A DNA stretch of 64,000 nt from Microbulbifer elongatus (GTDB lineage Bacteria > Pseudomonadota > Gammaproteobacteria > Pseudomonadales > Cellvibrionaceae), in assembly GCF_021165935.1 (NCBI RefSeq), contig NZ_CP088953.1, positions 3,884,501 through 3,948,500 of the forward strand, given 5' to 3'. Positions within the stretch are counted from its first letter, which is position 1, and each line of letters begins with the position of its first letter. Both the position numbers and the translations under genes were made by a program. The notes below the pieces were generated by a model. The model had not been told where the DNA came from, ran no database searches, and worked only from the letters and a program-made list of their open reading frames with translations. Positions 1 through 64,000 of this stretch are shown one piece after another.

Positions 1-1865
1 ATGGCTCCGATCTCGGCTTCCGCGGTGATTTCCTCGATACGAGTAACTGCCGCTTCCAGGCTCTGGCCGTCTTCACCGAATACCTTCACGGAACCATCGT
101 CTTCGATGTCGATGGAGGCACCGGTTTCTTCGGTGATGGAGCGGATGGTCGCGCCGCCTTTACCGATCACGTCGCGGATTTTATCCGGATGGATCTTCAG
201 GGTGGCGTAACGGGGGGCGTTTTCATTCACTACGGAACGGGACTCGCCGATTACCTTGTTCATTTCCGCCAGGATATGCAGGCGCGCATGCAAGGCCTGC
301 TCCAGGGCAGTTTCCATGATCTCTTCGGTGATACCTTCGATCTTGATGTCCATCTGCAGCGCAGTTACACCAGAAGCGGTACCGGCTACCTTGAAGTCCA
401 TGTCGCCCAGATGGTCTTCGTCACCCAGGATATCGGTCAGAACCGCGAAGCCTTCGTCTTCCTTCACCAGGCCCATCGCGATACCGGCAACCGGCGCTTT
501 CAGCGGTACACCTGCGTCCATCAGTGCCAGGCTGGAACCACACACGGAAGCCATGGAGCTGGAGCCGTTGGATTCTGTGATCTCGGAAACCACTCGCAGT
601 GTGTAGGGGAATTCTTCCGGGTTCGGCAGAACAGCCGCGATACCGCGGCGGGCCAGACGACCGTGGCCGATTTCACGACGGCCGGTCGCACCCACACGAC
701 CTGCTTCACCTACAGAGTAGGGAGGGAAGTTGTAGTGCAGCATAAAGTAGTCTTTACGCTCGCCTTCCAGGGCGTCGATGATCTGTGCATCGCGGGTAGC
801 GCCAAGAGTGGAAACCACCAGTGCCTGAGTTTCACCGCGGGTGAACAGCGCAGAGCCGTGAGACTTCGGCAGTACGCCGACTTCTACGGAGATCGGGCGA
901 ACGGTTTTGGTGTCGCGACCGTCGATACGGGGCTCACCGCGCACCACGGCGCCGCGTACGGTTTTCTTCTCCAGCTTGCCGAAGTAGCTTTTCACTGTGC
1001 CGGCATCCAGCTCTTCGGTGGACAGGGCTTCGGCCGCTTCGTTGCGCAGCTCGCCCAGACGGGCGGTGCGCTGCTGCTTGTCGGTGATCTTGTAGGCTTC
1101 TGCCACTTTCTCACCGAACTGCGCTTCCAGCGCGGATTTCAGATCTTCGTTGACCGCTTCAGCCTGCCAGTCCCAGGTGGGCTTGCCAGCTTCGGCTTTC
1201 AGCTCGGCGCAGACTTTAACAACGGCCTGCATTTCCTGGTGGGCGAACAGTACCGCGCCCAGCATGATGTCTTCCGGCAGCTCGGCGGCTTCGGATTCCA
1301 CCATCAGAACCGCGTCTTTGGTACCAGCCACAACCATGTCCAGCTCGGACTCTTTCAGAGCCGCGTAGCCCGGGTTCAGGATGTAGCCATCTTTTTCGGT
1401 GTAACCCACACGCGCGGCGCCAATCGGGCCAGCGAAAGGAATACCAGATACGGACAGTGCCGCGGAGGTGCCGATCATGCCGGCGATATCCGGATCTACG
1501 TCTTTTTCCGCAGACAGTACGGTAATCATCACCTGTACTTCGTTCATAAAGCCGTTCGGGAACAGCGGGCGGATCGGACGGTCGATCAGACGGGAGGTCA
1601 GAGTTTCTTTCTCGGACGGGCGGCCTTCACGCTTGAAGAAGCCACCGGGAATCTTGCCGGCCGCGTAGGCCTTTTCTACATAGTGTACGGACAGCGGGAA
1701 GAAGCTCTGGTCTGGCTTGGCTTCTTTGGCACCGACAACGGTACACAACACAACGGTTTCACCCATGGTGACCAGCGCTGCACCAGTGGCCTGACGTGCG
1801 ATACGGCCAGTTTCAATGGTGACTTGCTGATTTCCGTACTGGAATGTTTTGGTTACTGGATTCAC
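1..1865 (-). CDS. pnp: Polyribonucleotide nucleotidyltransferase (PNPase), C-terminus cut by window edge
   Basis: PNPase degrades RNA 3' to 5' by phosphorolysis in the cytoplasm and is a core part of the degradosome. About 621 of the usual ~700 residues are in the window. The translation begins [11 protein letters not shown] and shows two RNase PH-type halves, the second containing the FTRGETQ motif and the GRREIGHG stretch that is typical of the family. Near the window edge comes the KH domain with IGKGG. The C-terminal S1 domain must lie beyond position 1. The start is a GTG at 1865-1863 preceded by AGGAAAG; no ATG fits better. It lies downstream of rpsO, as in E. coli, with a strong hairpin between them. 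In E. coli that junction is where PNPase autoregulates through RNase III cleavage, but I cannot show that here. Confidence 0.97.
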
Positions 1866-2020
1866 TAGTTTCTTTCCTGTTTCCTTACGGCTGCTGGCCC
1901 ATTCCAACAGCCCCTACAGTTGTTCGCCTGCACCGCAGACGAATGTGCCGAGCCTGTGTTTGCCGGCCCGACATTCCCGAAACAAACATCGCGTTTCGGA
2001 AAATTCGAATTCTATAAAGA

Positions 2021-2048
2021 ACAATGCCCGCCAGAGGGCGGGCATTGT
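2021..2048 (-). terminator. Stem-loop between rpsO and pnp
   Basis: A perfect 12-bp GC-rich stem (2021-2032 with 2037-2048) with a 4-nt AGAG loop begins 8 nt after the rpsO stop codon. On the minus strand it is followed by GTTCTTTATAG, a short U-rich stretch. This looks like a partial terminator/attenuator in the transcript, matching the position of the rpsO-pnp attenuator of E. coli. Confidence 0.7.
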
Positions 2049-2055
2049 CAGGGTC

Positions 2056-2325
2056 TTAGCGACGCAGGCCGAGCTTGGCGATCAGCTGAGCGTAACGGTT
2101 CAGATCCTTGCGCTTCAGGTAGTCCAGCAGCTTACGACGCTGGTTTACCATGCGGATCAGACCACGACGGGAGTGGTGGTCTTGCTTGTGAGAAGCAAAG
2201 TGACCCTGAAGCTTGTTGATGTTGGCAGTCAGCAGGGCTACCTGGACTTCCGGAGAACCGGTGTCGCCTTCAGCTTGGCCGTGCTCTTTCAGGATGGCTG
2301 CTTTTTCATTTGCAGACAGTGCCAT
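2056..2325 (-). CDS. rpsO: 30S ribosomal protein S15
   Basis: S15 binds 16S rRNA at the three-way junction of the central domain and nucleates assembly of the 30S platform. The 89-aa product has the family's normal length and carries the expected landmarks: [11 protein letters not shown] at the N-terminus, then [18 protein letters not shown], the HSRRGL loop and the LDYLKRKD stretch. The ATG start at 2325 is preceded by AGGT at a good distance. It sits between truB and pnp exactly as in E. coli. S15 represses its own translation in several bacteria by different mRNA folds; I did not identify such a fold here. Confidence 0.98.
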
Positions 2326-2435
2326 AACGAATTACCTCGTTCGTAACATGCTTTGAAAATTCGGCTGGCCCGTGCATGTTTACAGACCAGCTAGTTGCGG
2401 TTGCGGGTTACCCCGCTCACAGTACCTTCCCATCG

Positions 2436-2515
2436 TCATTCCAGACATTTTGTCATTACCGGACTAGATCCGGTGCGGAATCCACTGGATACCGGCCTGC
2501 GCCGGTATGACGACG
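2436..2515. repeat. REP-type palindromic element between truB and rpsO
   Basis: The 200-bp gap between truB and rpsO holds a palindrome-rich element. Its core (2487-2512) has arms ATACCGGC and GCCGGTAT and ends in ATGACG. The same core with different but still complementary arms (ATCCCGGC/GCCGGGAT) recurs at 3990-4015 and 18799-18824. The copy is intergenic and would form a hairpin in the rimP-pnp transcript. Confidence 0.75.
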
Positions 2516-2525
2516 TTCAGGAGTG

Positions 2526-3476
2526 CTACTTTACCAGACGGCGCGGGGCGACCCGCCCATCATCAGTAATCTCTCCAACGCCTAGAAATTCACCACTTTC
2601 CAGGAAGAGGCGCACCATATCACCTTCATCGCCCAAACGATAGACCTGCAGATCCATTACCGGCTGGCCCTGACGCAGATAGTAACCTGTGTCTTCAGAA
2701 AGGGTCATTCTGGGCAGATCGGAGGCGGGGGAATCCGCCGGAAGCAGGTGGTGGTCCAGTACTTCCGCGCGCCCTTCTCCGCGCTCCTCGGTCAGTGTAT
2801 CCAGCGTGACCGAGTCGTCTTCGTGATAGGGGCCGGCGGCGATGCGGTGCAACTTCTCAACGAAGGCACCTACGCCCAGCGCCTTGCCCAGATCTTCCGC
2901 CAGACTGCGCACATAAGTGCCCTTGGAGCAGTGCACCTCGACCACCGCACGCGGCAGCTTGTCCGGTGATGCGGATCCCGGGGTGAAGCGCACCAGCTCG
3001 TAGGAAAAGATCTCGACCTGACGCGCCTCGCGCTCCACTTCGATGCCCTGGCGCGCCAGCTTGTACAAAGGCTGGCCATTGTGCTTGAGGGCAGAATACA
3101 TGGACGGAACCTGACTGATGGTTCCGCGGAATGCGGCCATCGCATCAGACACCTGTTGCTCCGTGAGGCCTGAGGCGTCACTGGTCGCAACCACGTCACC
3201 ATCCGCATCCCCGGTTTCGGTGGTCATGCCGAAACAGAAGGTACTGCGGTAGCGTTTGTCCGCGTCCAGCAGGTACTGGGAGAATTTGGTCGCTTCGCCG
3301 AAACAGATCGGCAACACGCCGGTCGCCAATGGGTCCAGCGCACCGGTGTGGCCGGCGCGGTTGGCGAAGAACAGGCGTTTGGCTCTTTGCAGGGCGTCGT
3401 TGGCAGAAATCCCGGCGGGCTTGTTCAACAACAGCACACCATCAATCTGCCGCCCCCATTTTGGTCTGCGGCCCAT
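2526..3476 (-). CDS. truB: tRNA pseudouridine(55) synthase
   Basis: TruB converts U55 in the T-loop of tRNAs to pseudouridine. The 316-aa protein shows the family motifs in order: DGVLLLNKPAGISAND near the N-terminus, GHTGALDPLATGVLPICFGEATKF, which contains the catalytic Asp of the GxLDP motif, then the YRSTFCFGMTTETGDADG stretch, and SKGTYVRSLAEDLG. A PUA-like C-terminal domain follows (YLRQGQPV and onward). The start codon overlaps the rbfA stop by one base (TGATG), so the two are translationally coupled. The order rbfA-truB-rpsO matches E. coli. Confidence 0.97.
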   Translation of the reverse strand: MGRRPKWGRQIDGVLLLNKPAGISANDALQRAKRLFFANRAGHTGALDPLATGVLPICFGEATKFSQYLLDADKRYRSTFCFGMTTETGDADGDVVATSDASGLTEQQVSDAMAAFRGTISQVPSMYSALKHNGQPLYKLARQGIEVEREARQVEIFSYELVRFTPGSASPDKLPRAVVEVHCSKGTYVRSLAEDLGKALGVGAFVEKLHRIAAGPYHEDDSVTLDTLTEERGEGRAEVLDHHLLPADSPASDLPRMTLSEDTGYYLRQGQPVMDLQVYRLGDEGDMVRLFLESGEFLGVGEITDDGRVAPRRLVK

Positions 3477-3874
3477 CAGTCGTTCTGTTCTTCCGGATCG
3501 TCGTCAGATTTTTTCTGGTCCGACTTCACCGCCTTGTCGATCAGCGCCGACAGGTGCTGACCACGCACGGAGGTTTCGTCGTAGCGGAATTGCAGACGGG
3601 GAATGGTGCGGATCTGGATTTCCTTGGCGAGCTGAGTGCGCAGAAATCCTGCGGCCTTGTTCAGCGCCTCCATGGAAATATCGATTTTGTTGCGATCATC
3701 CTCGCCTACCAGGGTGACAAACACCTTGGCGGTGGTGAGATCGCGGCTCACTTCCACGTCGTTGACATTGACCATGCCAACCCGCGGGTCGCGCACTTCG
3801 TGCTGGATCAGTCGGGCCAGCTCGCGACGCATGGCGTCGGCTACCCGGTCAGCACGGTGGAATTCTTTGGCCAT
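3476..3874 (-). CDS. rbfA: 30S ribosome-binding factor A
   Basis: RbfA is a KH-type assembly factor that helps mature the 5' end of 16S rRNA and is needed for cold adaptation. The 132-aa product begins MAKEFHRADRVADAMRRELA and continues with the family landmarks HEVRDPRVGMVNVNDVEVSRDLTTAKVFV and LRFHVYD-equivalent RLQFRYDET. The C-terminal tail is acidic and low in complexity (SDQKKSDDDPEEQND). The ATG is preceded by AGGT. It lies between infB and truB and overlaps truB by one base. The 234-bp gap to infB is unusually long and filled with repeats. Confidence 0.96.
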   Translation of the reverse strand: MAKEFHRADRVADAMRRELARLIQHEVRDPRVGMVNVNDVEVSRDLTTAKVFVTLVGEDDRNKIDISMEALNKAAGFLRTQLAKEIQIRTIPRLQFRYDETSVRGQHLSALIDKAVKSDQKKSDDDPEEQND

Positions 3875-3900
3875 TGATTACCTATGAAAACGGCTGAAAC

Positions 3901-4000
3901 AACGTCGTTCCGGCGCAGGCTGGAACCCAGAAAACCACGGTGGTTAACTGAACCCCGGGCTGTGCCGGGGCGACGGTTCATTTCCCCCTGGATCCCGGCC
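3901..4000. repeat. REP-type element preceding the 22-bp array (infB-rbfA gap)
   Basis: The infB-rbfA gap opens with palindromic GC-rich sequence (for example CCCCGGGCTGTGCCGGGG near 3953-3970) and a REP core at 3990-4015. That core is identical at 25 of 26 positions to the one at 18799-18824. Its right half runs directly into the tandem array that begins at 4001. Confidence 0.7.
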
Positions 4001-4110
4001 TTCGCCGGGATGACGAAATATATTCGCCGGGATGACGAAATACACTCGCCGGGATGACGAAATATATTCGCCAGGGTGACGATCTATCTTCGTCAGTGTG
4101 ACGGTCAATT
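4001..4110. repeat. Five-copy 22-bp tandem array abutting the infB stop
   Basis: Five head-to-tail 22-bp units lie at 4001-4022, 4023-4044, 4045-4066, 4067-4088 and 4089-4110. The first three are nearly identical (TTCGCCGGGATGACGAAATA with changes at the ends). The fourth and fifth are progressively degraded toward infB, and the last overlaps the infB stop codon at 4109-4111. The unit is the right half of the adjacent REP core plus an AT-rich tail, so the array probably grew from the REP by slippage or unequal exchange. Confidence 0.8.
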
Positions 4111-6931
4111 ACAGCTCGCGAGCTACCTTAACGATGTCGAACACCTCGATCTGGTCGCCCGGCTTGACGTCATTGTAGCCTTTAACGCCGATACCACACT
4201 CCATTCCGTTGCGGACTTCCTGCACGTCATCTTTGAAGCGACGCAGGGACTCCAGCTCACCTTCGTAGATGACCACGTTGTCACGCAGTACACGGATAGG
4301 CTTGTTGCGGTAGACGGTACCTTCGGTGACCATACAGCCGGCGATCGCACCCAGTTTCGGCGAGCGGAATACGTCGCGCACTTCGGCGATACCGACGATT
4401 TCTTCGCGCTCTTCAGGATCCAGCATGCCAGACAGGGCCTGCTTCACTTCGTCCAGCAGGTTGTAGATCACGCTGTAGTAACGGATTTCAACGCTCTCGG
4501 TTTCCGCCAGCTTGCGCGCGGCTACATCGGCACGGGTATTGAAACCGATCACGATGGCGCCGGAGGTCAGGGCCAGGTTGATATCGTTCTCGGCGATACC
4601 GCCCACACCACTGGAAACCACGTTGACGGACACTTCTTCGTTACCGATTTCCGCCAGAGCAGCCTGGATCGCTTCCAGGGAGCCACGCACGTCCGCTTTG
4701 ACGATGACCGGCAGAACCTTCTTCTCGCCGGCTTCCATGTTGGCAAACATGTTTTCCAGTTTGGCAGCCTGCTGACGCTGCATACGCTCGATGCGCTCTT
4801 TGTCCGCGCGTTGCTCGGCCACTTCACGGGCCTTGCGCTCATCCGCCACCACCAGGAATTCATCACCGGCATTCGGGGTAGAGTCCAGACCCAGCAGCTC
4901 CACCGGAGTGGACGGGCCGGCTTCCTTCACGGATTTGCCCAGCTCATTGGTCATGGCACGTACGCGGCCATAGCTCTGGCCCGCCAGTACGATATCACCG
5001 CGCTTCAACTCGCCGCTCTGTACCAGCAGGGTCGCAACCACACCGCGGCCTTTTTCCAGGCGCGCTTCAATCACAACACCGTTGGCCGGTACGCCAACTT
5101 TGGCTTTCAGTTCCAGCATTTCGGACTGCAGGGAGACGGCTTCCAGCAGCTCGTCAATGCCCTGACCGGTATGCGCGGAGACTTCGATAAACTGCGTATC
5201 GCCACCCCAGTCTTCCGGGATAACGTCTTTTGCGGCCAGTTCGTTCTTCACCCGATCCGGATCGGCGGCTTCCTTGTCACACTTGTTGATGGCGACAACC
5301 ATCGGCACGCCCGCCGCTTTCGAGTGGGCGATGGCCTCTTCGGTCTGCGGCATCACACCGTCGTCCGCGGCGACCACCAGAATAACCACGTCGGTGGCCT
5401 GAGCACCGCGGGCACGCATGGCGGTAAACGCGGCGTGTCCCGGGGTATCCAGGAAAGCGATCTCGCCCTGGCTGGTTTTCACCCGGTAAGCACCGATGTG
5501 CTGGGTAATACCACCGGCTTCACCGGAGGCGACCTTGGTCTCGCGGATGTAGTCCAGCAGCGAAGTTTTACCGTGGTCTACGTGGCCCATGACGGTGACC
5601 ACCGGAGAGCGGGAAACTTCTTCACCTTCGATATCGGCGGTCAGCGCGACCAGCTTTTCTTCCAGCTCGTTTTCGGAGCGCAGAACCACTTTGTGGCCCA
5701 TCTCTTCGACGATCAGGGTCGCAGTATCGCGATCCAGGCTCTGGTTGATGGTGACCATTTCGCCCATTTTCATCAGGCGCTTGATCAGCTCGCCGGCCTT
5801 GATATTCAACTGCTTGGCCAGTTCGCCGACGGTAATCGTCTCGCCCAGTTGTACTTCGTACACTTGCTTTCCTGTCGGCTTCTTGAAGCCGTGTGTGTTC
5901 TTCACTTTCAGCGTCGGACGAGAGAGAGAGCGGGTACTGCGTTTCTCGTCTTCGGTCTCGAAGGCTTCCAGCGCGGCATCGTACAGGGAGGTCTTGCTGG
6001 ACTTTTTCGGGCCGGATTTGCCGCGACGGCTGCGTTTTTTGCGCGGCTCGTCGTCATCGCGGTCGTCGACAACCGCTTCCTGTTTACGGCGCAGGGAGGG
6101 CTTGACCGCAGCGGCGTCGGCGGCGGTCTTCTGCTTGGCTTTTTCCGCGCGCTCTTTCTGCTCTTCCTCAACGCGCTTGCGCTCTGCTTCTACGCGGGCT
6201 TTTTTCTCTTCCAGCTCCGCCGCTTCGCGTTCCGCTTCTTTCTTGCGGCGCTCCATGGCGGCAATACGCATAGCTTCGATATCGTCGACGTAGCTGGAGC
6301 GGATAGGTGCCGGCTCCGGCTTGGGTTTCTTGGGTGCCGGTGCAGGCTTGGCTTCTTCCTGTTTGGCTTCTGCAGCTTCTTTCGCCGCGGCTTCTTCAGC
6401 GGCGGCTTTGGCTTCCGCTTCTGCCTTGGCAGCGGCCTCGGCTTCCTGCTTGGCCTTGGCTTCCGCCTCAGCGCGGGCTTTGGCTTCCGCCTCTGCGGCC
6501 TCCTGCTCAGCGAGGGCGCGATCAGCGGCGGCTTTCTCTGCCGCGGCCAACTCTTCTTCCGCTTTCTTCAGTGCGGAGGTATCCACATCCGCTTCCGCCG
6601 GTGCCTGCTCCCCTTCCGCTTCCGCGCGTTTTACATAGGTGCGTTTTTTACGCACCTCCACATTCACGGTCTTGCGGCCAGTGCCAGAGCCGGTTTTCAA
6701 GGTCGTGGTGGTTTTGCGCTTGAGGGTGATTTTACGAGGTGCGGCGCCCTCTTCCCCTTTACTGCTGCCGTGGCTGCTTTTCAGAAAATTGAGCAGGACC
6801 TGCTTTTCTTCCGCAGATACCTTTGCATCCGCTGAAGTGTGGGGCAAACCCGCCTCCTGCATCTGCTTGAGCAGACGCTCTTCGGTGGCACCAACCGATT
6901 TGGCGAGTTCGCTAACTGTTACTTCGGCCAT
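4109..6931 (-). CDS. infB: Translation initiation factor IF-2
   Basis: IF-2 is the GTPase that places initiator tRNA on the 30S subunit and drives subunit joining. The 940-aa protein has the full-length gammaproteobacterial layout: an N-terminal IF2-N fold ([14 protein letters not shown]), a long Ala/Glu/Lys-rich charged linker (about residues 55-330), a second IF2-N segment, and then the G domain with G1 [10 protein letters not shown]2 [11 protein letters not shown]3 DTPGH, G4 NKCD and G5 SAHTG. Domains II-IV follow, including the C-terminal initiator-tRNA-binding part ([18 protein letters not shown]). A strong GGAGAGA precedes the ATG. The long plus-strand open frame opposite this gene is a shadow of the charged linker. 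Confidence 0.98.
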
Positions 6932-6959
6932 TCTCTCTCCTAAAAAGTCACTTTGCAGC

Positions 6960-6988
6960 GGAGCGGTATTAATTCATTTTACCGCTCC
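6960..6988 (-). other. Stem-loop in the infB leader
   Basis: A 9-bp stem (6960-6968 pairing with 6980-6988) with an AT-rich 11-nt loop lies 29 nt upstream of the infB start, in the nusA-infB gap. There is no U-tract on the minus strand, so this is more likely a processing or stability hairpin than a terminator. Confidence 0.5.
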
Positions 6989-7044
6989 ACCCTTGGCCTG
7001 CACGGCAGGCAATTGGTGGGCGCGGGCGCTGTGCGCCACGCGCA

Positions 7045-7066
7045 GTGCCGGGCGATGGCCCGGCAC
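7045..7066 (-). other. Stem-loop just after nusA
   Basis: A perfect 9-bp GC stem (7045-7053 with 7058-7066) with a 4-nt loop starts 7 nt after the nusA stop. No U-run follows on the minus strand, so read-through into infB is expected. It probably protects or punctuates the message. Confidence 0.5.
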
Positions 7067-7073
7067 CTTGACA

Positions 7074-8576
7074 TTACGCCTCTTGATCACTGTCGTCGGC
7101 GAACCAGGGTTCGCGCGCTTTCATGATCAAGGCTGCGGCACGTTCCTGGTCCATGCCTTCGATATCGAGCAGGTCGTCCACCGCCTGCTCTGCCAGGTCT
7201 TCCATGGAAGACACACCGCGGCTGGCCAGCAGGAACGCCAGTTGACGGTCCATGCCTTCCATATTCAGCAGGTCTTCCTGAGGCTCGGACGCCTCCAGCT
7301 CTTCCTCAGAGGCCAGGGCTTGCGTCAGCAGCGCGTCTTTGGCGCGTGCACGCAGCTCTTCGGCGATCTCTTCATCGAAGCCTTCAATACCCAGCATTTC
7401 TTCGATGGGTACGTAGGCCACTTCCTCGAGGGTGGTGAAGCCTTCTTCCACCAGTACGCCAGCCACGTCTTCGTCGATATCCAGGCGCTCCATGAACGTT
7501 TCCATGATGCTGCCGGATTCGGCTTCCTGCTTGGCCTGCCACTCGTCAACGCTCATGACGTTGATCTGCCACTGGGTCAGCTCAGACGCGAGCCGTACGT
7601 TCTGACCGCTGCGACCGATGGCCATCGCCAGATTCTCTTCGGCCACCGCGACATCCATCGAGCCGGCATCTTCGTCGACGACGATGGACTCAATTTCCGC
7701 AGGCGCCATGGCGTTGATTACGAACTGAGCGGGGTTTTCATCCCACAGCACAATATCAACACGCTCGCCAGACAATTCGTTGGAAACCGCCTGCACACGT
7801 GCACCACGCATGCCAACGCAGGCACCTACCGGGTCGATACGCCCGTCGTTGGTGTTGACCGCGATCTTGGCGCGCAGGCCGGGGTCACGGGCAGCGCCCT
7901 TGATCTCGATCACCTGCTCGGAGATTTCCGGCACCTCGATGCGGAACAGCTCGATCAGCATTTCCGGGCAGGAGCGGCTCAGCTTCAATTGCGGCCCGCG
8001 GGCTTCCGGCTCAATTTCCAGCAAAATGGCGCGCACACGGTCGTTGAGACGGAAAATCTCACGGCCCACCAGCTGGTCCCGGGGCAGACGCGCTTCCGCA
8101 TTGTTGCCCAGGTCCACAGCGATGAAATCGCGGGTCACCTTTTTCACGGTTCCGCTCACCAGCTCGCCGACACGATCGCGATACTCGTCGACGATCTTGG
8201 CACGCTCGGCTTCACGTACCTTCTGCACGATGACCTGCTTGGCGGTTTGCGCAGCAATACGGCCGAACTCGACGTTTTCCACCTGCTCGCGATAGACATC
8301 ACCGGCTTTCAGCTCGGGATCTTTCTCATGGGCTTCTTCCAGGGTGAACTGGGTGCCCAGCTCGGCGAGGGTGTCGTCATCGACCACTTCCCAGCTGCGG
8401 AACGTTTCGTAGTCACCGGTGCGGCGATCAATGATCACCTCAATGGTGGAATCTTCGTCGTAGCGCTTCTTGGTGGCAGTCGCGAGGGCCACCTCAATTG
8501 CCTGGAAAATAATATCCCGGTCAACGCCTTTCTCGTTGGAAACCGCCTCGGCTACCAGCAAGATTTCTTTGTTCAT
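7074..8576 (-). CDS. nusA: Transcription termination/antitermination factor NusA
   Basis: NusA binds RNA polymerase and RNA and modulates pausing, termination and rRNA antitermination. The 500-aa protein has the long gammaproteobacterial form. An N-terminal polymerase-binding domain ([17 protein letters not shown]) is followed by an S1 domain ([21 protein letters not shown]), two KH domains (including [17 protein letters not shown] and [16 protein letters not shown]), and two acidic C-terminal repeats (around [13 protein letters not shown] and [16 protein letters not shown]). The ATG is preceded by AAAGAGG. Gene order rimP-nusA-infB is conserved. Confidence 0.98.
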
Positions 8577-8729
8577 GCAGCTGCCTCTTTAAAAAACGCT
8601 ACGTGCTGACTAATCAATGCTCTGGTGGGACTCATACCGCTATTCCCACCGGCTACTTCCGCATTGCCCTAACATGGTCGGCCCAAACCCGGACCCGAAA
8701 ATCTGAAACTGTGTTCCTTGCAAGCGCGA

Positions 8730-9200
8730 TTACTTCTCGCTATCAAACTGCGGAATGATATTGGCCTTCTCGATACTGTCGATTGGCAACAGGTATTCAT
8801 TTTCGCTGTCGATACGCAGGACGATTTCGTCCCCTTCGACTCCGGCCAGCAAGCCCCGCCATTTGCGCTGACCATCCAGCGGCATGCGCAAGCGTAGCTC
8901 GACCTGGGCGCCAATATAGCGCTGATACTGTTCCAACTTGTACAGGGGGCGATCCATCCCCGGAGAAGATACTTCAAGGGTGTATTTGCTGCTGATGGGA
9001 TCTTCCACATCCATCACCGCGCTCACCTGGCGACTGACTTTTTCACAGTCATCCACGGAAATACCGCGCTCGGAATCGATGTAGATTCGCAGCAGGGCGT
9101 TGCGGCCGTGGGTCTGATAATCGATGCCCCACAGCTCGCAGCCCAGTGACTCAACCACCGGAGCCAGAAGCTCTTCCAACAGTTCGCGCTTACTTGCCAT
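8730..9200 (-). CDS. rimP: Ribosome maturation factor RimP
   Basis: RimP assists maturation of the 30S subunit. The 156-aa product starts [20 protein letters not shown] and has the family's [33 protein letters not shown] and [12 protein letters not shown] motifs, followed by an SH3-like C-terminal domain. I chose the ATG at 9200 because AGGTGAT sits just upstream and the resulting length is the usual ~150 residues. An in-frame extension to 9404 would run through the terminator of the tRNA transcript and encodes no recognisable domain. The gene heads the rimP-nusA-infB series; 165 bp separate it from the tRNA terminator. Confidence 0.96.
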
Positions 9201-9365
9201 ATCACCTGTGTCCCCATTTCGGGGCGGATGTGCAACCGGCCCAGCCGATCGCAAAGAACAAAAAATGGGCAGCGGAGCTGACCCCACGGTCCGAATGAGA
9301 AACCGCGGCGCCGACTCCCGGCCCATTCGGATGGCAAACCGAGAGACTCTCGCTTGCCGCAGATA

Positions 9366-9390
9366 CGAAAAAGCCCCTAACAGGGGCTTC
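9366..9390 (-). terminator. Rho-independent terminator of the initiator tRNA transcript
   Basis: On the minus strand AAGCCCC and GGGGCTT form a 7-bp stem around a short loop, followed at once by a run of U residues (GGGGCTTTTTCG). It ends the tRNA transcript after the two tail repeats and separates it from rimP. Some read-through into rimP is plausible, as in the E. coli metY operon. Confidence 0.85.
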
Positions 9391-9429
9391 AACTGCGTAG
9401 TCACATAACCTTTATATGACTACAGAATT

Positions 9430-9645
9430 TGGTAGCGGGGGCAGGATTTGAACCCTAGACCTTCGCCGGCTATGCCGCCAGAGGTAGATAGCGAGCCCGA
9501 GTCGGGCATCTAGCCAAGAACCAATGGTACCTGAAATTGGTAGCGGGGGCAGGATTTGAACCCTAGACCTTCGCCGGCTACGCCGCCAGAGGTAGATAGC
9601 GAGCCCGAGTCGGGCATCTAGCTAAGAACCAATGGTACCTGAAAT
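9430..9645 (-). repeat. Two tandem 108-bp repeats, each ending in the tRNA-fMet 3' end
   Basis: Units at 9430-9537 and 9538-9645 differ at only two positions by eye. In the transcribed (minus) direction each ends with 25 nt identical to the 3' end of the upstream initiator tRNA, including ACCA; similarity extends loosely over about 34 nt. The rest of each unit is not tRNA-like and contains a hairpin built from GCCCGA and TCGGGC inside an outer TAGAT/ATCTA pair. There is no matching 5' acceptor strand, D-arm or anticodon arm, so these are not complete tRNA genes. The arrangement resembles the rtT repeats of the E. coli tyrT operon. Confidence 0.8.
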
Positions 9646-9722
<77 letters not shown>

Positions 9723-9776
9723 ACAACATCTTGGGAGTTAACAACCATCTACACATCAGAAGTATAAGATGGAAAT

Positions 9777-9853
<77 letters not shown>

Positions 9854-9932
9854 CCGACACTTCCCAGAGACCGGATCCTGGTAGAGACCGGCCCCTCGCG
9901 ATGGGTTGCCCCAACCGCTCAAGAGGCTGCGC

Positions 9933-9961
9933 ATTCTATTGATCGCCCCCCGGGGAGTCAA
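9933..9961 (-). promoter_or_regulatory. Sigma70-type promoter of the initiator tRNA unit
   Basis: On the minus strand TTGACT (9961-9956) is separated by 17 nt from TAGAAT (9938-9933). A GC-rich discriminator (GCGCAGCC) follows, as expected for stringently controlled stable-RNA promoters. The box lies about 80 nt upstream of the first tRNA. Confidence 0.8.
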
Positions 9962-10100
9962 GTCACTTCTGGCATTTAATCACACCCATTTGTAACGGGG
10001 CGGGACCGACAGCACCGTGCATCTTTTATATAGACACTTTTACCGCTTCTATCACTTCCGTATCGCACCTTAACCAAACCCACAACCCAAGAAACAGCAT

Positions 10101-10119
10101 TGATAAACATTCTCATTTT
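10101..10119 (+). promoter_or_regulatory. Probable Fur box upstream of the TonB-dependent receptor
   Basis: TGATAAACATTCTCATTTT resembles the array of GATAAT-type hexamers bound by Fur (GATAAA-CATTCT-CATTTT). It lies 47 nt upstream of the receptor start, where iron-dependent repression would act. The match is by eye only. Confidence 0.5.
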
Positions 10120-10165
10120 ACTTAAGATCGCGCCACTTTTAAGCCTTAGCCCCAAGGAGCTCAGA

Positions 10166-12268
10166 ATGCGCGGGACCCGCACTACTCTTGCCCTAGCCAT
10201 TGCCGCGACCAGCACGCTTTCCGTTGCCGCCGAAAGCAACTCGCAGATCGAAGAAGAAGTGGTCGTGACCGCAAGCCGCACGGAGAAGCCTCTCAGTGCC
10301 ATCCCGAATACCGTCACCCTGATCGACCAGCAGGCGCTGTCGGATCAGATGGCCGCCACCAGTGACCTGTCCACCATTCTGGGTAACCTGATTCCGAGCT
10401 TTTCTCCCAGCCGCCAGAAGATGACCAGCTCCGGCGAAAGCCTGCGAGGCCGCAAGCCACTGTATCTGATCGATGGTGTACCCCAGTCCAACCCTCTGCG
10501 CAACGGAGGCCGCGATGGTCACACCATCGACCCGCTGGTTCTGGAGCGTGTGGAAGTGATTCACGGCGCCAATGCGATCCACGGTATGGGGGCATCTGGC
10601 GGTATCATCAACCTGATTACCCGCACACCCAGTGATGACTTCCAGCAGAGTGTGCGCGTGGAGTCTGCGTTGCAGACCGAAGAGCTTAGCGACACCCTGG
10701 GTTACAACGGTAGTTACAGTCTTTCCGGCAAAGTGCGCGACATCGACGTTCTGGCCAGCGTGACCTATCGCAACAGCGGCGTCAGCTACGATGCCAACGG
10801 CGATATTGTCGGCTTCGACAATACCCAGGGCGATACCATGGATAGTGAGACCACCAACGCCTTCATCAAGACGGGTTATAGCTGGGATGATCAGCGCGTG
10901 CAGCTGACCATCAATCACTTTCTGGTGGAAGGAAACAACAACTGGCGGAGTGTGGACGGGGATATTGACGCCGGCATTCCCACGACAGCGGTAGAGGGCG
11001 ACGTTCCCGGCAAGTCGCCCTCCAATGAAATCACAACGATCAACCTGCAATACAGCAACGAAGACTTTTTCGGGCAAAAGCTGCGCACCCAGGTGTTTTC
11101 TCAGGACTTTGCCGGCACCTACGGCGCCACCAACAGTGGCACTTTTCAGGACGTAGATATCTACGGGCCAGATCTTTTTGACCAGTCGCAAAACAATTCT
11201 GAGAAACAGGGCCTCAAGCTGACGCTGATCAAAGACGATATCGCCGGCGCACCGGTCAGCCTCGCCTACGGCGTGGACCTGCTACAGGACGAAACCTGGC
11301 AGCAGCTGATTCTTACCAGCCGCGCCTGGGTTCCTCCTACCCAATACAAGAATATCGCACCCTACGCACAGGCAGAATTCAGCGGTATCGAGCACCTGAC
11401 CATCACCGCCGGCGTGCGCCATGAAATCTCCGAGCTGCAAGTGGATGACTTCACCACCCTGGCCTCATACGGCAGCCAGTTCGTCAAAGGCGGCAACCCG
11501 GAATTCAGCGAAACGCTCGGCAATATTGGCGCGACCTACGCGGTGACCGATAGCCTGCGGGTGTACGCGAACTATTCAGAAGGCTTTTCCATGCCGGATG
11601 TCGGGCGGGTTCTGCGGGGCATCGACGAGCCCGGGCAGGAAGTGGAGAACTTCCTGGATATGCAGCCCATCCTGACGGAAAACCAGGAACTGGGCCTGGA
11701 GTTCGATAGCGAACAGTTTGCCGCACAGGTAGCCTACTACTCATCCGATTCCGATATAGGTCAGCGTCTGGCCCTTGGCGACGACGGTATTTACAGCGTG
11801 CAGCGGGAAAAAACCGATATCAACGGTTTCGAGCTGCGCGGTCAGTGGTTTGCCACGGATACAGACACACTGGAAGCCCGCTACGCCTACACCAAAGGCC
11901 GTTACGACGCCGATGACGACGGCAACGTGGATACCGATCTGGACGGCCGCAATATCGCGCCCAACCGTTTCAACCCCAGCTGGGCGCGCAACTGGACCGA
12001 CGTACTGAGCACGCGCATTCAGGCTAACTGGCTGCTGGACCGTGATTTCGAGAACGCAGAAGGCAACGTCACTCGTGAATTCGATGGCTACACCGTCATT
12101 GATGCCAGCGCGCAATTGCAGGCCATGAGTGGTGAGTTTGCCCTGGGTATTCAGAACCTGACCAACGAAGACTACTTCACCTACTACTCCCAGACCGCGG
12201 GTAACGACATCCGCAATTTCAAGGGTATTGGGCGCAGTGTGAACCTGTCTTATTCCAGGGTATTTTAA
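10166..12268 (+). CDS. TonB-dependent outer-membrane receptor, probably iron/siderophore
   Basis: A 700-aa outer-membrane receptor. After a signal peptide (MRGTRTTLALAIAATSTLSVAAE) comes a TonB-box-like segment EEEVVVTASR, then a plug domain (about residues 35-150) with LRGRKPLYLIDGVPQ and VERVEV-type LERVEVIHGANAIHGMGASGGIINLITR. A 22-strand barrel is expected to the C-terminus, which ends YSRVF with a terminal aromatic residue. The TonB/ExbBD system would power uptake of a ligand, most likely a ferric chelate given the Fur-like box and the PepSY gene downstream; the ligand cannot be read from sequence. The ATG at 10166 is chosen because AAGGAG precedes it and gives a clean signal peptide. 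Confidence 0.9.
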   Translation: MRGTRTTLALAIAATSTLSVAAESNSQIEEEVVVTASRTEKPLSAIPNTVTLIDQQALSDQMAATSDLSTILGNLIPSFSPSRQKMTSSGESLRGRKPLYLIDGVPQSNPLRNGGRDGHTIDPLVLERVEVIHGANAIHGMGASGGIINLITRTPSDDFQQSVRVESALQTEELSDTLGYNGSYSLSGKVRDIDVLASVTYRNSGVSYDANGDIVGFDNTQGDTMDSETTNAFIKTGYSWDDQRVQLTINHFLVEGNNNWRSVDGDIDAGIPTTAVEGDVPGKSPSNEITTINLQYSNEDFFGQKLRTQVFSQDFAGTYGATNSGTFQDVDIYGPDLFDQSQNNSEKQGLKLTLIKDDIAGAPVSLAYGVDLLQDETWQQLILTSRAWVPPTQYKNIAPYAQAEFSGIEHLTITAGVRHEISELQVDDFTTLASYGSQFVKGGNPEFSETLGNIGATYAVTDSLRVYANYSEGFSMPDVGRVLRGIDEPGQEVENFLDMQPILTENQELGLEFDSEQFAAQVAYYSSDSDIGQRLALGDDGIYSVQREKTDINGFELRGQWFATDTDTLEARYAYTKGRYDADDDGNVDTDLDGRNIAPNRFNPSWARNWTDVLSTRIQANWLLDRDFENAEGNVTREFDGYTVIDASAQLQAMSGEFALGIQNLTNEDYFTYYSQTAGNDIRNFKGIGRSVNLSYSRVF

Positions 12269-12281
12269 TAATTAACGAATG

Positions 12282-12340
12282 TTCGCCTGTAATCAGGCTC
12301 CTACTAGAGGATATTCACTAGGGGCCCGCTTGCAGGCGAA
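12282..12340 (+). other. Inverted repeats between receptor and PepSY gene
   Basis: The 91-bp gap contains a compact hairpin (GCCTG-TAAT-CAGGC) and a wider pair TTCGCCTG ... CAGGCGAA. There is no U-run, so it may lower rather than stop transcription into the PepSY gene. Confidence 0.4.
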
Positions 12341-12359
12341 TCCAGCAATACGTCATTCC

Positions 12360-13550
12360 ATGCGCAAAACATTTTTCGTCCTGCACAAATACACCGGCCT
12401 GACCCTGGGTCTACTGGTGTCATTGATCGGCCTCACCGGTAGTCTGCTGGTGTTCGATCACGCATTGGACGAAACACTCACGCCGCAAACGGTGACCTTC
12501 AAGCCGAGCGCCAGACCCGCCAATTATTCGGAAATTCTCACCGCAGCGCAGGCCGCCGTGCCCGGCAATCCCCCCCCCACCCGTTTAATGACCCAGCGCC
12601 AACCCGGTAGCCCGCACGTGGTCCGCTTCCCCACACCGGAAGGAGCACCGGGCCCCATTGAGGTGAGTGTTTCACCTACCGATGCCGAAGTACTCGCGGT
12701 GCGCGGCTGGGGCACAAGCGCGTACACCATGACCTGGCTGTACCGCCTGCACTACACCTTGCTCGCCGGTAAGAATGGAAAAACCGTCGTGGGATTGATG
12801 GGCCTGTTGACGATGGTGTTCTGCATCACCGGTGCGGTGCTCTGGTGGCCGAAACGCAAACGCGCGGGAAAGCGAGACTGGAAACGGGCTTTTTCTATTG
12901 CGCGCTCTGGCAATCGGTTCCGGTTTTACTTTGATGTTCACAAGGTTTTCGGCATTTATTTTTTGCCGTTGCTGCTGATGATCAGCTTTTCCGGTGTCAC
13001 GCTGGTATTTCCGACCCAGGTGGAAGCGGTCGTCGGCAGTCTGTTCAAAGTAGAACCCCGCCCCGCCCTCCCCGGCTCAAGGGCCGCTTCCGGCACGCCA
13101 ATCTCCCCCGATCGGGCGGTCGCGATTGGCGAGGAGGTGTTTCCCGACGGGGTGCTCAAGCGCATCTACCTGCCGCGTAATAGCGAAGACAGCTACGGCA
13201 TGACCTTTCGCGCGGAAGGGGAAGTCTGGACCAACTACGGAGCCAGCTTTGTGCGCCTGGACCAGTACACCGGCGAAGTGCTATTGACTCAGAAGGTTAC
13301 CGAGATACCACTCGGCAATAAAATCCTGCGTTGGCAGTTCCCTCTGCACAACGGGGATGCGCTGGGAATTGTCGGGCGGTGGTTGGTGTTGCTGGCAGGT
13401 TTCGCACCCGCACTGCTGTTTGGTACCGGCCTGTATCTTTGGTGGCAGAAGCGGCGTTTGAAAACGCAGGCTCAACGAAAGCAACGAGCAAGCACTACCA
13501 ATACCACAATCACAGAGCCCGCCAGGGGAATCACAGCCGGAGCCAAGTGA
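12360..13550 (+). CDS. PepSY-associated TM domain protein (iron-uptake-linked inner-membrane protein)
   Basis: A 396-aa inner-membrane protein with the PepSY_TM layout: helix 1 after FFVLHKYTG (residues ~10-32), a periplasmic PepSY-like region, helices around VVGLMGLLTMVFCITGAVLWW and VFGIYFLPLLLMISFSGVTLVF, a second periplasmic region, and a last helix near WLVLLAGFAPALLFGTGLYLWW. Such proteins often follow TonB-dependent siderophore receptors and some act in ferric-siderophore reduction in the periplasm; that role is inferred from context. The start at 12360 begins directly with the conserved helix; the Shine-Dalgarno is weak, which fits coupling to the receptor transcript. Confidence 0.88.
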   Translation: MRKTFFVLHKYTGLTLGLLVSLIGLTGSLLVFDHALDETLTPQTVTFKPSARPANYSEILTAAQAAVPGNPPPTRLMTQRQPGSPHVVRFPTPEGAPGPIEVSVSPTDAEVLAVRGWGTSAYTMTWLYRLHYTLLAGKNGKTVVGLMGLLTMVFCITGAVLWWPKRKRAGKRDWKRAFSIARSGNRFRFYFDVHKVFGIYFLPLLLMISFSGVTLVFPTQVEAVVGSLFKVEPRPALPGSRAASGTPISPDRAVAIGEEVFPDGVLKRIYLPRNSEDSYGMTFRAEGEVWTNYGASFVRLDQYTGEVLLTQKVTEIPLGNKILRWQFPLHNGDALGIVGRWLVLLAGFAPALLFGTGLYLWWQKRRLKTQAQRKQRASTTNTTITEPARGITAGAK

Positions 13551-13569
13551 CCCCCTTACATTCCTCGCA

Positions 13570-13598
13570 AACCCCCATCATTCCACTCGATGGGGGTT
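13570..13598. terminator. Hairpin between convergent PepSY and OmpA-family genes
   Basis: A 10-bp perfect stem (13570-13579 with 13589-13598) lies between the stops of the two converging genes. No long T-run follows on the plus strand and only TTTG on the minus, so it is a modest bidirectional terminator at best. Confidence 0.55.
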
Positions 13599-13617
13599 AC
13601 TCGCCGGTAACGAGACT

Positions 13618-16600
13618 TTAGAACTTGCCCACCATATTGATAAACACCCCCTGACTGTCGTAATCCAGGTCCGTCAGATCATCGGAGAAGTCGGTGAAGT
13701 TGTAGCCGATGCCCGCCTTGAAGTTGCGTCCCATCTGTCGGTACAGAGCGAGCAGTGCACCGCTGCGGCTGTCGCCGGCTTCCGGCAGGTCAAGCAGGCG
13801 GCCTTCGATCAGCAGATCCCAGTGATTGACGAAGTGCCAGTCCGCGCGCACTACGTAGAGATGAGCAGTACTATCGAAGAACTCGGGGTCTTCCCGCTCC
13901 ATACTCAGTTGCCCCAGACGATAGGCGTACTTGGCGCCGACAGTCCAGCGCTGGGTGAGATCGTAGTTGGTGTCGACGGAGAAGATGTGACTCTTCTGAA
14001 CAAACTCGATGGCGCTACTGTTACTGCTTGAGGTCACCAGTACCTGGTCGTTGGTGGGTACGTTGTAGAAGTAGGTGTACTTCAGCAATGTGTTCCAGCG
14101 ATCGTTATCCACAGGGCGGTAGGCGTAGCCCATCACACCTTCGGTAAATTTACCGTCGTAGAACTGCCCCGCGGAACTCTGGCTGTCGGAGTAGTTGAGC
14201 TTGCCGACTAAACGCCAGTCCGGACTCATCTGGTAGCTCAGGGTATTTTTCAGTAGCCAGGTCTTGCGCTCGTTTTCCAGTACACTCTGGGGGTCATCCT
14301 CGGTGCCTGCACCCGACAGGGTCTGCATATTGTCGATGCGGTATTCCACCGCGCTCGCCACACGCAGCGCGCCATCGTTAAAGCCCATGCTGGCGCCCAT
14401 GGCGCGGCGCTCGGTTTCGGCACCGGTACGCGGATCTTCCAAAGTACCGGCCTCAAGGCTGGTGCCATAATTCCATTGATCACTGGGCGCCAGGTCCACA
14501 CCCAGCGCGTGGGTCAGGCCGGTGGACACATCCCCGTGGGTGTAGCGCTCTTCGCCGCAGATACTGGTAGTATCGGAGAAGCGGCTGCGGAAACCACTGT
14601 TCAGGTTACCCTTGCGCGCGCGCACCCCGGTATCGGTGCGCTCGTTGTCGAGGGTGTAATTCAGATAGAGATTGGTGCGGTCGGTTACCAGGAAGTCGGT
14701 CCCCAGACGGGCTGCGGTACCGGTGTCACCACCGGACAGTTCGCTGTCGACAGTCAGGCGATCACTTACCCGGTAAGCGCCACCAAAGCCGATACGATTG
14801 TTCTCATCCCGGTTCCCGGAGACTTCTGCGGTGCGCTGCACAAATCCAAACGCATTCCAGTTAGCACCTGAATCGTAGCCTGCCTGGATCGCCACATCGG
14901 TACGCTCCCCCTGTTTCTGGGTCAGTGGGACCACCGGCGAGAGATCTTCACGGGTGTCCGCGCGCGCCGCTGCGGCGATGCGCCAGCGGTCACTCAGACG
15001 ATACCCCAGCTCCACATCGGTGGCTTCCGTCTGCAGGCCGTATTGCTGTTCCTTGCGGTCGGTTTTCAGGCCCACGTCAAAGCGTTCGCCAACAGGCAGG
15101 TTGATGGTTGCACCATATTGCTCGGTTTCGTGGGTGGCCAGCTGGCCAGGGCCGGAGAAACCCGCGTCCCGCTGCTGCGCGTAAACGGACATGGAGCCGC
15201 GCGCGCCTTCAAAGAAGTCGCCCACCTGCATGGCCGCCTCGACCTTGTTGGCACCGGCCTTGGCCTGAGGGTCGATCGGGGCGCTCTGCCCGAAAACACC
15301 CTGTTCAAAGCCACCCTGATTAAAGCTGTAGCCGCCGTCGAGGGAAGACAGACTTTCCAGGGTGTTGCCCTGACTCTCCGCCACTTCCACCTTCATCCAG
15401 GTGCCGGCGGTTTTGCGCAGGGTCAGGTCCACACCGTGCAGGGACGATTCGTTGTCCTCCTCGTCCTGCTGGCTGGCACTGACACCGATGCGCACATGGT
15501 CGCCGGCCCAGTACTGGGCGCGGCCGCCCACTGCAAGGGTGTCGAGGTCGTCGAAGCCCGGCGTGTATTCGTAGCGGGCAACCAGGTACTGTGGATTCCC
15601 GTTATAGGAGCCGTCCTGCACGATCAGATTGTCGTTGGCGATGGCGGACAGCGGACGGTTCAGCAGCACCCGGCCCTGAATGTAATCCACATCGTAATCG
15701 ATCACCGGCGTCAGGTTTTTCACCCCCAGTACCAGGCCGGAATTTTTGTCCCGCACTTCCACCCGCAGGCGCTCGGAGCCGGTGAGAATATCCTGATGGC
15801 GCAGGTAGTAGAGAGAACCTCCGGTTCCGCGGAATTCATCGCGCCCGGCAATGGTGCCGGGCTCCGCACTGAATGCATCCACCTCGAAACGCTTGTCGCC
15901 AAAGTCGGTAACGTCGTCGGTTTCAAAATGGAAATTGGCCCCATACAGCGCACGGTCAATCTGGGCCAGTTCGTTGTCGGTATAAGACGCCTTGAAGTTA
16001 CCCCACAGGCCGTAATCGTCATAGTTCTCCAGCTTGATGTAGAACTTGCCGGAGGTGGGCGCGTCTTCCACTACGGTGGAGTCATCGCCAAAGGTAGGGT
16101 AGTAAAGATCGCTGTCGAGACGACGGAACAGGGCGTCCGGCGTTTTCTCCATAAAGTTGCTAAACAGCTCGTCGATCGGCCCCTCTTCGGTGTCCGCACT
16201 GGCGGACAGACGCCAGCCGTCCCCGAAACTGCCGCTGGTATAAAACGCCAGGCGACCGTCGTAGCTCGCAGAGTTGTCGTAGTGGGTCTGATCCCCGGTG
16301 ACCAGTGCCGCGGGGCCGTTGGTATCGTCGCGGGCGATGGTGAGATCCGCAATGCCCACAGTAAACCAGTCGTCGCTGGTGAATTCCAGGTCCCTCAGGA
16401 AAAGTTCGCCGTTGCCCTGCTCGTCGAGCACCGCCACTTCTACAGTGTGCAGCCCTTTGGCAAAAATTTCTTCCGCGACAAACGCACCGCTGTTGCTGAC
16501 AGGAATCTCGCGGCCGGCCAGCCATACACTATGATTTGAGGGGATATCCGCCCCGTTCACCAGTACTGCATTGCCATTGACCGGGATGTTCTGCTCGGCG

Positions 16601-18882
16601 AGGCGGTTTTCCCCGTAACCCACCAGCAACTCCTGCTCGGTAGTGGTCTCCTGCAGCTGGGGCTCGAAGTTATCCACCAGCCACAGAGTCTGTGGGCGGG
16701 TTTCATCGAAGCGCTGTTTCCAGTCGTATACCCGCAGTACGTATTTCAGTTTTTTCAGCGGTGCCTGGAAGCTGTCAAAGTCCGCTTCCCAATTCCCTTC
16801 GCCATTCTGGTCGAGGGTCACCACCGCCAGAGGTTGGTCGCGCAGGGATTGCGCTTCTTCAAAAATCCGCACCTCGGCGCGGGTGATAAACGAGGGATAG
16901 TTGGTGTAGCGCTTGAATACAACGCGGCTTTCCACCAGCTCGGTCTCCGGATCATCCGCGTAGCGGACGGTGTTCGGGAAAGCGGTGACGTTCAGTCGCG
17001 GCTGCATGGTCTGATTGTCGAAGCGGAACTGGATATTGGCGTTGTCCAGTGCCACATCCGTACAGCGCTGCAGGTCCGCGGAATTCTTGTGCGGGTCGTA
17101 TTCCGGTGCACCGTCAACGGTAATCCGCATCAGGTTCAGCGCATAGGGATTGTGCGCAACCGCCTCCTGTTGCAGGCGTTCGATTTCCAACCGGTCCTGT
17201 TCCGCCAGAATGGCCAGCTCGTCGTAGAGCACCTGCACTTCCACGCGGGCGCCATCCATGTGGATAAAGCCGGTCTGTACCACGTCTTTGGATTCCACAT
17301 AGCCGCGCCCTTCAAACGCTACCTGATCGTCTTCGAGGCCGAGCTTTTCCTGTACCAGCTGCATGGTCTTCCTGGCCCGTGCAGACGACAGCCCTACGTC
17401 ATCGCCATAGACCATGGCCTCGCGCCGCTCCATGCGCTCGTTATCGCTGTAACCGACAAAGCTCAGGCGCACGTTCTGTTTGCCCGCCACTTCGTCCATC
17501 AGGCGCTGCATCTGGGACAGCTGTGCATCGGTGATCTGTGGCTCACCACTGTTCAGGAAAATCGGCGGGACTTCCCCGGTGGGTGACTCGTGCTCGATGG
17601 TGATGGTTTCCGCAGACGCGGCTTCCGGGCAGGCCTGCACGCCATCGGCGGCGGTTTCCAGGAGGTCGTCGTACCAGAACTCCACTTCCACACGGCGGTT
17701 CAGAGAGCGTCCCTTGGCGGTATCGTTGGCGGCAATCGGCTGAGTCGCCCCCTTGCCGCTGCTGGTCACCATGTAACCCGGCAGATTCAACTGATCTGCC
17801 ACTGCCAGCGCCACCCGCCGCGCTTCTGCGCGAGACAGCGCCATCTGATCGTCGTACAGCTCCGCGGGCCCTTCCGGCAGGGCACCACCGTCAGTATGAC
17901 CCACAAAGTGAATGGTCAGATTCGGCTTATCCTGCAGGGTATTGCGCACCTCCTGAATACGGCGCACGAAAGGCATTGGTAAATCGGCCTGCCCCGGTTG
18001 CAGCCGCAGCGGAGATACCAGATTTTTGAGACGCGCACGCTGATCGGAACCTGCGGTATAACGCAGCTTACACACGGTTTCCTGACGGCAGACCTGTACG
18101 CGATTCAGTTGCAGGGCCTCGGCGCGACGTTGGGCATCGCGCGCTTCCTGGTCCTGCTCGAAATAGCGCACCGCCAGCTCCACCCGCCGGTTCTGTTCGC
18201 GCCCTTTCTCGGTGATATTTTCTGACAGGGGCTCGCTGTCTCCGCGCCCCTCCACCAGGATGGCTTCCTCTGGCAGTTCCAGCGCGGTTTGCAGGTAGTC
18301 CGCAACCAGCTGGGCACGAGCCTGGGTGAATGCGGCTTTATCCGCGTATTCCGCCAGTTCATCGTCATTCAGCGGGTGGCTGTCAGTATGACCGGTAACG
18401 ATCAGCTGCATTTCATGGGCAGACTCCAGCTCCGCGAGCTTTTCGCGCAACTGTTCCACCAGATCCGGATCGATTTCATCTTCTACTGCACGGAACGGGA
18501 GCGGAGGCAGGATGTTGTTTTCCACAACCGCCTGTTCCGGCGCGATAAAGGATTCCGCATCCTGTACCCACAACTGGCCCGCAGCGGGAATCAGCGTGGT
18601 TTCCGTATTGCTGCCCAATGGTTTTTCTGTGTACTCGCCAGTGGACTCAGTCTCTGGTCCAAGCCCGGGAATCAATTGCCACCAGGCGGCTTCCTGTTCC
18701 GATTGCGTATCTATTTCCTGCGCAGTAGCGGGGACAATAGGTAACAGTGCGAGAGCCAAAACTGCATTGCGGACTTTGACTGTGAGTTCCGCTGAGCTGG
18801 ATCCCGGCATTCGCCGGGATGACGATGTCGTCGGTATCCAGTTTTTGGCGATGACACGGGCTAATTTTGAAGGACGGAACAT
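13618..18882 (-). CDS. Large OmpA-family outer-membrane protein with C-terminal barrel, partner of the giant DUF11 protein
   Basis: A 1754-aa secreted protein. Three OmpA-like segments follow one another at about residues 125-245 (VTGHTDSHPLNDDE ... REQNRRVEL), 300-405 (FVGHTDGG ... RSLNRRVEVEF) and 450-555 (FVGYSDNERMER ... ARVEVQV). OmpA domains of this kind bind peptidoglycan. A middle region of beta-sandwich character follows, and from about residue 850 to the end the sequence alternates as in outer-membrane barrels and finishes in Phe (MVGKF). Its ATG overlaps the stop of the giant DUF11 gene by one base (TGATG) with GGAGG 9 nt upstream, so it is translationally coupled. A REP palindrome is embedded in frame just before the signal-peptide core. 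Function unknown; anchoring or export of the giant protein is my inference. Confidence 0.85.
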   Translation of the reverse strand: MFRPSKLARVIAKNWIPTTSSSRRMPGSSSAELTVKVRNAVLALALLPIVPATAQEIDTQSEQEAAWWQLIPGLGPETESTGEYTEKPLGSNTETTLIPAAGQLWVQDAESFIAPEQAVVENNILPPLPFRAVEDEIDPDLVEQLREKLAELESAHEMQLIVTGHTDSHPLNDDELAEYADKAAFTQARAQLVADYLQTALELPEEAILVEGRGDSEPLSENITEKGREQNRRVELAVRYFEQDQEARDAQRRAEALQLNRVQVCRQETVCKLRYTAGSDQRARLKNLVSPLRLQPGQADLPMPFVRRIQEVRNTLQDKPNLTIHFVGHTDGGALPEGPAELYDDQMALSRAEARRVALAVADQLNLPGYMVTSSGKGATQPIAANDTAKGRSLNRRVEVEFWYDDLLETAADGVQACPEAASAETITIEHESPTGEVPPIFLNSGEPQITDAQLSQMQRLMDEVAGKQNVRLSFVGYSDNERMERREAMVYGDDVGLSSARARKTMQLVQEKLGLEDDQVAFEGRGYVESKDVVQTGFIHMDGARVEVQVLYDELAILAEQDRLEIERLQQEAVAHNPYALNLMRITVDGAPEYDPHKNSADLQRCTDVALDNANIQFRFDNQTMQPRLNVTAFPNTVRYADDPETELVESRVVFKRYTNYPSFITRAEVRIFEEAQSLRDQPLAVVTLDQNGEGNWEADFDSFQAPLKKLKYVLRVYDWKQRFDETRPQTLWLVDNFEPQLQETTTEQELLVGYGENRLAEQNIPVNGNAVLVNGADIPSNHSVWLAGREIPVSNSGAFVAEEIFAKGLHTVEVAVLDEQGNGELFLRDLEFTSDDWFTVGIADLTIARDDTNGPAALVTGDQTHYDNSASYDGRLAFYTSGSFGDGWRLSASADTEEGPIDELFSNFMEKTPDALFRRLDSDLYYPTFGDDSTVVEDAPTSGKFYIKLENYDDYGLWGNFKASYTDNELAQIDRALYGANFHFETDDVTDFGDKRFEVDAFSAEPGTIAGRDEFRGTGGSLYYLRHQDILTGSERLRVEVRDKNSGLVLGVKNLTPVIDYDVDYIQGRVLLNRPLSAIANDNLIVQDGSYNGNPQYLVARYEYTPGFDDLDTLAVGGRAQYWAGDHVRIGVSASQQDEEDNESSLHGVDLTLRKTAGTWMKVEVAESQGNTLESLSSLDGGYSFNQGGFEQGVFGQSAPIDPQAKAGANKVEAAMQVGDFFEGARGSMSVYAQQRDAGFSGPGQLATHETEQYGATINLPVGERFDVGLKTDRKEQQYGLQTEATDVELGYRLSDRWRIAAAARADTREDLSPVVPLTQKQGERTDVAIQAGYDSGANWNAFGFVQRTAEVSGNRDENNRIGFGGAYRVSDRLTVDSELSGGDTGTAARLGTDFLVTDRTNLYLNYTLDNERTDTGVRARKGNLNSGFRSRFSDTTSICGEERYTHGDVSTGLTHALGVDLAPSDQWNYGTSLEAGTLEDPRTGAETERRAMGASMGFNDGALRVASAVEYRIDNMQTLSGAGTEDDPQSVLENERKTWLLKNTLSYQMSPDWRLVGKLNYSDSQSSAGQFYDGKFTEGVMGYAYRPVDNDRWNTLLKYTYFYNVPTNDQVLVTSSSNSSAIEFVQKSHIFSVDTNYDLTQRWTVGAKYAYRLGQLSMEREDPEFFDSTAHLYVVRADWHFVNHWDLLIEGRLLDLPEAGDSRSGALLALYRQMGRNFKAGIGYNFTDFSDDLTDLDYDSQGVFINMVGKF
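18785..18845. repeat. REP-type element inside the 5' coding region of the OmpA-family gene
   Basis: The REP core at 18799-18824 is identical at 25 of 26 positions to that at 3990-4015. Here it lies inside the open frame and encodes the segment around SSSRRMPGSSS, between the start codon and the hydrophobic signal-peptide core. Confidence 0.8.
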
Positions 18883-21800
18883 CACCGGACACCTCCCTGA
18901 TCTTCACTTCCGATCATGCGGTTAATACTGCGTTTGAACCCGTCCAGCACATTGCCACGCTCGGGCGGCGCACCACGGCGCCAGAAAATTTCGGTTTCGA
19001 TATTCAGCGGGTAGCAGCAATCCAGTGCCGCCCAATCCTCGGCGATGCGCGCCTTGATGGTCTCCAGTCGCGCTTCCACCAGTGCCGGATCTTCGTTCTC
19101 CGCCAGGTAGGACAGTCGCAACAGCGATGGAGCCTCTTCCAGGCGCTCCAGCAACAGCTCGGTGCGGGACTGCCACTGCGGACGCAGCTCGGTGGACCCC
19201 GGTTCGAACACCGCCTCTGCCAGATCCAGGCGCACTACCCGGTGCAGGCTGGTACCGAAGTTGAACTCGAGCACTTTGCCTCGGGTGGCACGCTGAACCC
19301 GCGGGTTTTCCGTGGTCAAGCGGTAACCGCTTGGCAGGCTGCGATCGTCCAGCTTCAGCACGAAGTTGGAACCGCGATCCGGATTTGGCACCGCCGCACA
19401 GGTAATGTGGAAGCGCCCGTGGGCATCGGCGGTCGCCTTGAGACCATTGGCGGTCACCACACGGGCCCCGGGTACACCACCCTCACCCGGATCCTGATAA
19501 CCGTTCAGGTTGGTATCGTCGAAGACCTTGCCGATGACATCGGTACAGTCAAAGGTCGGGTCCGGTACCACACGCACGGTGGCCGATGCCTCACCGGAGG
19601 TCTGCTGACCGGAAAGTTCGTTAAACATCCGTGCACGGTTGACGTACTCCCCTTCGCCCACACCGGAGCCCACCACCAGCAGTAGTTTCATGCTGTGCGT
19701 CTGCTCCGGCTCGGCACGCAGGTGCGGCCACTGCAACTGCAGTCCGTTCACCTGCGGCTCCACGGGCATCCCGTCCAGGTTTGCGGAACCAGCCACGTAC
19801 TTGAAGCCCGCAGGGAAATAATCCACCAGTTGCAGGTCGGTCAGAGGCACCGGCAGCGAGTTGCTGAAGGTGATGGTGTAGGGCACCAGCTGGCTGCGTG
19901 TCACATTCAACATGGCCGCGGTCTTGGTCAGTGCAAGTGCGCCTTCCAGTTGCGGGTCCAGTGCAATGTGGTTATTGAACAGCTGGCTACTACCGGGCTG
20001 ATTGGAATCGTCCAGATTCAGTCGCAGGTAGTAGTCCGTCTCGCTACTGCGGGCGTCGGCGTCGATCGGCGGAGGCAGAATCGACAGCTGCACCTCACAG
20101 TGATCCGGGGTACCCGGGATCATGTCTGCGGCGCTGCCGATACAGGCGGCCACATCAAAGCTGCCGGTGTCCACGCCAGTCTGCGGCGGAATGATCTGGG
20201 ACGGCCCGGACACATAGTCCTCATTCGGCACATCCACTTCGATCAGGTAATCCCCGTTGACCGCACAGGCCGCACTACTGAAGTTCACGTCGAACTTGTA
20301 GAAGCCACCGGTGAGGGTGACCTGATTCTGCTGCTTGGCATCGTCAAAACAGCTATCCGGCAGCGGCTGCCCACTGGATGCACCCAACATACGCACGCGC
20401 GCGCCGTTGACCGGTGCACGCAGCACGGAATCATAAATCACACCGTTGGGCGTAATCGGCAGATTCAGGTTCTGCGGGTTGGCCCCGGACTCCACATAGA
20501 TATTCTGAATCTGCTGCGGGCCGTTGGTGTAATCGGAGCTGGCGGTACCCAGTGACGCCGTGTTATCCCCTGCATTGGGGGCAAGATAGCGCAACTCATA
20601 GCTGGCACCGGCCATGTCCGCACCGTCCATATTCGGCACCAGGCCATCGAAAACGAAGTAGCCGTTGTCATCGCTCTGGACGGTTTCCAGCAGGGCATTG
20701 TTGAAGTACAGCTCCACGTTCCAGTTCACCAGCAGCTGCTCTTCCGCATCCGCCGTTTCACTGAAGTTGACATCGTGCCAGAGGTAACCGGAAAGGTTCG
20801 CAATCCCCGGGGTACCACCGATATCGATCGACACGGTGGCTTCGTTATACATTGCGGGATCATTCCACTTCACCTGCGCAGTGTTCACCACCGGGTACCC
20901 CATGGCCAGGTTTTCACCCAGCTTGGCTTCAAAGCGCAGGGTGATGGTTTCCTGGGGCTGCAGGCCTCCGTAATTGGTGCTGTAGTCCACGGTGATCAGC
21001 GGGCCATCGACCATTACGCCATCCGGCTGGCCGTTCAGACGTGCGGAATCTTCCACGTACGTCAGCACACCCTCACCGGCGACCAACAGATCGTCGTAGA
21101 TACTCACCAGGCTCGCGGGCACGGCGCTGATGTTGGTAACGCGGACGATGTATTCCAGCACCTTGCCGGACTCCGCCGCGCCGCCGCCAACAACCGCCAC
21201 TTCCTTGGTGATGGAAAGCTGCTGGGCATCACCGACCACCACCTCAGTGGGCTGGGCACCATTGCTGCTGTTGCCATCCGCATCGGTCAGGGTCAGCGGC
21301 AGTTCGAGACTGTACACATTGCCCTGGTTGCTGATGATGGTGCCGCGCTCGGTATCGGCGTTGACCATGACATCGAACACGATGGTGGCGGTTTGCGCGG
21401 TGGTCAGAACACCTTCACCTTCCGCTGGCAGCGGTGGAGTCAGGTCGTCTGTACTGATCGCGATACCGGAAATCAGCGGTGAATCTTCCCCATCATCCGC
21501 GACGGAAACACCATTGAGCATGGTACTGCCGGCAACGTAGGTCGTGTGTTCCGGCACCAGATCCACAAAGCGCGCCTCGGTGGCATCCTTACCGCCCATG
21601 TTGCTGACGGTAATGGTGTAGCGCAGCACGTCTTCCGGGTCGACGATACCGGCGGTCATGTTATCCACCACCAGCTCCACGGTTTTCTGTGCGCGGATCA
21701 GCGGCACATTACCGACGATATCGATGGTCGGATCGTCGGCGACTTCGGTGGTGGGGTCGTCGGACGGCTTCTCGTCCAACGGCATATTTTCGCCACCCGC

Positions 21801-24800
21801 ATCGACGCCCGCACCGGCACCGTTGGCGAAGCCCTGGTTGGAAATCACCGTGCCATCGTTGACGTCATTGATGGTGACATCAAAGGTAATCAATGCCGCC
21901 TGGGCACCAGACGCCGCCGGATCGGCCATCAGCTGACCGGCTTCCGCACCCGGAGACTGGATGATCAGGGTCTGCGCCAGTGGCGTACTGCCATCGATAT
22001 CGTCCAGAGCAACACCGTTCAGCGTGGTCGAACCGGCAACGTAGGTGGTATTGGCGGGCACCTGATCGCGCAGGGTCGCCTCTACCATGTTCTCGTTACC
22101 GATATTTTCTACCCGCAGGGTGTAGCGCAGGGTGTCGCCCGGCACCAGGCTGTCCGGTTCACCGGTCATGTCTTCGGAGATTTTTTCCACCTTGAAGACC
22201 GGGGCGGATTCGATGATGACCTGGGTGGGGTTTTCAGCGCCCGGCGCTTCCGGATCTGCCTCACCATCAATGTTTGGATCATCACTCACCGCCAACTGCT
22301 GGCCGTAAGCGAGCACCCGCGACTGATTGAGCACCGCAGTGCCGCTGTCGATCACCGCCGCCAATTGCACGTCGAAAGTTACGCGAACACTGTCACCGGT
22401 CTCTCCCTGTTGAGCGAGGCTGAGTCCGTCGATGCGCAGCAAGCCACTGGCCGCACCGCCGCCGGCTGCATCACTGTTATTCACAGCATCTACCGGGGTA
22501 TCGATGACCGTCAGGGTACCCGGGGTAAAGACCTGCTGTGTATTCAGCGTGCCGAGCGCATCCTCGATGGCAAATTCTGCCAGCGGAATTTCACTGACAT
22601 TGCTGACGGTAATGGTGTAGCGCAGAGTATCCCCGGGGCTCGCTTTCTCAGCGGGTGCCTCGCCGGTGGTGATATTTTCCACCTCTTTCAGCATCTTCAG
22701 GGTCGCACTCTGAGATACCAGAGCGTGCGCATCTTCGTGGTCGAGCACATCCGGGGTGCCATCGGTTGGCAGTGCGCCATAGGCGCGACGATTCTCGCGA
22801 TCATCACCCTGACTGAACCACTGTGCCGCCGCCACATTGACCAGGGTCTGGTCGCCAGCGGTGTCCTCGTCCAGCCACGCGCGATACTCGATCGACATAC
22901 GCTGGCTCGGCTCAATGGCCACACCTGTGGTGGTGATGGTCAGCGTGCACTCCTCAAATACGGACTGGAAGTCGGTATCTGCGGTAAGTGCGCGTACCAG
23001 GGTGTCGGTGTCCGCATCGAAAATCTGGATCGTATCCACTTCCGGCGGCCGGGCACACATACCGCCCTGCTCCACATCCGGCAACAGGTCGACCACAGTG
23101 GTATCCCAGGCGGCACTATCACCGATGTTATTGATGCTGAGGATAAACTCGCCGGCAATCCCCGCGTGCAGAATCTCCGGGCCGGATTTCTCCAAGGTAA
23201 GCTCAGGCTCGACCAGCGTCATTTCCGGCGAGGTATCCGCGAGCAGATCCAGATCGCCGTCAAATGTACTGAAGCGGTAACTGGCGGTATTGGTAAACGT
23301 CAGGCCGGCTACATTGGTTGCGGTGTCGAGCACCTCCACAATGAGTTCCAGCTCAATCTGCTCGCCGGCCGGGATATCAATCCCATCGACGCTATCCACA
23401 ATTTGCAGTTCGGTGTCGCTACCGATGTTTTCCGGTGTCCAGCTACCGGAGCCGCTGACTTTGTTCACCGAGATCAATCGCAAATCCGCGGCAGATGCCG
23501 TCAGATCGTCAATGACCTGCACTCCATACAGCGCGGTGTCCGCCGGAGTCGCGGGTACGGTGATCCGGTAAGCGAACTGCTCGCCAATGGCCGCCTCGGG
23601 CTGGGTGATCGCTTTATCCAGAGCAGCCGGCAGCGGGGTAGTCAGGGCGACGCTCACCGCCTCGTCGAGCCGGTAATCCTGCCGCTCCTCTGCCAGACCA
23701 TTGGTGGGAACCACGTTGTTATCGAAGGAGTAGTAAACCGGCAGGGTCACACCATTGCCCAGCGCAAGCCCGGCACCCAGGGTGTCGTCCGCGGTAACCG
23801 TGTACACCAGGCGCAGCGTTTCACCCACCGGAATGGTGTAGACGTCACTGTCGTCGAGATCCCAGAGCGCAACACCGGTGGTCGCATCAAAACTTGGCAT
23901 GCGTACCGGCAGACTGCCACTTCCCAGTAACTCGATACTTTGCGTGGTGACACCGCCACCGTTGCGCAGCCCCTCTGGCAGCAGATCCTGAATCTGCAGG
24001 TCGTAGGCTGGCGCCTCGCCGTTGTTGGTGATTTCGACCGTAAAGGTGGCCTCCTCACCCACGGTGATTTCCGCATCACCACCGATCGCGGTGGCAACGT
24101 CTACGCGACTGATGGCAAGCAGGGGCTGAATCGCTTCTACGGTCGCCTGCGCATTGATGGTGTTGGCCGGCCCCGAAGGCAGCGCATAATCCAGTGCGAC
24201 CGCGTTTTCCAGTGCCTGCCTGCTTGGTAATTGCGCCAGGACACTGCCATTTTGTACACGGACTTCGTAGACAATCTGCAGGGTATCGCTGGCGGCACTT
24301 GCCGGGTTGATTACGTCGCCCAGATTGAACGCAACCTCGGCACCATTCACCGTCGCTGCACTCGCCACCGAAGCGGTTTCATCCGTGCCGAAGAAGTCCG
24401 CACTGATCACGCTTTCAAATACCAGCCCAGTCGGCAGAGTATCGGTAATCACCACGTCGGGGTATGTACCTTTCTGCAGGGTCGCAGTCACGGCGAAGCG
24501 CGCGCGGTCACCCACGCGGACACTGCCGGTACCGTCGAAGGTATCGCTGAACAGCTGTTTATCCAGGCTGGTGTTGTCAGACAGGGTCACCGCGGCAGTG
24601 GCGCTACTGAAATAGTCGTTGAACGCGGGTGTTTCACTGCCGTCACGCTCCCAGTCGGAGTCACCGGCGACACTGGTCCAGCGCACTTCCGCGGCGTTAT
24701 TCAGAACCTGACCGGGGCGAGCGTCGTCCCGTACTACTGCCTGATAGTCCAGATTCAGGCTGTCGCCTGCAGCGATACTGGTCAGGTTCCACTGCAGGGT

Positions 24801-27800
24801 GAAACCACTGGCGGCATCACCGCTGATCACCGGCTCTCCGGCACTCGCCGAGCCGGCGACATATTCCAGCCCGGGGTCCAGTACATCGGTCACAACCAGG
24901 TCGTAGGCGGCGGCGGAATTTCCGTTCCCCACTTCGGTCATGCTCAGGCGGTAATCCAGCACGGTGCCCGCAGAAATATCCACCGGCGGAGCCAGTACTT
25001 CTTTCTGCAGCGCAACCTGCGGTTCGACGATGGTCAGCGGATCGGTGGCCGCACTGGTGTAGGTAACCCCACCGGTGCTGTAGCTGGCCTGGTTGATCAC
25101 ACTGTCTCCGGCATTACTATCGGCGCTGTTGGTCACCCGCAGCAGAAGCTCGATCTGCGCGGTCTGACCCGCCTGGAGTGTGCCGAGGTCGAAACTCAGG
25201 TCGGTGTCATTACCTGTATTCAGCAATGCACTGGCAGTGCCCCCGTTGATACTCAATGTGGCACTGACAAAATCGAACTGAGGTGCCAGAGAATCCGTCA
25301 GGGTGACGTCTGTACGGGCAATATTGTCTTCCGGGATAGTAATGCGGTAGCGCACCTCTTCACCGATGGCGGCGGTGGGTGCAGTGACCAGCACTTTTTC
25401 CGGCGGCATCGCGTTGCTGGGATTCTGCATCCACACAGACGCGACGGTGCCGTCGTTATATTGCTGGCCCGTTGCTCCTGGCAGCGACCAGTAGGTATCA
25501 ACACTGGCACTGTTGTTGAACAGTTCGCTGGTGCCAATATCCGCGTGGAAGCCGATGCTGTAATCCACCGTCAGACATTGGTCGGGCAACAGCGGTTCGT
25601 CGTCGTTCAGGGTCAGTGTAAAGCTGCCTCCGCTGACCGGTTGCCCGCTAAACGTAAATGCACTGGTGGCCGTACCATCAATGGCCACGGTGAAGACACT
25701 GGCATCCGACAATGCTGTCTCATCCAGTTGCGGGGCCAGCGTATCGGTGAGCTGCACATTGTACGCCGGGGCATCGCCCTGGTTACAGGACTGCAACTGG
25801 AACTGCATGGTGTCTGACGCCAGTACCACCAGGTACGGATCAACCTGTGTGCCACTGCCAGTGCGCCCACTCAGTGTGTCGGTTTTTACCAGTGGACTCA
25901 GCACCGGTTGGTGGACCGCAATCGAGGCAGTTGCCGCAGGCAGCGTTACGGTAGAGCCATCGTAGGCATCGAAGCTCAGTTCCGCCTGGTTGTTCAGGGG
26001 ACCGAGTACATCCTGATGCGCTAACACATCAGCCACCACACGGGCGCGATACACAATAGCGAAATCATTGTTGCTATCGTCACCATCCACGGCGTCCACG
26101 TCACCGAGGGCGAGTGTCAAAACCTGTCCCGCGCTGGCGTCACCGGCCAGACTGGTGGTAAGCGGGCCGTGAGTGAAGGCACCGGTATTCTCAAACGGTG
26201 CGCTGGTCTGTCCATTAACACTGACTAATTCGACAAACTCCAACCCGACGGGCAGCGTATCGGCAATGGCCACATTGGCCGTGACGCTTTCGTTCAGTGT
26301 CAGGGTCAGACGATAGTCCACGGTATCGCCCACGCGAAGCTGGGCATCGCTCGCATCGCTGCCATGCAGCACCCAACTGTCGGACTCAAACGCCTTGATC
26401 AGCGCGGTATTGTCTTCCGCGGCGGCGTCGGTGGTTTCGCTGGCCGTGAGGCAATAGTCGTTTGGCGCCGCCGGGCAGTCTGCACCGGTACGCTCGTAGT
26501 CACTGTTGGACGCAACGTCGTCCTGCAGGGAAGTCCAGTCCGCCGTGATCTCGTTGGTGAAGGGGCCACCGTTGGCCGCCACAGTCGCCCGATAGATCAG
26601 TACCAGCTGTTGACCGGCAGGCAGATCCAGGGAACCATCGGCGTTGCCGCGCCCCCAGATCAGAGTATTTTCGGTGCTGGTATCCGGCGTTGCTTCAAAT
26701 CCACCCACAGGGCTACCGCCGATGGTAACGGTCGGAGTAAAGCTGCTGTCCCAGTCCAGCTGCTCCGGCAGGCTGTCCACCAGATTTAGATCGTAGGCGG
26801 TGGCATTGCCGTTATTGGTCAGCGTTACCACGTATTCCAGCACCGCGCCGCGGGTCAGCTGCCCCGGGGTAATCTGGGTTACGTCTTTTGTGGCATCGAG
26901 CGCCGACTCCGTTACGGTGATCGCCGGTGTATCGGCAGTCTCTATGACCGTGGTAAGAGATTCGCCGTGCTGGTAGCGCAGTTCCGCACCGTTTTGCAGG
27001 CTGCTGCCCTCACCGCTATCGGTGCCAGTACTGGTGTCATTGTTGATCCGCGCAAAATAGGTGATAACGATCTGCGGGTTGATTGCACCTGCAGCTGGCA
27101 AATCACTTTCCGACTCGGTAAGCACGGTGCCGATATCCCACAGGATCACACCACTGGCGCCATCCGCCGGTGCCGGTGCGCGGAATGCGCTCTCACCCAG
27201 AGCCGTGTTGCCATCAATACTGACAATGCCGGTGAAGGTGTAACTTACATCGTAATTGCCATCGCGGGTCAGCACATAACTGGTACTGCCGCTGTCCAGC
27301 AGATCGCGCAGTTGTAGGTCGTGCGTAGTACCTTCCGGCAGGTCGATGGTGATCTGGAATTGCTTGTGCGCACCGATCTCCGGCAGCACACCCGGTGTCA
27401 GGTCCTGTTTATCCAGGGTGACAGGATCAAGATCGGCAGTGACCCGATTACTGTCGAGACTGTAATCGTTGACCGCGTCGGCACCGGTTTCCAGAGGTAG
27501 CTCACCAATACGCATACCGTCCGCTGCACCATTGGCACCGATCTGGCCGGTACGCGCCGAGCCACTGTTCTGATCAATGGGGTTCAGTGCGGTACTGCGT
27601 GTGGGCAGCGACGTCCATGCGGCGTGCGCTGTATTCTCCAGCTGCTGTTGGGGTTGCGCACTGTCGTCCACCCGCACCTGGAAGGTAAATTCGAGGGATT
27701 CACCAGGAAGCAGCGGGTTTTCCGGTTCCCAGACAAATACCGGCTGGTTCTCCCCGAACGCATCGGTATCCACCAGGGGAGGATCGGAGCCGGTCACGCT

Positions 27801-30800
27801 GCCGGCAATAAAGGTCATTTCGCTGTCGACCAGATCTTCCAGAATACGCAGGTTGTAAAGTGCAGCGGAGCCATTATTGGTTGCCTCGAGTGTGACGGTC
27901 ACTTCGTCACCGGCATCCCGAGGATCGGTCCAGCTTTTATCCAGTTGCAGCGCCGGCTCGGTGACCCGCACCGCCACGCTGCCAAAGCTGAGTTCGGTCT
28001 CATTCCCCATGGCATCGGCGTAGCGCAGATAGGCGGAATCACCGCTGCCATTTTCCAGCACAGTGCCACTATTGCCTTCGCCATTATTGTTGGAAGGAAT
28101 GTTATCCACACGGGCGATAAAACTGACCGGGAAACTGAACAGTGACTCGGAGCCCGGCGTGGTCAGCGTGACATCACCAAAATCCCAGGACACCTGGGTG
28201 CCACTGCACACCGGGGTAATAATCGGCACCGGACTGAGATCCGGGCGACGGAAGCCCGCTGCCGCATAGGGAGGGGCATTCAGATCGATTGCCGGAGCGT
28301 CGACACAGGTGAGACCGGTCGGCAAGGTATCGCTCACCACCAGTCCGCGCAGTTGTTGATAAGGCAGTTGACCGGTGAGGGTGTATTCAATTTCCTCACC
28401 GATTTTGACCGCCTGATAACCGCCAATCATTTCACCGAGAATCGTCTCGGACAGCGCAGTAATTTCTTTGGGCTCAACCGCCGGCGTAATAAAGGTAATC
28501 GACGCATCGGCGGGGCCGGCGCTGTACACCCGGGCACCGCCAATATCGCCATTTCCGCGCAGTTCTACGGTCTGGTTACCAAATTCATTGCGATCGCTCG
28601 CATCACCACCTTCGAGGGTGTCGTAATCGATCAGGTATCCGCTCTGCAGTGTCTGGTTGGGCGCGATCCGCTCATCCGGATTGACCTTGTAGTAAAGGTT
28701 TAGACTGCGATCATCTTCCGAACTACCCGTACCGCCATTCAGACGGCGTAGGCCATTGTTGGCCGCACTACCCACAGGCGCGCCGGTATCACTGTGTGAG
28801 TGGGAAAACACCAGGGTTGCATCCACACCGTCATTGGGTGTGTTCTCAATCAGGCTCAGGTGCTCGCCGTCTTCATCGATCAGCCCGTCGCCGTCGTTGT
28901 CAATACCATCGCTGGCGGGGTCCACTACAACCAGCAGGTCCGGCACGGTATCGGTTACCACAAAGTCGTAGGCCGGGGCATTGGGCTCGCCATTGGTCTC
29001 GTTGGCGTTGACTAGCCGCAGACGCACAATGTAGTCGCGGGATGTATCGGCACCGGTCAGGTTTTGCTGCCAGCCACCGGAACAGTCGCCGGTGGCCGTA
29101 TTGAAGCTGCCCGCTTCACAATAGGCTTTGGTTGGGGTGATTTCGGGCTCGGTCACCACCACATCGACACGGCGAATACGCTCCCAGGGGTAACCTACGA
29201 TATTGCTGCCAAAATCGAAGTACTCGTCCTCACCGGTATTTTCATTGTGGTAGGCCGCTTCGAAGCTGGAATTCAGGATGTTGTTGCGGTCAGCGCCCTG
29301 CACATTGGGTGCGTTGCGGTCATTGATGGCCTTGTTCTGTACCCGGGTGGTCGCGTTGACATGGAACCACTGGTCGATGGTGGTAATGTAATCATTGCGT
29401 CCGTCACTACCAGGCTGATTACCGCTGAAGTACCAGCCAAAAATCCCTTCGTCCAGTGGGCCCTTATTGGGCTGATTGGGTGTCGAGGTGGCACCGGCAA
29501 TCTGCAGGCCGGTTTGAGGTTCGGTATTGGAGATATACGCGAGCCCGTCTTCGACCTCATCCTCTACCAGAACCTTGCTCACACCAATAAACGAGAAGCC
29601 GCGGGACTTGAAGCCAAACCAGCCACCGGTCTGGATGCGATTGGTACATTCCTCACCAATCTGCACCAGCTCCCGCTGCTTGCGGGCAAAATTGGGGTAG
29701 CCGTCGGACATGGCACTATCCGGCAGTGCCGCATTTCGTGTTGCCGGACTGGCCTCGTTACATTCCCCCAGTGTGGGTATCACGCCATTCAGCGCAGAAA
29801 TATCGCCGCCGGTGGCACTCCAGGCTACCTGATCTTTCAGCAGGTTAAAGCCAATACCGCGGGACCAGTTGGCGTCCAGAGAATACAGATTGCCACGATC
29901 TACCTCGCCGTCGCTGCGCGCATTGTTCTGGCTGGCATTGCCCGGCTGCGGGAACCACAGGGGCTGATCATTGTTGATTGCCGTTGGGGTATTGGTGGTT
30001 GTGTAGCTCTGTACAGCCCGGTTATTGGTGTTACCACCGGAATTGCTCATGCTCACGGTGGGGTCAGCCAGGTCCAGGCTACCCACGGTCCAGATCTCAC
30101 CGATTGCATCCACACGGAAGGTGACATCGTCTTCTAAAATCCGCGCCGGGTCTGACGCCTTACGCACCTCGAAGTGGAACTCGACCGCATTACCAGCACC
30201 GGGGGCGAGTACACGATTCAGCGGGTTACTGTGATCCGCGTAGCAGCGGTAGACCGTGCCGGTGGTGGTCAGCGGCAAGTGCAGTTTGGTTGGATCCCCC
30301 GGTGGATTCACCACCCAGGTTTTATACGGGTTAGGCTGGGGTACCGGTGCGCCACTGACGTTTGTGATATCACACTGCCAATTGCCATTCTGCTCATCCA
30401 CCGTCACTACTTCGAGGGTGGGTCCAAAACTGATGAACACACTGGCATCACGGGCGTTTACCCCGCCGTTATTGGTGGCGCGCACACGCAGCGGTGTAGT
30501 CTGCTCCGGGTCATTGGTAACAATAAATGACTGATCGAGGATTTCGACATCGATGTCTTCCGGGTTGAACTCTATGCTTGTGCCAGCGGTATTATCCGCC
30601 GGACTGCTGCTGACACCGTTGCCGGTAAGGTCGTATTCCTGAACGCCCTGGGAGTTACACAGTGTTTTGAATTCCACCTCGAGAGTGTTCTGCAGGCTCG
30701 AGGAAAGTGCGGGCGGATCGGTGGGTTCCGGGCGCTGGAACAGGTCTACGCTGGAGCTCTCGGGAACCACATCCAGATCGGCAGCGCGGTCAAAGTGCTG

Positions 30801-32861
30801 GGGATCTTTGTGAATAATGGCAAAGCGGATCACCACCACGTCACCGTGGCGCATCAGATCGCGATAGGTTTTACCGCCGTTATAGTCACCGGCAGGATTG
30901 CTCTCCGTATACTGGGTCGAACTGGAGAGCTTGAATTCCGGGGCGGTATTCAACAGATAGTCGGTATGATTGCCGGTATCAACGGTATCGACACCGTTTG
31001 CCGGGTTGACCCACTCCAGGCGATCCACCCGGCCGTCATACTGTCCGTACAGTGAACCCTGTGTATAACCGTTATTCCCTGTGGGACGGAGTAATTGCGG
31101 CGCATAACTCGGGTCCAGTACGTAACCTTCCGGCAGCTGGTCGCGAATATGATAGGCCATGCCATTGTCAAACCAGACGGTACCACCACTCTGGTTGGAC
31201 AGAGTGATGGTCATCAGGCCGCGCATACCCACGGTGGCACTGCCATCAATACCGGTCAGCGTGCGCTCCACTTCCAGCGCGGTTGCGCCACCGGCAACAG
31301 AACCCTGGCCGTACCAGGTACGGAGCTCGGACGTTTCCTCACCTAGACCGGGGTCGATACCACCGGGCGGTGTCTGTACCGCACAGCCGAACTGCACATT
31401 TTCAAGACTGTTGATCAGCGGTGCACCATTACGACAGGACGCGCTGCCCTGTAACTTGCCCACCAGATAAAGATTGATCGAGTCGTCTTCGGCGATATCG
31501 ATGGTGCCACTGGACGACCCCGGTGTTTCCGCCTCCACGGTTCCCGCATAGGGCGAAGGAATATTGTCACCTTCGCCAAATGGCGGTGCCACATCCCAGT
31601 TATCGAGTACTCTACCGGTCAGGTTATCGGTGGCAATACAGCTTGTGGGGCCGCTCGGCACACCGTCATTGGCTGCGATGTCGTTGGCCTCTGAGACACT
31701 GGGGCAGACGTAATGCACGTTGGCGACATCCGCACGAGACAGCACATCGTCGATTCGCAGGTCCTGTAAAGGCGCACGGGCATTGGTGCCGTTATTGGTG
31801 ATATTGAGGCGCCACACGATATCGTCATCGCTGTGGCCATAAACGGTGTCGCTGCGCGTGTTCTCGCGCTGGCCGGCGTCGTAGTTCCAGCCCTGCTTGT
31901 CTACCTGCACAAACGGCTTGTTGATATAGATTCGATCGGTGCTATCCAGATCGCGATTGAAGTCGCTGATATCCGCAGGGGTATCTGGGGTACAGTTATC
32001 TGCGTATCCCGGATAGCCGGGGTATGACGGCGCAGGATTATCCCACGCCGTCCAATTAGTCCAATTAGTGGGACAAGTGCCACTGTTGGTCGGAGCGCGC
32101 TTCGCCTGCCCACCCGAGGTACAGCTATCCGTGGTTACATAATTCAGCTCGGCGGTAACACCGCCGATAAAATCCCCTTCATCATCCAGTTGCTCCGGGC
32201 CATTAGTGGGGGAAACGAGAGGACGATGGATGGGGATTCGCACCGTCATGGTGGGGCTATTGCCGTCCGGCAGGGTGGGCAGCCCCCCGATCCGGATCTC
32301 CCAGCTACCCCCGACCTGGGATTCGCTCACGCTGCCAACATTACCACTGCTTACCGCCCCGGTGACCGTGACATTGACACCGGTGTACAGCCGTATACCG
32401 GCATCAACTGGGATACGGACAACCAGACCATTGCTGTTGTCAAAGTTCATATTGGGGTTGGCAGAGCCATAATCCCCGTTACTGGAATAGGTGTAATAGT
32501 TACCGGAGCGGCGGCGATACTCGCGATCAAACCAGGACCCTCTTTGCTCCTCCTCCCGAGTCTGTTGGAGCCCGGACGTGTTATACGCAAAGTCGTCATT
32601 ACCGGCACGGTACGGGTTGGTGATGTCCACCTCGATAAAACCGTAACCACAGAGATCACAGTATGTATTGCCCCTTCCTCGCTGGATATTCACCAACTGC
32701 TCGGGTGCACCGGGGTTCGCCACACAATAATTGGTCGGCGCCGCCCACACCTCGCCGGATATTGAAGCCAGTAGCAAAACTGACAGCCACAGCCGCACGG
32801 ATTGCGCGATTGCCGCAATTGCATTTTTGAAAGATTTTCGCCCTGTTACTTCAGACTTCAT
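18882..32861 (-). CDS. Giant 4659-aa surface protein of DUF11 repeats with SdrD-B-like and OmpA-like tail
   Basis: A 4659-aa secreted protein, by far the largest gene here. The signal peptide (core LWLSVLLLASISGEVWA) is followed by a unique Cys-containing head to about residue 330. Then come roughly 20 DUF11-like Ig-fold units, each recognisable by phrases such as YTITVSNxG, AYDLxxxDxLPxGLxFV and AGSxxLNG. A calcium-loop-like stretch DGIDNDGDGLIDEDG sits in the middle. Near the C-terminus are two SdrD-B/Cna-B-like domains (NLSGYLWHDVNFSE and IGKVFDDTNLNGYQDPGEGG). The last ~130 residues resemble a degenerate OmpA-like fold (VFEPGSTELRPQWQ ... IETEIFWRRG). The ATG at 32861 has GGA upstream. 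DUF11 arrays act as long stalks on surface and fimbrial proteins; this one may reach far from the cell. Confidence 0.85.
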   Translation of the reverse strand: MKSEVTGRKSFKNAIAAIAQSVRLWLSVLLLASISGEVWAAPTNYCVANPGAPEQLVNIQRGRGNTYCDLCGYGFIEVDITNPYRAGNDDFAYNTSGLQQTREEEQRGSWFDREYRRRSGNYYTYSSNGDYGSANPNMNFDNSNGLVVRIPVDAGIRLYTGVNVTVTGAVSSGNVGSVSESQVGGSWEIRIGGLPTLPDGNSPTMTVRIPIHRPLVSPTNGPEQLDDEGDFIGGVTAELNYVTTDSCTSGGQAKRAPTNSGTCPTNWTNWTAWDNPAPSYPGYPGYADNCTPDTPADISDFNRDLDSTDRIYINKPFVQVDKQGWNYDAGQRENTRSDTVYGHSDDDIVWRLNITNNGTNARAPLQDLRIDDVLSRADVANVHYVCPSVSEANDIAANDGVPSGPTSCIATDNLTGRVLDNWDVAPPFGEGDNIPSPYAGTVEAETPGSSSGTIDIAEDDSINLYLVGKLQGSASCRNGAPLINSLENVQFGCAVQTPPGGIDPGLGEETSELRTWYGQGSVAGGATALEVERTLTGIDGSATVGMRGLMTITLSNQSGGTVWFDNGMAYHIRDQLPEGYVLDPSYAPQLLRPTGNNGYTQGSLYGQYDGRVDRLEWVNPANGVDTVDTGNHTDYLLNTAPEFKLSSSTQYTESNPAGDYNGGKTYRDLMRHGDVVVIRFAIIHKDPQHFDRAADLDVVPESSSVDLFQRPEPTDPPALSSSLQNTLEVEFKTLCNSQGVQEYDLTGNGVSSSPADNTAGTSIEFNPEDIDVEILDQSFIVTNDPEQTTPLRVRATNNGGVNARDASVFISFGPTLEVVTVDEQNGNWQCDITNVSGAPVPQPNPYKTWVVNPPGDPTKLHLPLTTTGTVYRCYADHSNPLNRVLAPGAGNAVEFHFEVRKASDPARILEDDVTFRVDAIGEIWTVGSLDLADPTVSMSNSGGNTNNRAVQSYTTTNTPTAINNDQPLWFPQPGNASQNNARSDGEVDRGNLYSLDANWSRGIGFNLLKDQVAWSATGGDISALNGVIPTLGECNEASPATRNAALPDSAMSDGYPNFARKQRELVQIGEECTNRIQTGGWFGFKSRGFSFIGVSKVLVEDEVEDGLAYISNTEPQTGLQIAGATSTPNQPNKGPLDEGIFGWYFSGNQPGSDGRNDYITTIDQWFHVNATTRVQNKAINDRNAPNVQGADRNNILNSSFEAAYHNENTGEDEYFDFGSNIVGYPWERIRRVDVVVTEPEITPTKAYCEAGSFNTATGDCSGGWQQNLTGADTSRDYIVRLRLVNANETNGEPNAPAYDFVVTDTVPDLLVVVDPASDGIDNDGDGLIDEDGEHLSLIENTPNDGVDATLVFSHSHSDTGAPVGSAANNGLRRLNGGTGSSEDDRSLNLYYKVNPDERIAPNQTLQSGYLIDYDTLEGGDASDRNEFGNQTVELRGNGDIGGARVYSAGPADASITFITPAVEPKEITALSETILGEMIGGYQAVKIGEEIEYTLTGQLPYQQLRGLVVSDTLPTGLTCVDAPAIDLNAPPYAAAGFRRPDLSPVPIITPVCSGTQVSWDFGDVTLTTPGSESLFSFPVSFIARVDNIPSNNNGEGNSGTVLENGSGDSAYLRYADAMGNETELSFGSVAVRVTEPALQLDKSWTDPRDAGDEVTVTLEATNNGSAALYNLRILEDLVDSEMTFIAGSVTGSDPPLVDTDAFGENQPVFVWEPENPLLPGESLEFTFQVRVDDSAQPQQQLENTAHAAWTSLPTRSTALNPIDQNSGSARTGQIGANGAADGMRIGELPLETGADAVNDYSLDSNRVTADLDPVTLDKQDLTPGVLPEIGAHKQFQITIDLPEGTTHDLQLRDLLDSGSTSYVLTRDGNYDVSYTFTGIVSIDGNTALGESAFRAPAPADGASGVILWDIGTVLTESESDLPAAGAINPQIVITYFARINNDTSTGTDSGEGSSLQNGAELRYQHGESLTTVIETADTPAITVTESALDATKDVTQITPGQLTRGAVLEYVVTLTNNGNATAYDLNLVDSLPEQLDWDSSFTPTVTIGGSPVGGFEATPDTSTENTLIWGRGNADGSLDLPAGQQLVLIYRATVAANGGPFTNEITADWTSLQDDVASNSDYERTGADCPAAPNDYCLTASETTDAAAEDNTALIKAFESDSWVLHGSDASDAQLRVGDTVDYRLTLTLNESVTANVAIADTLPVGLEFVELVSVNGQTSAPFENTGAFTHGPLTTSLAGDASAGQVLTLALGDVDAVDGDDSNNDFAIVYRARVVADVLAHQDVLGPLNNQAELSFDAYDGSTVTLPAATASIAVHQPVLSPLVKTDTLSGRTGSGTQVDPYLVVLASDTMQFQLQSCNQGDAPAYNVQLTDTLAPQLDETALSDASVFTVAIDGTATSAFTFSGQPVSGGSFTLTLNDDEPLLPDQCLTVDYSIGFHADIGTSELFNNSASVDTYWSLPGATGQQYNDGTVASVWMQNPSNAMPPEKVLVTAPTAAIGEEVRYRITIPEDNIARTDVTLTDSLAPQFDFVSATLSINGGTASALLNTGNDTDLSFDLGTLQAGQTAQIELLLRVTNSADSNAGDSVINQASYSTGGVTYTSAATDPLTIVEPQVALQKEVLAPPVDISAGTVLDYRLSMTEVGNGNSAAAYDLVVTDVLDPGLEYVAGSASAGEPVISGDAASGFTLQWNLTSIAAGDSLNLDYQAVVRDDARPGQVLNNAAEVRWTSVAGDSDWERDGSETPAFNDYFSSATAAVTLSDNTSLDKQLFSDTFDGTGSVRVGDRARFAVTATLQKGTYPDVVITDTLPTGLVFESVISADFFGTDETASVASAATVNGAEVAFNLGDVINPASAASDTLQIVYEVRVQNGSVLAQLPSRQALENAVALDYALPSGPANTINAQATVEAIQPLLAISRVDVATAIGGDAEITVGEEATFTVEITNNGEAPAYDLQIQDLLPEGLRNGGGVTTQSIELLGSGSLPVRMPSFDATTGVALWDLDDSDVYTIPVGETLRLVYTVTADDTLGAGLALGNGVTLPVYYSFDNNVVPTNGLAEERQDYRLDEAVSVALTTPLPAALDKAITQPEAAIGEQFAYRITVPATPADTALYGVQVIDDLTASAADLRLISVNKVSGSGSWTPENIGSDTELQIVDSVDGIDIPAGEQIELELIVEVLDTATNVAGLTFTNTASYRFSTFDGDLDLLADTSPEMTLVEPELTLEKSGPEILHAGIAGEFILSINNIGDSAAWDTTVVDLLPDVEQGGMCARPPEVDTIQIFDADTDTLVRALTADTDFQSVFEECTLTITTTGVAIEPSQRMSIEYRAWLDEDTAGDQTLVNVAAAQWFSQGDDRENRRAYGALPTDGTPDVLDHEDAHALVSQSATLKMLKEVENITTGEAPAEKASPGDTLRYTITVSNVSEIPLAEFAIEDALGTLNTQQVFTPGTLTVIDTPVDAVNNSDAAGGGAASGLLRIDGLSLAQQGETGDSVRVTFDVQLAAVIDSGTAVLNQSRVLAYGQQLAVSDDPNIDGEADPEAPGAENPTQVIIESAPVFKVEKISEDMTGEPDSLVPGDTLRYTLRVENIGNENMVEATLRDQVPANTTYVAGSTTLNGVALDDIDGSTPLAQTLIIQSPGAEAGQLMADPAASGAQAALITFDVTINDVNDGTVISNQGFANGAGAGVDAGGENMPLDEKPSDDPTTEVADDPTIDIVGNVPLIRAQKTVELVVDNMTAGIVDPEDVLRYTITVSNMGGKDATEARFVDLVPEHTTYVAGSTMLNGVSVADDGEDSPLISGIAISTDDLTPPLPAEGEGVLTTAQTATIVFDVMVNADTERGTIISNQGNVYSLELPLTLTDADGNSSNGAQPTEVVVGDAQQLSITKEVAVVGGGAAESGKVLEYIVRVTNISAVPASLVSIYDDLLVAGEGVLTYVEDSARLNGQPDGVMVDGPLITVDYSTNYGGLQPQETITLRFEAKLGENLAMGYPVVNTAQVKWNDPAMYNEATVSIDIGGTPGIANLSGYLWHDVNFSETADAEEQLLVNWNVELYFNNALLETVQSDDNGYFVFDGLVPNMDGADMAGASYELRYLAPNAGDNTASLGTASSDYTNGPQQIQNIYVESGANPQNLNLPITPNGVIYDSVLRAPVNGARVRMLGASSGQPLPDSCFDDAKQQNQVTLTGGFYKFDVNFSSAACAVNGDYLIEVDVPNEDYVSGPSQIIPPQTGVDTGSFDVAACIGSAADMIPGTPDHCEVQLSILPPPIDADARSSETDYYLRLNLDDSNQPGSSQLFNNHIALDPQLEGALALTKTAAMLNVTRSQLVPYTITFSNSLPVPLTDLQLVDYFPAGFKYVAGSANLDGMPVEPQVNGLQLQWPHLRAEPEQTHSMKLLLVVGSGVGEGEYVNRARMFNELSGQQTSGEASATVRVVPDPTFDCTDVIGKVFDDTNLNGYQDPGEGGVPGARVVTANGLKATADAHGRFHITCAAVPNPDRGSNFVLKLDDRSLPSGYRLTTENPRVQRATRGKVLEFNFGTSLHRVVRLDLAEAVFEPGSTELRPQWQSRTELLLERLEEAPSLLRLSYLAENEDPALVEARLETIKARIAEDWAALDCCYPLNIETEIFWRRGAPPERGNVLDGFKRSINRMIGSEDQGGVR

Positions 32862-33080
32862 TGCTTTCCGCTGCCAGTCAGTTTTATTTTTGCCAACTGC
32901 CGCACAGGCGACAGCACCGGGGAAGGAGCCGGTCGCGGAACTTTATGGGAAGGGGAGAGTCGGCACCGTGAAGCAAGTCAAAATTGCTGCGCCAGGAGGG
33001 GAACTTTTTCTACGTTTGCCAAACAGTTCTCAAGTAAAGCTCACGTAGATTCTTAAGAACGGAAGGAAGTCGCTGCGAGA

Positions 33081-33121
33081 GCAACAAAACAACCACCCGG
33101 TGCAGTATCCGGGCGGTTGTT
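33081..33121 (-). terminator. Bidirectional-looking terminator after the AgmX-like gene
   Basis: A 13-position stem with one mismatch (33088-33100 with 33109-33121) starts about 14 nt after the AgmX-like stop. On the minus strand it is followed by TTGTTGC after GGTTGTT; on the plus strand by TTTTT. It should end the ExbBD/TPR operon, so the giant gene probably has its own promoter in 32862-33080. I could not identify a convincing -35/-10 pair there. Confidence 0.7.
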
Positions 33122-33135
33122 TTTTGATCCACTTT

Positions 33136-34515
33136 CTACGCTGCCGGCAGGAAGTCGATCGGATACAGGATGGTGATGGTGGGTACACCTTCCTTGGGCC
33201 CGAAGTTGAACCGCTTCACGCGCGCAACAATTTTGCTGTCGAGGGTGGGCGAGTCCATATCGCTGCTCTCGACAGAGGCCAGAGATACGGTGCCGTCCGG
33301 TTCGATGGTGATTTTCAGCACCATCTTGCCCTGCAGCGCCGGGTTATTACGCAGTTCGCGGTTGTAGATCCGGTAGAGCGCCGACTTGTAACGGTCGAAT
33401 ACGATCTGGATCTCTTCGTCGGTACGAGATGGACCAACACCTTCGCTGAGCGGGCGCTCTTCGCCGGCGAAATCACCTTCGGTACCGATACCACTGGATA
33501 CCCGCGAAAAGCTGACACCGTCCAGGGCCGTGCCCACGCCACCGGCATCGCGGCTGAGGGCTGCGGTATTGATGCCATCGGAGCCAGTCTTGGCTGCCGA
33601 AGTGATCAGTGAGCGCTGACTGCGGTTCTCCTGCTTGCCGGCAGTACTGAGCTGCGTCTGTTTGCCCAGACGATTATCCAGATCGTCTTCGATCAGATCC
33701 TGGAAATTGTCCTTGAATGCCAGCAGACCCGCGCGCTCGACTTTCTTCCGTACCTGCTTTTTCTCCACATTCGATGGCTTGGGTTCTTCCTTCGCCACTT
33801 CCTGCTTCGGTTTTTCAGGCTCTTTCTTCTTCTCTTCCGGCTTCTTCACCGTCTGCTCTGGCGGCTTGGGCTTGGGCTTTTTCTTCTCCAGTACCAGCTT
33901 GGCCAGACGCTCGGGCACTTCCACCACTTCGTTTTCATCGGGCTCCGGCAGCTGCCAGATATGCACACCGAAACCGAGGAAGAAGGCCAGAAACAAACAC
34001 GCAAGCAGGCTGATGCGGAATCGACGCTCATCCTCGCCATTGGTATTCCACGGCATGGTGCCATCGCGGAAGGCGGACTGCTCCAGCTCCCGGGTGACTT
34101 CATACTCGTAATGGACATCCTCTTCCGCCTGACGAATCTCGCGGAATTCAGCATCCAGATCAAACAAATCATCACGACAGTCTTCGATCTGCTCCTGCAG
34201 CTTTTGCTTACGCTCCTGCAACAGGTTCATGTTGGCGTGATAGATGCTGACGGTTTTCTGCAGGCGATGGATCAACGCCTTGGACGCGTCCTGCTTATAG
34301 TGCTCCGCCCAGAACAGGTCACCGGCACCGGCCTCCTCCAGCTTGCCAAGACGATCTGAAATCTCGTCCAGCAGCTGATGCTTGGCTTCATCCCGGTGCA
34401 GCGCTTCCAGCTTGCCATCAACCTGGTCGCACTCCGCCTGAAGCGCCTCCAGCTGTTGGCGAACCGCTTCCTGCTTTGCGGTCAGTGCCTGTTTTTGTTG
34501 ATGAAAATTATTCAC
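33136..34515 (-). CDS. TonB-like energy transducer with AgmX/PglI-type C-terminus
   Basis: A 459-aa protein with a cytoplasmic coiled coil (about residues 1-150), one membrane helix (~167-187, ISLLACLFLAFFLGFGV), and a Pro/Lys/Glu-rich periplasmic linker as in TonB (KKKPKPKPPEQ). The C-terminal domain (EIQIVFDRYKSALYRIYNREL ... NPALQGKMVLKITIEPDGTV ... RVKRFNFGP) matches the AgmX/PglI-type domain known from Myxococcus gliding-motility proteins. Unlike ordinary TonB it has a long cytoplasmic coiled coil before the helix. It follows ExbB and two ExbD genes and would transmit proton-motive force across the periplasm. The start is a GTG at 34515 with a weak ribosome-binding site. Confidence 0.85.
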   Translation of the reverse strand: MNNFHQQKQALTAKQEAVRQQLEALQAECDQVDGKLEALHRDEAKHQLLDEISDRLGKLEEAGAGDLFWAEHYKQDASKALIHRLQKTVSIYHANMNLLQERKQKLQEQIEDCRDDLFDLDAEFREIRQAEEDVHYEYEVTRELEQSAFRDGTMPWNTNGEDERRFRISLLACLFLAFFLGFGVHIWQLPEPDENEVVEVPERLAKLVLEKKKPKPKPPEQTVKKPEEKKKEPEKPKQEVAKEEPKPSNVEKKQVRKKVERAGLLAFKDNFQDLIEDDLDNRLGKQTQLSTAGKQENRSQRSLITSAAKTGSDGINTAALSRDAGGVGTALDGVSFSRVSSGIGTEGDFAGEERPLSEGVGPSRTDEEIQIVFDRYKSALYRIYNRELRNNPALQGKMVLKITIEPDGTVSLASVESSDMDSPTLDSKIVARVKRFNFGPKEGVPTITILYPIDFLPAA

Positions 34516-34524
34516 AAACGCTCA

Positions 34525-35100
34525 CTAACTCTGAGATGCTTTTTGAATCACCGCCAGGGAAATTCGTGTGTATCCGGCGTTGGTACAGCTGGACATAACC
34601 TTTTTCAGAATGCTGAACGGCACCGTACGGTCCGCAAGAATGTTCACTTCCGGCGGTTCCGCCAGTAGCGCCGCGGCCTCGGCGGTTACGTCTTCCCCTG
34701 CGGCGGCGCGCTCGGCCAGTGCGGCCTTGGCTTCTTCCAGCTCACTGTCAGCCATAGTCATGGCTTTGCCCACTTCGGCAATCATGGCCTGCTGAATCGC
34801 CTCGATGACCAGTGTCTCACTCTGGAACAACTCTTCTGTGGTCATCACGGGCTTGGCCTCGATCAACACCTCATCGTGCGTCACCATCAGGGTAACGGTC
34901 TCACGGGGCTTCGATTCCACCACCGAGTCCGGCAGGGTGATGACTTTGGGCGCCTCAATGGCTTCGTTACTGGAGCTGTTGGTCAGCAGGAAGAACACCA
35001 GGATGGTAAATACGTCCATCAGCGAGGTGAGATTCATTCCCGGCGTCTTGCGCTTGCGGCTTCGCGCCATGCGCTTCATGCGTCTACTTTCACGTTTCAC
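34525..35100 (-). CDS. ExbD/TolR-family proton-channel subunit with canonical Asp
   Basis: A 191-aa inner-membrane protein with a basic N-terminus, one membrane helix (about residues 22-40, MNLTSLMDVFTILVFFLL) and a periplasmic domain. Asp29 in LMDVF aligns with Asp25 of E. coli ExbD, the residue required for proton-driven work. The start is GTG at 35100, overlapping the previous stop by four bases (GTGA), with GGGGGA upstream. It is the second of two adjacent ExbD genes. Confidence 0.9.
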   Translation of the reverse strand: MKRESRRMKRMARSRKRKTPGMNLTSLMDVFTILVFFLLTNSSSNEAIEAPKVITLPDSVVESKPRETVTLMVTHDEVLIEAKPVMTTEELFQSETLVIEAIQQAMIAEVGKAMTMADSELEEAKAALAERAAAGEDVTAEAAALLAEPPEVNILADRTVPFSILKKVMSSCTNAGYTRISLAVIQKASQS

Positions 35101-35690
35101 GGCGCATCCCCCAGGGAAATATCGGGAAAGAGTTCCATCTTCTCAGGTGTTGCATCCGGATCCGGTGCACTACCGTCTTCCGGTACCGGCATAACCTCCG
35201 CACTGCGCACGGTGTCCATGACCCCCACAAGGTGTTCATAAGCCACATCCGGTTCCATCAACAGGGTGGAGTCGGTTTTATCCGGATAGGTCTCCTTGAT
35301 TCGCAGCAGGTACTCCCGCAACTGAGCCAGATCGTAGACCTCATCCGTTGGGGGAATAACCGGCAGGCCATTCTCGTCCACCGGGACTTCACCCTCGCCC
35401 TCGGCCTGCTCGACCTCGCCCTCCTGCTGGTTCAGGTTCGGGAAACGGGCGAGGACCTTTTCGCCATCGCTGATTTCCAGCACATCTTTTCGAACCACCA
35501 CCTCAAGGGATACGCCAGGGTCTTCCGATGCGCCACCGGCGCCGGTTGGCATATTCAGCTCGAGAATGGTCACTCGGGAAAACACCGCAGAAACCAGCAG
35601 GAACGGCACCAGTACCACCATCAAGTTCAGGAAGGCGGTGATGTCCAGTTCCGGCGCTTCTTTGGCTCTACTGTGACGCCTGCTTCTCAT
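35097..35690 (-). CDS. ExbD/TolR-family subunit with Asn in place of the proton-carrying Asp
   Basis: A 197-aa protein with one membrane helix (LDITAFLNLMVVLVPFLLVSAVF, about residues 15-37 in two halves around Asn22) and an acidic periplasmic domain. Aligning ITAFLNLM to the VTPFIDVM of E. coli ExbD puts Asn22 (codon AAC) where Asp25 should be. Asp16 lies just outside the helix. The start overlaps the ExbB stop by one base (TAATG). Likely a partner in a mixed ExbB-ExbD1-ExbD2 motor rather than an independent proton carrier. Confidence 0.88.
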   Translation of the reverse strand: MRSRRHSRAKEAPELDITAFLNLMVVLVPFLLVSAVFSRVTILELNMPTGAGGASEDPGVSLEVVVRKDVLEISDGEKVLARFPNLNQQEGEVEQAEGEGEVPVDENGLPVIPPTDEVYDLAQLREYLLRIKETYPDKTDSTLLMEPDVAYEHLVGVMDTVRSAEVMPVPEDGSAPDPDATPEKMELFPDISLGDAP

Positions 35691-36481
35691 TACGCAGATT
35701 CCGGTTTGGCGCTGTTGTCGGAGCTTGCTTCAGTATCGGCGTCGTCATCGGCATCCGCTGCTTCCGCCTCTTGTGCCTGTTTGGTCTGTTCGATATCACG
35801 GTTCACCGGCTTTTCTGCCGGCGCGTCTTTCGCAGATTCACTGCGGCGACGGGTACCGGAAGACATGATATTCAGAGCCTTGACGGAAACCATTTCCAGG
35901 CTGTCGACGATCTGTCCGGTCAGGGAGTTCAGCAGCGCATGAACGATCAGCAGCGCAATACCGACCATCAGACCGAACGCGGTGGTGTTCATCGCAACAG
36001 AAATACTGGCGGAGAGCAGGTCGGCCTTTTCCGCCGGGTTGGCATTGGCTACCGCCGTAAAGGCTTCAATCAGACCCATAATGGTACCGAGCAGGCCGAG
36101 CAGCGTAGCAATATTGGAGCCAAGCGCCACATAGGGGGTGCGCTTTTCCAGCTGCGGAATGGTCTCCATGATGCTTTCTTCCATGGCGATCTCGATATCT
36201 TCACGACGCCGTACAGCGCCCTGACGCTCGAGCCCCATGGCGAGGAGACGGCCCACGCCGGTATTGTCGTCTTTGACCAGGTTGCGGGCGCGATCGAAGT
36301 CACCGGTTTTGAGCACAGGCTGCAGTTTTTCCCAGACCGCGCGGTTGGTGTGACGCTCATAAATGAGGCGAACATAGCGCTCAATGGCTACCGCGGCGCC
36401 GAGCGCGAATACCACCAGAATGGGGTACATGAATGCACCACCAGTCTGAAAAAACGCGATTACGCTGTTAAAGAAATCCAT
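35690..36481 (-). CDS. ExbB/TolQ/MotA-family proton-channel subunit
   Basis: A 263-aa inner-membrane protein with three membrane segments: GGAFMYPILVVFALGAAVAIER near the N-terminus, then LGSNIATLLGLLGTIMGLIEAF and AFGLMVGIALLIVHALLNSL. Between the first two lies the cytoplasmic loop typical of ExbB/TolQ. The last ~60 residues form an acidic, low-complexity cytoplasmic tail that ordinary ExbB lacks. It would make the pentameric channel in which ExbD helices sit. AGAGGATA precedes the ATG at 36481; a GTG one codon upstream is less well placed. Between this gene and the 99-aa gene is a 102-bp gap. Confidence 0.92.
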   Translation of the reverse strand: MDFFNSVIAFFQTGGAFMYPILVVFALGAAVAIERYVRLIYERHTNRAVWEKLQPVLKTGDFDRARNLVKDDNTGVGRLLAMGLERQGAVRRREDIEIAMEESIMETIPQLEKRTPYVALGSNIATLLGLLGTIMGLIEAFTAVANANPAEKADLLSASISVAMNTTAFGLMVGIALLIVHALLNSLTGQIVDSLEMVSVKALNIMSSGTRRRSESAKDAPAEKPVNRDIEQTKQAQEAEAADADDDADTEASSDNSAKPESA

Positions 36482-36583
36482 CACTTATCCTCTTGGTTTT
36501 CTTTCTCGGGTCCGCGGGTACTTCCGCTTTGCCTTCAGGTTTTTACTTTGTGTGTATTTTCAAGCCCCGCATTACTGCGACGC

Positions 36584-36883
36584 TCAATCCTCCGGGAGGC
36601 TAAGTTCGTAGAACTCAAGCTCCCTAGAGAAAACTTCTTTGTCCAGTGGCTGCAGACGTGGGTCCAGCAGGCTGGAATTGAGCCCGCTCTCCACTCCTAC
36701 TTCGGAACTCTTCCAGGGGACAATATAAAGAGACTTGGGCGCCTCCTCATTGCCGATAATGGAAATACCGGAAAGCTCTTTCACTTCGGTATCCACTTTC
36801 TTCTCACTCTCTTCCTGGGCGACAGCGGCGAGGGAGCCCAGCAATACAGGAAATAGCAGCAGGAATTGCCGTACGCTACTCAT
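36584..36883 (-). CDS. Small secreted protein of unknown function in the ExbBD/TPR operon
   Basis: A 99-aa protein with a signal peptide (MSSVRQFLLLFPVLLGSLAAVAQ) and a mature part of about 76 residues with the segments ELSGISIIGNEEAPKSLYIV and FSRELEFYEL. I do not recognise a family. Its ATG overlaps the stop of the upstream TPR lipoprotein by one base (TGATG), so it is made together with that protein and with ExbB. It is probably a periplasmic component of the same machine. Confidence 0.8.
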   Translation of the reverse strand: MSSVRQFLLLFPVLLGSLAAVAQEESEKKVDTEVKELSGISIIGNEEAPKSLYIVPWKSSEVGVESGLNSSLLDPRLQPLDKEVFSRELEFYELSLPED

Positions 36884-37479
36884 CAATTCGCTCTCCGCTT
36901 GAGGTCGGCCACCCAGATGGCAACCTTGCGATCTTCAGGTTCATATTTCAGGTACTGCTCAAATTGTGCGAGTGCACAATTCACATCCTGAAGATAGAGG
37001 TCACACAGAATGCCGAGATTCTTGATCAGGGGCAGACTGTCCGGATGCGCCTGCAGTGCTTCACTGTAGGTTTTTCTGGCTTCATCGAAACGCCCCTGAT
37101 GACGATAAAGTACACCCAGTTCACTACTGGCAACGGGATCCAGTGGAGCTGCGCGCAGTGCCTCCAGGAAGGATTCCTCTGCGTGCTTCTCGTCACCAGT
37201 TTTGAAATACGCAATTCCAAGGTTTACATAGGGTGCAGACAGGCGCTGTTCGCGTTCGACAACCGACTGCAACAGTTCAATGGCCTCAGGGTAGCGCTCG
37301 CCCTGCAGAAGCTCCACGGCCTGGGTAAAGTCCCGATTGACACCGCCGGAGACTTTTACATTCATCGGGTCCACCGGCCGACTGGAGGTTTGTGGACCAC
37401 TGGCACAGGCACCGAGTAGCAGCATGGCACCACACAGCGCAGCTCCTACAACCCGGCGCATATTGCAGACAGTTTCCAT
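36883..37479 (-). CDS. TPR-repeat lipoprotein (198 aa)
   Basis: The signal peptide ends in a lipobox (LLLGAC) placing the mature N-terminus in a lipid anchor, presumably outer membrane. The rest is a run of TPR helices: PEAIELLQSVVEREQRLSAPYVNLGIAYFKTGD, then LDPVASSELGVLYRHQGRFDEARKTYSEAL, with further repeats to the end (LKYEPEDRKVAIWVADLKRR). The ATG at 37479 overlaps the upstream stop by one base (TGATG). TPR lipoproteins act as scaffolds; here it may couple the energised complex to the outer membrane. Confidence 0.88.
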   Translation of the reverse strand: METVCNMRRVVGAALCGAMLLLGACASGPQTSSRPVDPMNVKVSGGVNRDFTQAVELLQGERYPEAIELLQSVVEREQRLSAPYVNLGIAYFKTGDEKHAEESFLEALRAAPLDPVASSELGVLYRHQGRFDEARKTYSEALQAHPDSLPLIKNLGILCDLYLQDVNCALAQFEQYLKYEPEDRKVAIWVADLKRRAN

Positions 37480-40400
37480 CAACCCTGCCCCTCCTCAGTG
37501 GTATTTTCTGCGATGACTGCAGGCTCCGGCTTCATCGGGCTTGACGGTTCCTTTGTTTCACCGAGTTCTTCACCCACCGCTTCGTCAGCGCCCTCTGTAC
37601 TCTCTTCCGCCACCTCGGGTACTGGCACGATGGTCATTACGATATTGCCGGCATCCTCGGGGCGCTCGTAGCGCGCGGGCACCAGCCCGGCCAGCTGGCC
37701 GATACTTTTCGCAACCCAGTTGTTGTAAATGCCCGCAGCCATCAGGTCGATGTTCTTTTCGTGCACGGAAATAGCGCGCTCTTCGAACGGATAGATCTGC
37801 TCTTCCAGCGCCAGCTCGTATTCTTCCAGTTCCAGTGCGCTGAGGTTGGTTGGGCGCTCAGAATCCTTCAGGGCGCGGCTGAAATGCAGATAGATTTCGC
37901 CGAGATAGTAGGTGGCCGCCGCGGTGACATCCGCCACCTGATAGTCGATCAGGTCACTGAAGGCTGCCGTGGCCGCTTTCATACGCGCGCGCTTGGTATT
38001 GAGGTTTTGCTCCAGCGGCGCCACCAGTGCGACCTCCGCAAACGAGGCGAACCTGGGCTCCGCCAGTTTCAATGCCGCATTACCGCCCAGGTAGCGCGTG
38101 CGATCGTTGCGCTCATCGCCACCGCGCAGCTCGATACGGACAATATCGTCCAGGGTGTTGAAATAGGCTTTCTGGTTACCGGTATTGAGATAGATGTCAG
38201 CAATTTTCTGACGGGTCTCCAGTGCCGGCTCCATCGGGTGCGGGAACAGCTTGACGTAGCGGTTGAGCACCGTCAGCGCTTTGTCATAACTCTTGGCAGC
38301 GCTATATAGATCGGCCGCCTGAGTCAGCGCTTCCCGACGTACATCGTCGTCTTCCGATTCGCGCTCGATACGCTCAAACTCTGCGGCCGCCAACAGGAGT
38401 TGGCCGCTCTCCTGATACACCACCGCCAGCTTTTTGGTGACCTCTTTCTGCAGTTTGTGCTCCGGGTGATTACTGCGGAAGGCCTTCAGTACTTCTGCAG
38501 CACGGGCCCAGTTTTCCAGCTGGATCAGAGACGCTGCGGCGTCGTACTCGGCGGTGGCGAGAATGGTCGCCCCCGGCGCTGCGTTGCGAATGCGCAGGAA
38601 ATGCTCGGCGGCCGCCAGGTGATCGTCGGCCTTCCGGGCCTGATCGCCCTGCTGATAGATGGCACCGGCCAGGTTGTCCACCAGTGCCGCCCGATCTTCG
38701 GCATCGGTTGCCGTCAGGTTCAGCGCCGCGCGATAGCCCGCTTCCGCGTCCACGTACAGCTCGGTATCAAAGGACGCATGTGCCACCAGCAACCAGGCGG
38801 AACGCTGAATCTGCTGATCCGCCCCCGGGAATTTTTCCAGCAGAAGGCGACCGTTCTGGATGGCTTCGGGGTAGCTTTTCAGCTTATACAGATCATCCAC
38901 GGCCCCCAGCAGAATCTGCGGTGCCTTGGCGTGCTGCGGGAAGGTTTCAGCAAAAGCCAGAGAGGATCGGATAATTTCCTTCTGGATCGCCACTTTATCA
39001 GCGCTGCTGGCCTCGGCGAGATCTTTGGCCAGATACTCACGGTAGGCAAATACCGCAGCATAGCCCGCCTCACTGGTGTTCTCATTGGCCGCGTGATTCG
39101 GGTAGTGATAGGCGGTGCGCTCATACTCGCGGGCGGCGTTCAGGAAGTCTTTGTTTTCCAGCATCAGCCCCGCCAGCTGATAGTTGATTTCCGGCGCTTT
39201 GGCTTTATCGGCAAATGACGTGAGGTAGCGACGGTACCAGTGAATCGCCTCCACATAGTTTTCGCCGCGTTTTTTGGCGAACTCTTTATCCTTCGGCTTC
39301 ACGTTCTGGTACGCCGCGTGATAGTGGCTGGCGAGATCAATCAGATTCGTCTGCAGGAATTCCACTACCGTGGCGTATTCCGCAATTTCAAACACAGTCC
39401 AGTATTCGGCATCCAGAGCATAGGTATTGGCAAAGGCCTTCTTGGCCTCCAGCACCAGCCGGGGGAAGCCACCCTTCTGGTAAATTTCGATCACGCGAAT
39501 GGAAAAGTCTGGCGCCACTTTGTGCAACGGATTGCGCTCCACAAAGGTGTCATAGGATTTGGCGGCATCCTGGTAACGACGCTTATCCAGGTAGTATTCA
39601 CCCAGGTGGCTGTACACGTAGGATTCATACCCTCGCGCGCCCTTGCGGGTAAAGTAGTCCACAATGGAGTCGGCACCACCCTGATAGGAGAAACTCAAAC
39701 TGACGACGCGGAAGGTATCCTCGACGTGCTTGCGCTCCGTCTCATTGGTCTGCTGCTCGAAGTCATAGCCCTGCGCCACTTTGTAATCCAGCATGCGGAC
39801 GAAATCGTCCAGCGCCATTTCATACATATCCTGCTTGAACAGCGCCCAGCCGCGCTTGTACAGCGCCAGCTCATAAAAACTGGAAACTTCTCCCATGGCA
39901 ATCACCCGGCCATAGGACTCTTCCGCGTCGAGAAACTTCTTGCGGGTAAAGTAGTATTCACCGAGTCGGAAGTAGGCTTCATCCAGATGGCGTGACGCCG
40001 GGTATTTGGCAACCAGCTGCCGCAGTACCGCCACCGCTTCATCCACCTCACCGGTTTCTTCATATGCGCGGGACAGCTGGTACATAACCTGGTCATTGCG
40101 CTCATATTGCGGGTACTGCACCAGCAGTTTCTTATACAGTGCAATAGCCTCTCGCGCATTGGCCGCCAGCAGGGCATCCGGGTCGTCGCCGGGCACGGAA
40201 ACTTCCGCTTCACTGGCAACGCCGCTGATATCCATTGCACCACTGGCACGGGCTTCGAAATCGGACTGACTTTCTCCGCTACTGGCGGTGCCACTATCCA
40301 AAGCAGCTGGTGTACCCTCGGCAGATGCCTGAACCCCGGCCACCTGTGGCGCATCCAGCGCACCCATGGCCGCAGTGGTCTTTTTACGGGCACTCAGGTT

Positions 40401-40745
40401 GGCCGAAGCGATTTCCTCGGCCGACAGGATTCGAGTCTCGGTACTGCTCGGCAGAATACCCTCTTCCGCTCGGTGGGCCTGCTTGATCTTCAGGTCGGCT
40501 ATACGGCGGATGGCTTCCGGGGTCAGCGCCGTCTCCGGGGTTTCCTGCAGGTATTTCTGGTAACTGGCCAGCGCCTTCTCCAGGCTACCCTCGATATGGG
40601 TTTCCTGAATTTCAATATCCACACGCTGCAGGCTACCGATGGTCTTGCCACTGTGGCTGGCACAGGCGCTGAGCAGTAACGCGGCAGAGGCCGCTGTTGC
40701 CAGCCCCAGATGATTGAATACGGCCGAGAGACGCGTTTTATTCAT
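37479..40745 (-). CDS. Large TPR-repeat lipoprotein (1088 aa)
   Basis: A lipoprotein with lipobox LLLSAC (Cys ~28), an N-terminal segment with a low-complexity Ala/Gly/Ser-rich stretch, then many TPR units over most of the length. Examples are ALYKKLLVQYPQYERNDQVMYQLSRAYEETG, DEAYFRLGEYYFTRKKFLDAEESYGRV and AEPRFASFAEVALVAPLEQ. The C-terminus is acidic and rich in Glu, Thr and Pro. It overlaps the upstream TPR gene by eight bases. The repeats resemble the YbgF/TolA-associated and BamD-type superhelices, but it is much longer. Probably a periplasmic scaffold for the ExbBD/AgmX-like complex. Confidence 0.88.
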   Translation of the reverse strand: MNKTRLSAVFNHLGLATAASAALLLSACASHSGKTIGSLQRVDIEIQETHIEGSLEKALASYQKYLQETPETALTPEAIRRIADLKIKQAHRAEEGILPSSTETRILSAEEIASANLSARKKTTAAMGALDAPQVAGVQASAEGTPAALDSGTASSGESQSDFEARASGAMDISGVASEAEVSVPGDDPDALLAANAREAIALYKKLLVQYPQYERNDQVMYQLSRAYEETGEVDEAVAVLRQLVAKYPASRHLDEAYFRLGEYYFTRKKFLDAEESYGRVIAMGEVSSFYELALYKRGWALFKQDMYEMALDDFVRMLDYKVAQGYDFEQQTNETERKHVEDTFRVVSLSFSYQGGADSIVDYFTRKGARGYESYVYSHLGEYYLDKRRYQDAAKSYDTFVERNPLHKVAPDFSIRVIEIYQKGGFPRLVLEAKKAFANTYALDAEYWTVFEIAEYATVVEFLQTNLIDLASHYHAAYQNVKPKDKEFAKKRGENYVEAIHWYRRYLTSFADKAKAPEINYQLAGLMLENKDFLNAAREYERTAYHYPNHAANENTSEAGYAAVFAYREYLAKDLAEASSADKVAIQKEIIRSSLAFAETFPQHAKAPQILLGAVDDLYKLKSYPEAIQNGRLLLEKFPGADQQIQRSAWLLVAHASFDTELYVDAEAGYRAALNLTATDAEDRAALVDNLAGAIYQQGDQARKADDHLAAAEHFLRIRNAAPGATILATAEYDAAASLIQLENWARAAEVLKAFRSNHPEHKLQKEVTKKLAVVYQESGQLLLAAAEFERIERESEDDDVRREALTQAADLYSAAKSYDKALTVLNRYVKLFPHPMEPALETRQKIADIYLNTGNQKAYFNTLDDIVRIELRGGDERNDRTRYLGGNAALKLAEPRFASFAEVALVAPLEQNLNTKRARMKAATAAFSDLIDYQVADVTAAATYYLGEIYLHFSRALKDSERPTNLSALELEEYELALEEQIYPFEERAISVHEKNIDLMAAGIYNNWVAKSIGQLAGLVPARYERPEDAGNIVMTIVPVPEVAEESTEGADEAVGEELGETKEPSSPMKPEPAVIAENTTEEGQG

Positions 40746-42792
40746 TGTCCGCGCCCTCCCCTTTTGGTGCCGGCGCTTCCAGCTCCGGAGGGTTATCCGT
40801 AGGCAGTGGCTCGCTCCGGGAATCCGGTGCAGCCTGCTTCATCTGCTCCACCTGACGCTGATACTCTTCAACCTTGCGCGCATCCGCACGGCGCTCCTGC
40901 AATTCATTGGCCCGGTCGTAACTATCGGCCAGGGCAAAGCGCGCTTTAATCTGGTAACTCTCCAGCTGCCCACGGCGCTCTTCCAGTTCACTGATGGCCA
41001 ACTGCTCCAGCATACGCCCCTGGCGCGACATCAATTGATCAATACGCTCCTGGGCCCGGTTCAGGCCTGCCCGCAGGCTGGCGATCTGATCGGTATAGCC
41101 TTCGTAACTGTGGGTCGCGGCCTGACGGGTACGCACATACCGCTGGTAGCTTTCCTGCAGCGTCGCGATGACCTCATCCAGCTCCTGCAGGTTTTTGTAC
41201 GCTTTGGTGAGTCGATCATCGAACTCTCGGGACAGACGAAACTTCAGCACACCTTCCAGGCGCGCGATGCGATCTTCGGTTTCCTCGCTCTGCAGGCTGG
41301 GGTTGTAGTCGAGAATGTCGCGAATCTGCTGCAGGATCAGGCGGGATTCGGTTTCATCGCTTTTCGCGAGAAGCTCGGGGCGACGGTTCACCAGCAGGTT
41401 CTCGATCCGCATGGCGAGGCGCTGGCGCTGCTCCAGCCGCATCTTGATGCGCGCGTCAATCTGGCGGAACTGTACATCCAGCCCCGGAAGAATCGGTTCG
41501 TAGTAGCTGCGACGCAGGGCAATAATTTCGTCGAAGGCGTCGAGACTTTGCAACCAGTCTTTGTTGCGTTCGAACAGGTCGTTCAGATCCTGGTAATTGC
41601 GCAGAAACTCCTGATAGTCATTGGACGCCATCAGGTCGAGCAGGTAATGGGTTTCCGGTGCATCCGGCAGCTTGCGCAGCTCTACCACCCAGTTCTTCAC
41701 CTGGCTGGCCTCCTTGCGGCGCAGCGCTTCGAGCAACTTGCCTTCGCGGATACTGTTGATGGACCGGGTAAGTACGTCCACCTGATTGCCAAACAGATCC
41801 AGAGCCTGGCCATAGTTCACCGCAGCGGTACTGTGCACTTCCAGTTTGCCGTACGCATAGGGTACGGCGAGCATGGCTTCCTGCACCGCCGCATCGGTGG
41901 ATTTGCGCTGCTTCAACAATTGCCAAGGCACCAGTGCGCGGTCGTAACGGCCCGCATTGGCCTCCACCCAGCCGGCGCCGAGCAGCGCCTGATTGGAAAA
42001 GGGCCCACTCAGCTGCACGCGGTCAAAATAAGTGCGTGCGCGCTGGTACTCCTCGGCCTCCATCAGCTGGAAACCGAGCAGCAGGTTGGTTTTGTCCTGC
42101 AGAGCGCGCATGGCATCGCCACGGCCGGCCTTGCGCCCGAGACCATCCAATTCCACGACACCCCGCTCGGTTTCACCGGCCTTCAATAGCGCGATGCCGA
42201 GGTTGTACTCCACAAACCCCGCGAGGGATTTTTCGCCCTTCAGGTCTTTTAACAGCTCAACCGCCTCTTCAAAACGCCCCAATTGCATGTACACCCGGGC
42301 GCGCAGAAACTGTTCATCGGCGCGGACACGCTCCGGCACACGCCCTTCGATCAGCTCCAGGGCGTGTAGGGCATTGGCAAACTGCTGCTTGTGGTAATGA
42401 ATCTTGGCCAGGCGATAGGCCGCTTCATTCTTGATAGGTTGCGGAACGTCACCCTGCAGCACCTGTTCCATCGCACGGCCGGCTTCCAGATGCATCCGGT
42501 ACGAAAGCTCAAGATCCCCTACGGCAAACTCCGCCTGACCAAAATGCATGGAGAAGGGGTCGAGCTCCGGGTCATCCAGCAGGCGAAACTGCTGCAACTC
42601 GGTATCCAGCCTGGTGATCGCATCGAAATACCTGTCCTGATGCGCATTGAACAATGCTTCGCCAAAGAACAGGTCGCGAAGGTTATCAGTATGCAGTGCG
42701 CTCGGATCTTCGGGCGTTTTGGCCTGCACAGGCGCGGCGCACAGCACAGTCAGTGCTGCACCGGCAACCGCGCGGGCCAGACGGGAATTCAT
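40738..42792 (-). CDS. Periplasmic TPR/coiled-coil protein (684 aa)
   Basis: A secreted protein with a signal peptide (MNSRLARAVAGAALTVLCAAPVQA). It continues with TPR-like helices over the first ~400 residues (FGQAEFAVGDLELSYRMHLEAGRAMEQV, ALHALELIEGRVPERVRADEQFLRARVYMQLGRFEEAVELL), then a long coiled coil (about 400-650, LEQRQRLAMRIENLLVNRRPELL, YKNLQELDEVIATLQESYQ) and an acidic Pro-rich tail. It lies 2 bp downstream of the 169-aa gene and overlaps the next TPR gene, so it is part of one operon. No enzymatic motif is visible. Confidence 0.85.
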   Translation of the reverse strand: MNSRLARAVAGAALTVLCAAPVQAKTPEDPSALHTDNLRDLFFGEALFNAHQDRYFDAITRLDTELQQFRLLDDPELDPFSMHFGQAEFAVGDLELSYRMHLEAGRAMEQVLQGDVPQPIKNEAAYRLAKIHYHKQQFANALHALELIEGRVPERVRADEQFLRARVYMQLGRFEEAVELLKDLKGEKSLAGFVEYNLGIALLKAGETERGVVELDGLGRKAGRGDAMRALQDKTNLLLGFQLMEAEEYQRARTYFDRVQLSGPFSNQALLGAGWVEANAGRYDRALVPWQLLKQRKSTDAAVQEAMLAVPYAYGKLEVHSTAAVNYGQALDLFGNQVDVLTRSINSIREGKLLEALRRKEASQVKNWVVELRKLPDAPETHYLLDLMASNDYQEFLRNYQDLNDLFERNKDWLQSLDAFDEIIALRRSYYEPILPGLDVQFRQIDARIKMRLEQRQRLAMRIENLLVNRRPELLAKSDETESRLILQQIRDILDYNPSLQSEETEDRIARLEGVLKFRLSREFDDRLTKAYKNLQELDEVIATLQESYQRYVRTRQAATHSYEGYTDQIASLRAGLNRAQERIDQLMSRQGRMLEQLAISELEERRGQLESYQIKARFALADSYDRANELQERRADARKVEEYQRQVEQMKQAAPDSRSEPLPTDNPPELEAPAPKGEGADNE

Positions 42793-42794
42793 GC

Positions 42795-43304
42795 TTACCA
42801 GTCCTTGAAGTTGATGGCGGACTGGTTGCCGGCAATCTGGATCTCAACGAACTTGGGACCCACCGCTTTTTCCACGCTATAGCTGGCGGTCGCACGGTAT
42901 TCCTTGCCGGATTTGGACTTTCCGAAATAGGTGACTTCGAGGGGGTGAGTCCCGGTCTGCACGTTGGCAGTATGGATACGCTGCACACCGCCGAGCTGCA
43001 GGGCTTCAATTTCACGGTAGGTATACAGGTGGTGGGCGACAACCTGATTATTGAGCTTTACTTCGACGGACTCGAGGCTGAACTCGGCACTGTCAGGCAG
43101 AGAGACAAACAGCGCCACCTGCGTATTGGAGGGAAACAGCAGTTTTTCTTCCAGACGATTGAGTTCGGAGGTGAGGCTGATCACATCCTTCTTCACATCC
43201 TGAATCTGCTCATCCAGGCCGCGAATCTCTTCACGACTGACTTCCTGCGCATTGGTCATCACCGCAAGCATCAGCAATACGGTCGCCAACAGAATTCTGC
43301 ACAT
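42795..43304 (-). CDS. Periplasmic coiled-coil protein, first gene of the ExbBD/TPR operon
   Basis: A 169-aa secreted protein: signal peptide MCRILLATVLLMLAVMTNAQ, then a short coiled coil (EIRGLDEQIQDVKKDVISLTSELNRLEEKL in two heptad runs), then a beta-rich domain (EFSLESVEVKLNNQVVAHHLY ... GKEYRATASYSVEKAVG). I do not recognise a family. The ATG at 43304 is chosen because AAGGGAT precedes it and it starts a clean signal peptide; an in-frame ATG at 43340 adds 12 residues with no better signal. Downstream genes follow within 2 bp or overlap. Confidence 0.8.
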   Translation of the reverse strand: MCRILLATVLLMLAVMTNAQEVSREEIRGLDEQIQDVKKDVISLTSELNRLEEKLLFPSNTQVALFVSLPDSAEFSLESVEVKLNNQVVAHHLYTYREIEALQLGGVQRIHTANVQTGTHPLEVTYFGKSKSGKEYRATASYSVEKAVGPKFVEIQIAGNQSAINFKDW

Positions 43305-43553
43305 ATCCCTTAAACCTCGAAACTGACCCGGGGACGGCATCCCGGGAAGCCCTGCCCTGATATCCGGGCTCTTTTTATAGGTCGTGATCTCTCGACCGAT
43401 TTTTATCCGACTAACGTCGAATACAAGTACTTAGCGGAGCGATTGTATTGCAACCGGCAGGGGGGGATATGTGAGGCGCTTCAAAACTCGCGCAGAGAGT
43501 TAGAGAACAATTTTTTCTTAAAATTCAAAGGACAAGAGAAAAAAGCTCGATTA

Positions 43554-43569
43554 TGTGACAGGTTTCACG
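43554..43569. promoter_or_regulatory. CRP-like binding palindrome upstream of the ExbBD/TPR operon
   Basis: TGTGACAGGTTTCACG matches the CRP/Vfr-type consensus TGTGA-N6-TCACA at nine of ten specified bases. It lies about 250 nt upstream of the first gene of the operon, far for direct activation unless the leader is long. Match by eye only. Confidence 0.35.
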
Positions 43570-43650
43570 GGCGCTAATGCGATGCCTCCCATGAACACCA
43601 TCACATTTTTTGCGGAATTGGCGGAACCAGATCAAACTACAGGCAGAACA

Positions 43651-43682
43651 AAAAACAGCCAGCCAAACGAGACAAGGGCTGC
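43651..43682 (-). terminator. Possible terminator after moaE
   Basis: On the minus strand a CAGCC ... GGCTG pair is followed by a run of U residues (GCTGTTTTTTG). The loop is long and the stem short, so the call is weak, but position and orientation fit the end of the moa operon. Confidence 0.35.
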
Positions 43683-43719
43683 AGCGGGAGCGAGTGCTCA
43701 CTCTATGCATGAGTATGCG

Positions 43720-44214
43720 TCACCACTTTTTCAATGCGTCCTGGTCGCTGGCCCTGGCCTCTACCCAGCTGCCATCTTCCGCCCCGGCCGCGATTTCTTT
43801 TTTCCAGAAAGGCGCGCGGCTTTTCAGAAAATCCATAATAAAGGCACAGGCATCGAGAGAGGCCTGACGGTGGGCAGAGGTAGTACCGACAAACACAATT
43901 TCTTCACCGGCAGCCAGCGGGCCATAGCGGTGGACGATACGCACCCTGCCCAGGGGCCAGCGCTCGGCGGCCCGACGGGCGATGTCGGTGAGTGCCGACT
44001 CCGCCATTCCCGGATAATGCTCCAGCTCGAGTACCGCGACGGTTTTTTGTTCAACGGGTTCGAGTGCGGCGGCATCGGCCGGGGAGAAGTCCCGAACGGT
44101 GCCCACAAACATCGTTGTGGCGCCATCGCTGTAATTTTCGCTGCGCAGCAGGTTGTACTCGGCACCGGGATCGAAGCCTTCGGCCTGTACGGAGATGGAA
44201 ATTTCCAGTGGCAT
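43720..44214 (-). CDS. moaE: Molybdopterin synthase catalytic subunit MoaE
   Basis: MoaE transfers sulfur from the MoaD thiocarboxylate to cPMP to make molybdopterin. The 164-aa product shows the family motifs FVGTVRDFS, VAVLELEHYPGMAE, RVRIVHRYGPLAAGEEIVFVGTTSAHRQ and FWKKE; the Lys in the FWKKE motif is a catalytic-site residue in the family. It starts 2 bp after the moaD stop and ends the moaA-B-C-D-E operon. Confidence 0.96.
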   Translation of the reverse strand: MPLEISISVQAEGFDPGAEYNLLRSENYSDGATTMFVGTVRDFSPADAAALEPVEQKTVAVLELEHYPGMAESALTDIARRAAERWPLGRVRIVHRYGPLAAGEEIVFVGTTSAHRQASLDACAFIMDFLKSRAPFWKKEIAAGAEDGSWVEARASDQDALKKW

Positions 44215-44216
44215 AC

Positions 44217-44465
44217 TCAGCCCCCGGTAACCGGCGGGAAGAAGGCGACTTCATCGCCATCACAGATGGCGGCGTCCATGGTGGACAGCTTCTGATTGAG
44301 GGCTACCTGCAGCTGATCGTTGCCGAGAGCGCGCTGCCAGACTGCACCCTGCCCGGCCAGTTTGCTGCGCAGCTGGGCCACATCGGCCAGGCCTTCCGGC
44401 TCGACTTCCATTACATCCCGTTCCAGTTGTTCGCGCAGGCTGGCAAAGAACAATACCTTGATCAC
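44217..44465 (-). CDS. moaD: Molybdopterin synthase sulfur-carrier subunit MoaD
   Basis: An 82-aa ubiquitin-fold protein ending in Gly-Gly (VTGG), the C-terminus that is adenylated and thiocarboxylated. Family phrases include [11 protein letters not shown] and [11 protein letters not shown]. The start is a GTG at 44465 that overlaps the moaC stop by four bases (GTGA), with GGGGG six bases upstream. It is followed by moaE. Confidence 0.95.
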
Positions 44466-44956
44466 GATTTTCCCCCTGCACTCTGTTCAGGTGTCCAGTG
44501 ACCGCGCTTGCCACCCACTTTCTCCTGAAGCCTGGTAGGGCCGATGACCATGGCCGGATCTACGGCTTTACACATGTCGTAGATGGTGAGCGCGGCGACG
44601 CTTGCTGCGGTAAGCGCTTCCATTTCTACGCCGGTGCGGCCGGCGAGACGGCAGAAAGCCTGGATGTTGACGGTTTGGCTGGCTTCATCCAGCTCGAAAT
44701 CCACCTGCACTTTGGTCAGGGCCAGTGGGTGACACAGGGGTATCAGGTCTGCGGTTTTCTTGGCGGCCTGAATACCGGCAATGCGCGCGGTGGCGAGCAC
44801 ATCTCCTTTTTTGTTGTTGCCGGCTTTCAGCTGTTCAAAGGTTTCCGCAGACATGGAGACGGCGGATTCGGCCCGGGCGGTGCGGTCGGTGATGTCTTTG
44901 TCGGTGACATCGACCATGCTGGCTTCGCCCTTTTGGTTCAGGTGTGTGAGGGTCAT
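44462..44956 (-). CDS. moaC: Cyclic pyranopterin monophosphate synthase MoaC
   Basis: MoaC converts the MoaA product to cyclic pyranopterin monophosphate. The 164-aa protein begins [21 protein letters not shown] and contains [50 protein letters not shown] and the C-terminal Lys-rich KVGGKRG, all typical. The ATG at 44956 gives the usual N-terminus. It overlaps moaD by four bases and starts 30 bp after moaB. Confidence 0.97.
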
Positions 44957-44986
44957 GGTGTTCTTACTTGGGCAGCATTGAGCGAA

Positions 44987-45502
44987 TTATTTAGTTAGAT
45001 AGCCTACGAAATTGCAGGGCATGTGGGTTGCAGTCAGTTGTTCGCGCAGCAGTTTGGTCCAGCCGGTTTTGCAGGCGCCGGTGGAGCCCGGAAGACAGGC
45101 GACCAATGTGCGGTTGGCGATGCCGGCGAGTGCACGGGACTGGATGGTGGAGGAGCCGATTTCCTCATAGCTGATGGATCGGAATATTTCGCCGAAGCCG
45201 TCGATGTGTTTGTCGAGCAGGGGGACGAGGGCTTCGGGGGTGGAGTCGCGGCCGGCGAAACCGGTGCCGCCGGTGGAGATGATGACCTGGATTTCGGGGT
45301 CGGCGATCCATTGGCTGACTTTGGCGCGCAGGAGATATTTGTCGTCGATGACGATGGCTTTGTCGGCGAGGTTGTGGCCGTCTGCTTTCAGGGCTTCTAC
45401 GAGGTAGTTGCCGGAGGTGTCGTTTTCTTCGGTTCTTGTGTCTGACACCGTAAGAATGGCGATGTTGAGTTTTTGATCTGGGTTTGTTGGGGCGTGGCTC
45501 AT
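44987..45502 (-). CDS. moaB: Molybdenum cofactor protein MoaB
   Basis: MoaB is a MogA/MoeA-like protein; in many bacteria it adenylates molybdopterin or serves a related step. The 171-aa product has IAILTVSDTRTEENDTSGN, VIISTGGTGFAGRDSTPEAL and CLPGSTGACKTGWTKLLREQL, the family signatures. It is preceded by a 197-bp gap after moaA that holds a large inverted repeat. Confidence 0.94.
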   Translation of the reverse strand: MSHAPTNPDQKLNIAILTVSDTRTEENDTSGNYLVEALKADGHNLADKAIVIDDKYLLRAKVSQWIADPEIQVIISTGGTGFAGRDSTPEALVPLLDKHIDGFGEIFRSISYEEIGSSTIQSRALAGIANRTLVACLPGSTGACKTGWTKLLREQLTATHMPCNFVGYLTK

Positions 45503-45560
45503 TGGCTTTTTGTGCTCCGTAGCTTTTTTGCTCTGACTAAAGTTCTGAGGCGAGCGGTCA

Positions 45561-45653
45561 TCGGGTGAAAGGTTTCAGGACCGCTGTAGACCCATCCCTG
45601 GGCGCTGCGGCGCAAACATCCTGTTTGCGACGCTCCTGAAACCTTTCACCCGA
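45561..45653. repeat. Nested inverted repeat between moaA and moaB
   Basis: A 20-bp perfect outer inverted repeat (45561-45580 with 45634-45653) encloses a second perfect 8-bp hairpin (CGCAAACA at 45611-45618 with TGTTTGCG at 45622-45629). In the operon transcript this would form a large branched structure. It is a structural or repetitive extragenic element, possibly a processing site. Confidence 0.75.
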
Positions 45654-45699
45654 CGCCCGCTCTTCAATTCTGATTTATGTACTTCGTAAGCCTAAAAGC

Positions 45700-46683
45700 T
45701 CAACCACCGATGATCGAAAGGTTCTGGGTTCCGCCGGTATTCCCTTGCTGCAGATAGTGACTGACTTCTTTATTGCCAATCAGTGCCCGCACTTTTTCGG
45801 CCAGTGCGTCGGCCTCGCCTGTACGGATGGTTTCGCGCAGGTCGAGGCCAGCATCGCTGAACAGGCACAGGTGCAGTTTCCCCTGGGCGGAGACGCGCAG
45901 GCGGTTGCAGCTGTTGCAGAAGTCTTTGCTGTAGGGGGTGATGAGGCCGATGCGGCCTGCATAGTCGGGGTGGACGTATTCGCGGGCGGGGCCGGCGTCT
46001 ATGGCTCTGGGGAGGAGTTGCCAGCCGGTTTCGATCAGCTGCTGTTCGATGTCGCTGCCGCGCAGGTGGTTACTGGCGAAGTAGTCGCGGTTGTCGCCGG
46101 TCTGCATGAGTTCGATAAAGCGCAGGGTGACGGGGGTGGTTTTTAGCCAGTCGAGGAATTGATGCAGTCGGGTCTGAGCACCATCGGAGAGCAGGACGGC
46201 GTTGACCTTGGTCTGGATGCCCAATTCCAGTGCGCGGTCGATGCCGGTACGGATTTTGGGCAGGCAGTTGTGGCCGGTGATGCGGGCGAATTCCGCATTG
46301 TCGAGGCTGTCGATGCTGATATTGAGCTGGTGGAGGCCGCTGCGGTGCCAGGTGTCGATGACACTGGGGAGCTTGTAACCATTACTGGTGACGGCGACGC
46401 GATGGATACCGGGGGTAGCACTGGCGGCCTGAATAAGCTCTGGCAGGTCTTTGCGCAGCGAGGGTTCACCGCCGCTCAAGCGCACTTTTCGGGTGCCCAG
46501 TTGGGCGAAGGCGCGCATAACGGTACCGGCTTCCGCGACACTGAGGTCGGGGGCTTTTGGGGTGGCCTGGTAGCCGTCGGGCAGACAGTAGTCACAACGG
46601 AAGTTGCAGACGTCTGTTACGGACAGGCGCAGGTAATAGAAGCGACGGCCGTGACCGTCCTCCAGGATGTTGTTCTGTTTCAT
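45700..46683 (-). CDS. moaA: GTP 3',8-cyclase MoaA
   Basis: MoaA is the radical-SAM enzyme that starts molybdopterin synthesis from GTP. The 327-aa protein has CNFRCDYC, the 4Fe-4S radical-SAM motif, SGGEPSLRKDL, and a second cluster near the C-terminus (FCNSCNRLRVSAQGKLHLCLF). It ends in SIIGG, the catalytic Gly-Gly tail. The start MKQNNILEDGHGRRFYYLRLSV at 46683 is chosen because GGAAAGGTG directly precedes it; an in-frame extension to 46806 gives a non-family N-terminus. Confidence 0.95.
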   Translation of the reverse strand: MKQNNILEDGHGRRFYYLRLSVTDVCNFRCDYCLPDGYQATPKAPDLSVAEAGTVMRAFAQLGTRKVRLSGGEPSLRKDLPELIQAASATPGIHRVAVTSNGYKLPSVIDTWHRSGLHQLNISIDSLDNAEFARITGHNCLPKIRTGIDRALELGIQTKVNAVLLSDGAQTRLHQFLDWLKTTPVTLRFIELMQTGDNRDYFASNHLRGSDIEQQLIETGWQLLPRAIDAGPAREYVHPDYAGRIGLITPYSKDFCNSCNRLRVSAQGKLHLCLFSDAGLDLRETIRTGEADALAEKVRALIGNKEVSHYLQQGNTGGTQNLSIIGG

Positions 46684-46850
46684 CACCTTTCCAAATGCGG
46701 GAGGCCGTTCGGTTTCCCTTGCGACCCTGGCGGGCTGGCTGCTGCCGCCCGCGGCCTGAGCCCCATATCTGTGACGTAGGGGAGCAGGCTCGGTGTTTTC
46801 GTTCACTTCATGATATGCAATTTAGCGGCCAGGCGCTGCAATTTCTGCCT

Positions 46851-48326
46851 CTATTCCACTTCCAGAATTTTGAGGGTATTGGTCCCCCCGTGGGATTGCA
46901 TGAGGTCGCCGCGAATCAGTATGACCTGGTCGCCCGGCTTGACGATTTCTCTGGCTTTGAGTGTATCCAGGGCCCGCTGGTTCAATTCCCGGTCCCCTTC
47001 CTTCTCTCCCGGCACAAACAGCACCGAGATGACGCCACGATACAACGCCATACGCCGCTGGGCCACTGGATCGTGGGCGAGACCGACGATGGGCAGACCG
47101 GAACGGATGCGGGAAGCGATCAGCGGGGTATAGCCGGTCTGGGTCATACAGGCGATGGCGGTGACGCCGGCCAGATGGTTGGCGGCATACATGGCAGACA
47201 GGGAGATGGTTTCGTCGATGCGAATGAAATCCTGGTGCATACGGTGCCCGGACTCCTGCGCCGAGCGCTCCCGTTCCGCGCCGAGGCACAGGCGGGTCAT
47301 GGCCTCTACCGCCTCCACCGGGTAGTCACCGGCGGCAGTTTCCGCCGAGAGCATGACCGCGTCTGTCCCATCCAGCACCGCGTTCGCCACGTCGAACACT
47401 TCTGCGCGGGTAGGCAGCGGTGCGGTAATCATGGTTTCCAGCATCTGGGTGGCGGTGATCACCGCGCGATTCAGCTGACGGGCGCGCAGGATCATGCGTT
47501 TCTGCACGCCGATCAGCGCTGCATCGCCAATCTCCACCCCCAGATCGCCCCGGGCCACCATTACCGCTTCCGAGGCGCGAATGATATCGTCGAGGGTTTC
47601 CTCATCCGCCACGGCTTCCGCGCGTTCCACCTTGGCCACCAGGCCGATATGCCTGCCCGCCTCACCAAGTAACGCGCGCGCTTCCTGCATGTCTGCGGCG
47701 GTGCGCGGGAAAGACACCGCCAGATAATCCACGCCGATGTCGATGGCGGTTTTCAGGTCGGCTTTGTCTTTATCGGTCAGGGCCGCGGCGGAGAGGCCGC
47801 CTCCCTGCTTGTTGATACCTTTGTTGTTGGACAGTTTGCCCCCTACCACCACGGTGGTGTGTACCTCGCGGTCACTGACACGGTCTACTTCGAGTACCAC
47901 ACGGCCGTCGTCCAGCAACAGCACATCCCCGGCAGAGACGTCGCGAATCAGATCCTTGTAGTCACACCCCACCCGCTTCTCGTCGCCCTCATTGGCGTCC
48001 AGGGACATATCCAGTACAAACGGCTGCCTCTCCTGCAGGTTGATGGCATTGTCGCGGAAGCGCGCGATGCGGATTTTGGGGCCCTGTAAATCGCCGAGAG
48101 CGGCGACGGTTTTGCCGAGGCGATCGGCGATTTCCCGCACCTGTTGCAGGCGGCGGCGGTGGTCGTCGGCGGTCCCATGAGAGAAGTTCAGACGCACCAC
48201 GTCCACCCCGGCCTTGAGCATTTTCTCGAGCACACCCTGTTTGTCACTGGCCGGGCCCAGGGTGGCCACAATCTTGGTGCGGCGGACAGGGTTGGCTGTG
48301 CGCTGGTTGGCAGGTTTCTGGCTCAT
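46851..48326 (-). CDS. pyk: Pyruvate kinase
   Basis: Converts phosphoenolpyruvate and ADP to pyruvate and ATP. The 491-aa protein contains TKIVATLGPASD at the N-terminus, VRLNFSHG, ALGDLQGPKIRI, DYLAVSFPRTAAD, VMVARGDLGVEIG and TQMLETMI, all characteristic. The overall form suggests the PykA-type isozyme, but I did not resolve the regulation. GAGGT precedes the ATG. It lies 99 bp downstream of the glycerate kinase gene and may be co-transcribed with it. Confidence 0.96.
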   Translation of the reverse strand: MSQKPANQRTANPVRRTKIVATLGPASDKQGVLEKMLKAGVDVVRLNFSHGTADDHRRRLQQVREIADRLGKTVAALGDLQGPKIRIARFRDNAINLQERQPFVLDMSLDANEGDEKRVGCDYKDLIRDVSAGDVLLLDDGRVVLEVDRVSDREVHTTVVVGGKLSNNKGINKQGGGLSAAALTDKDKADLKTAIDIGVDYLAVSFPRTAADMQEARALLGEAGRHIGLVAKVERAEAVADEETLDDIIRASEAVMVARGDLGVEIGDAALIGVQKRMILRARQLNRAVITATQMLETMITAPLPTRAEVFDVANAVLDGTDAVMLSAETAAGDYPVEAVEAMTRLCLGAERERSAQESGHRMHQDFIRIDETISLSAMYAANHLAGVTAIACMTQTGYTPLIASRIRSGLPIVGLAHDPVAQRRMALYRGVISVLFVPGEKEGDRELNQRALDTLKAREIVKPGDQVILIRGDLMQSHGGTNTLKILEVE

Positions 48327-48425
48327 CAGGACCTCTGTTTATCCACTCTGGCGTCATTCAATATTGTGTTGTTTGCCGTGTATGCACTGATGTCCCACAC
48401 GGGGAAAGCCCTCCACCCCCTCGCT

Positions 48426-49736
48426 CTATTTCGCCGTGGGCAAAATCAGAATCGCACGAAAATCATTCACATTGGTGCGTGTGGGGCCGGTGATGATCAG
48501 GTTTTCCAGCTCGGCAAAAAAACTGTAGGCATCGTTGTTGGCGAGGTAAGCGGCGGGGTCCAGCCCCTGCGTCTGCATACGCGTCCAGTCGCCGGGGGCA
48601 AAGAGTGCGCCCGCATTGTCTTCGGACCCGTCGATACCATCGGTATCCACCGCCAGGCCATAAATACCCTCGGCACCGGCAAGGGTGGAGAACAACCCCA
48701 GCAGGTATTCGACGTTGCGCCCGCCCCGGCCGTTGCCGGTGACCGTCACACTGGTTTCACCACCGGAGAGGATCAGAAGCGGCTCGCGGCTGTCACGCTG
48801 TGCAGCGAGGGCCAGCAGGCCGTGTTCGGCCCCCAGGGTTCGGGCTTCTCCCTCGAGGTTATCGCCCAGTACACGCACCTTGATACCGGCAGCAACCGCC
48901 GCACTGCGGGCGGCCTCCAGCGCATCACTGGCTTTGGCCAGCATTACCGGGGTATCCCTTGCAAAGGCGGGATCCTCAGGGTGGGGTGTACTTCCCTCTC
49001 TCTGCAGATGCGCGCGCAGGCTCTGGTCAATTTCAAGGTTGTAGCGCCGCAGAATTTCAAGAGCGTCTCTCGGCGTCGAGTCATCGGGCAGGGTGGGACC
49101 GGAAGCAATCAGTGTGGGGTCGTCCCCTGGCACATCGGAAATCAGATAGGTCACTACCTGCGCCGGGTGGGCGGCAGCAGCAAGGCGACCACCTTTGATG
49201 GCTGACAGATGCCGCCGTACTGTATTGATTTCCCGAATGGGGGCACCGCAGCGCAACAGGGCCTTGTTGACGGACTGTTTCTGCGCCAGCGTGAGTCCCG
49301 CTGCCGGCAGTGTCATCAGGGCCGAACCGCCTCCTGAAATCAGCGCGATCACGAGGTCACTCTGACCGAGTTCAGTGACCGCTGCCAGCATCCGCCTCGC
49401 CGCCACCTCTCCCATGTTGTCGGGCATGGGGTGTGCTGCTTCCAGCACATCGATCATTTCACACTGCGCTCCGTGCCCATAGCGGGTGACCACCAGCCCT
49501 TCGAGGTCCGCGTCGGGATAATTCGCGGACCAGGCCTTTTCCAATGCGGCCGCCATGGCTGCAGCGGCCTTCCCGGCACCGATCACAACTGTACGACCAC
49601 TGGGTGGCTCAGGTAGCCGGGCGGGTAGCAGCGTATCCGGGTGCACAGAGGCAATAGCCACATCCGCGAGCGCGCGTAGCCAGGCAGTAAAATCGTGTGG
49701 ACGTTTGAGGGTCGACAACTCGGGCAGTCTGTTCAT
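48426..49736 (-). CDS. Glycerate 2-kinase, TtuD/GckA family
   Basis: A 436-aa kinase of the MOFRL family that phosphorylates glycerate to 2-phosphoglycerate. Family phrases include VVIGAGKAAAAMAAALE, LISGGGSALM, INTVRRHLSAIKGGRLA, DVPGDDPTLIASGPT, LSGGETSVTVTGNGRGGRN, and DTDGIDGSEDNAGA. I chose the ATG at 49736 because GAGG sits 9 nt upstream; an ATG five codons earlier (49751) is also possible. With pyruvate kinase next door it would channel glycerate, from glyoxylate or hydroxypyruvate, into pyruvate. Confidence 0.92.
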   Translation of the reverse strand: MNRLPELSTLKRPHDFTAWLRALADVAIASVHPDTLLPARLPEPPSGRTVVIGAGKAAAAMAAALEKAWSANYPDADLEGLVVTRYGHGAQCEMIDVLEAAHPMPDNMGEVAARRMLAAVTELGQSDLVIALISGGGSALMTLPAAGLTLAQKQSVNKALLRCGAPIREINTVRRHLSAIKGGRLAAAAHPAQVVTYLISDVPGDDPTLIASGPTLPDDSTPRDALEILRRYNLEIDQSLRAHLQREGSTPHPEDPAFARDTPVMLAKASDALEAARSAAVAAGIKVRVLGDNLEGEARTLGAEHGLLALAAQRDSREPLLILSGGETSVTVTGNGRGGRNVEYLLGLFSTLAGAEGIYGLAVDTDGIDGSEDNAGALFAPGDWTRMQTQGLDPAAYLANNDAYSFFAELENLIITGPTRTNVNDFRAILILPTAK

Positions 49737-49989
49737 CGAAGCGGGCCTCATACCTGTTATCTAATTATCGTTTCATCAATGCCCTACCCGGGGGGTCGCG
49801 TTCCGATCGCCAGCTGTGATCCATTCCATTCAGACGGCACCGGGTATGCTGCACACCGGATCATTTTCGTCAGTGTAGTGCAAGTCGGAGCGTGACCGAG
49901 GGCGCTGGATGCGGTACCGGCAGCGGGCAGGCAATTCTTCTTCACAGGCTTTAATGCAAGAAGGGTTCCGAAGAAGGCATCGGACAACA

Positions 49990-51300
49990 TTAGAGAAATG
50001 CGAATTTGGCGATAAAGATCGCACTCAGAACATACAGGCTGATCGAGATCTTCTCGTGCTGACCGGTAAACAGCTTCATCGCCGTGTAGGTCACAAACCC
50101 CAGCGCGATACCATTGGCGATGGAAAAGGTGAGCGGCATCATGACCGCGGTGACAATGGCAGGAATACTGTCGGAATGATCTTCCCAGTTGATATGGGCC
50201 AGTCCGCCCATCATCAGCATGGCCACGTAGATCAGTGCGCCAGCGGTCGCATACGCCGGAATCATACCGGCGAGTGGGGCAAAAAATACCGCCAACAGAA
50301 ACAGCAGGCCAACCGTCACAGCGGTCAGCCCTGTGCGACCACCCGCAGCGACACCGGAGGCACTTTCCACATAACTGGTGACGGGTGGACAGCCGACGAA
50401 GGCCCCCATCACACTGGAGGTGGAGTCCGCTTTCAGTGCCCGCGGCAGATTCTTGATCTGGCCATGGTCATCCACCAGGTGCGCGCGGTGAGCAACCCCC
50501 ATCAACGTCCCCGCGGTGTCGAACATATTCACAAACAGAAAGGCAAGAATGACGCTGATCATGCCCACGTTGAAAGCGCCCTGTACATCCATTGCCAGCC
50601 AGGTCGGCGCCAGGCTCGGCGGCGTGGACACGAGGCCCTGATATTCCACCAGTCCGAGGGCCCAGCCCAACGCCGTCACCCCCAGCATACTGAACAGAAT
50701 TGCGCCAAACATATTGCGGTAGCTGAGGATCGCGATCAGCAGGAAGCACAGGGCCGCGAGCAGCACCGAGGGATCACTGAAACTGCCCATGGAAAGTAGC
50801 GTGGCCGGGTTATCCACAACGATACCGGCCGTTTTGAGACCGATCAGCCCGAGAAACAGGCCGACACCGGCGCCCATGGCAAAGCGCAGACTCATGGGAA
50901 TACTGTTCAACAACCACTCGCGAATGCGCGACAGGCTCATGATCATAAATAGCACGCCGGAGATAAATACCGCCCCCAGCGCGACCTGCCAGCTATAGCC
51001 CATTTCCCCCACCACGGTGTAGGTAAAGAAGGCGTTGAGCCCCATTCCCGGAGCCAGCCCCACCGGCCAGTTGGCGTATAGCCCCATCAGGAAGCAGGCC
51101 AGCGCAGCACCGATACAGGTTGCGACAAACGCCGCCCCGTGATCTACACCGGCTTCCGCCATAATATTGGGGTTAACAAAGATCACGTATGCCATGGTAA
51201 AAAAGGTGGTGACACCCGCCACCAGCTCGGTTTTTACCGAGGTCTTGTGCGCGCGCAGTTTGAATACGCGGTCGAGAAAACCATTGCTCTCTAAATTCAC
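49990..51300 (-). CDS. NCS2-family nucleobase permease, AzgA/GhxP-type
   Basis: A 436-aa inner-membrane protein with about 12-14 membrane segments. It begins SVKTELVAGVTTFFTMAYVIFVNPNIMAEAG, the hallmark of the AzgA/GhxP/PurP branch that takes up adenine, guanine or hypoxanthine. Other family phrases are GMGLNAFFTY, LFVNMFDTAGTLMGVAHR and STSSVMGAFVGCPPVTSYVESASGVAAGGRTGLTAV. The start is GTG at 51300 with AAGAG upstream. The RutR-like regulator gene lies just upstream on the same strand. Confidence 0.93.
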   Translation of the reverse strand: MNLESNGFLDRVFKLRAHKTSVKTELVAGVTTFFTMAYVIFVNPNIMAEAGVDHGAAFVATCIGAALACFLMGLYANWPVGLAPGMGLNAFFTYTVVGEMGYSWQVALGAVFISGVLFMIMSLSRIREWLLNSIPMSLRFAMGAGVGLFLGLIGLKTAGIVVDNPATLLSMGSFSDPSVLLAALCFLLIAILSYRNMFGAILFSMLGVTALGWALGLVEYQGLVSTPPSLAPTWLAMDVQGAFNVGMISVILAFLFVNMFDTAGTLMGVAHRAHLVDDHGQIKNLPRALKADSTSSVMGAFVGCPPVTSYVESASGVAAGGRTGLTAVTVGLLFLLAVFFAPLAGMIPAYATAGALIYVAMLMMGGLAHINWEDHSDSIPAIVTAVMMPLTFSIANGIALGFVTYTAMKLFTGQHEKISISLYVLSAIFIAKFAFL

Positions 51301-51447
51301 AGCGCTCTTTGCCGAGTGGTTCGGCCGGTTCTGGAAACGCCCCGGTGCCCGGCGTTTCAGTGAATGATGATGTCAGTATCGTTCGCTATTCCTCAGAGCA
51401 GGCTCTGTGCTCATCGGCGTCGCTGACCGACTGCCTGTTCCGGCCTG
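51301..51447. other. Leader between the RutR-like gene and the permease
   Basis: The gap contains a GAAACGCC ... GGCGTTTC hairpin (51334-51358) in the permease leader. No U-run follows on the minus strand. I do not see the conserved core of a purine riboswitch here. Confidence 0.35.
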
Positions 51448-52191
51448 TCATTCCGGTTCTGGCTCCGGCTCCTGATTGAGCCCATCCTGGGGTACCGATT
51501 CAAACGGCGGTACGTCGAGACCACAGCCTCGCAGTATCACGTCAATCAGGAATTTCGCCGCGTGGTCGAAGTCTTCCTGGGTGTACTCGGCCTTGCCCTC
51601 AATCACCAGAATCTGCGTCTGGAAGTCCGCATAGTATTGCGTGGAAGACCAGATCAGCAGGATCAACTGCACCGGGTCAACGGGTGCCATCTGCCCATCG
51701 TCGACCCATTGCTGGATCACCCCGGCGCGGTCGCGCACCCAGTCCCGCAGCCCCGAGCAGATATGCTCCTTCAGTATCGGCGCCCCTTTGATGACCTCCA
51801 GCGCAAACAGGCGCGACGCCTGTGGGTGGGTGCGGGACATTTCCACCTTGACGCGAATAAAACGCGCCAGTGTCATGGCGGGGTCATCTTCTGGTCTGAT
51901 CGACGCGAGCATCGCATCCCAGCGCTCGATGATTGACTCGAACAGCGCGATGTACAGACGCTGCTTGTTGCTGAAATAGTAGAGCACATTGGACTTGGGC
52001 AGTGCCGCACGCTCCGCGATACGCTGAATGGTGGCACCGCGGAAGCCATGCAGGGCAAACTCTTCTTCCGCTGCCGCCAGGATCAGCTCGCGGTTGCGCA
52101 CCCGGATTTTACCCGCCCGCTTTGCGGGAGCCGTTGTGGGCTCGGCTCGCTCTGACGAGAGATTGAACGATGAACTGGTTGACCGGGACAT
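51448..52191 (-). CDS. TetR-family regulator with RutR/YcdC-type C-terminus
   Basis: A 247-aa transcription factor. After a disordered Ser/Ala-rich N-terminus comes a TetR helix-turn-helix domain (RELILAAAEEEFALHGFRGATIQRIAERAALPKSNVLYYFSNKQRLYIALF). The C-terminal domain (DDPAMTLARFIRVKVEMSRTHPQASRLFALEVIKGAPIL and HICSGLRDWVRDRAGVIQQWVDDGQ in parts) is of the RutR type, known in E. coli to sense uracil/thymine. The tail is acidic (EPEPEPE). The ATG at 52191 has GGTGGA upstream. Control of the adjacent nucleobase permease is likely but not shown. Confidence 0.88.
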   Translation of the reverse strand: MSRSTSSSFNLSSERAEPTTAPAKRAGKIRVRNRELILAAAEEEFALHGFRGATIQRIAERAALPKSNVLYYFSNKQRLYIALFESIIERWDAMLASIRPEDDPAMTLARFIRVKVEMSRTHPQASRLFALEVIKGAPILKEHICSGLRDWVRDRAGVIQQWVDDGQMAPVDPVQLILLIWSSTQYYADFQTQILVIEGKAEYTQEDFDHAAKFLIDVILRGCGLDVPPFESVPQDGLNQEPEPEPE

Positions 52192-52265
52192 GGATCCACC
52201 GCGGTTTTTGACACTTGTTTGACAATAGTGCAACTGGCGGAGAGTGGCAAAGCAGGGCCCCAACT

Positions 52266-52293
52266 AAAAAGACCGGCCAACTGGCCGGTCTTT
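52266..52293 (-). terminator. Strong terminator after the 2185-aa lipoprotein gene
   Basis: A perfect 12-bp stem (52268-52279 with 52282-52293) with a 2-nt loop starts 14 nt after the stop. On the minus strand the right arm is followed by a run of U residues (GGTCTTTTTAG). It isolates the lipoprotein gene from the TetR gene. Confidence 0.9.
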
Positions 52294-52307
52294 GCTGTGA
52301 AATCTGC

Positions 52308-55300
52308 TCAGTCTGCCAACAAATCAATGGCGGTCAATGCCGAGCCGGAGACATACAATACCCCCTCGTCGCTGAGACTGAGTGCACCGGAGGCCGCGTA
52401 GGACCACACGGCGTCCCGGCTCTGCAGATCAATGGCGTAGGTTGTGGTGGCGCCCCCCACAAACACGTGCGTACGGGTAATCACGATATTTGACGTCAGG
52501 GATTCGCTTGCCTCGTAATTCCACAAGACCGTACCCGTCGATTCGTCAATGACCTTCAGTATTCCGGATTCAATGGCAAAGATCTGGCCCAGATGTGATG
52601 AGGGCTGCCCGGTATAGTTCCCCGAACGCTCCCACAGAATGGCTCTCTGCTCCAGATCAAATACCACCAGAGTACCGCGCTGGATTGCTACCGAGTTTCC
52701 AATCCCGGTCAGCACCGTCGCCATCCCCACGTCATAGCCACCCGAATCGAAGCTGGGGAAATCAATGCGATAGGCGAGCTCACCGGTCAGCCGGTCGTAG
52801 GCGGCAAAATCCGTGATAAACGCATACACATACTGATCATCCACCGCGGGTGTAAAGCCGTCATATTGCGCCGTATAGGCAAACCAGTTTTCGCTGCCGG
52901 TTGCTGCATTGTGGGAATACATGCCCCCGTAATACCCACCCGCGATGTACAGCTGCCCCGCGAAAGGTGTGGGAGCCAGGTAGCTGGACCACTGATTTCT
53001 GTACGCGGTAGCAAAGTGTAGAGCCCCGGTCTCGGCATCGACGCCACGGATAAAGGAATCCCCGTGGCCTCCGCTCTGGAAGTACACGCGGCCATCAGCA
53101 TACGCCGGGGGATTCAGGCTGTTGATATCGTCGTAGGCTTTTTCCCAGCGTATTTCACCGGTTTCCGCATTCAACCCGTATATCCGTTGATTACTGAAGT
53201 AGCTGTCACTGGAGACAAAAACCCCACCATCGCCCGCGGCCACGGAGTGAAGCCTGGAAACATCCGGAAAGCTCTTGCTCCAGCGCAAGGTGAAATCGGC
53301 CTCGTCCAGATCCCACGGTGTATAGCCGGTATGATCTGCTCCCCCCTGGGCACTCCCCCAGACCACCGGCATCGGGAAGTCCAGCTCATCCGTCGGTGAC
53401 GTATGCGCGACATACTCCTCGAGATTGGTAAAGGTATCCGAATCGAGATCTCCCGCCGCGTCTTCCGGCGCGTTCGGATCCAGCGCAAACTCGACCTCCC
53501 AATTGTCTGGCATGATGTCGCCATCGGTGTCTTTCAACAGCGGTGAAGAGGCATGCACGACGTATTCATCGTAATCCGTCAGGCCATCACCATCGGTATC
53601 CGCCAGAATCGGTGAGGTTCCGAGTACGGATTCCTCGAGGTTGGTCAGCCCATCGTCGTCGGCATCATCAGCGGCGTCATTGACCAGCACATTCAGACCG
53701 TGGGTAACCTCGTAAAGGTCGCCCATGCCGTCCTGGTCGGAATCACTGGCCAGGGGATCAGAACCATGAACCTCCAACTCCTCCTGGTCGCCAACACCAT
53801 CACCATCGGAATCCGTGAGATTAGGGTCGGTACCGGCGGCCAGCTCTTTGTCGTCGGTCAGACCATCCCCATCGGAATCCGGGTGCAACGGATCCGTGCC
53901 ATGCACCAGTACTTCATCTCCATCGCTGACGGTATCTCCATCGGTATCGGCCTTGTTCGCACGGGTGCCGAGAGAGAACTCCTCCAGGGCGGTCAGATTG
54001 TCCAGATCATAGTCCGATGACGCATCCGCAGGGTTGTTGGCATCAAGCCCATTGGCGGCTTCCCACCAATCCGGCAGGCCATCGCTGTCGCTATCCAGGT
54101 GCGGGGTGAAATCGACAAACTCGGCAAAGACCGGCAGACGGGAAAACCCGCTGAGATCGCCATTCACTAGTGCCACATTCTCGAAGCGGGAAGACAACAG
54201 CAGGTCACCGTTGCTCCGCAGAGAGATGTCATAGAAGCTACCGCCCACCTCCAGCTCAGCCTGATGATTTCCGAAGGCGTCATACTTGTGGACATCCCCG
54301 CTCCAGTCCGCAATGAACAGCTCGCCAGCGGTATTGACGGCAATAGAACGGCCCTCATCCACCGTGAGCTCCGATACTAACGTCATGGTGTCCGGGTCGA
54401 ACTTATCGATGACGCGCCCGGTAAAACCATAAAGATATCCGTCTTCGCCAACGGTCAGGTCGATATAACCATTGCCACTGACAAAATTGAACGAGCCGTC
54501 ACTCAGGTCAAACTCAACAATGCCCTGATTGGGGCTTCCCGAGGTCGCCATATTGGTGACGAATACCCGCTCTCCGATTGCATCGATCCCTCCGTAGGTA
54601 CCGTTGTTGATGGTGGACCATCCCGGTGCGGTGTAATGCTCCCACTGGTGATCCCTGGGCGAATAAATACTGAGCTTCGGCTCGAAGGTGCCATTGAAGA
54701 CGGCCACACGGCCATCAGCGAGAACCGCGATATCCCGCGCCTCTTCGCTGTATGCACCCTGACCAGCAACCTCCACCTCCTTCAGAAGTGTGGCGTCGTA
54801 ATCGTAGAACTGAATTTTGTTGTCATTGGACGCGACAAAGCTCGCCCCCATTTCAAATACGTTGTCCAGCGGTGCCACAACGAAATTATCCAGATACACC
54901 GAGCAGTCATCACTGCTACTGGTGATGGAAATTGTCAGCTCTCTATTGCCGGCTGCCAATGACAGTTTCTGGGTCTGCCAGATTGACTGCGGAGGGTAAC
55001 CACTAAAGACCTGCTCACCATCCACCCGGATAGACACATTTTTGTCGTAGTAGTTGTAGCAATCAGACACCATATCGAAACGGACCTCCACCGGGGCAAA
55101 GGTTCGCTGCCAGGTGATGGAGGCATCGCCACCAAATGAAAGCGCGTAGTCACCATGACTCGCCGTACCTTGCGCCACGGACATGCTGTCCGGCGCCGAG
55201 GCCACCGCCAACTCCGGCGGCACAGTGCCATCCTCGAACGAGAAGTACGCATCGTCTACGACTTCAGGTAACGAATTGATGTCCGCTGCATCAGTCCCGT

Positions 55301-58300
55301 TAATGTACTCGATGTAGTTGGCAACCCCATCCCCATCCAGATCGCCTTCCATATCGCCGGCACTGGTCGGATCCAATCCGGCAGCCAGCTCCCATGCATC
55401 GGACATGAGGTCGCCATCCGAGTCCTGCGCATTCGGATCACTACCGACAACAAGCACTTCATCGCCATCACTCAGGCCATCCCCATCAGAATCTGCTTCT
55501 GTTGCAGAGGTAGACGCAGCGAACTCATCCAGATTCACCAGGCCATCGTCATCCGGGTCCAGCGCTGCATCTGAGGCATCCTCATCACTCAGGCCATATT
55601 GAAGCTCCCACCAGTAGGGAAGCCCGTCCTCATCCGCATCGCCCAAAAGTGGTATTTTGCCGAATACCATTCCGCGGGTAGCGTCCTCTTGCAGATAGAC
55701 AAGACCTTCGTCGTATTGCTGGACCTGCCGGGCATCCACTTCTCCTAGTTCCAGGGTGAACAAGGGTGCTTTCAAGTCAGCATCGTATGCCACCAACCAC
55801 AGGTCGCCCTCGTTCTGAAACAGAATCACAGCCACGTCCTGCCACCAGAACCCCTCTACCGGATAAAACGCGCTACTCAGCGCTGGCCAGGATTCGGAAA
55901 CGGGTAACTGCTGCATGTAAGGCAAACCATACAAATCACGTACCACCGTGTTACCGCCTGCGAGAATACGGGATTCATCCGGAGATACAGCAACAAATGC
56001 TGGCAAGCCTGGGCTGTCAAAACGCGCGCTTTTGGTACCTCTGAGATACCCGCCCTGCGGATCAATAATTCCGCTATTTAATTGGCCGCCTAGACTGTAT
56101 CGGTTCCAGAATATACGGCCGCTTTCATGATGATATTCAGGCTCGACTGCCTCGCCATAGAGCGAGAAATCACCGAGCTTGTCAAACATTGCATCAAGCA
56201 CATTGAACTTGCGGTCCCCATAGGGGGTGGATTCCGTCACCAGAAGATGCGGACCGGCACTAATCAGCCCAAGGACCGTTCCACTTGCGCGGAATACGCG
56301 TTCTGTCGACAGGGGTAACACGCTGACAACCCGATGCACCCCGCCCTCGATATCGGCAATCAGGATATCGCCCGCATCCGTCACCACTGCAGATATAGCG
56401 TGCACATCACCCAGCACACGGGAAAGCGGAATCGGATTCAGGAGTGCCTCGGTACTCACATCCCAACGGTAAATCGACTGGTCATCGGCAGAAAATGCGT
56501 AAGCGATATTCTCGTGTAAGACTGATTGCTCTATCTCACCGATATCCAGAGCACTGGCAACATCGCAAATAGAACCACTGCCCTGGGACGCTTCCTGGCA
56601 CGCCGAATCTTGCGGATAGGCATCCAGAGACAGCCCGCTCGTCGAGTCGGATGCACTGTAGCCAGTGTTCCAGCTATCCGGCCAGCCGTCACCGTCCGAG
56701 TCCAGTGAGGCGGCAGGGTCCGTCGGGAAATGGTCTGCGAGATTCTCCACTCCATCGTTATCTTCATCACGATCGGTCGTAAAGGTATGGAAGAGGTAGA
56801 TGCCAGACGCTTCGCGCGTAACAAGAAAGTAATCCGTACCCCGATCCAACAGAGTATTGGCAGCACCATTAAACGTTTGCGTCTGGTAGAGCGCGCTGTG
56901 CGATGTATACGCACTCACCGTAGTGGCGCCCTGCCCATTGGTAGCCGCCGTCACCAGATCACTGCCGTTATACAGTCCGCTGGCAAAGGCGTTCACCGTC
57001 CGATCGGAACGCTTGTGACTGAACATGTCATATTGCACGCCCGAGCCGGAAACAACCTGATTGACGTTGTCGAGCACGAGCAGCGGACCGTCGGGAAAAT
57101 ACTCCCAGTCGTAGGAATAAACAAAGGCACTATCGAAATGCCCCGAATTCGAGTTGATTGCGTAATATGCCAGGCGATAGGGCGTAGAATAGCCATAACG
57201 GAAATACAGCCGATCCTGTGAATCCGACCAGGCAGAAGCGAGAATTTCAGATTGGTAATCCATCCGGTGCATCAGCTGCCCGGACTTGGACAGCGTCAGG
57301 TGGGTATTACCTTTGCCATCGTTACCTGTAACAAAAAGATAATCCCCGGCCGCCGCGAGATTGACCGCGGGAAAGCCAATATTGGTCAGCAACTGCAGCG
57401 TGTTTTCATGCAGATAGCGGATAGCGCCATCCGGATACGCGATATAGGTTCTGCCGTGATCCTCGTGGGCGAGAACGGCGTTGGGGGACAACCCACCTAC
57501 AGTGAGATCGATTTCCTCTTCAATTCCGCCGGACGCGGGCACATAGCGGAACATCGCCAGCTCGGTGTCATCCCGGGCCACCAGCAGTACACTGTCATCG
57601 GCACCGGTAATACCCTGCGTCACCTCGTAATCGGCAAGCGCAGTCAGGTAACACTGGCTGCCATTACCATGCGCCGCGACACTACAGCTGCCATCGAGCG
57701 GATAGGCATCGCCATTGTCACCGACACCATCGTCGTCGCTATCGAGCGACTCTGCCGGGTCGCGCGGGAAAGCGTCCGCGACATTCAGGATGCCGTCCCC
57801 ATCAATATCCTCATCCACCACATCTGGCCGGCCATCACCGTCCATATCCGGGCCCAATGCGGCCAGAACAGCTACAGAGGGAGCATCCACCAACACATCC
57901 ACATTGGTCGAAGGTGCGATATCCGCGGCTTCATTCAACAGAATCTGTGCAGTCTCACCGGCCAGGTAATCGTCCTCACCCCGCAAAGCGCCAGTACCGG
58001 GAACAGGCAACTCACCGATCACCTGTTGCGCCGCTACTGCGAACACCTGCTGGCTTCCGTCCTTTGCTTCTTGTCCTGGCAGCGGACTGTTTCCGTCATA
58101 CTGGCCGTCGAGCAGATCAGCAGCGATCCATTCGATCACCTGAGTGACCGGCAGCCCCAGCTCCTGGGCGACGGCCCAGATCAGAGCAACCTGCGCTTCC
58201 ATTGCCGTGCGGTAATCAAGCACCTCCTGAGTAACCGGTACTCCGGAAATAGGCAGAGGTTGCTGGGCAAACAGATCAATGCCTTCCAACTGCCCGAATC

Positions 58301-58865
58301 CCAAGGCGGTAGCAACGTTAGTAGAGAACTGTTGCAGATTATCCGTAACCGGTTGTGAATTGCCCTGTGCGCCATGCAGCCGCATCATCTCAAGCACCAG
58401 CGTGGTGCTGATCGTGGCATAGACGGGTTCAGCGCTTTCCAGGGCCTTGCGGGAAGCGAGTGTAATCAGAGTACTGATCACCGGAGCCTGCCCGGTAGAA
58501 ATGTCGATGGTGTCGACGTCTGCGGCAACCTCTACTAGGAAGTAGTCACTACCGTCCAGCTCGAATTTGACACCGTCAAATGCGCCGGTGCCCCCGGTAC
58601 TGCCACTGGCAAGCAGATCACCCTTGAGGCTTCCACCACTATTGAGCAGGGTATAAACACTGACTTCTGCGTCACTGAGAGGGCCCTTGATCGCATGACC
58701 ATTCAGGATTACAGGCTCTGCTGTGGGCGGAGGTGGATTGGTGCTCGGCCCAGAAGGGTCGCCAGAGGAGCTGCCGCCCCCGCCGCCCCCGCCACAGGCA
58801 GCCAGCAGTCCCACAGATAGCAGCAACAGGCCGCGAGAAAAGATCGTTTTTGTTTTGATTATCAT
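52308..58865 (-). CDS. 2185-aa outer-membrane/surface lipoprotein with TSP3-like calcium repeats and a PQQ-like propeller
   Basis: The ATG at 58865 is preceded by GGGG and starts a lipoprotein signal peptide (IIKTKTIFSRGLLLLSVGLLAAC); the mature Cys is followed by seven Gly and a Ser/Pro spacer. After an N-terminal domain (residues ~40-330) come three blocks of DxDxDG repeats of the thrombospondin type-3/EF-loop kind (around residues 380-430, 1100-1220 and 1580-1780), typical of calcium-stiffened stalks, with predicted propeller-like modules between them. The C-terminal ~330 residues look like a PQQ-type beta-propeller (GLNAETGEIRWEKAYDD, GVDAETGALHFATAY). An in-frame extension upstream to 58955 lacks a signal. 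Function unknown; surface location by lipobox and repeats is inferred. Confidence 0.85.
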   Translation of the reverse strand: MIIKTKTIFSRGLLLLSVGLLAACGGGGGGGSSSGDPSGPSTNPPPPTAEPVILNGHAIKGPLSDAEVSVYTLLNSGGSLKGDLLASGSTGGTGAFDGVKFELDGSDYFLVEVAADVDTIDISTGQAPVISTLITLASRKALESAEPVYATISTTLVLEMMRLHGAQGNSQPVTDNLQQFSTNVATALGFGQLEGIDLFAQQPLPISGVPVTQEVLDYRTAMEAQVALIWAVAQELGLPVTQVIEWIAADLLDGQYDGNSPLPGQEAKDGSQQVFAVAAQQVIGELPVPGTGALRGEDDYLAGETAQILLNEAADIAPSTNVDVLVDAPSVAVLAALGPDMDGDGRPDVVDEDIDGDGILNVADAFPRDPAESLDSDDDGVGDNGDAYPLDGSCSVAAHGNGSQCYLTALADYEVTQGITGADDSVLLVARDDTELAMFRYVPASGGIEEEIDLTVGGLSPNAVLAHEDHGRTYIAYPDGAIRYLHENTLQLLTNIGFPAVNLAAAGDYLFVTGNDGKGNTHLTLSKSGQLMHRMDYQSEILASAWSDSQDRLYFRYGYSTPYRLAYYAINSNSGHFDSAFVYSYDWEYFPDGPLLVLDNVNQVVSGSGVQYDMFSHKRSDRTVNAFASGLYNGSDLVTAATNGQGATTVSAYTSHSALYQTQTFNGAANTLLDRGTDYFLVTREASGIYLFHTFTTDRDEDNDGVENLADHFPTDPAASLDSDGDGWPDSWNTGYSASDSTSGLSLDAYPQDSACQEASQGSGSICDVASALDIGEIEQSVLHENIAYAFSADDQSIYRWDVSTEALLNPIPLSRVLGDVHAISAVVTDAGDILIADIEGGVHRVVSVLPLSTERVFRASGTVLGLISAGPHLLVTESTPYGDRKFNVLDAMFDKLGDFSLYGEAVEPEYHHESGRIFWNRYSLGGQLNSGIIDPQGGYLRGTKSARFDSPGLPAFVAVSPDESRILAGGNTVVRDLYGLPYMQQLPVSESWPALSSAFYPVEGFWWQDVAVILFQNEGDLWLVAYDADLKAPLFTLELGEVDARQVQQYDEGLVYLQEDATRGMVFGKIPLLGDADEDGLPYWWELQYGLSDEDASDAALDPDDDGLVNLDEFAASTSATEADSDGDGLSDGDEVLVVGSDPNAQDSDGDLMSDAWELAAGLDPTSAGDMEGDLDGDGVANYIEYINGTDAADINSLPEVVDDAYFSFEDGTVPPELAVASAPDSMSVAQGTASHGDYALSFGGDASITWQRTFAPVEVRFDMVSDCYNYYDKNVSIRVDGEQVFSGYPPQSIWQTQKLSLAAGNRELTISITSSSDDCSVYLDNFVVAPLDNVFEMGASFVASNDNKIQFYDYDATLLKEVEVAGQGAYSEEARDIAVLADGRVAVFNGTFEPKLSIYSPRDHQWEHYTAPGWSTINNGTYGGIDAIGERVFVTNMATSGSPNQGIVEFDLSDGSFNFVSGNGYIDLTVGEDGYLYGFTGRVIDKFDPDTMTLVSELTVDEGRSIAVNTAGELFIADWSGDVHKYDAFGNHQAELEVGGSFYDISLRSNGDLLLSSRFENVALVNGDLSGFSRLPVFAEFVDFTPHLDSDSDGLPDWWEAANGLDANNPADASSDYDLDNLTALEEFSLGTRANKADTDGDTVSDGDEVLVHGTDPLHPDSDGDGLTDDKELAAGTDPNLTDSDGDGVGDQEELEVHGSDPLASDSDQDGMGDLYEVTHGLNVLVNDAADDADDDGLTNLEESVLGTSPILADTDGDGLTDYDEYVVHASSPLLKDTDGDIMPDNWEVEFALDPNAPEDAAGDLDSDTFTNLEEYVAHTSPTDELDFPMPVVWGSAQGGADHTGYTPWDLDEADFTLRWSKSFPDVSRLHSVAAGDGGVFVSSDSYFSNQRIYGLNAETGEIRWEKAYDDINSLNPPAYADGRVYFQSGGHGDSFIRGVDAETGALHFATAYRNQWSSYLAPTPFAGQLYIAGGYYGGMYSHNAATGSENWFAYTAQYDGFTPAVDDQYVYAFITDFAAYDRLTGELAYRIDFPSFDSGGYDVGMATVLTGIGNSVAIQRGTLVVFDLEQRAILWERSGNYTGQPSSHLGQIFAIESGILKVIDESTGTVLWNYEASESLTSNIVITRTHVFVGGATTTYAIDLQSRDAVWSYAASGALSLSDEGVLYVSGSALTAIDLLAD

Positions 58866-59139
58866 CGCCCCAACCAGAATCGAAGTACGTTTTTTGCACA
58901 AAGGCCCCCAAAACCGTACCTCAGGTATGGAATCCCCCACTAAAAGCAACCACATAAATTACGCCAAACCGGACCCTGAGCGCAATTACAAGTGATTACA
59001 CACTTCGCCCATAGCCCTCATCAGGCGGCCACACCGGTATGCCACGGAAAATCCTTTCGGCTGGATAACTTCTCTTACCAGAACCGTGCCAGTAAAATCC
59101 GCCCTCTTATTGACAGCATCGATACCGGAGCACCCCCCC

Positions 59140-59862
59140 ATGGGCCGAGCCTACCAGAACCGCAAAGAATCCATGGCCAAGACCTCAAACATGAAGGCCA
59201 GGATCTACAGCCGCTACGGCCGCGAGATCTACGTCACCGCCAAGTCCGGCGGCACCGACCCCAACGGTAACCTCGCGCTGCGCAGCCTGATCGACCGCGC
59301 CAAGAAAGACCAGGTGCCCTCCCACGTCATTGAAAAGGCCATCGACAAAGCCAAAGGCGGCGCCGGTGAAGACTTCTCCCGCGCCCGCTACGAAGGCTTC
59401 GGCCCCGGCGGCTGTATGGCCATCATCGAATGTCTCACCGACAACCCCAACCGCACCTTCGGCGATGTGCGCCAGGCGTTTACCAAAACCAAAACCAAGA
59501 TCGGGACCGAAGGCTCCGTCAGTCACAGCTTCGACCACCTGGCCATCCTCGCCTTCAAACACGACGACGAAGAAGCGGCGCTGGAAGCACTGATGGAAGC
59601 GGATGTGGACGTCACCGACATCGAAAACGAAGACGGCAAACTCACCGTCTTCGCCCCGCATACGGACTACGCCAAGGCCAAACAGGCCTTGACCGAAGCC
59701 TTTGGCGAGATTGAATTCGATGTGGATGAGATCCAGTTTGTGCCGCAGACCTATACCCAGGTCAGCGGAGATGACGTGGCACTGTTTGAGAAGTTCTTGA
59801 ATATGCTTGAGGATCTGGAGGATGTGCAGGCGGTTTATCACAACGTGGAGAATCCACAGTAA
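59140..59862 (+). CDS. YebC/PmpR-family protein, YeeN-type
   Basis: A 240-aa protein of the YebC family, which includes DNA-binding regulators and translation-associated factors. It begins [35 protein letters not shown], the form of the YeeN branch rather than the standard YebC (MAGHSKWANI). Further family phrases are [34 protein letters not shown] and [17 protein letters not shown] lies 9 nt upstream of the ATG at 59140. A second, canonical YebC may exist elsewhere in the genome, but it is not in the window. It is not obviously linked to its neighbours. Confidence 0.92.
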
Positions 59863-60199
59863 ACCTTTTTCATATCACAATTAAAGGCCTTGCCGCGCCT
59901 CACAGAGGGTGGCGGCCACCACATGCTTCCGCCACCTTCAGAGCCGGGCCATCGATTCCAGACGGCGAAAAAATCCCTTCTTCGCGATCGCCAGCGCCTT
60001 CGGCCTGGCTCTGAACGGCCGACGCCCGATTGAGAATACCGTTCATGTCTCGACTGGACGGCATCTCGACACGCCTGATACAGGTTTCCGCTCCATCGCG
60101 CTGAACGCTGCGCCATAATCCTCCCGACGCCACCCTCTTGGTAGAGCATACGAAGGCCCTGTGATAGAACCAACGCAATAAAAAGAATCAGAGGATCAC
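59863..60199. other. Intergenic region between YeeN-type and DsbA-like lipoprotein genes
   Basis: A 337-bp gap without a credible gene. It has one clear hairpin (GGTGGCGG at 59909-59916 with CCGCCACC at 59930-59937) shortly after the YeeN-type stop, possibly a weak terminator. A minus-strand open frame across 59838-60257 has no signal and no family resemblance. Confidence 0.5.
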
Positions 60200-61837
60200 A
60201 TGGCGATGGAAGTAGCAGGAACAGAACCCAGAGAACCACTGAGAGAAGGCCGCACACACCTCAGGCTGCGACTACTGACACTGTTGGCCGTGACAGTTCT
60301 TACCGGCTGCGGCACCGATACGCAGCAGAGCTCCGGGGTACAAGCGACAGCAGATCCAGTCGTGGCGCGCATCGGTGAGATCGCGATTACCTTGGCGGAT
60401 GTGGACAGGGAACTTCAACTCGAGCGCCACGACCTGGCACTGGCCGAGTACCAGCTGCGATTCAACACACTGAAATCCATGGTGGACGCCGAGCTCACCA
60501 CCGCTGCCACCGCAGAAGCACAGCCCGCCGTCGACTGGCTACTCCCCCACCCCACGCCTCCCCGACTGGACATCAACACCGCCGGACGCCCCCTGCGCGG
60601 CAACCCGGATGCACCCGTGACCCTCGCCGTATTCTGCTCCTACCAGTCGGTGCACTGCGCAAACACCAATCTGGTCTTGCGCGCGCTGCTGGAGCGGTAT
60701 GCCGGCTGGATCGCGGTGGCACCTTTTGACTTCCCCATGCACTACCACCGCCAAGGCACGCAGGCGGCCGCCGCCGTACAGTGCGCCGGCCAGCAGAACG
60801 CCCCCTGGAGCTACGCCGATGGCCTGTATACCCGGGCTAAAAACCTGGAGGGAGAAGTCTTCACCCAGTTGGCGTCGCAGCTCGGGTTTGCCCGGGACGC
60901 CTTTGACCAGTGCCTCGGTGAAACCGGGGGCAGTGACCGGATTACCGCCGATACCACCCTCGCCCGCAATCTCGGCCTGCAGAGTGTGCCAGTGGTATTT
61001 ATAAACGGCCTCTACGTGAAAGGCCCGCAGTCCCCGGAGCACTACGCCATGTGGATCGACCGGGAACTGCAGCGCCTCGGTCACGACCCCGCAACGCCTC
61101 ACATTCACGCCGCGCGCTGGCGACCATCCTCCGATGGCATTGCCGAGACCCAGCTGCCACTGCAGCTGAACGGCACCAGCGTGTCCTCAAAGCCCGCGCA
61201 GTCCACCGCCCTGATTCGCGTCCGCGATGCATCTGCCAGCCGCTTCTCCCCAGGGGATGCTCTACTACCGGGCGCCACCCTCAAGCGGGTACACGAGCGC
61301 CATGTCATGCTGCAGGTCGGGGATCGCCTGGAGCGGCTATCCCTCCGCAGCGACGATGGAAATTCGGTACCCGTGCCCAAGACCGACACCACCCCACGGG
61401 ATGAGGCCACCATGCGGCGCATCGAACAGCCGGAAGGCGAGTCCCGTAAACTCATTCCACCCTCCGGCGTGCTGCCACTGGGGCAGGAGTGGCTGGAGCA
61501 ACAGTTACTGAACCGCGAAGAACTGGAAAAGAAATTCGTGGATGCCGAGCACGAAGTAGACGGCTACAAACTGCAGCGGCTCGAGGGCATCGAGAACAGC
61601 GAATTCTTCACCGCACTGGGTTTCGAGGAAGGCGATGTGGTGGTGCGGGTCAACGACAGCTGGGTACACAGCGGCCAGAACCAGCTGTGGGATGCGCTCA
61701 CCAGCGGCCAGGTGGTCGACGTGACCTTTATGCGCAACGGCCTGCCGCAGCGGGTGCAGTATGTGGTGCAGGAGAAGGGGTATTTCGAGGGAAGCGGCGG
61801 TAAGGGGAGTTCCGGTAATGACGGCAAGAATGAATGA
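60200..61837 (+). CDS. Lipoprotein fusing a SurA-N-like segment, a DsbA-like fold with altered active site, and GspC-HR/PDZ-like domains
   Basis: A 545-aa lipoprotein (lipobox LTGC, Cys37). Residues ~50-105 resemble the SurA/parvulin N-terminal fold (PVVARIGEIAITLADVDREL). Residues ~135-310 resemble DsbA-like thiol proteins (NPDAPVTLAVFCSYQSVHC, QSVPVVFINGLYVKG). Aligned to the usual FSDFxCPFC, the first active-site Cys is Ser150 and only Cys153 remains, with an extra Cys146 three positions earlier in the strand. Residues ~330-380 look like the GspC HR domain (LIRVRDASASRFSPGDALLPG), and the end like a PDZ domain (LGFEEGDVVVRVND). AGAGG precedes the ATG. I infer a periplasmic chaperone-like protein, possibly tied to a type II secretion component. 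The family fit of each part is by eye. Confidence 0.75.
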   Translation: MAMEVAGTEPREPLREGRTHLRLRLLTLLAVTVLTGCGTDTQQSSGVQATADPVVARIGEIAITLADVDRELQLERHDLALAEYQLRFNTLKSMVDAELTTAATAEAQPAVDWLLPHPTPPRLDINTAGRPLRGNPDAPVTLAVFCSYQSVHCANTNLVLRALLERYAGWIAVAPFDFPMHYHRQGTQAAAAVQCAGQQNAPWSYADGLYTRAKNLEGEVFTQLASQLGFARDAFDQCLGETGGSDRITADTTLARNLGLQSVPVVFINGLYVKGPQSPEHYAMWIDRELQRLGHDPATPHIHAARWRPSSDGIAETQLPLQLNGTSVSSKPAQSTALIRVRDASASRFSPGDALLPGATLKRVHERHVMLQVGDRLERLSLRSDDGNSVPVPKTDTTPRDEATMRRIEQPEGESRKLIPPSGVLPLGQEWLEQQLLNREELEKKFVDAEHEVDGYKLQRLEGIENSEFFTALGFEEGDVVVRVNDSWVHSGQNQLWDALTSGQVVDVTFMRNGLPQRVQYVVQEKGYFEGSGGKGSSGNDGKNE

Positions 61838-61998
61838 GTTCCCTTACCACAAAGTCAACTCACCACCGCCGTTTTAGCTGGCGGCCAGTGTAGGGCTCCC
61901 GCAGGAGCCCTGTTCACCGCCCGGGGTGACTTACTCCGGATGTCTTACCCCGAATGACTCACCCCGAGTGACTTACCCCAAAGGTATTCATACGGGGT
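61838..61998. repeat. Short intergenic tandem repeats and hairpin between convergent genes
   Basis: A GGGCTCC/GGAGCCC hairpin is followed by a tandem run of four 14-bp units at 61925-61980 (for example GATGTCTTACCCCG and AATGACTCACCCCG). No gene. Confidence 0.6.
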
Positions 61999-62928
61999 TT
62001 ACTTATCCGGGTTACCGTTCCACATCAGGTTCGCCACGGTATTCTGCCCGCGCACGCTGGGGTGGAAGCAGTCGCCACCATCGATATCATCCTTACCAAA
62101 CTGGAAGGTGCCCACATTGGACTGGTTGGCCCCGGAGTACTCCGCCACCACTTCCACGCCGTTGACGCCGTTATAGGCAGCGGCCTCCTGCTGCAGCACC
62201 TCGTTGTACAGACGCTGCGCCGCATCGATGCCCGCATAGCGCGTGGCAAACGATTCTCCATTCATGGTACCGCCATTGGTGGCGATCCGGCAGATCCCAA
62301 AGGTCGACCAGACACTCTCACAGTTCACCCGCCAGTTACCGGTCTGCTTGGCGATACCCGCGGCGCGCAGATCCTGCACCCGCGGCACCGAGCCCAGCAG
62401 CACCGTAGAGCCATTGGGCAGACCATCCACCAGCTTGTCGAGCCCCGCTTTAACAGCCCCGCGCCACTCACTCTCGGTCAGTAGCGGATCCGAGCAATTG
62501 GCCGGGTCAACGCAGTCTCGGTTGCAGATATCGTTGCCACCGAGCACCACCTCCACATGGTCTGCAACCACCGTCTCGGAAAGAATCCGGTCCGCCTGCA
62601 CACTGAAACTGTCACCACCGCCGCGCATCTCGGCACCGGAGCGGGCCGCGTTCTTGTTGGCGGCAACGTTTGGGTCTACTGCCTTGTACTTGTCGTGCAC
62701 ACTATTGACGCGACTCGAGTAGCCATCAAACCAGCCGTGCTCCGGCTGGTCTCCGCCCAACAGGCAGAAAAAACCGCCAGTAAAAAAGGTATTACCGGTA
62801 CAGTCTGCCGCAAAGCCCATGGTGATACTGTCACCGGCGGCCGTGCCCTTGGCAGGCGCCGCCGTGGTCCCCACGGAACACAGCGCGGATGTCATGGCAA
62901 GAGAAACGAACAAAGGGAATTTGAGCAT
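61999..62928 (-). CDS. Secreted SGNH/GDSL hydrolase
   Basis: A 309-aa secreted esterase-type enzyme. After a signal peptide (MLKFPLFVSLAMTSALCSVGTTAAPA) the SGNH blocks are visible in order: AAGDSITMG (block I Ser), a central Gly/Asn region, LGGNDICN (block III Asn), and DCFHPS (block V with His). The protein has several Cys pairs (NRDCVDPANC, NCESVWSTFGIC) that suggest disulfide bonds. GGAGATAACC precedes the ATG at 62928; an in-frame ATG at 62946 is less likely. Substrate not determinable; lipid, acetyl-xylan or rhamnogalacturonan esters are all known for this family. Confidence 0.92.
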   Translation of the reverse strand: MLKFPLFVSLAMTSALCSVGTTAAPAKGTAAGDSITMGFAADCTGNTFFTGGFFCLLGGDQPEHGWFDGYSSRVNSVHDKYKAVDPNVAANKNAARSGAEMRGGGDSFSVQADRILSETVVADHVEVVLGGNDICNRDCVDPANCSDPLLTESEWRGAVKAGLDKLVDGLPNGSTVLLGSVPRVQDLRAAGIAKQTGNWRVNCESVWSTFGICRIATNGGTMNGESFATRYAGIDAAQRLYNEVLQQEAAAYNGVNGVEVVAEYSGANQSNVGTFQFGKDDIDGGDCFHPSVRGQNTVANLMWNGNPDK

Positions 62929-63203
62929 GAGGTTATCTCCGATCATCAGTTTATGGTTTATTTTTTGTTAATACGGTGAACGGATATAGGTTAACTGGTC
63001 ACACTAATCTCCGGCAGAACGGGCGTAGAATTGAACGCACTGTGTCGAAGTCTGGGAAGTAACTCCCAGGTTCGTCGCCAGAAACTTTTCCCGCAGCAGC
63101 AGGCTCTGGAGCCACTAGCGCCCGAGCCTCACCTCCCTGTCCTATCCTGCAAAGAGTCGGAGTTCATTCGGCTCCACAAGTAACAGCCCACACAGTCTGT
63201 CCC

Positions 63204-64000
63204 ATGCCAATTTACCGAAAGATCAGCCAAAACCGCACCGGACGCGACTTCGTCGTCGGCGATGTGCACGGCCACCTCAAGCAACTGCAGAAACAGCTGA
63301 ACGCCCTGGCATTCGACCCCGACAGCGACCGCCTCTTCTGCCTGGGCGACGTAATAGACCGCGGCCCCGATAGCAGAGCGATGCTGGACTTTATCGACCA
63401 GAAAAACGTATTCAGCATCCTCGGCAACCACGAGGCCATGATGATCGCCGGCTTCGAAAGCCCCACCGATGTACAGCTGCACTTCTCCAACGGAGGCAAA
63501 TGGTTTTACGAGCTCAACCGCAGCGAACAAAGCCGCCTGGTGGACAAGGTGCGCCAGTGGCCCTGGGCGATGGAGATTGAGACCGCACAAGGAACCGCAG
63601 GCCTGGTCCATGCGGATGTGCCCAAGCGTAGCTGGGAGATGGTGCAGAAGCTGGCAAAGCTTGCCAGCACGCCATGGGCTGACGGCGCGCCCATGTCAGA
63701 ACCACGTATTACTGCCGCTGCGCAGCCATTGCTGTGGAATCGCGGGCTTATACAACACCTATATAAGGAGGTACTCGGCCTCGATCGCAGCAAAATCACC
63801 GATGCACAATATGAGGATGCGTTTCAGCAATGGGCGACAAAACTGGTTGATATCGATTCAGAACAGAGTCGTCCATTTCATATATCGGGGATTGGATCTG
63901 TCTATCTTGGGCACTCTTATGTGCCTGTTGCGACTCAAATAGGTAACTGCCATTTTCTGGATACGTTTCGCGGGGAGGAGGATGAAGCACTGAGTGCCGT
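63204..64000 (+). CDS. PphA-type serine/threonine phosphatase, cut by window edge
   Basis: At least 265 residues with the PPP-family metal motifs GDVHGH (residues 19-24), GDVIDRG (48-54) and GNHE (74-77), as in E. coli PphA/PphB. The C-terminal part is outside the window. The ATG at 63204 starts the frame MPIYRKISQNRTGRDF; the Shine-Dalgarno is weak. In enterobacteria such phosphatases respond to misfolded protein or stress; here the target is unknown. Confidence 0.9.
   Translation, partial: MPIYRKISQNRTGRDFVVGDVHGHLKQLQKQLNALAFDPDSDRLFCLGDVIDRGPDSRAMLDFIDQKNVFSILGNHEAMMIAGFESPTDVQLHFSNGGKWFYELNRSEQSRLVDKVRQWPWAMEIETAQGTAGLVHADVPKRSWEMVQKLAKLASTPWADGAPMSEPRITAAAQPLLWNRGLIQHLYKEVLGLDRSKITDAQYEDAFQQWATKLVDIDSEQSRPFHISGIGSVYLGHSYVPVATQIGNCHFLDTFRGEEDEALSA

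What the first reader, a model, noticed from the sequence alone, without database searches (positions are those of the whole stretch)
13618..43304. Candidate new trans-envelope machine: ExbB/ExbD/ExbD/AgmX-like motor with TPR scaffolds and a giant DUF11 protein plus OmpA-barrel partner
Eleven genes on one strand combine (a) an ExbB/TolQ-type channel, two different ExbD-type subunits and a TonB-like protein with a long cytoplasmic coiled coil and an AgmX/PglI-type end, (b) three TPR proteins (two lipoproteins), a coiled-coil periplasmic protein and a small secreted protein, and (c) a 4659-aa DUF11 surface protein coupled to a 1754-aa OmpA-barrel protein. ExbBD/TolQR/Agl systems are known to convert proton-motive force to periplasmic work, and AgmX/PglI domains are known from Myxococcus gliding. 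The combination here, with a dedicated giant cargo, looks like a distinct system for export, anchoring or movement of the giant protein. The link between the two halves is inferred from adjacency.
Basis: partly seen in the sequence, partly recalled or inferred. Interest (0 to 1): 0.88.

Follow-up and report, generated by a model that had tools for sequence, protein, structure and literature searches.

The report
Envelope motor with dedicated giant surface protein
A set of eleven neighbouring genes in a marine bacterium pairs a proton-driven cell-envelope motor, related to the one that lets Myxococcus glide, with its own giant surface protein and outer-membrane barrel, and the same set recurs in distant bacteria, which suggests what this motor of unknown purpose acts on.

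Summary
In detail: eleven minus-strand genes (13618-43340) of a Microbulbifer genome. The first nine are not a new machine; their content matches the Agl-Glt "core complex" described in 2011 in Gammaproteobacteria, function unknown. The coupling is what is new. One clade of that core (core-1; GltG 440-514 aa with a long cytoplasmic coiled coil) is tied to a giant DUF11 protein and a ~1,750-aa OmpA-barrel protein. The giant lies directly downstream of GltG in 71 of 80 core-1 loci; three Desulfobacterota loci are exceptions, but in one of those genomes giant and barrel lie upstream. Core-1 and barrel occur in exactly the same 10 of 46 Alcanivorax-family genomes and the same 47 of 48 Microbulbifer genomes. 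Thirty-five mapped loci of the ordinary core (short GltG) have neither on the same strand in the stretch read. Six giant+barrel pairs without adjacent motor genes suggest the motor is not needed for export. Best reading: a proton-driven surface-transport machine acting on its own displayed giant. The genetic unit is near certain; the mechanism is inferred (about 0.5). A new variant of a known kind.

The parts
42795..43340 (-). P0009: secreted coiled-coil protein, first gene of the operon
   Evidence: ortholog first in 54 of 57 core-1 loci with full upstream stretch and standard order and in most core-2 loci
40738..42792 (-). P0008: periplasmic TPR protein, position of GltC
   Evidence: Luciano 2011 gives M. 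xanthus GltC as 673 aa with TPR
37479..40745 (-). P0007: large TPR lipoprotein, position of GltD
   Evidence: core-1/core-2 split in tree
36883..37482 (-). P0006: small TPR lipoprotein, position of GltE
   Evidence: weak NCBIfam GltE match, 37.6 bits, cut-off 225
36584..36886 (-). P0005: small secreted protein with LYIVPWK-type motif
   Evidence: homologs in core-2; exact motif in 49 of 80 core-1 rows and 4 of 32 core-2 rows
35690..36484 (-). P0004: ExbB/TolQ/AglR-type channel subunit
   Evidence: Pfam MotA_ExbB 82.3 bits; TolQ structures
35097..35690 (-). P0003: ExbD1; Asn22 (35625-35627) at the place of the ExbD proton-carrying Asp
   Evidence: Pfam ExbD 47.9 bits; alignment to ExbD 7ajq/6tyi; Asn in 82 of 86 core-1 rows by pattern, 3 more by eye, 1 truncated
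34525..35100 (-). P0002: ExbD2; Asp29 (35014-35016) kept
   Evidence: Pfam ExbD 58.2 bits; alignment; Asp in 87 of 87 core-1 rows
33136..34515 (-). P0001: GltG/TonB-like protein: cytoplasmic coiled coil (34021-34515), one TM helix (33946-34014), proline/lysine-rich linker, AgmX/PglI C-terminal domain (33151-33423)
   Evidence: NF033768 66.4 bits over cut-off 40; alignment A1; length 440-514 in 80 of 80 core-1 loci; TM and coiled coil by eye
18882..32861 (-). P0011: giant DUF11/isopeptide-domain surface protein, 4659 aa
   Evidence: homolog directly downstream of GltG in 71 of 80 loci
18975..19244 (-). Conserved C-terminal domain of the giant, predicted beta-alpha-beta-alpha-beta
   Evidence: AlphaFold2 core pLDDT 74-90 in blocks of ten, mean of whole piece 59.6; OmpA-like match inconclusive
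13618..18885 (-). P0010: OmpA-barrel protein: three OmpA domains (about 17206-18495) then a large C-terminal barrel (about 13621-16488)
   Evidence: Pfam OmpA, three stretches; AlphaFold2 all-beta C-terminal part, mean pLDDT 66.3, pTM 0.47

Best explanation
The eleven genes encode one trans-envelope machine. Shown by comparison: nine genes are a clade (core-1) of the Agl-Glt core complex, kept and apparently transferred together with a giant DUF11 protein and its OmpA-barrel partner. Inferred: an ExbB channel with two unlike ExbD subunits, one bearing the proton-carrying Asp and one Asn, lets protons in and drives GltG. GltG's C-terminal domain reaches through the peptidoglycan, guided by the TPR proteins, and repeatedly pulls or pushes the barrel/giant complex in the outer membrane. 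The giant stands on the surface with its conserved C-terminal domain at the base, and the OmpA domains of the barrel hold the base to the peptidoglycan. The output is movement or tensioning of a surface adhesin along the cell (surface transport, perhaps gliding or sliding), as Agl does with Glt or Nfs in Myxococcus.
For: Unit: giant directly downstream in 71 of 80 loci; same 10 of 46 and 47 of 48 genomes; giant and barrel still next to the core, but upstream, in a Desulfobacterales genome; in 3 of 10 Microbulbifer genomes both outer flanks of the window are gone while core GltD and barrel keep their places; barrel and GltD distances correlate r=0.88, GltD-GltG 0.91, 28 genomes. Motor type. Acting on a displayed giant rather than exporting it: six giant+barrel pairs without motor genes in the stretches read (L041/L042; L214-L218), five of these six genomes having no GltD match at all (G482 has another core elsewhere, G333 is 75% complete). 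Force bearing: barrels from core-1 genomes have 2-3 OmpA stretches in the seven scanned, motor-free ones 0-1 in six. Precedent: Agl moves Glt or Nfs complexes over the surface (PMC3858216, passages) and GltG is proposed to make TonB-like contacts with outer-membrane proteins (PMC5349195, passages).
Against: No direct evidence of contact between the motor and the giant or barrel. Published statements on Microbulbifer motility are mixed: one species is motile without flagella, three compared ones are non-motile, although 47 of 48 genomes carry the unit. No polarity or steering genes were looked for. The barrel model is of low confidence. The core-1 loci were found with two short GltG peptides and the best 80 of 188 kept by similarity to the window, and the genome samples overlap, so the counts are not independent.
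Confidence: 0.5

Rival explanations
1. Energised exporter: the motor powers passage of the giant through the barrel (a proton-driven secretion system in the manner of T9SS PorL/M with SprA), and the giant is only cargo.
For: Giant lies first downstream of the motor, barrel next; the barrel is very large (one search lists 46 strands of 3 or more residues from model residue 243 on, at low confidence); a TonB-like protein can energise outer-membrane proteins.
Against: Six giant+barrel pairs without adjacent motor genes, five in genomes without any GltD match, suggest that export works without this motor, though another motor could stand in; NCBIfam T9SS models score far below cut-off (PorW/SprE 40.3 against 250).
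Confidence: 0.2
2. Static or tensioning tether: the complex braces outer membrane, peptidoglycan and a surface layer, Tol-Pal-like, without directional movement.
For: OmpA domains in the barrel protein; Tol/ExbBD-type motor; DUF11/isopeptide repeats suit a stiff layer or stalk; one of the two ExbD subunits lacks the Asp, which could mean a weak motor.
Against: Closest relatives with known function are transport machines (PMC3858216, passages); Tol-Pal models are far below cut-off (tolQ 46.1 against 221).
Confidence: 0.17
3. Adjacency without function: motor and giant/barrel sit together by shared history only.
For: Both parts exist apart: 35 mapped cores without giant and six pairs without adjacent motor.
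Against: Co-occurrence in identical genome sets (32, 33), adjacency across distant taxa, survival of adjacency through gene-order change and turnover of the flanks.
Confidence: 0.05

Closest known systems
Agl-Glt core complex (Group B genes gltC, D, E, G and aglR, Q, S) of Gammaproteobacteria, Geobacter and Fibrobacter (Luciano et al. 2011, PMC3169522)
   Same: Motor plus TonB-like protein plus three TPR proteins in one genomic region; function unknown; duplicated in several Gammaproteobacteria.
   Different: Core-1 is a separate clade with a long cytoplasmic coiled coil on GltG and a dedicated giant and barrel; the parts and passages read of that paper name no such partner.
Myxococcus xanthus Agl-Glt gliding machine and Agl-Nfs spore-coat machine
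   Same: One ExbB-type, two ExbD-type subunits, GltG with AgmX/PglI end, TPR proteins, outer-membrane output.
   Different: The outer-membrane part differs (giant DUF11 plus OmpA-barrel instead of GltA, B, H, K); GltG has a coiled coil and no FHA match; one ExbD has Asn where the review PMC9389320 (passages) states a conserved aspartate for both AglQ and AglS.
Bacteroidota GldLM-SprB gliding and T9SS
   Same: Proton-driven motor acting on a giant surface adhesin (GldLM and SprB are named so in PMC9389320 passages; size of SprB recalled).
   Different: No T9SS component passes an NCBIfam cut-off; would be convergence.
Giant DUF11 + short barrel pairs without adjacent motor (G061, G391, G632, G482, G668, G333)
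   Same: Same giant C-terminal domain and same barrel family (G061 barrel 45% to the window; the other five 43-47% to G061).
   Different: Barrel 1,215-1,410 aa with 0-1 OmpA domain; no motor genes in the stretches read.

Membership tests
Agl-Glt core complex | MotA/TolQ/ExbB-type channel (AglR) and two ExbD/TolR-type subunits (AglQ, AglS) | tested here: met
   Pfam 82.3, 58.2 and 47.9 bits, all over cut-off
Agl-Glt core complex | GltG: single TM helix, periplasmic linker, AgmX/PglI-TonB-like C-terminal domain | tested here: met
   NF033768 66.4 bits against 40 and tonB_Cterm 31.3 against 27.1; Pfam TonB_C 22.3 bits, just under its 24.6 cut-off; TM and linker by eye
Agl-Glt core complex | Passing the NCBIfam equivalog models of Myxococcus GltG, GltE or GltJ | tested here: not met
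   GltG 59.2 against 650, GltE 37.6 against 225, GltJ 27.1 against 450: these look like Myxococcus-level models, so it is not filed as a Myxococcus gliding machine
Agl-Glt core complex | TPR proteins GltC, GltD, GltE | tested here: inconclusive
   Same number, similar sizes for GltC and GltD (GltE shorter), secretion signals and place; no direct comparison with M. xanthus sequences was made
Agl-Glt core complex | All core genes in one genomic region in non-Myxococcales | tested here: met
   Same nine-gene order in 54 of 57 core-1 loci with full upstream stretch and, with exceptions such as L056, L067 and L068, in core-2 loci
Agl-Glt core complex | One additional gene without homolog in Myxococcales | tested here: inconclusive
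   Two extra genes here (P0005, P0009); which one Luciano et al. meant could not be seen (their Figure S1 is a supplement)
Myxococcus gliding machine | Group A genes gltA, B, F, H, I, J, K | not tested
   No NCBIfam match to them among those listed for the eleven proteins, except weak GltJ at the shared C-terminus; the rest of the genome was not searched
Myxococcus gliding machine | Drives movement on surfaces | not testable with these tools
   Needs experiments
Type IX secretion / GldLM-SprB | Components recognised by T9SS models | tested here: not met
   PorW/SprE 40.3 bits against 250 is the best; PorE model 14.3 against 600
Tol-Pal / ExbBD-TonB | TolQ, ExbB, TolR, ExbD equivalog models | tested here: not met
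   tolQ 46.1 against 221, exbB 29.1 against 206.2, ExbD and tolR models at most 22.4 bits against 127-216. The YbgF model is passed by the TPR protein P0007 (95.9 against 90.1)

The most novel reading that the evidence does not exclude
A cross-phylum, horizontally moving gliding or surface-conveyor machine: an Agl-type proton motor with an asymmetric ExbD pair drives a giant DUF11 adhesin, held in a very large outer-membrane barrel, along the cell surface. As far as the papers seen here tell, it would be the first Agl-Glt machine outside the Myxococcota with a named cargo, and a further motor-plus-giant-adhesin solution beside Bacteroidota gliding.
Probability: 0.3. Interest if true: 0.9.

Novelty: new variant of a known kind. 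Interest (0 to 1): 0.72.

Why it matters
The Agl-Glt core of Gammaproteobacteria was described in 2011 as a protein complex of unknown function and in 2013 as a possible basal transport machinery (PMC3169522, PMC3858216; passages). For one clade of it the genomes now name the partner: a giant surface protein and its outer-membrane barrel, kept together across distant lineages and into another phylum. That makes the old question directly testable in cultured, harmless hosts (Microbulbifer, Alcanivorax). Because the window genome also carries a core without giant, the two paralogs can be compared in one cell.

Tried and rejected

Limits: bit-score lines between core-1 and other cores and between long and short barrels were drawn after seeing the gaps (class: GltD 844 to 712, barrel 1,283 to 1,158; one barrel in between in kind, G538, is cut by a contig end and covers query 500-1641). 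Order and class searches scored only 2-3 candidates per genome, so second copies can be missed. Core-2 loci were read at most about 10 kb past GltG, some much less (L258 about 0.7 kb).
Full report
What is there. The window lies in a complete 4.2-Mb genome. Its close relatives among named genomes are Microbulbifer (98% GltG identity to Microbulbifer sp. HZ11). Eleven minus-strand genes follow one another from 43340 to 13618: P9 - GltC - GltD - GltE - small - ExbB - ExbD1 - ExbD2 - GltG - giant - OmpA-barrel (Pfam; NCBIfam). The Glt names for the TPR proteins are given by place and type, not by direct comparison with Myxococcus sequences.

The nine-gene half is known. Luciano et al. 2011 (PMC3169522; abstract, two of eight parts of the main section and passages read) describe a 'core complex' of gltD, gltE, gltG, gltC and aglR, Q, S in one genomic region in several Gammaproteobacteria, one Betaproteobacterium, Geobacter and Fibrobacter, plus one extra gene, with unknown function. 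Wartel et al. 2013 (PMC3858216; passages) call it a possible basal transport machinery, standing alone in many Gammaproteobacteria. Here, largely the same gene order recurs in 35 cores without giant that I mapped (23, 12; a few lack, split or shuffle genes, e.g. L056, L067, L068, L070). One of them is in the own genome (L043); 35 of 48 Microbulbifer genomes have such a second GltD. I call these core-2 and the window type core-1.

The coupling is new in what I could search. (a) Genus: of 48 Microbulbifer genomes, 47 have core-1 GltD and 47 the barrel, the same 47; the miss is 80% complete. In 44 both are on one contig, always on the same strand with the nearest barrel 13-29 kb downstream; in 3 they fall on different contigs. 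(b) Alcanivorax family: of 46 genomes, exactly the same 10 have core-1 GltD (661 bits or more; next 496) and the barrel (1,899 or more; next 98); 8 on one contig and strand, 2 on different contigs. Nineteen others have only the other type of GltD (29 of 46 with any match). (c) Class: of 369 genomes, 14 have core-1 GltD (844 bits or more) and 13 of them the long barrel (1,283 bits or more); no genome has the long barrel without core-1. The fourteenth, G641, is 79% complete and has a giant directly after GltG at the contig end. Seven more genomes have a short or cut barrel (834-1,158 bits) and no core-1 GltD. (d) Order: of 194 genomes, the five Microbulbifer and one Alcanivorax (G160) have both; G061 has a short barrel with giant and no GltD match; no further genome has a barrel match above 220 bits apart from a second, distant one in G144 (469 bits).

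Named genomes. A scan of the 84,980-species collection with a core-1 GltG alignment gave 188 relatives, of which the best 80 were kept: 28 titled Microbulbifer and 52 others. A giant homolog starts within 1.5 kb downstream of GltG in 71 of 80 (26 Microbulbifer, 45 others, among them Alcanivorax, Aestuariicella, Thiohalomonas, Gallionellales, Nitrosomonadales and Thiobacillus; that the last three are Betaproteobacteria is recalled). Of the other nine, L085 and L102 end too soon; L074 has the giant after broken frames; L109, L113 and L118 have unrecognised frames cut by the contig end; L132, L138 and L139 (titled Desulfuromonadales or Desulfobacterales) have none there. In L132 and L139 the barrel lies directly upstream of P9, and in the genome of L139 a 3,458-aa DUF11 giant lies before the barrel. 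So the halves stay together although the order changed. Of 57 loci with full upstream stretch, 54 have all eight other motor genes in order. Of 50 non-Microbulbifer genomes searched (52 less two left out by the limit), 43 have a window-type barrel at 400 bits or more, one only a distant match, six none (the six are drafts of 2.1-3.2 Mb).

Controls. None of the 35 core-2 loci has a giant or large barrel on the same strand after GltG in the stretch read; L059 has a DUF11 frame on the other strand, and L054 and L062 have small OmpA-domain proteins nearby. Flanks: in 10 Microbulbifer genomes the upstream moa/pyruvate-kinase flank of the window is kept in 5, some downstream flank in 7, and neither in 3 (G211, G221, G225), while GltD and barrel keep strand and spacing in all ten (the genes between were not mapped one by one in these ten). 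GltD tree: 38 core-1 and 23 core-2 rows fall on two sides of one branch (SH-aLRT 99; quick method; several core-2 rows are long branches), with the two Desulfobacterota rows inside the proteobacterial ones, as expected from transfer of the set. Barrel and GltD distances correlate at r=0.88 (28 genomes), close to GltD-GltG at 0.91; nearest neighbours agree in 20 of 28.

What sets core-1 apart. GltG is 440-514 aa in all 80 core-1 loci and 308-357 aa in 34 of 35 core-2 loci (195 aa in L068). The extra length is a cytoplasmic coiled coil before the membrane helix (alignment A1; by eye). The barrel carries 2-3 OmpA stretches in the seven proteins scanned from core-1 genomes, against none or one in six motor-free ones (L214, L216, L217 one; L215, L218, L041 none). 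Motor-linked giants read whole range from 1,610 aa (G491) to 4,659 aa (window), but share a C-terminal domain of about 100 residues. It is also found in the motor-free giants and is predicted as beta-alpha-beta-alpha-beta; an OmpA relation is plausible by eye but not proven.

The motor-free pairs. Six giant+barrel pairs have no motor genes in the stretches read (L041/L042, L214-L218; 6.8 to 40 kb). Five of the six genomes (G061, G391, G632, G668, G333) have no GltD match at all; G482 has another core elsewhere. G333 is 75% complete and its contig is short.

The stator. By alignment to solved ExbD, ExbD2 keeps the proton-carrying Asp and ExbD1 has Asn there (weak matches, E above 0.007). By pattern, core-1 ExbD2 has Asp in 87 of 87 rows and ExbD1 has Asn in 82 of 86, with three more Asn by eye and one truncated; in core-2 ExbD1 has Asn in 30 and Ser in 3 of 34, one row differs and appears to carry Asp, and ExbD2 has Asp in 34 of 35 by pattern and one more by eye (a few genomes occur twice). 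A review states a conserved aspartate for both AglQ and AglS of Myxococcus and that their pairing is unknown (PMC9389320, passages). If right, these motors have an unlike pair with one proton site.

How it most likely works. The ExbB-ExbD1-ExbD2 motor drives GltG, whose end domain crosses the peptidoglycan as proposed for Myxococcus (PMC5349195, passages), and acts on the barrel/giant complex. The extra OmpA domains would hold the loaded base to the cell wall. Since giant and barrel occur without the motor, the motor probably moves or tensions a displayed giant rather than exporting it. Each of these steps is inference; the conserved unit is what is shown. Export and static tethering remain open.

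Biology. Motility in Microbulbifer is unevenly reported: M. weihaiensis is called motile without flagella, some members are said to slide or to have flagella, three compared species are non-motile (PMC12472934, passages). A surface-conditioned movement or attachment role would fit, but nothing here shows it.

Verdict. A real, widely conserved genetic unit: a new, cargo-linked variant of the Agl-Glt core. Interest 0.72.

Noticed in passing
L043:16892-19528 (own genome, about C1:992.9-995.5 kb); also in L047, L053, L055, L059, L062, L065, L069, L258, L262-L266, L269: In 15 of 35 mapped core-2 loci an ApbE protein (FMN transferase family; own copy Pfam 267.9 bits) and/or a protein with a Tat-like start and no Pfam match lies beside the core, a possible clue to what core-2 serves.
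   Followed up: partly
L048-L049 (Microbulbifer, G236) and G217:C7:347424-368658: Barrel in two tandem copies downstream of one motor in both genomes, in G236 with a giant before each; G160 (Alcanivorax nanhaiticus) has a second giant after the barrel (L040).
   Followed up: partly
G437:C2:460780-463992: A barrel-like match lies in an open frame of 11,777 aa, perhaps giant and barrel fused.
   Followed up: no
L045:8593-14340: A 1,915-aa protein with DUF11, SdrD_B, OmpA and a barrel-like match in one chain: the split giant+barrel may derive from, or have given rise to, a fused form.
   Followed up: no
window 35625-35627 and 35014-35016: Asn/Asp asymmetry between the two ExbD subunits in core-1 and nearly all core-2 rows.
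   Followed up: partly
window 52308-58955: Another large minus-strand open frame of 2,215 aa, not examined.
   Followed up: no
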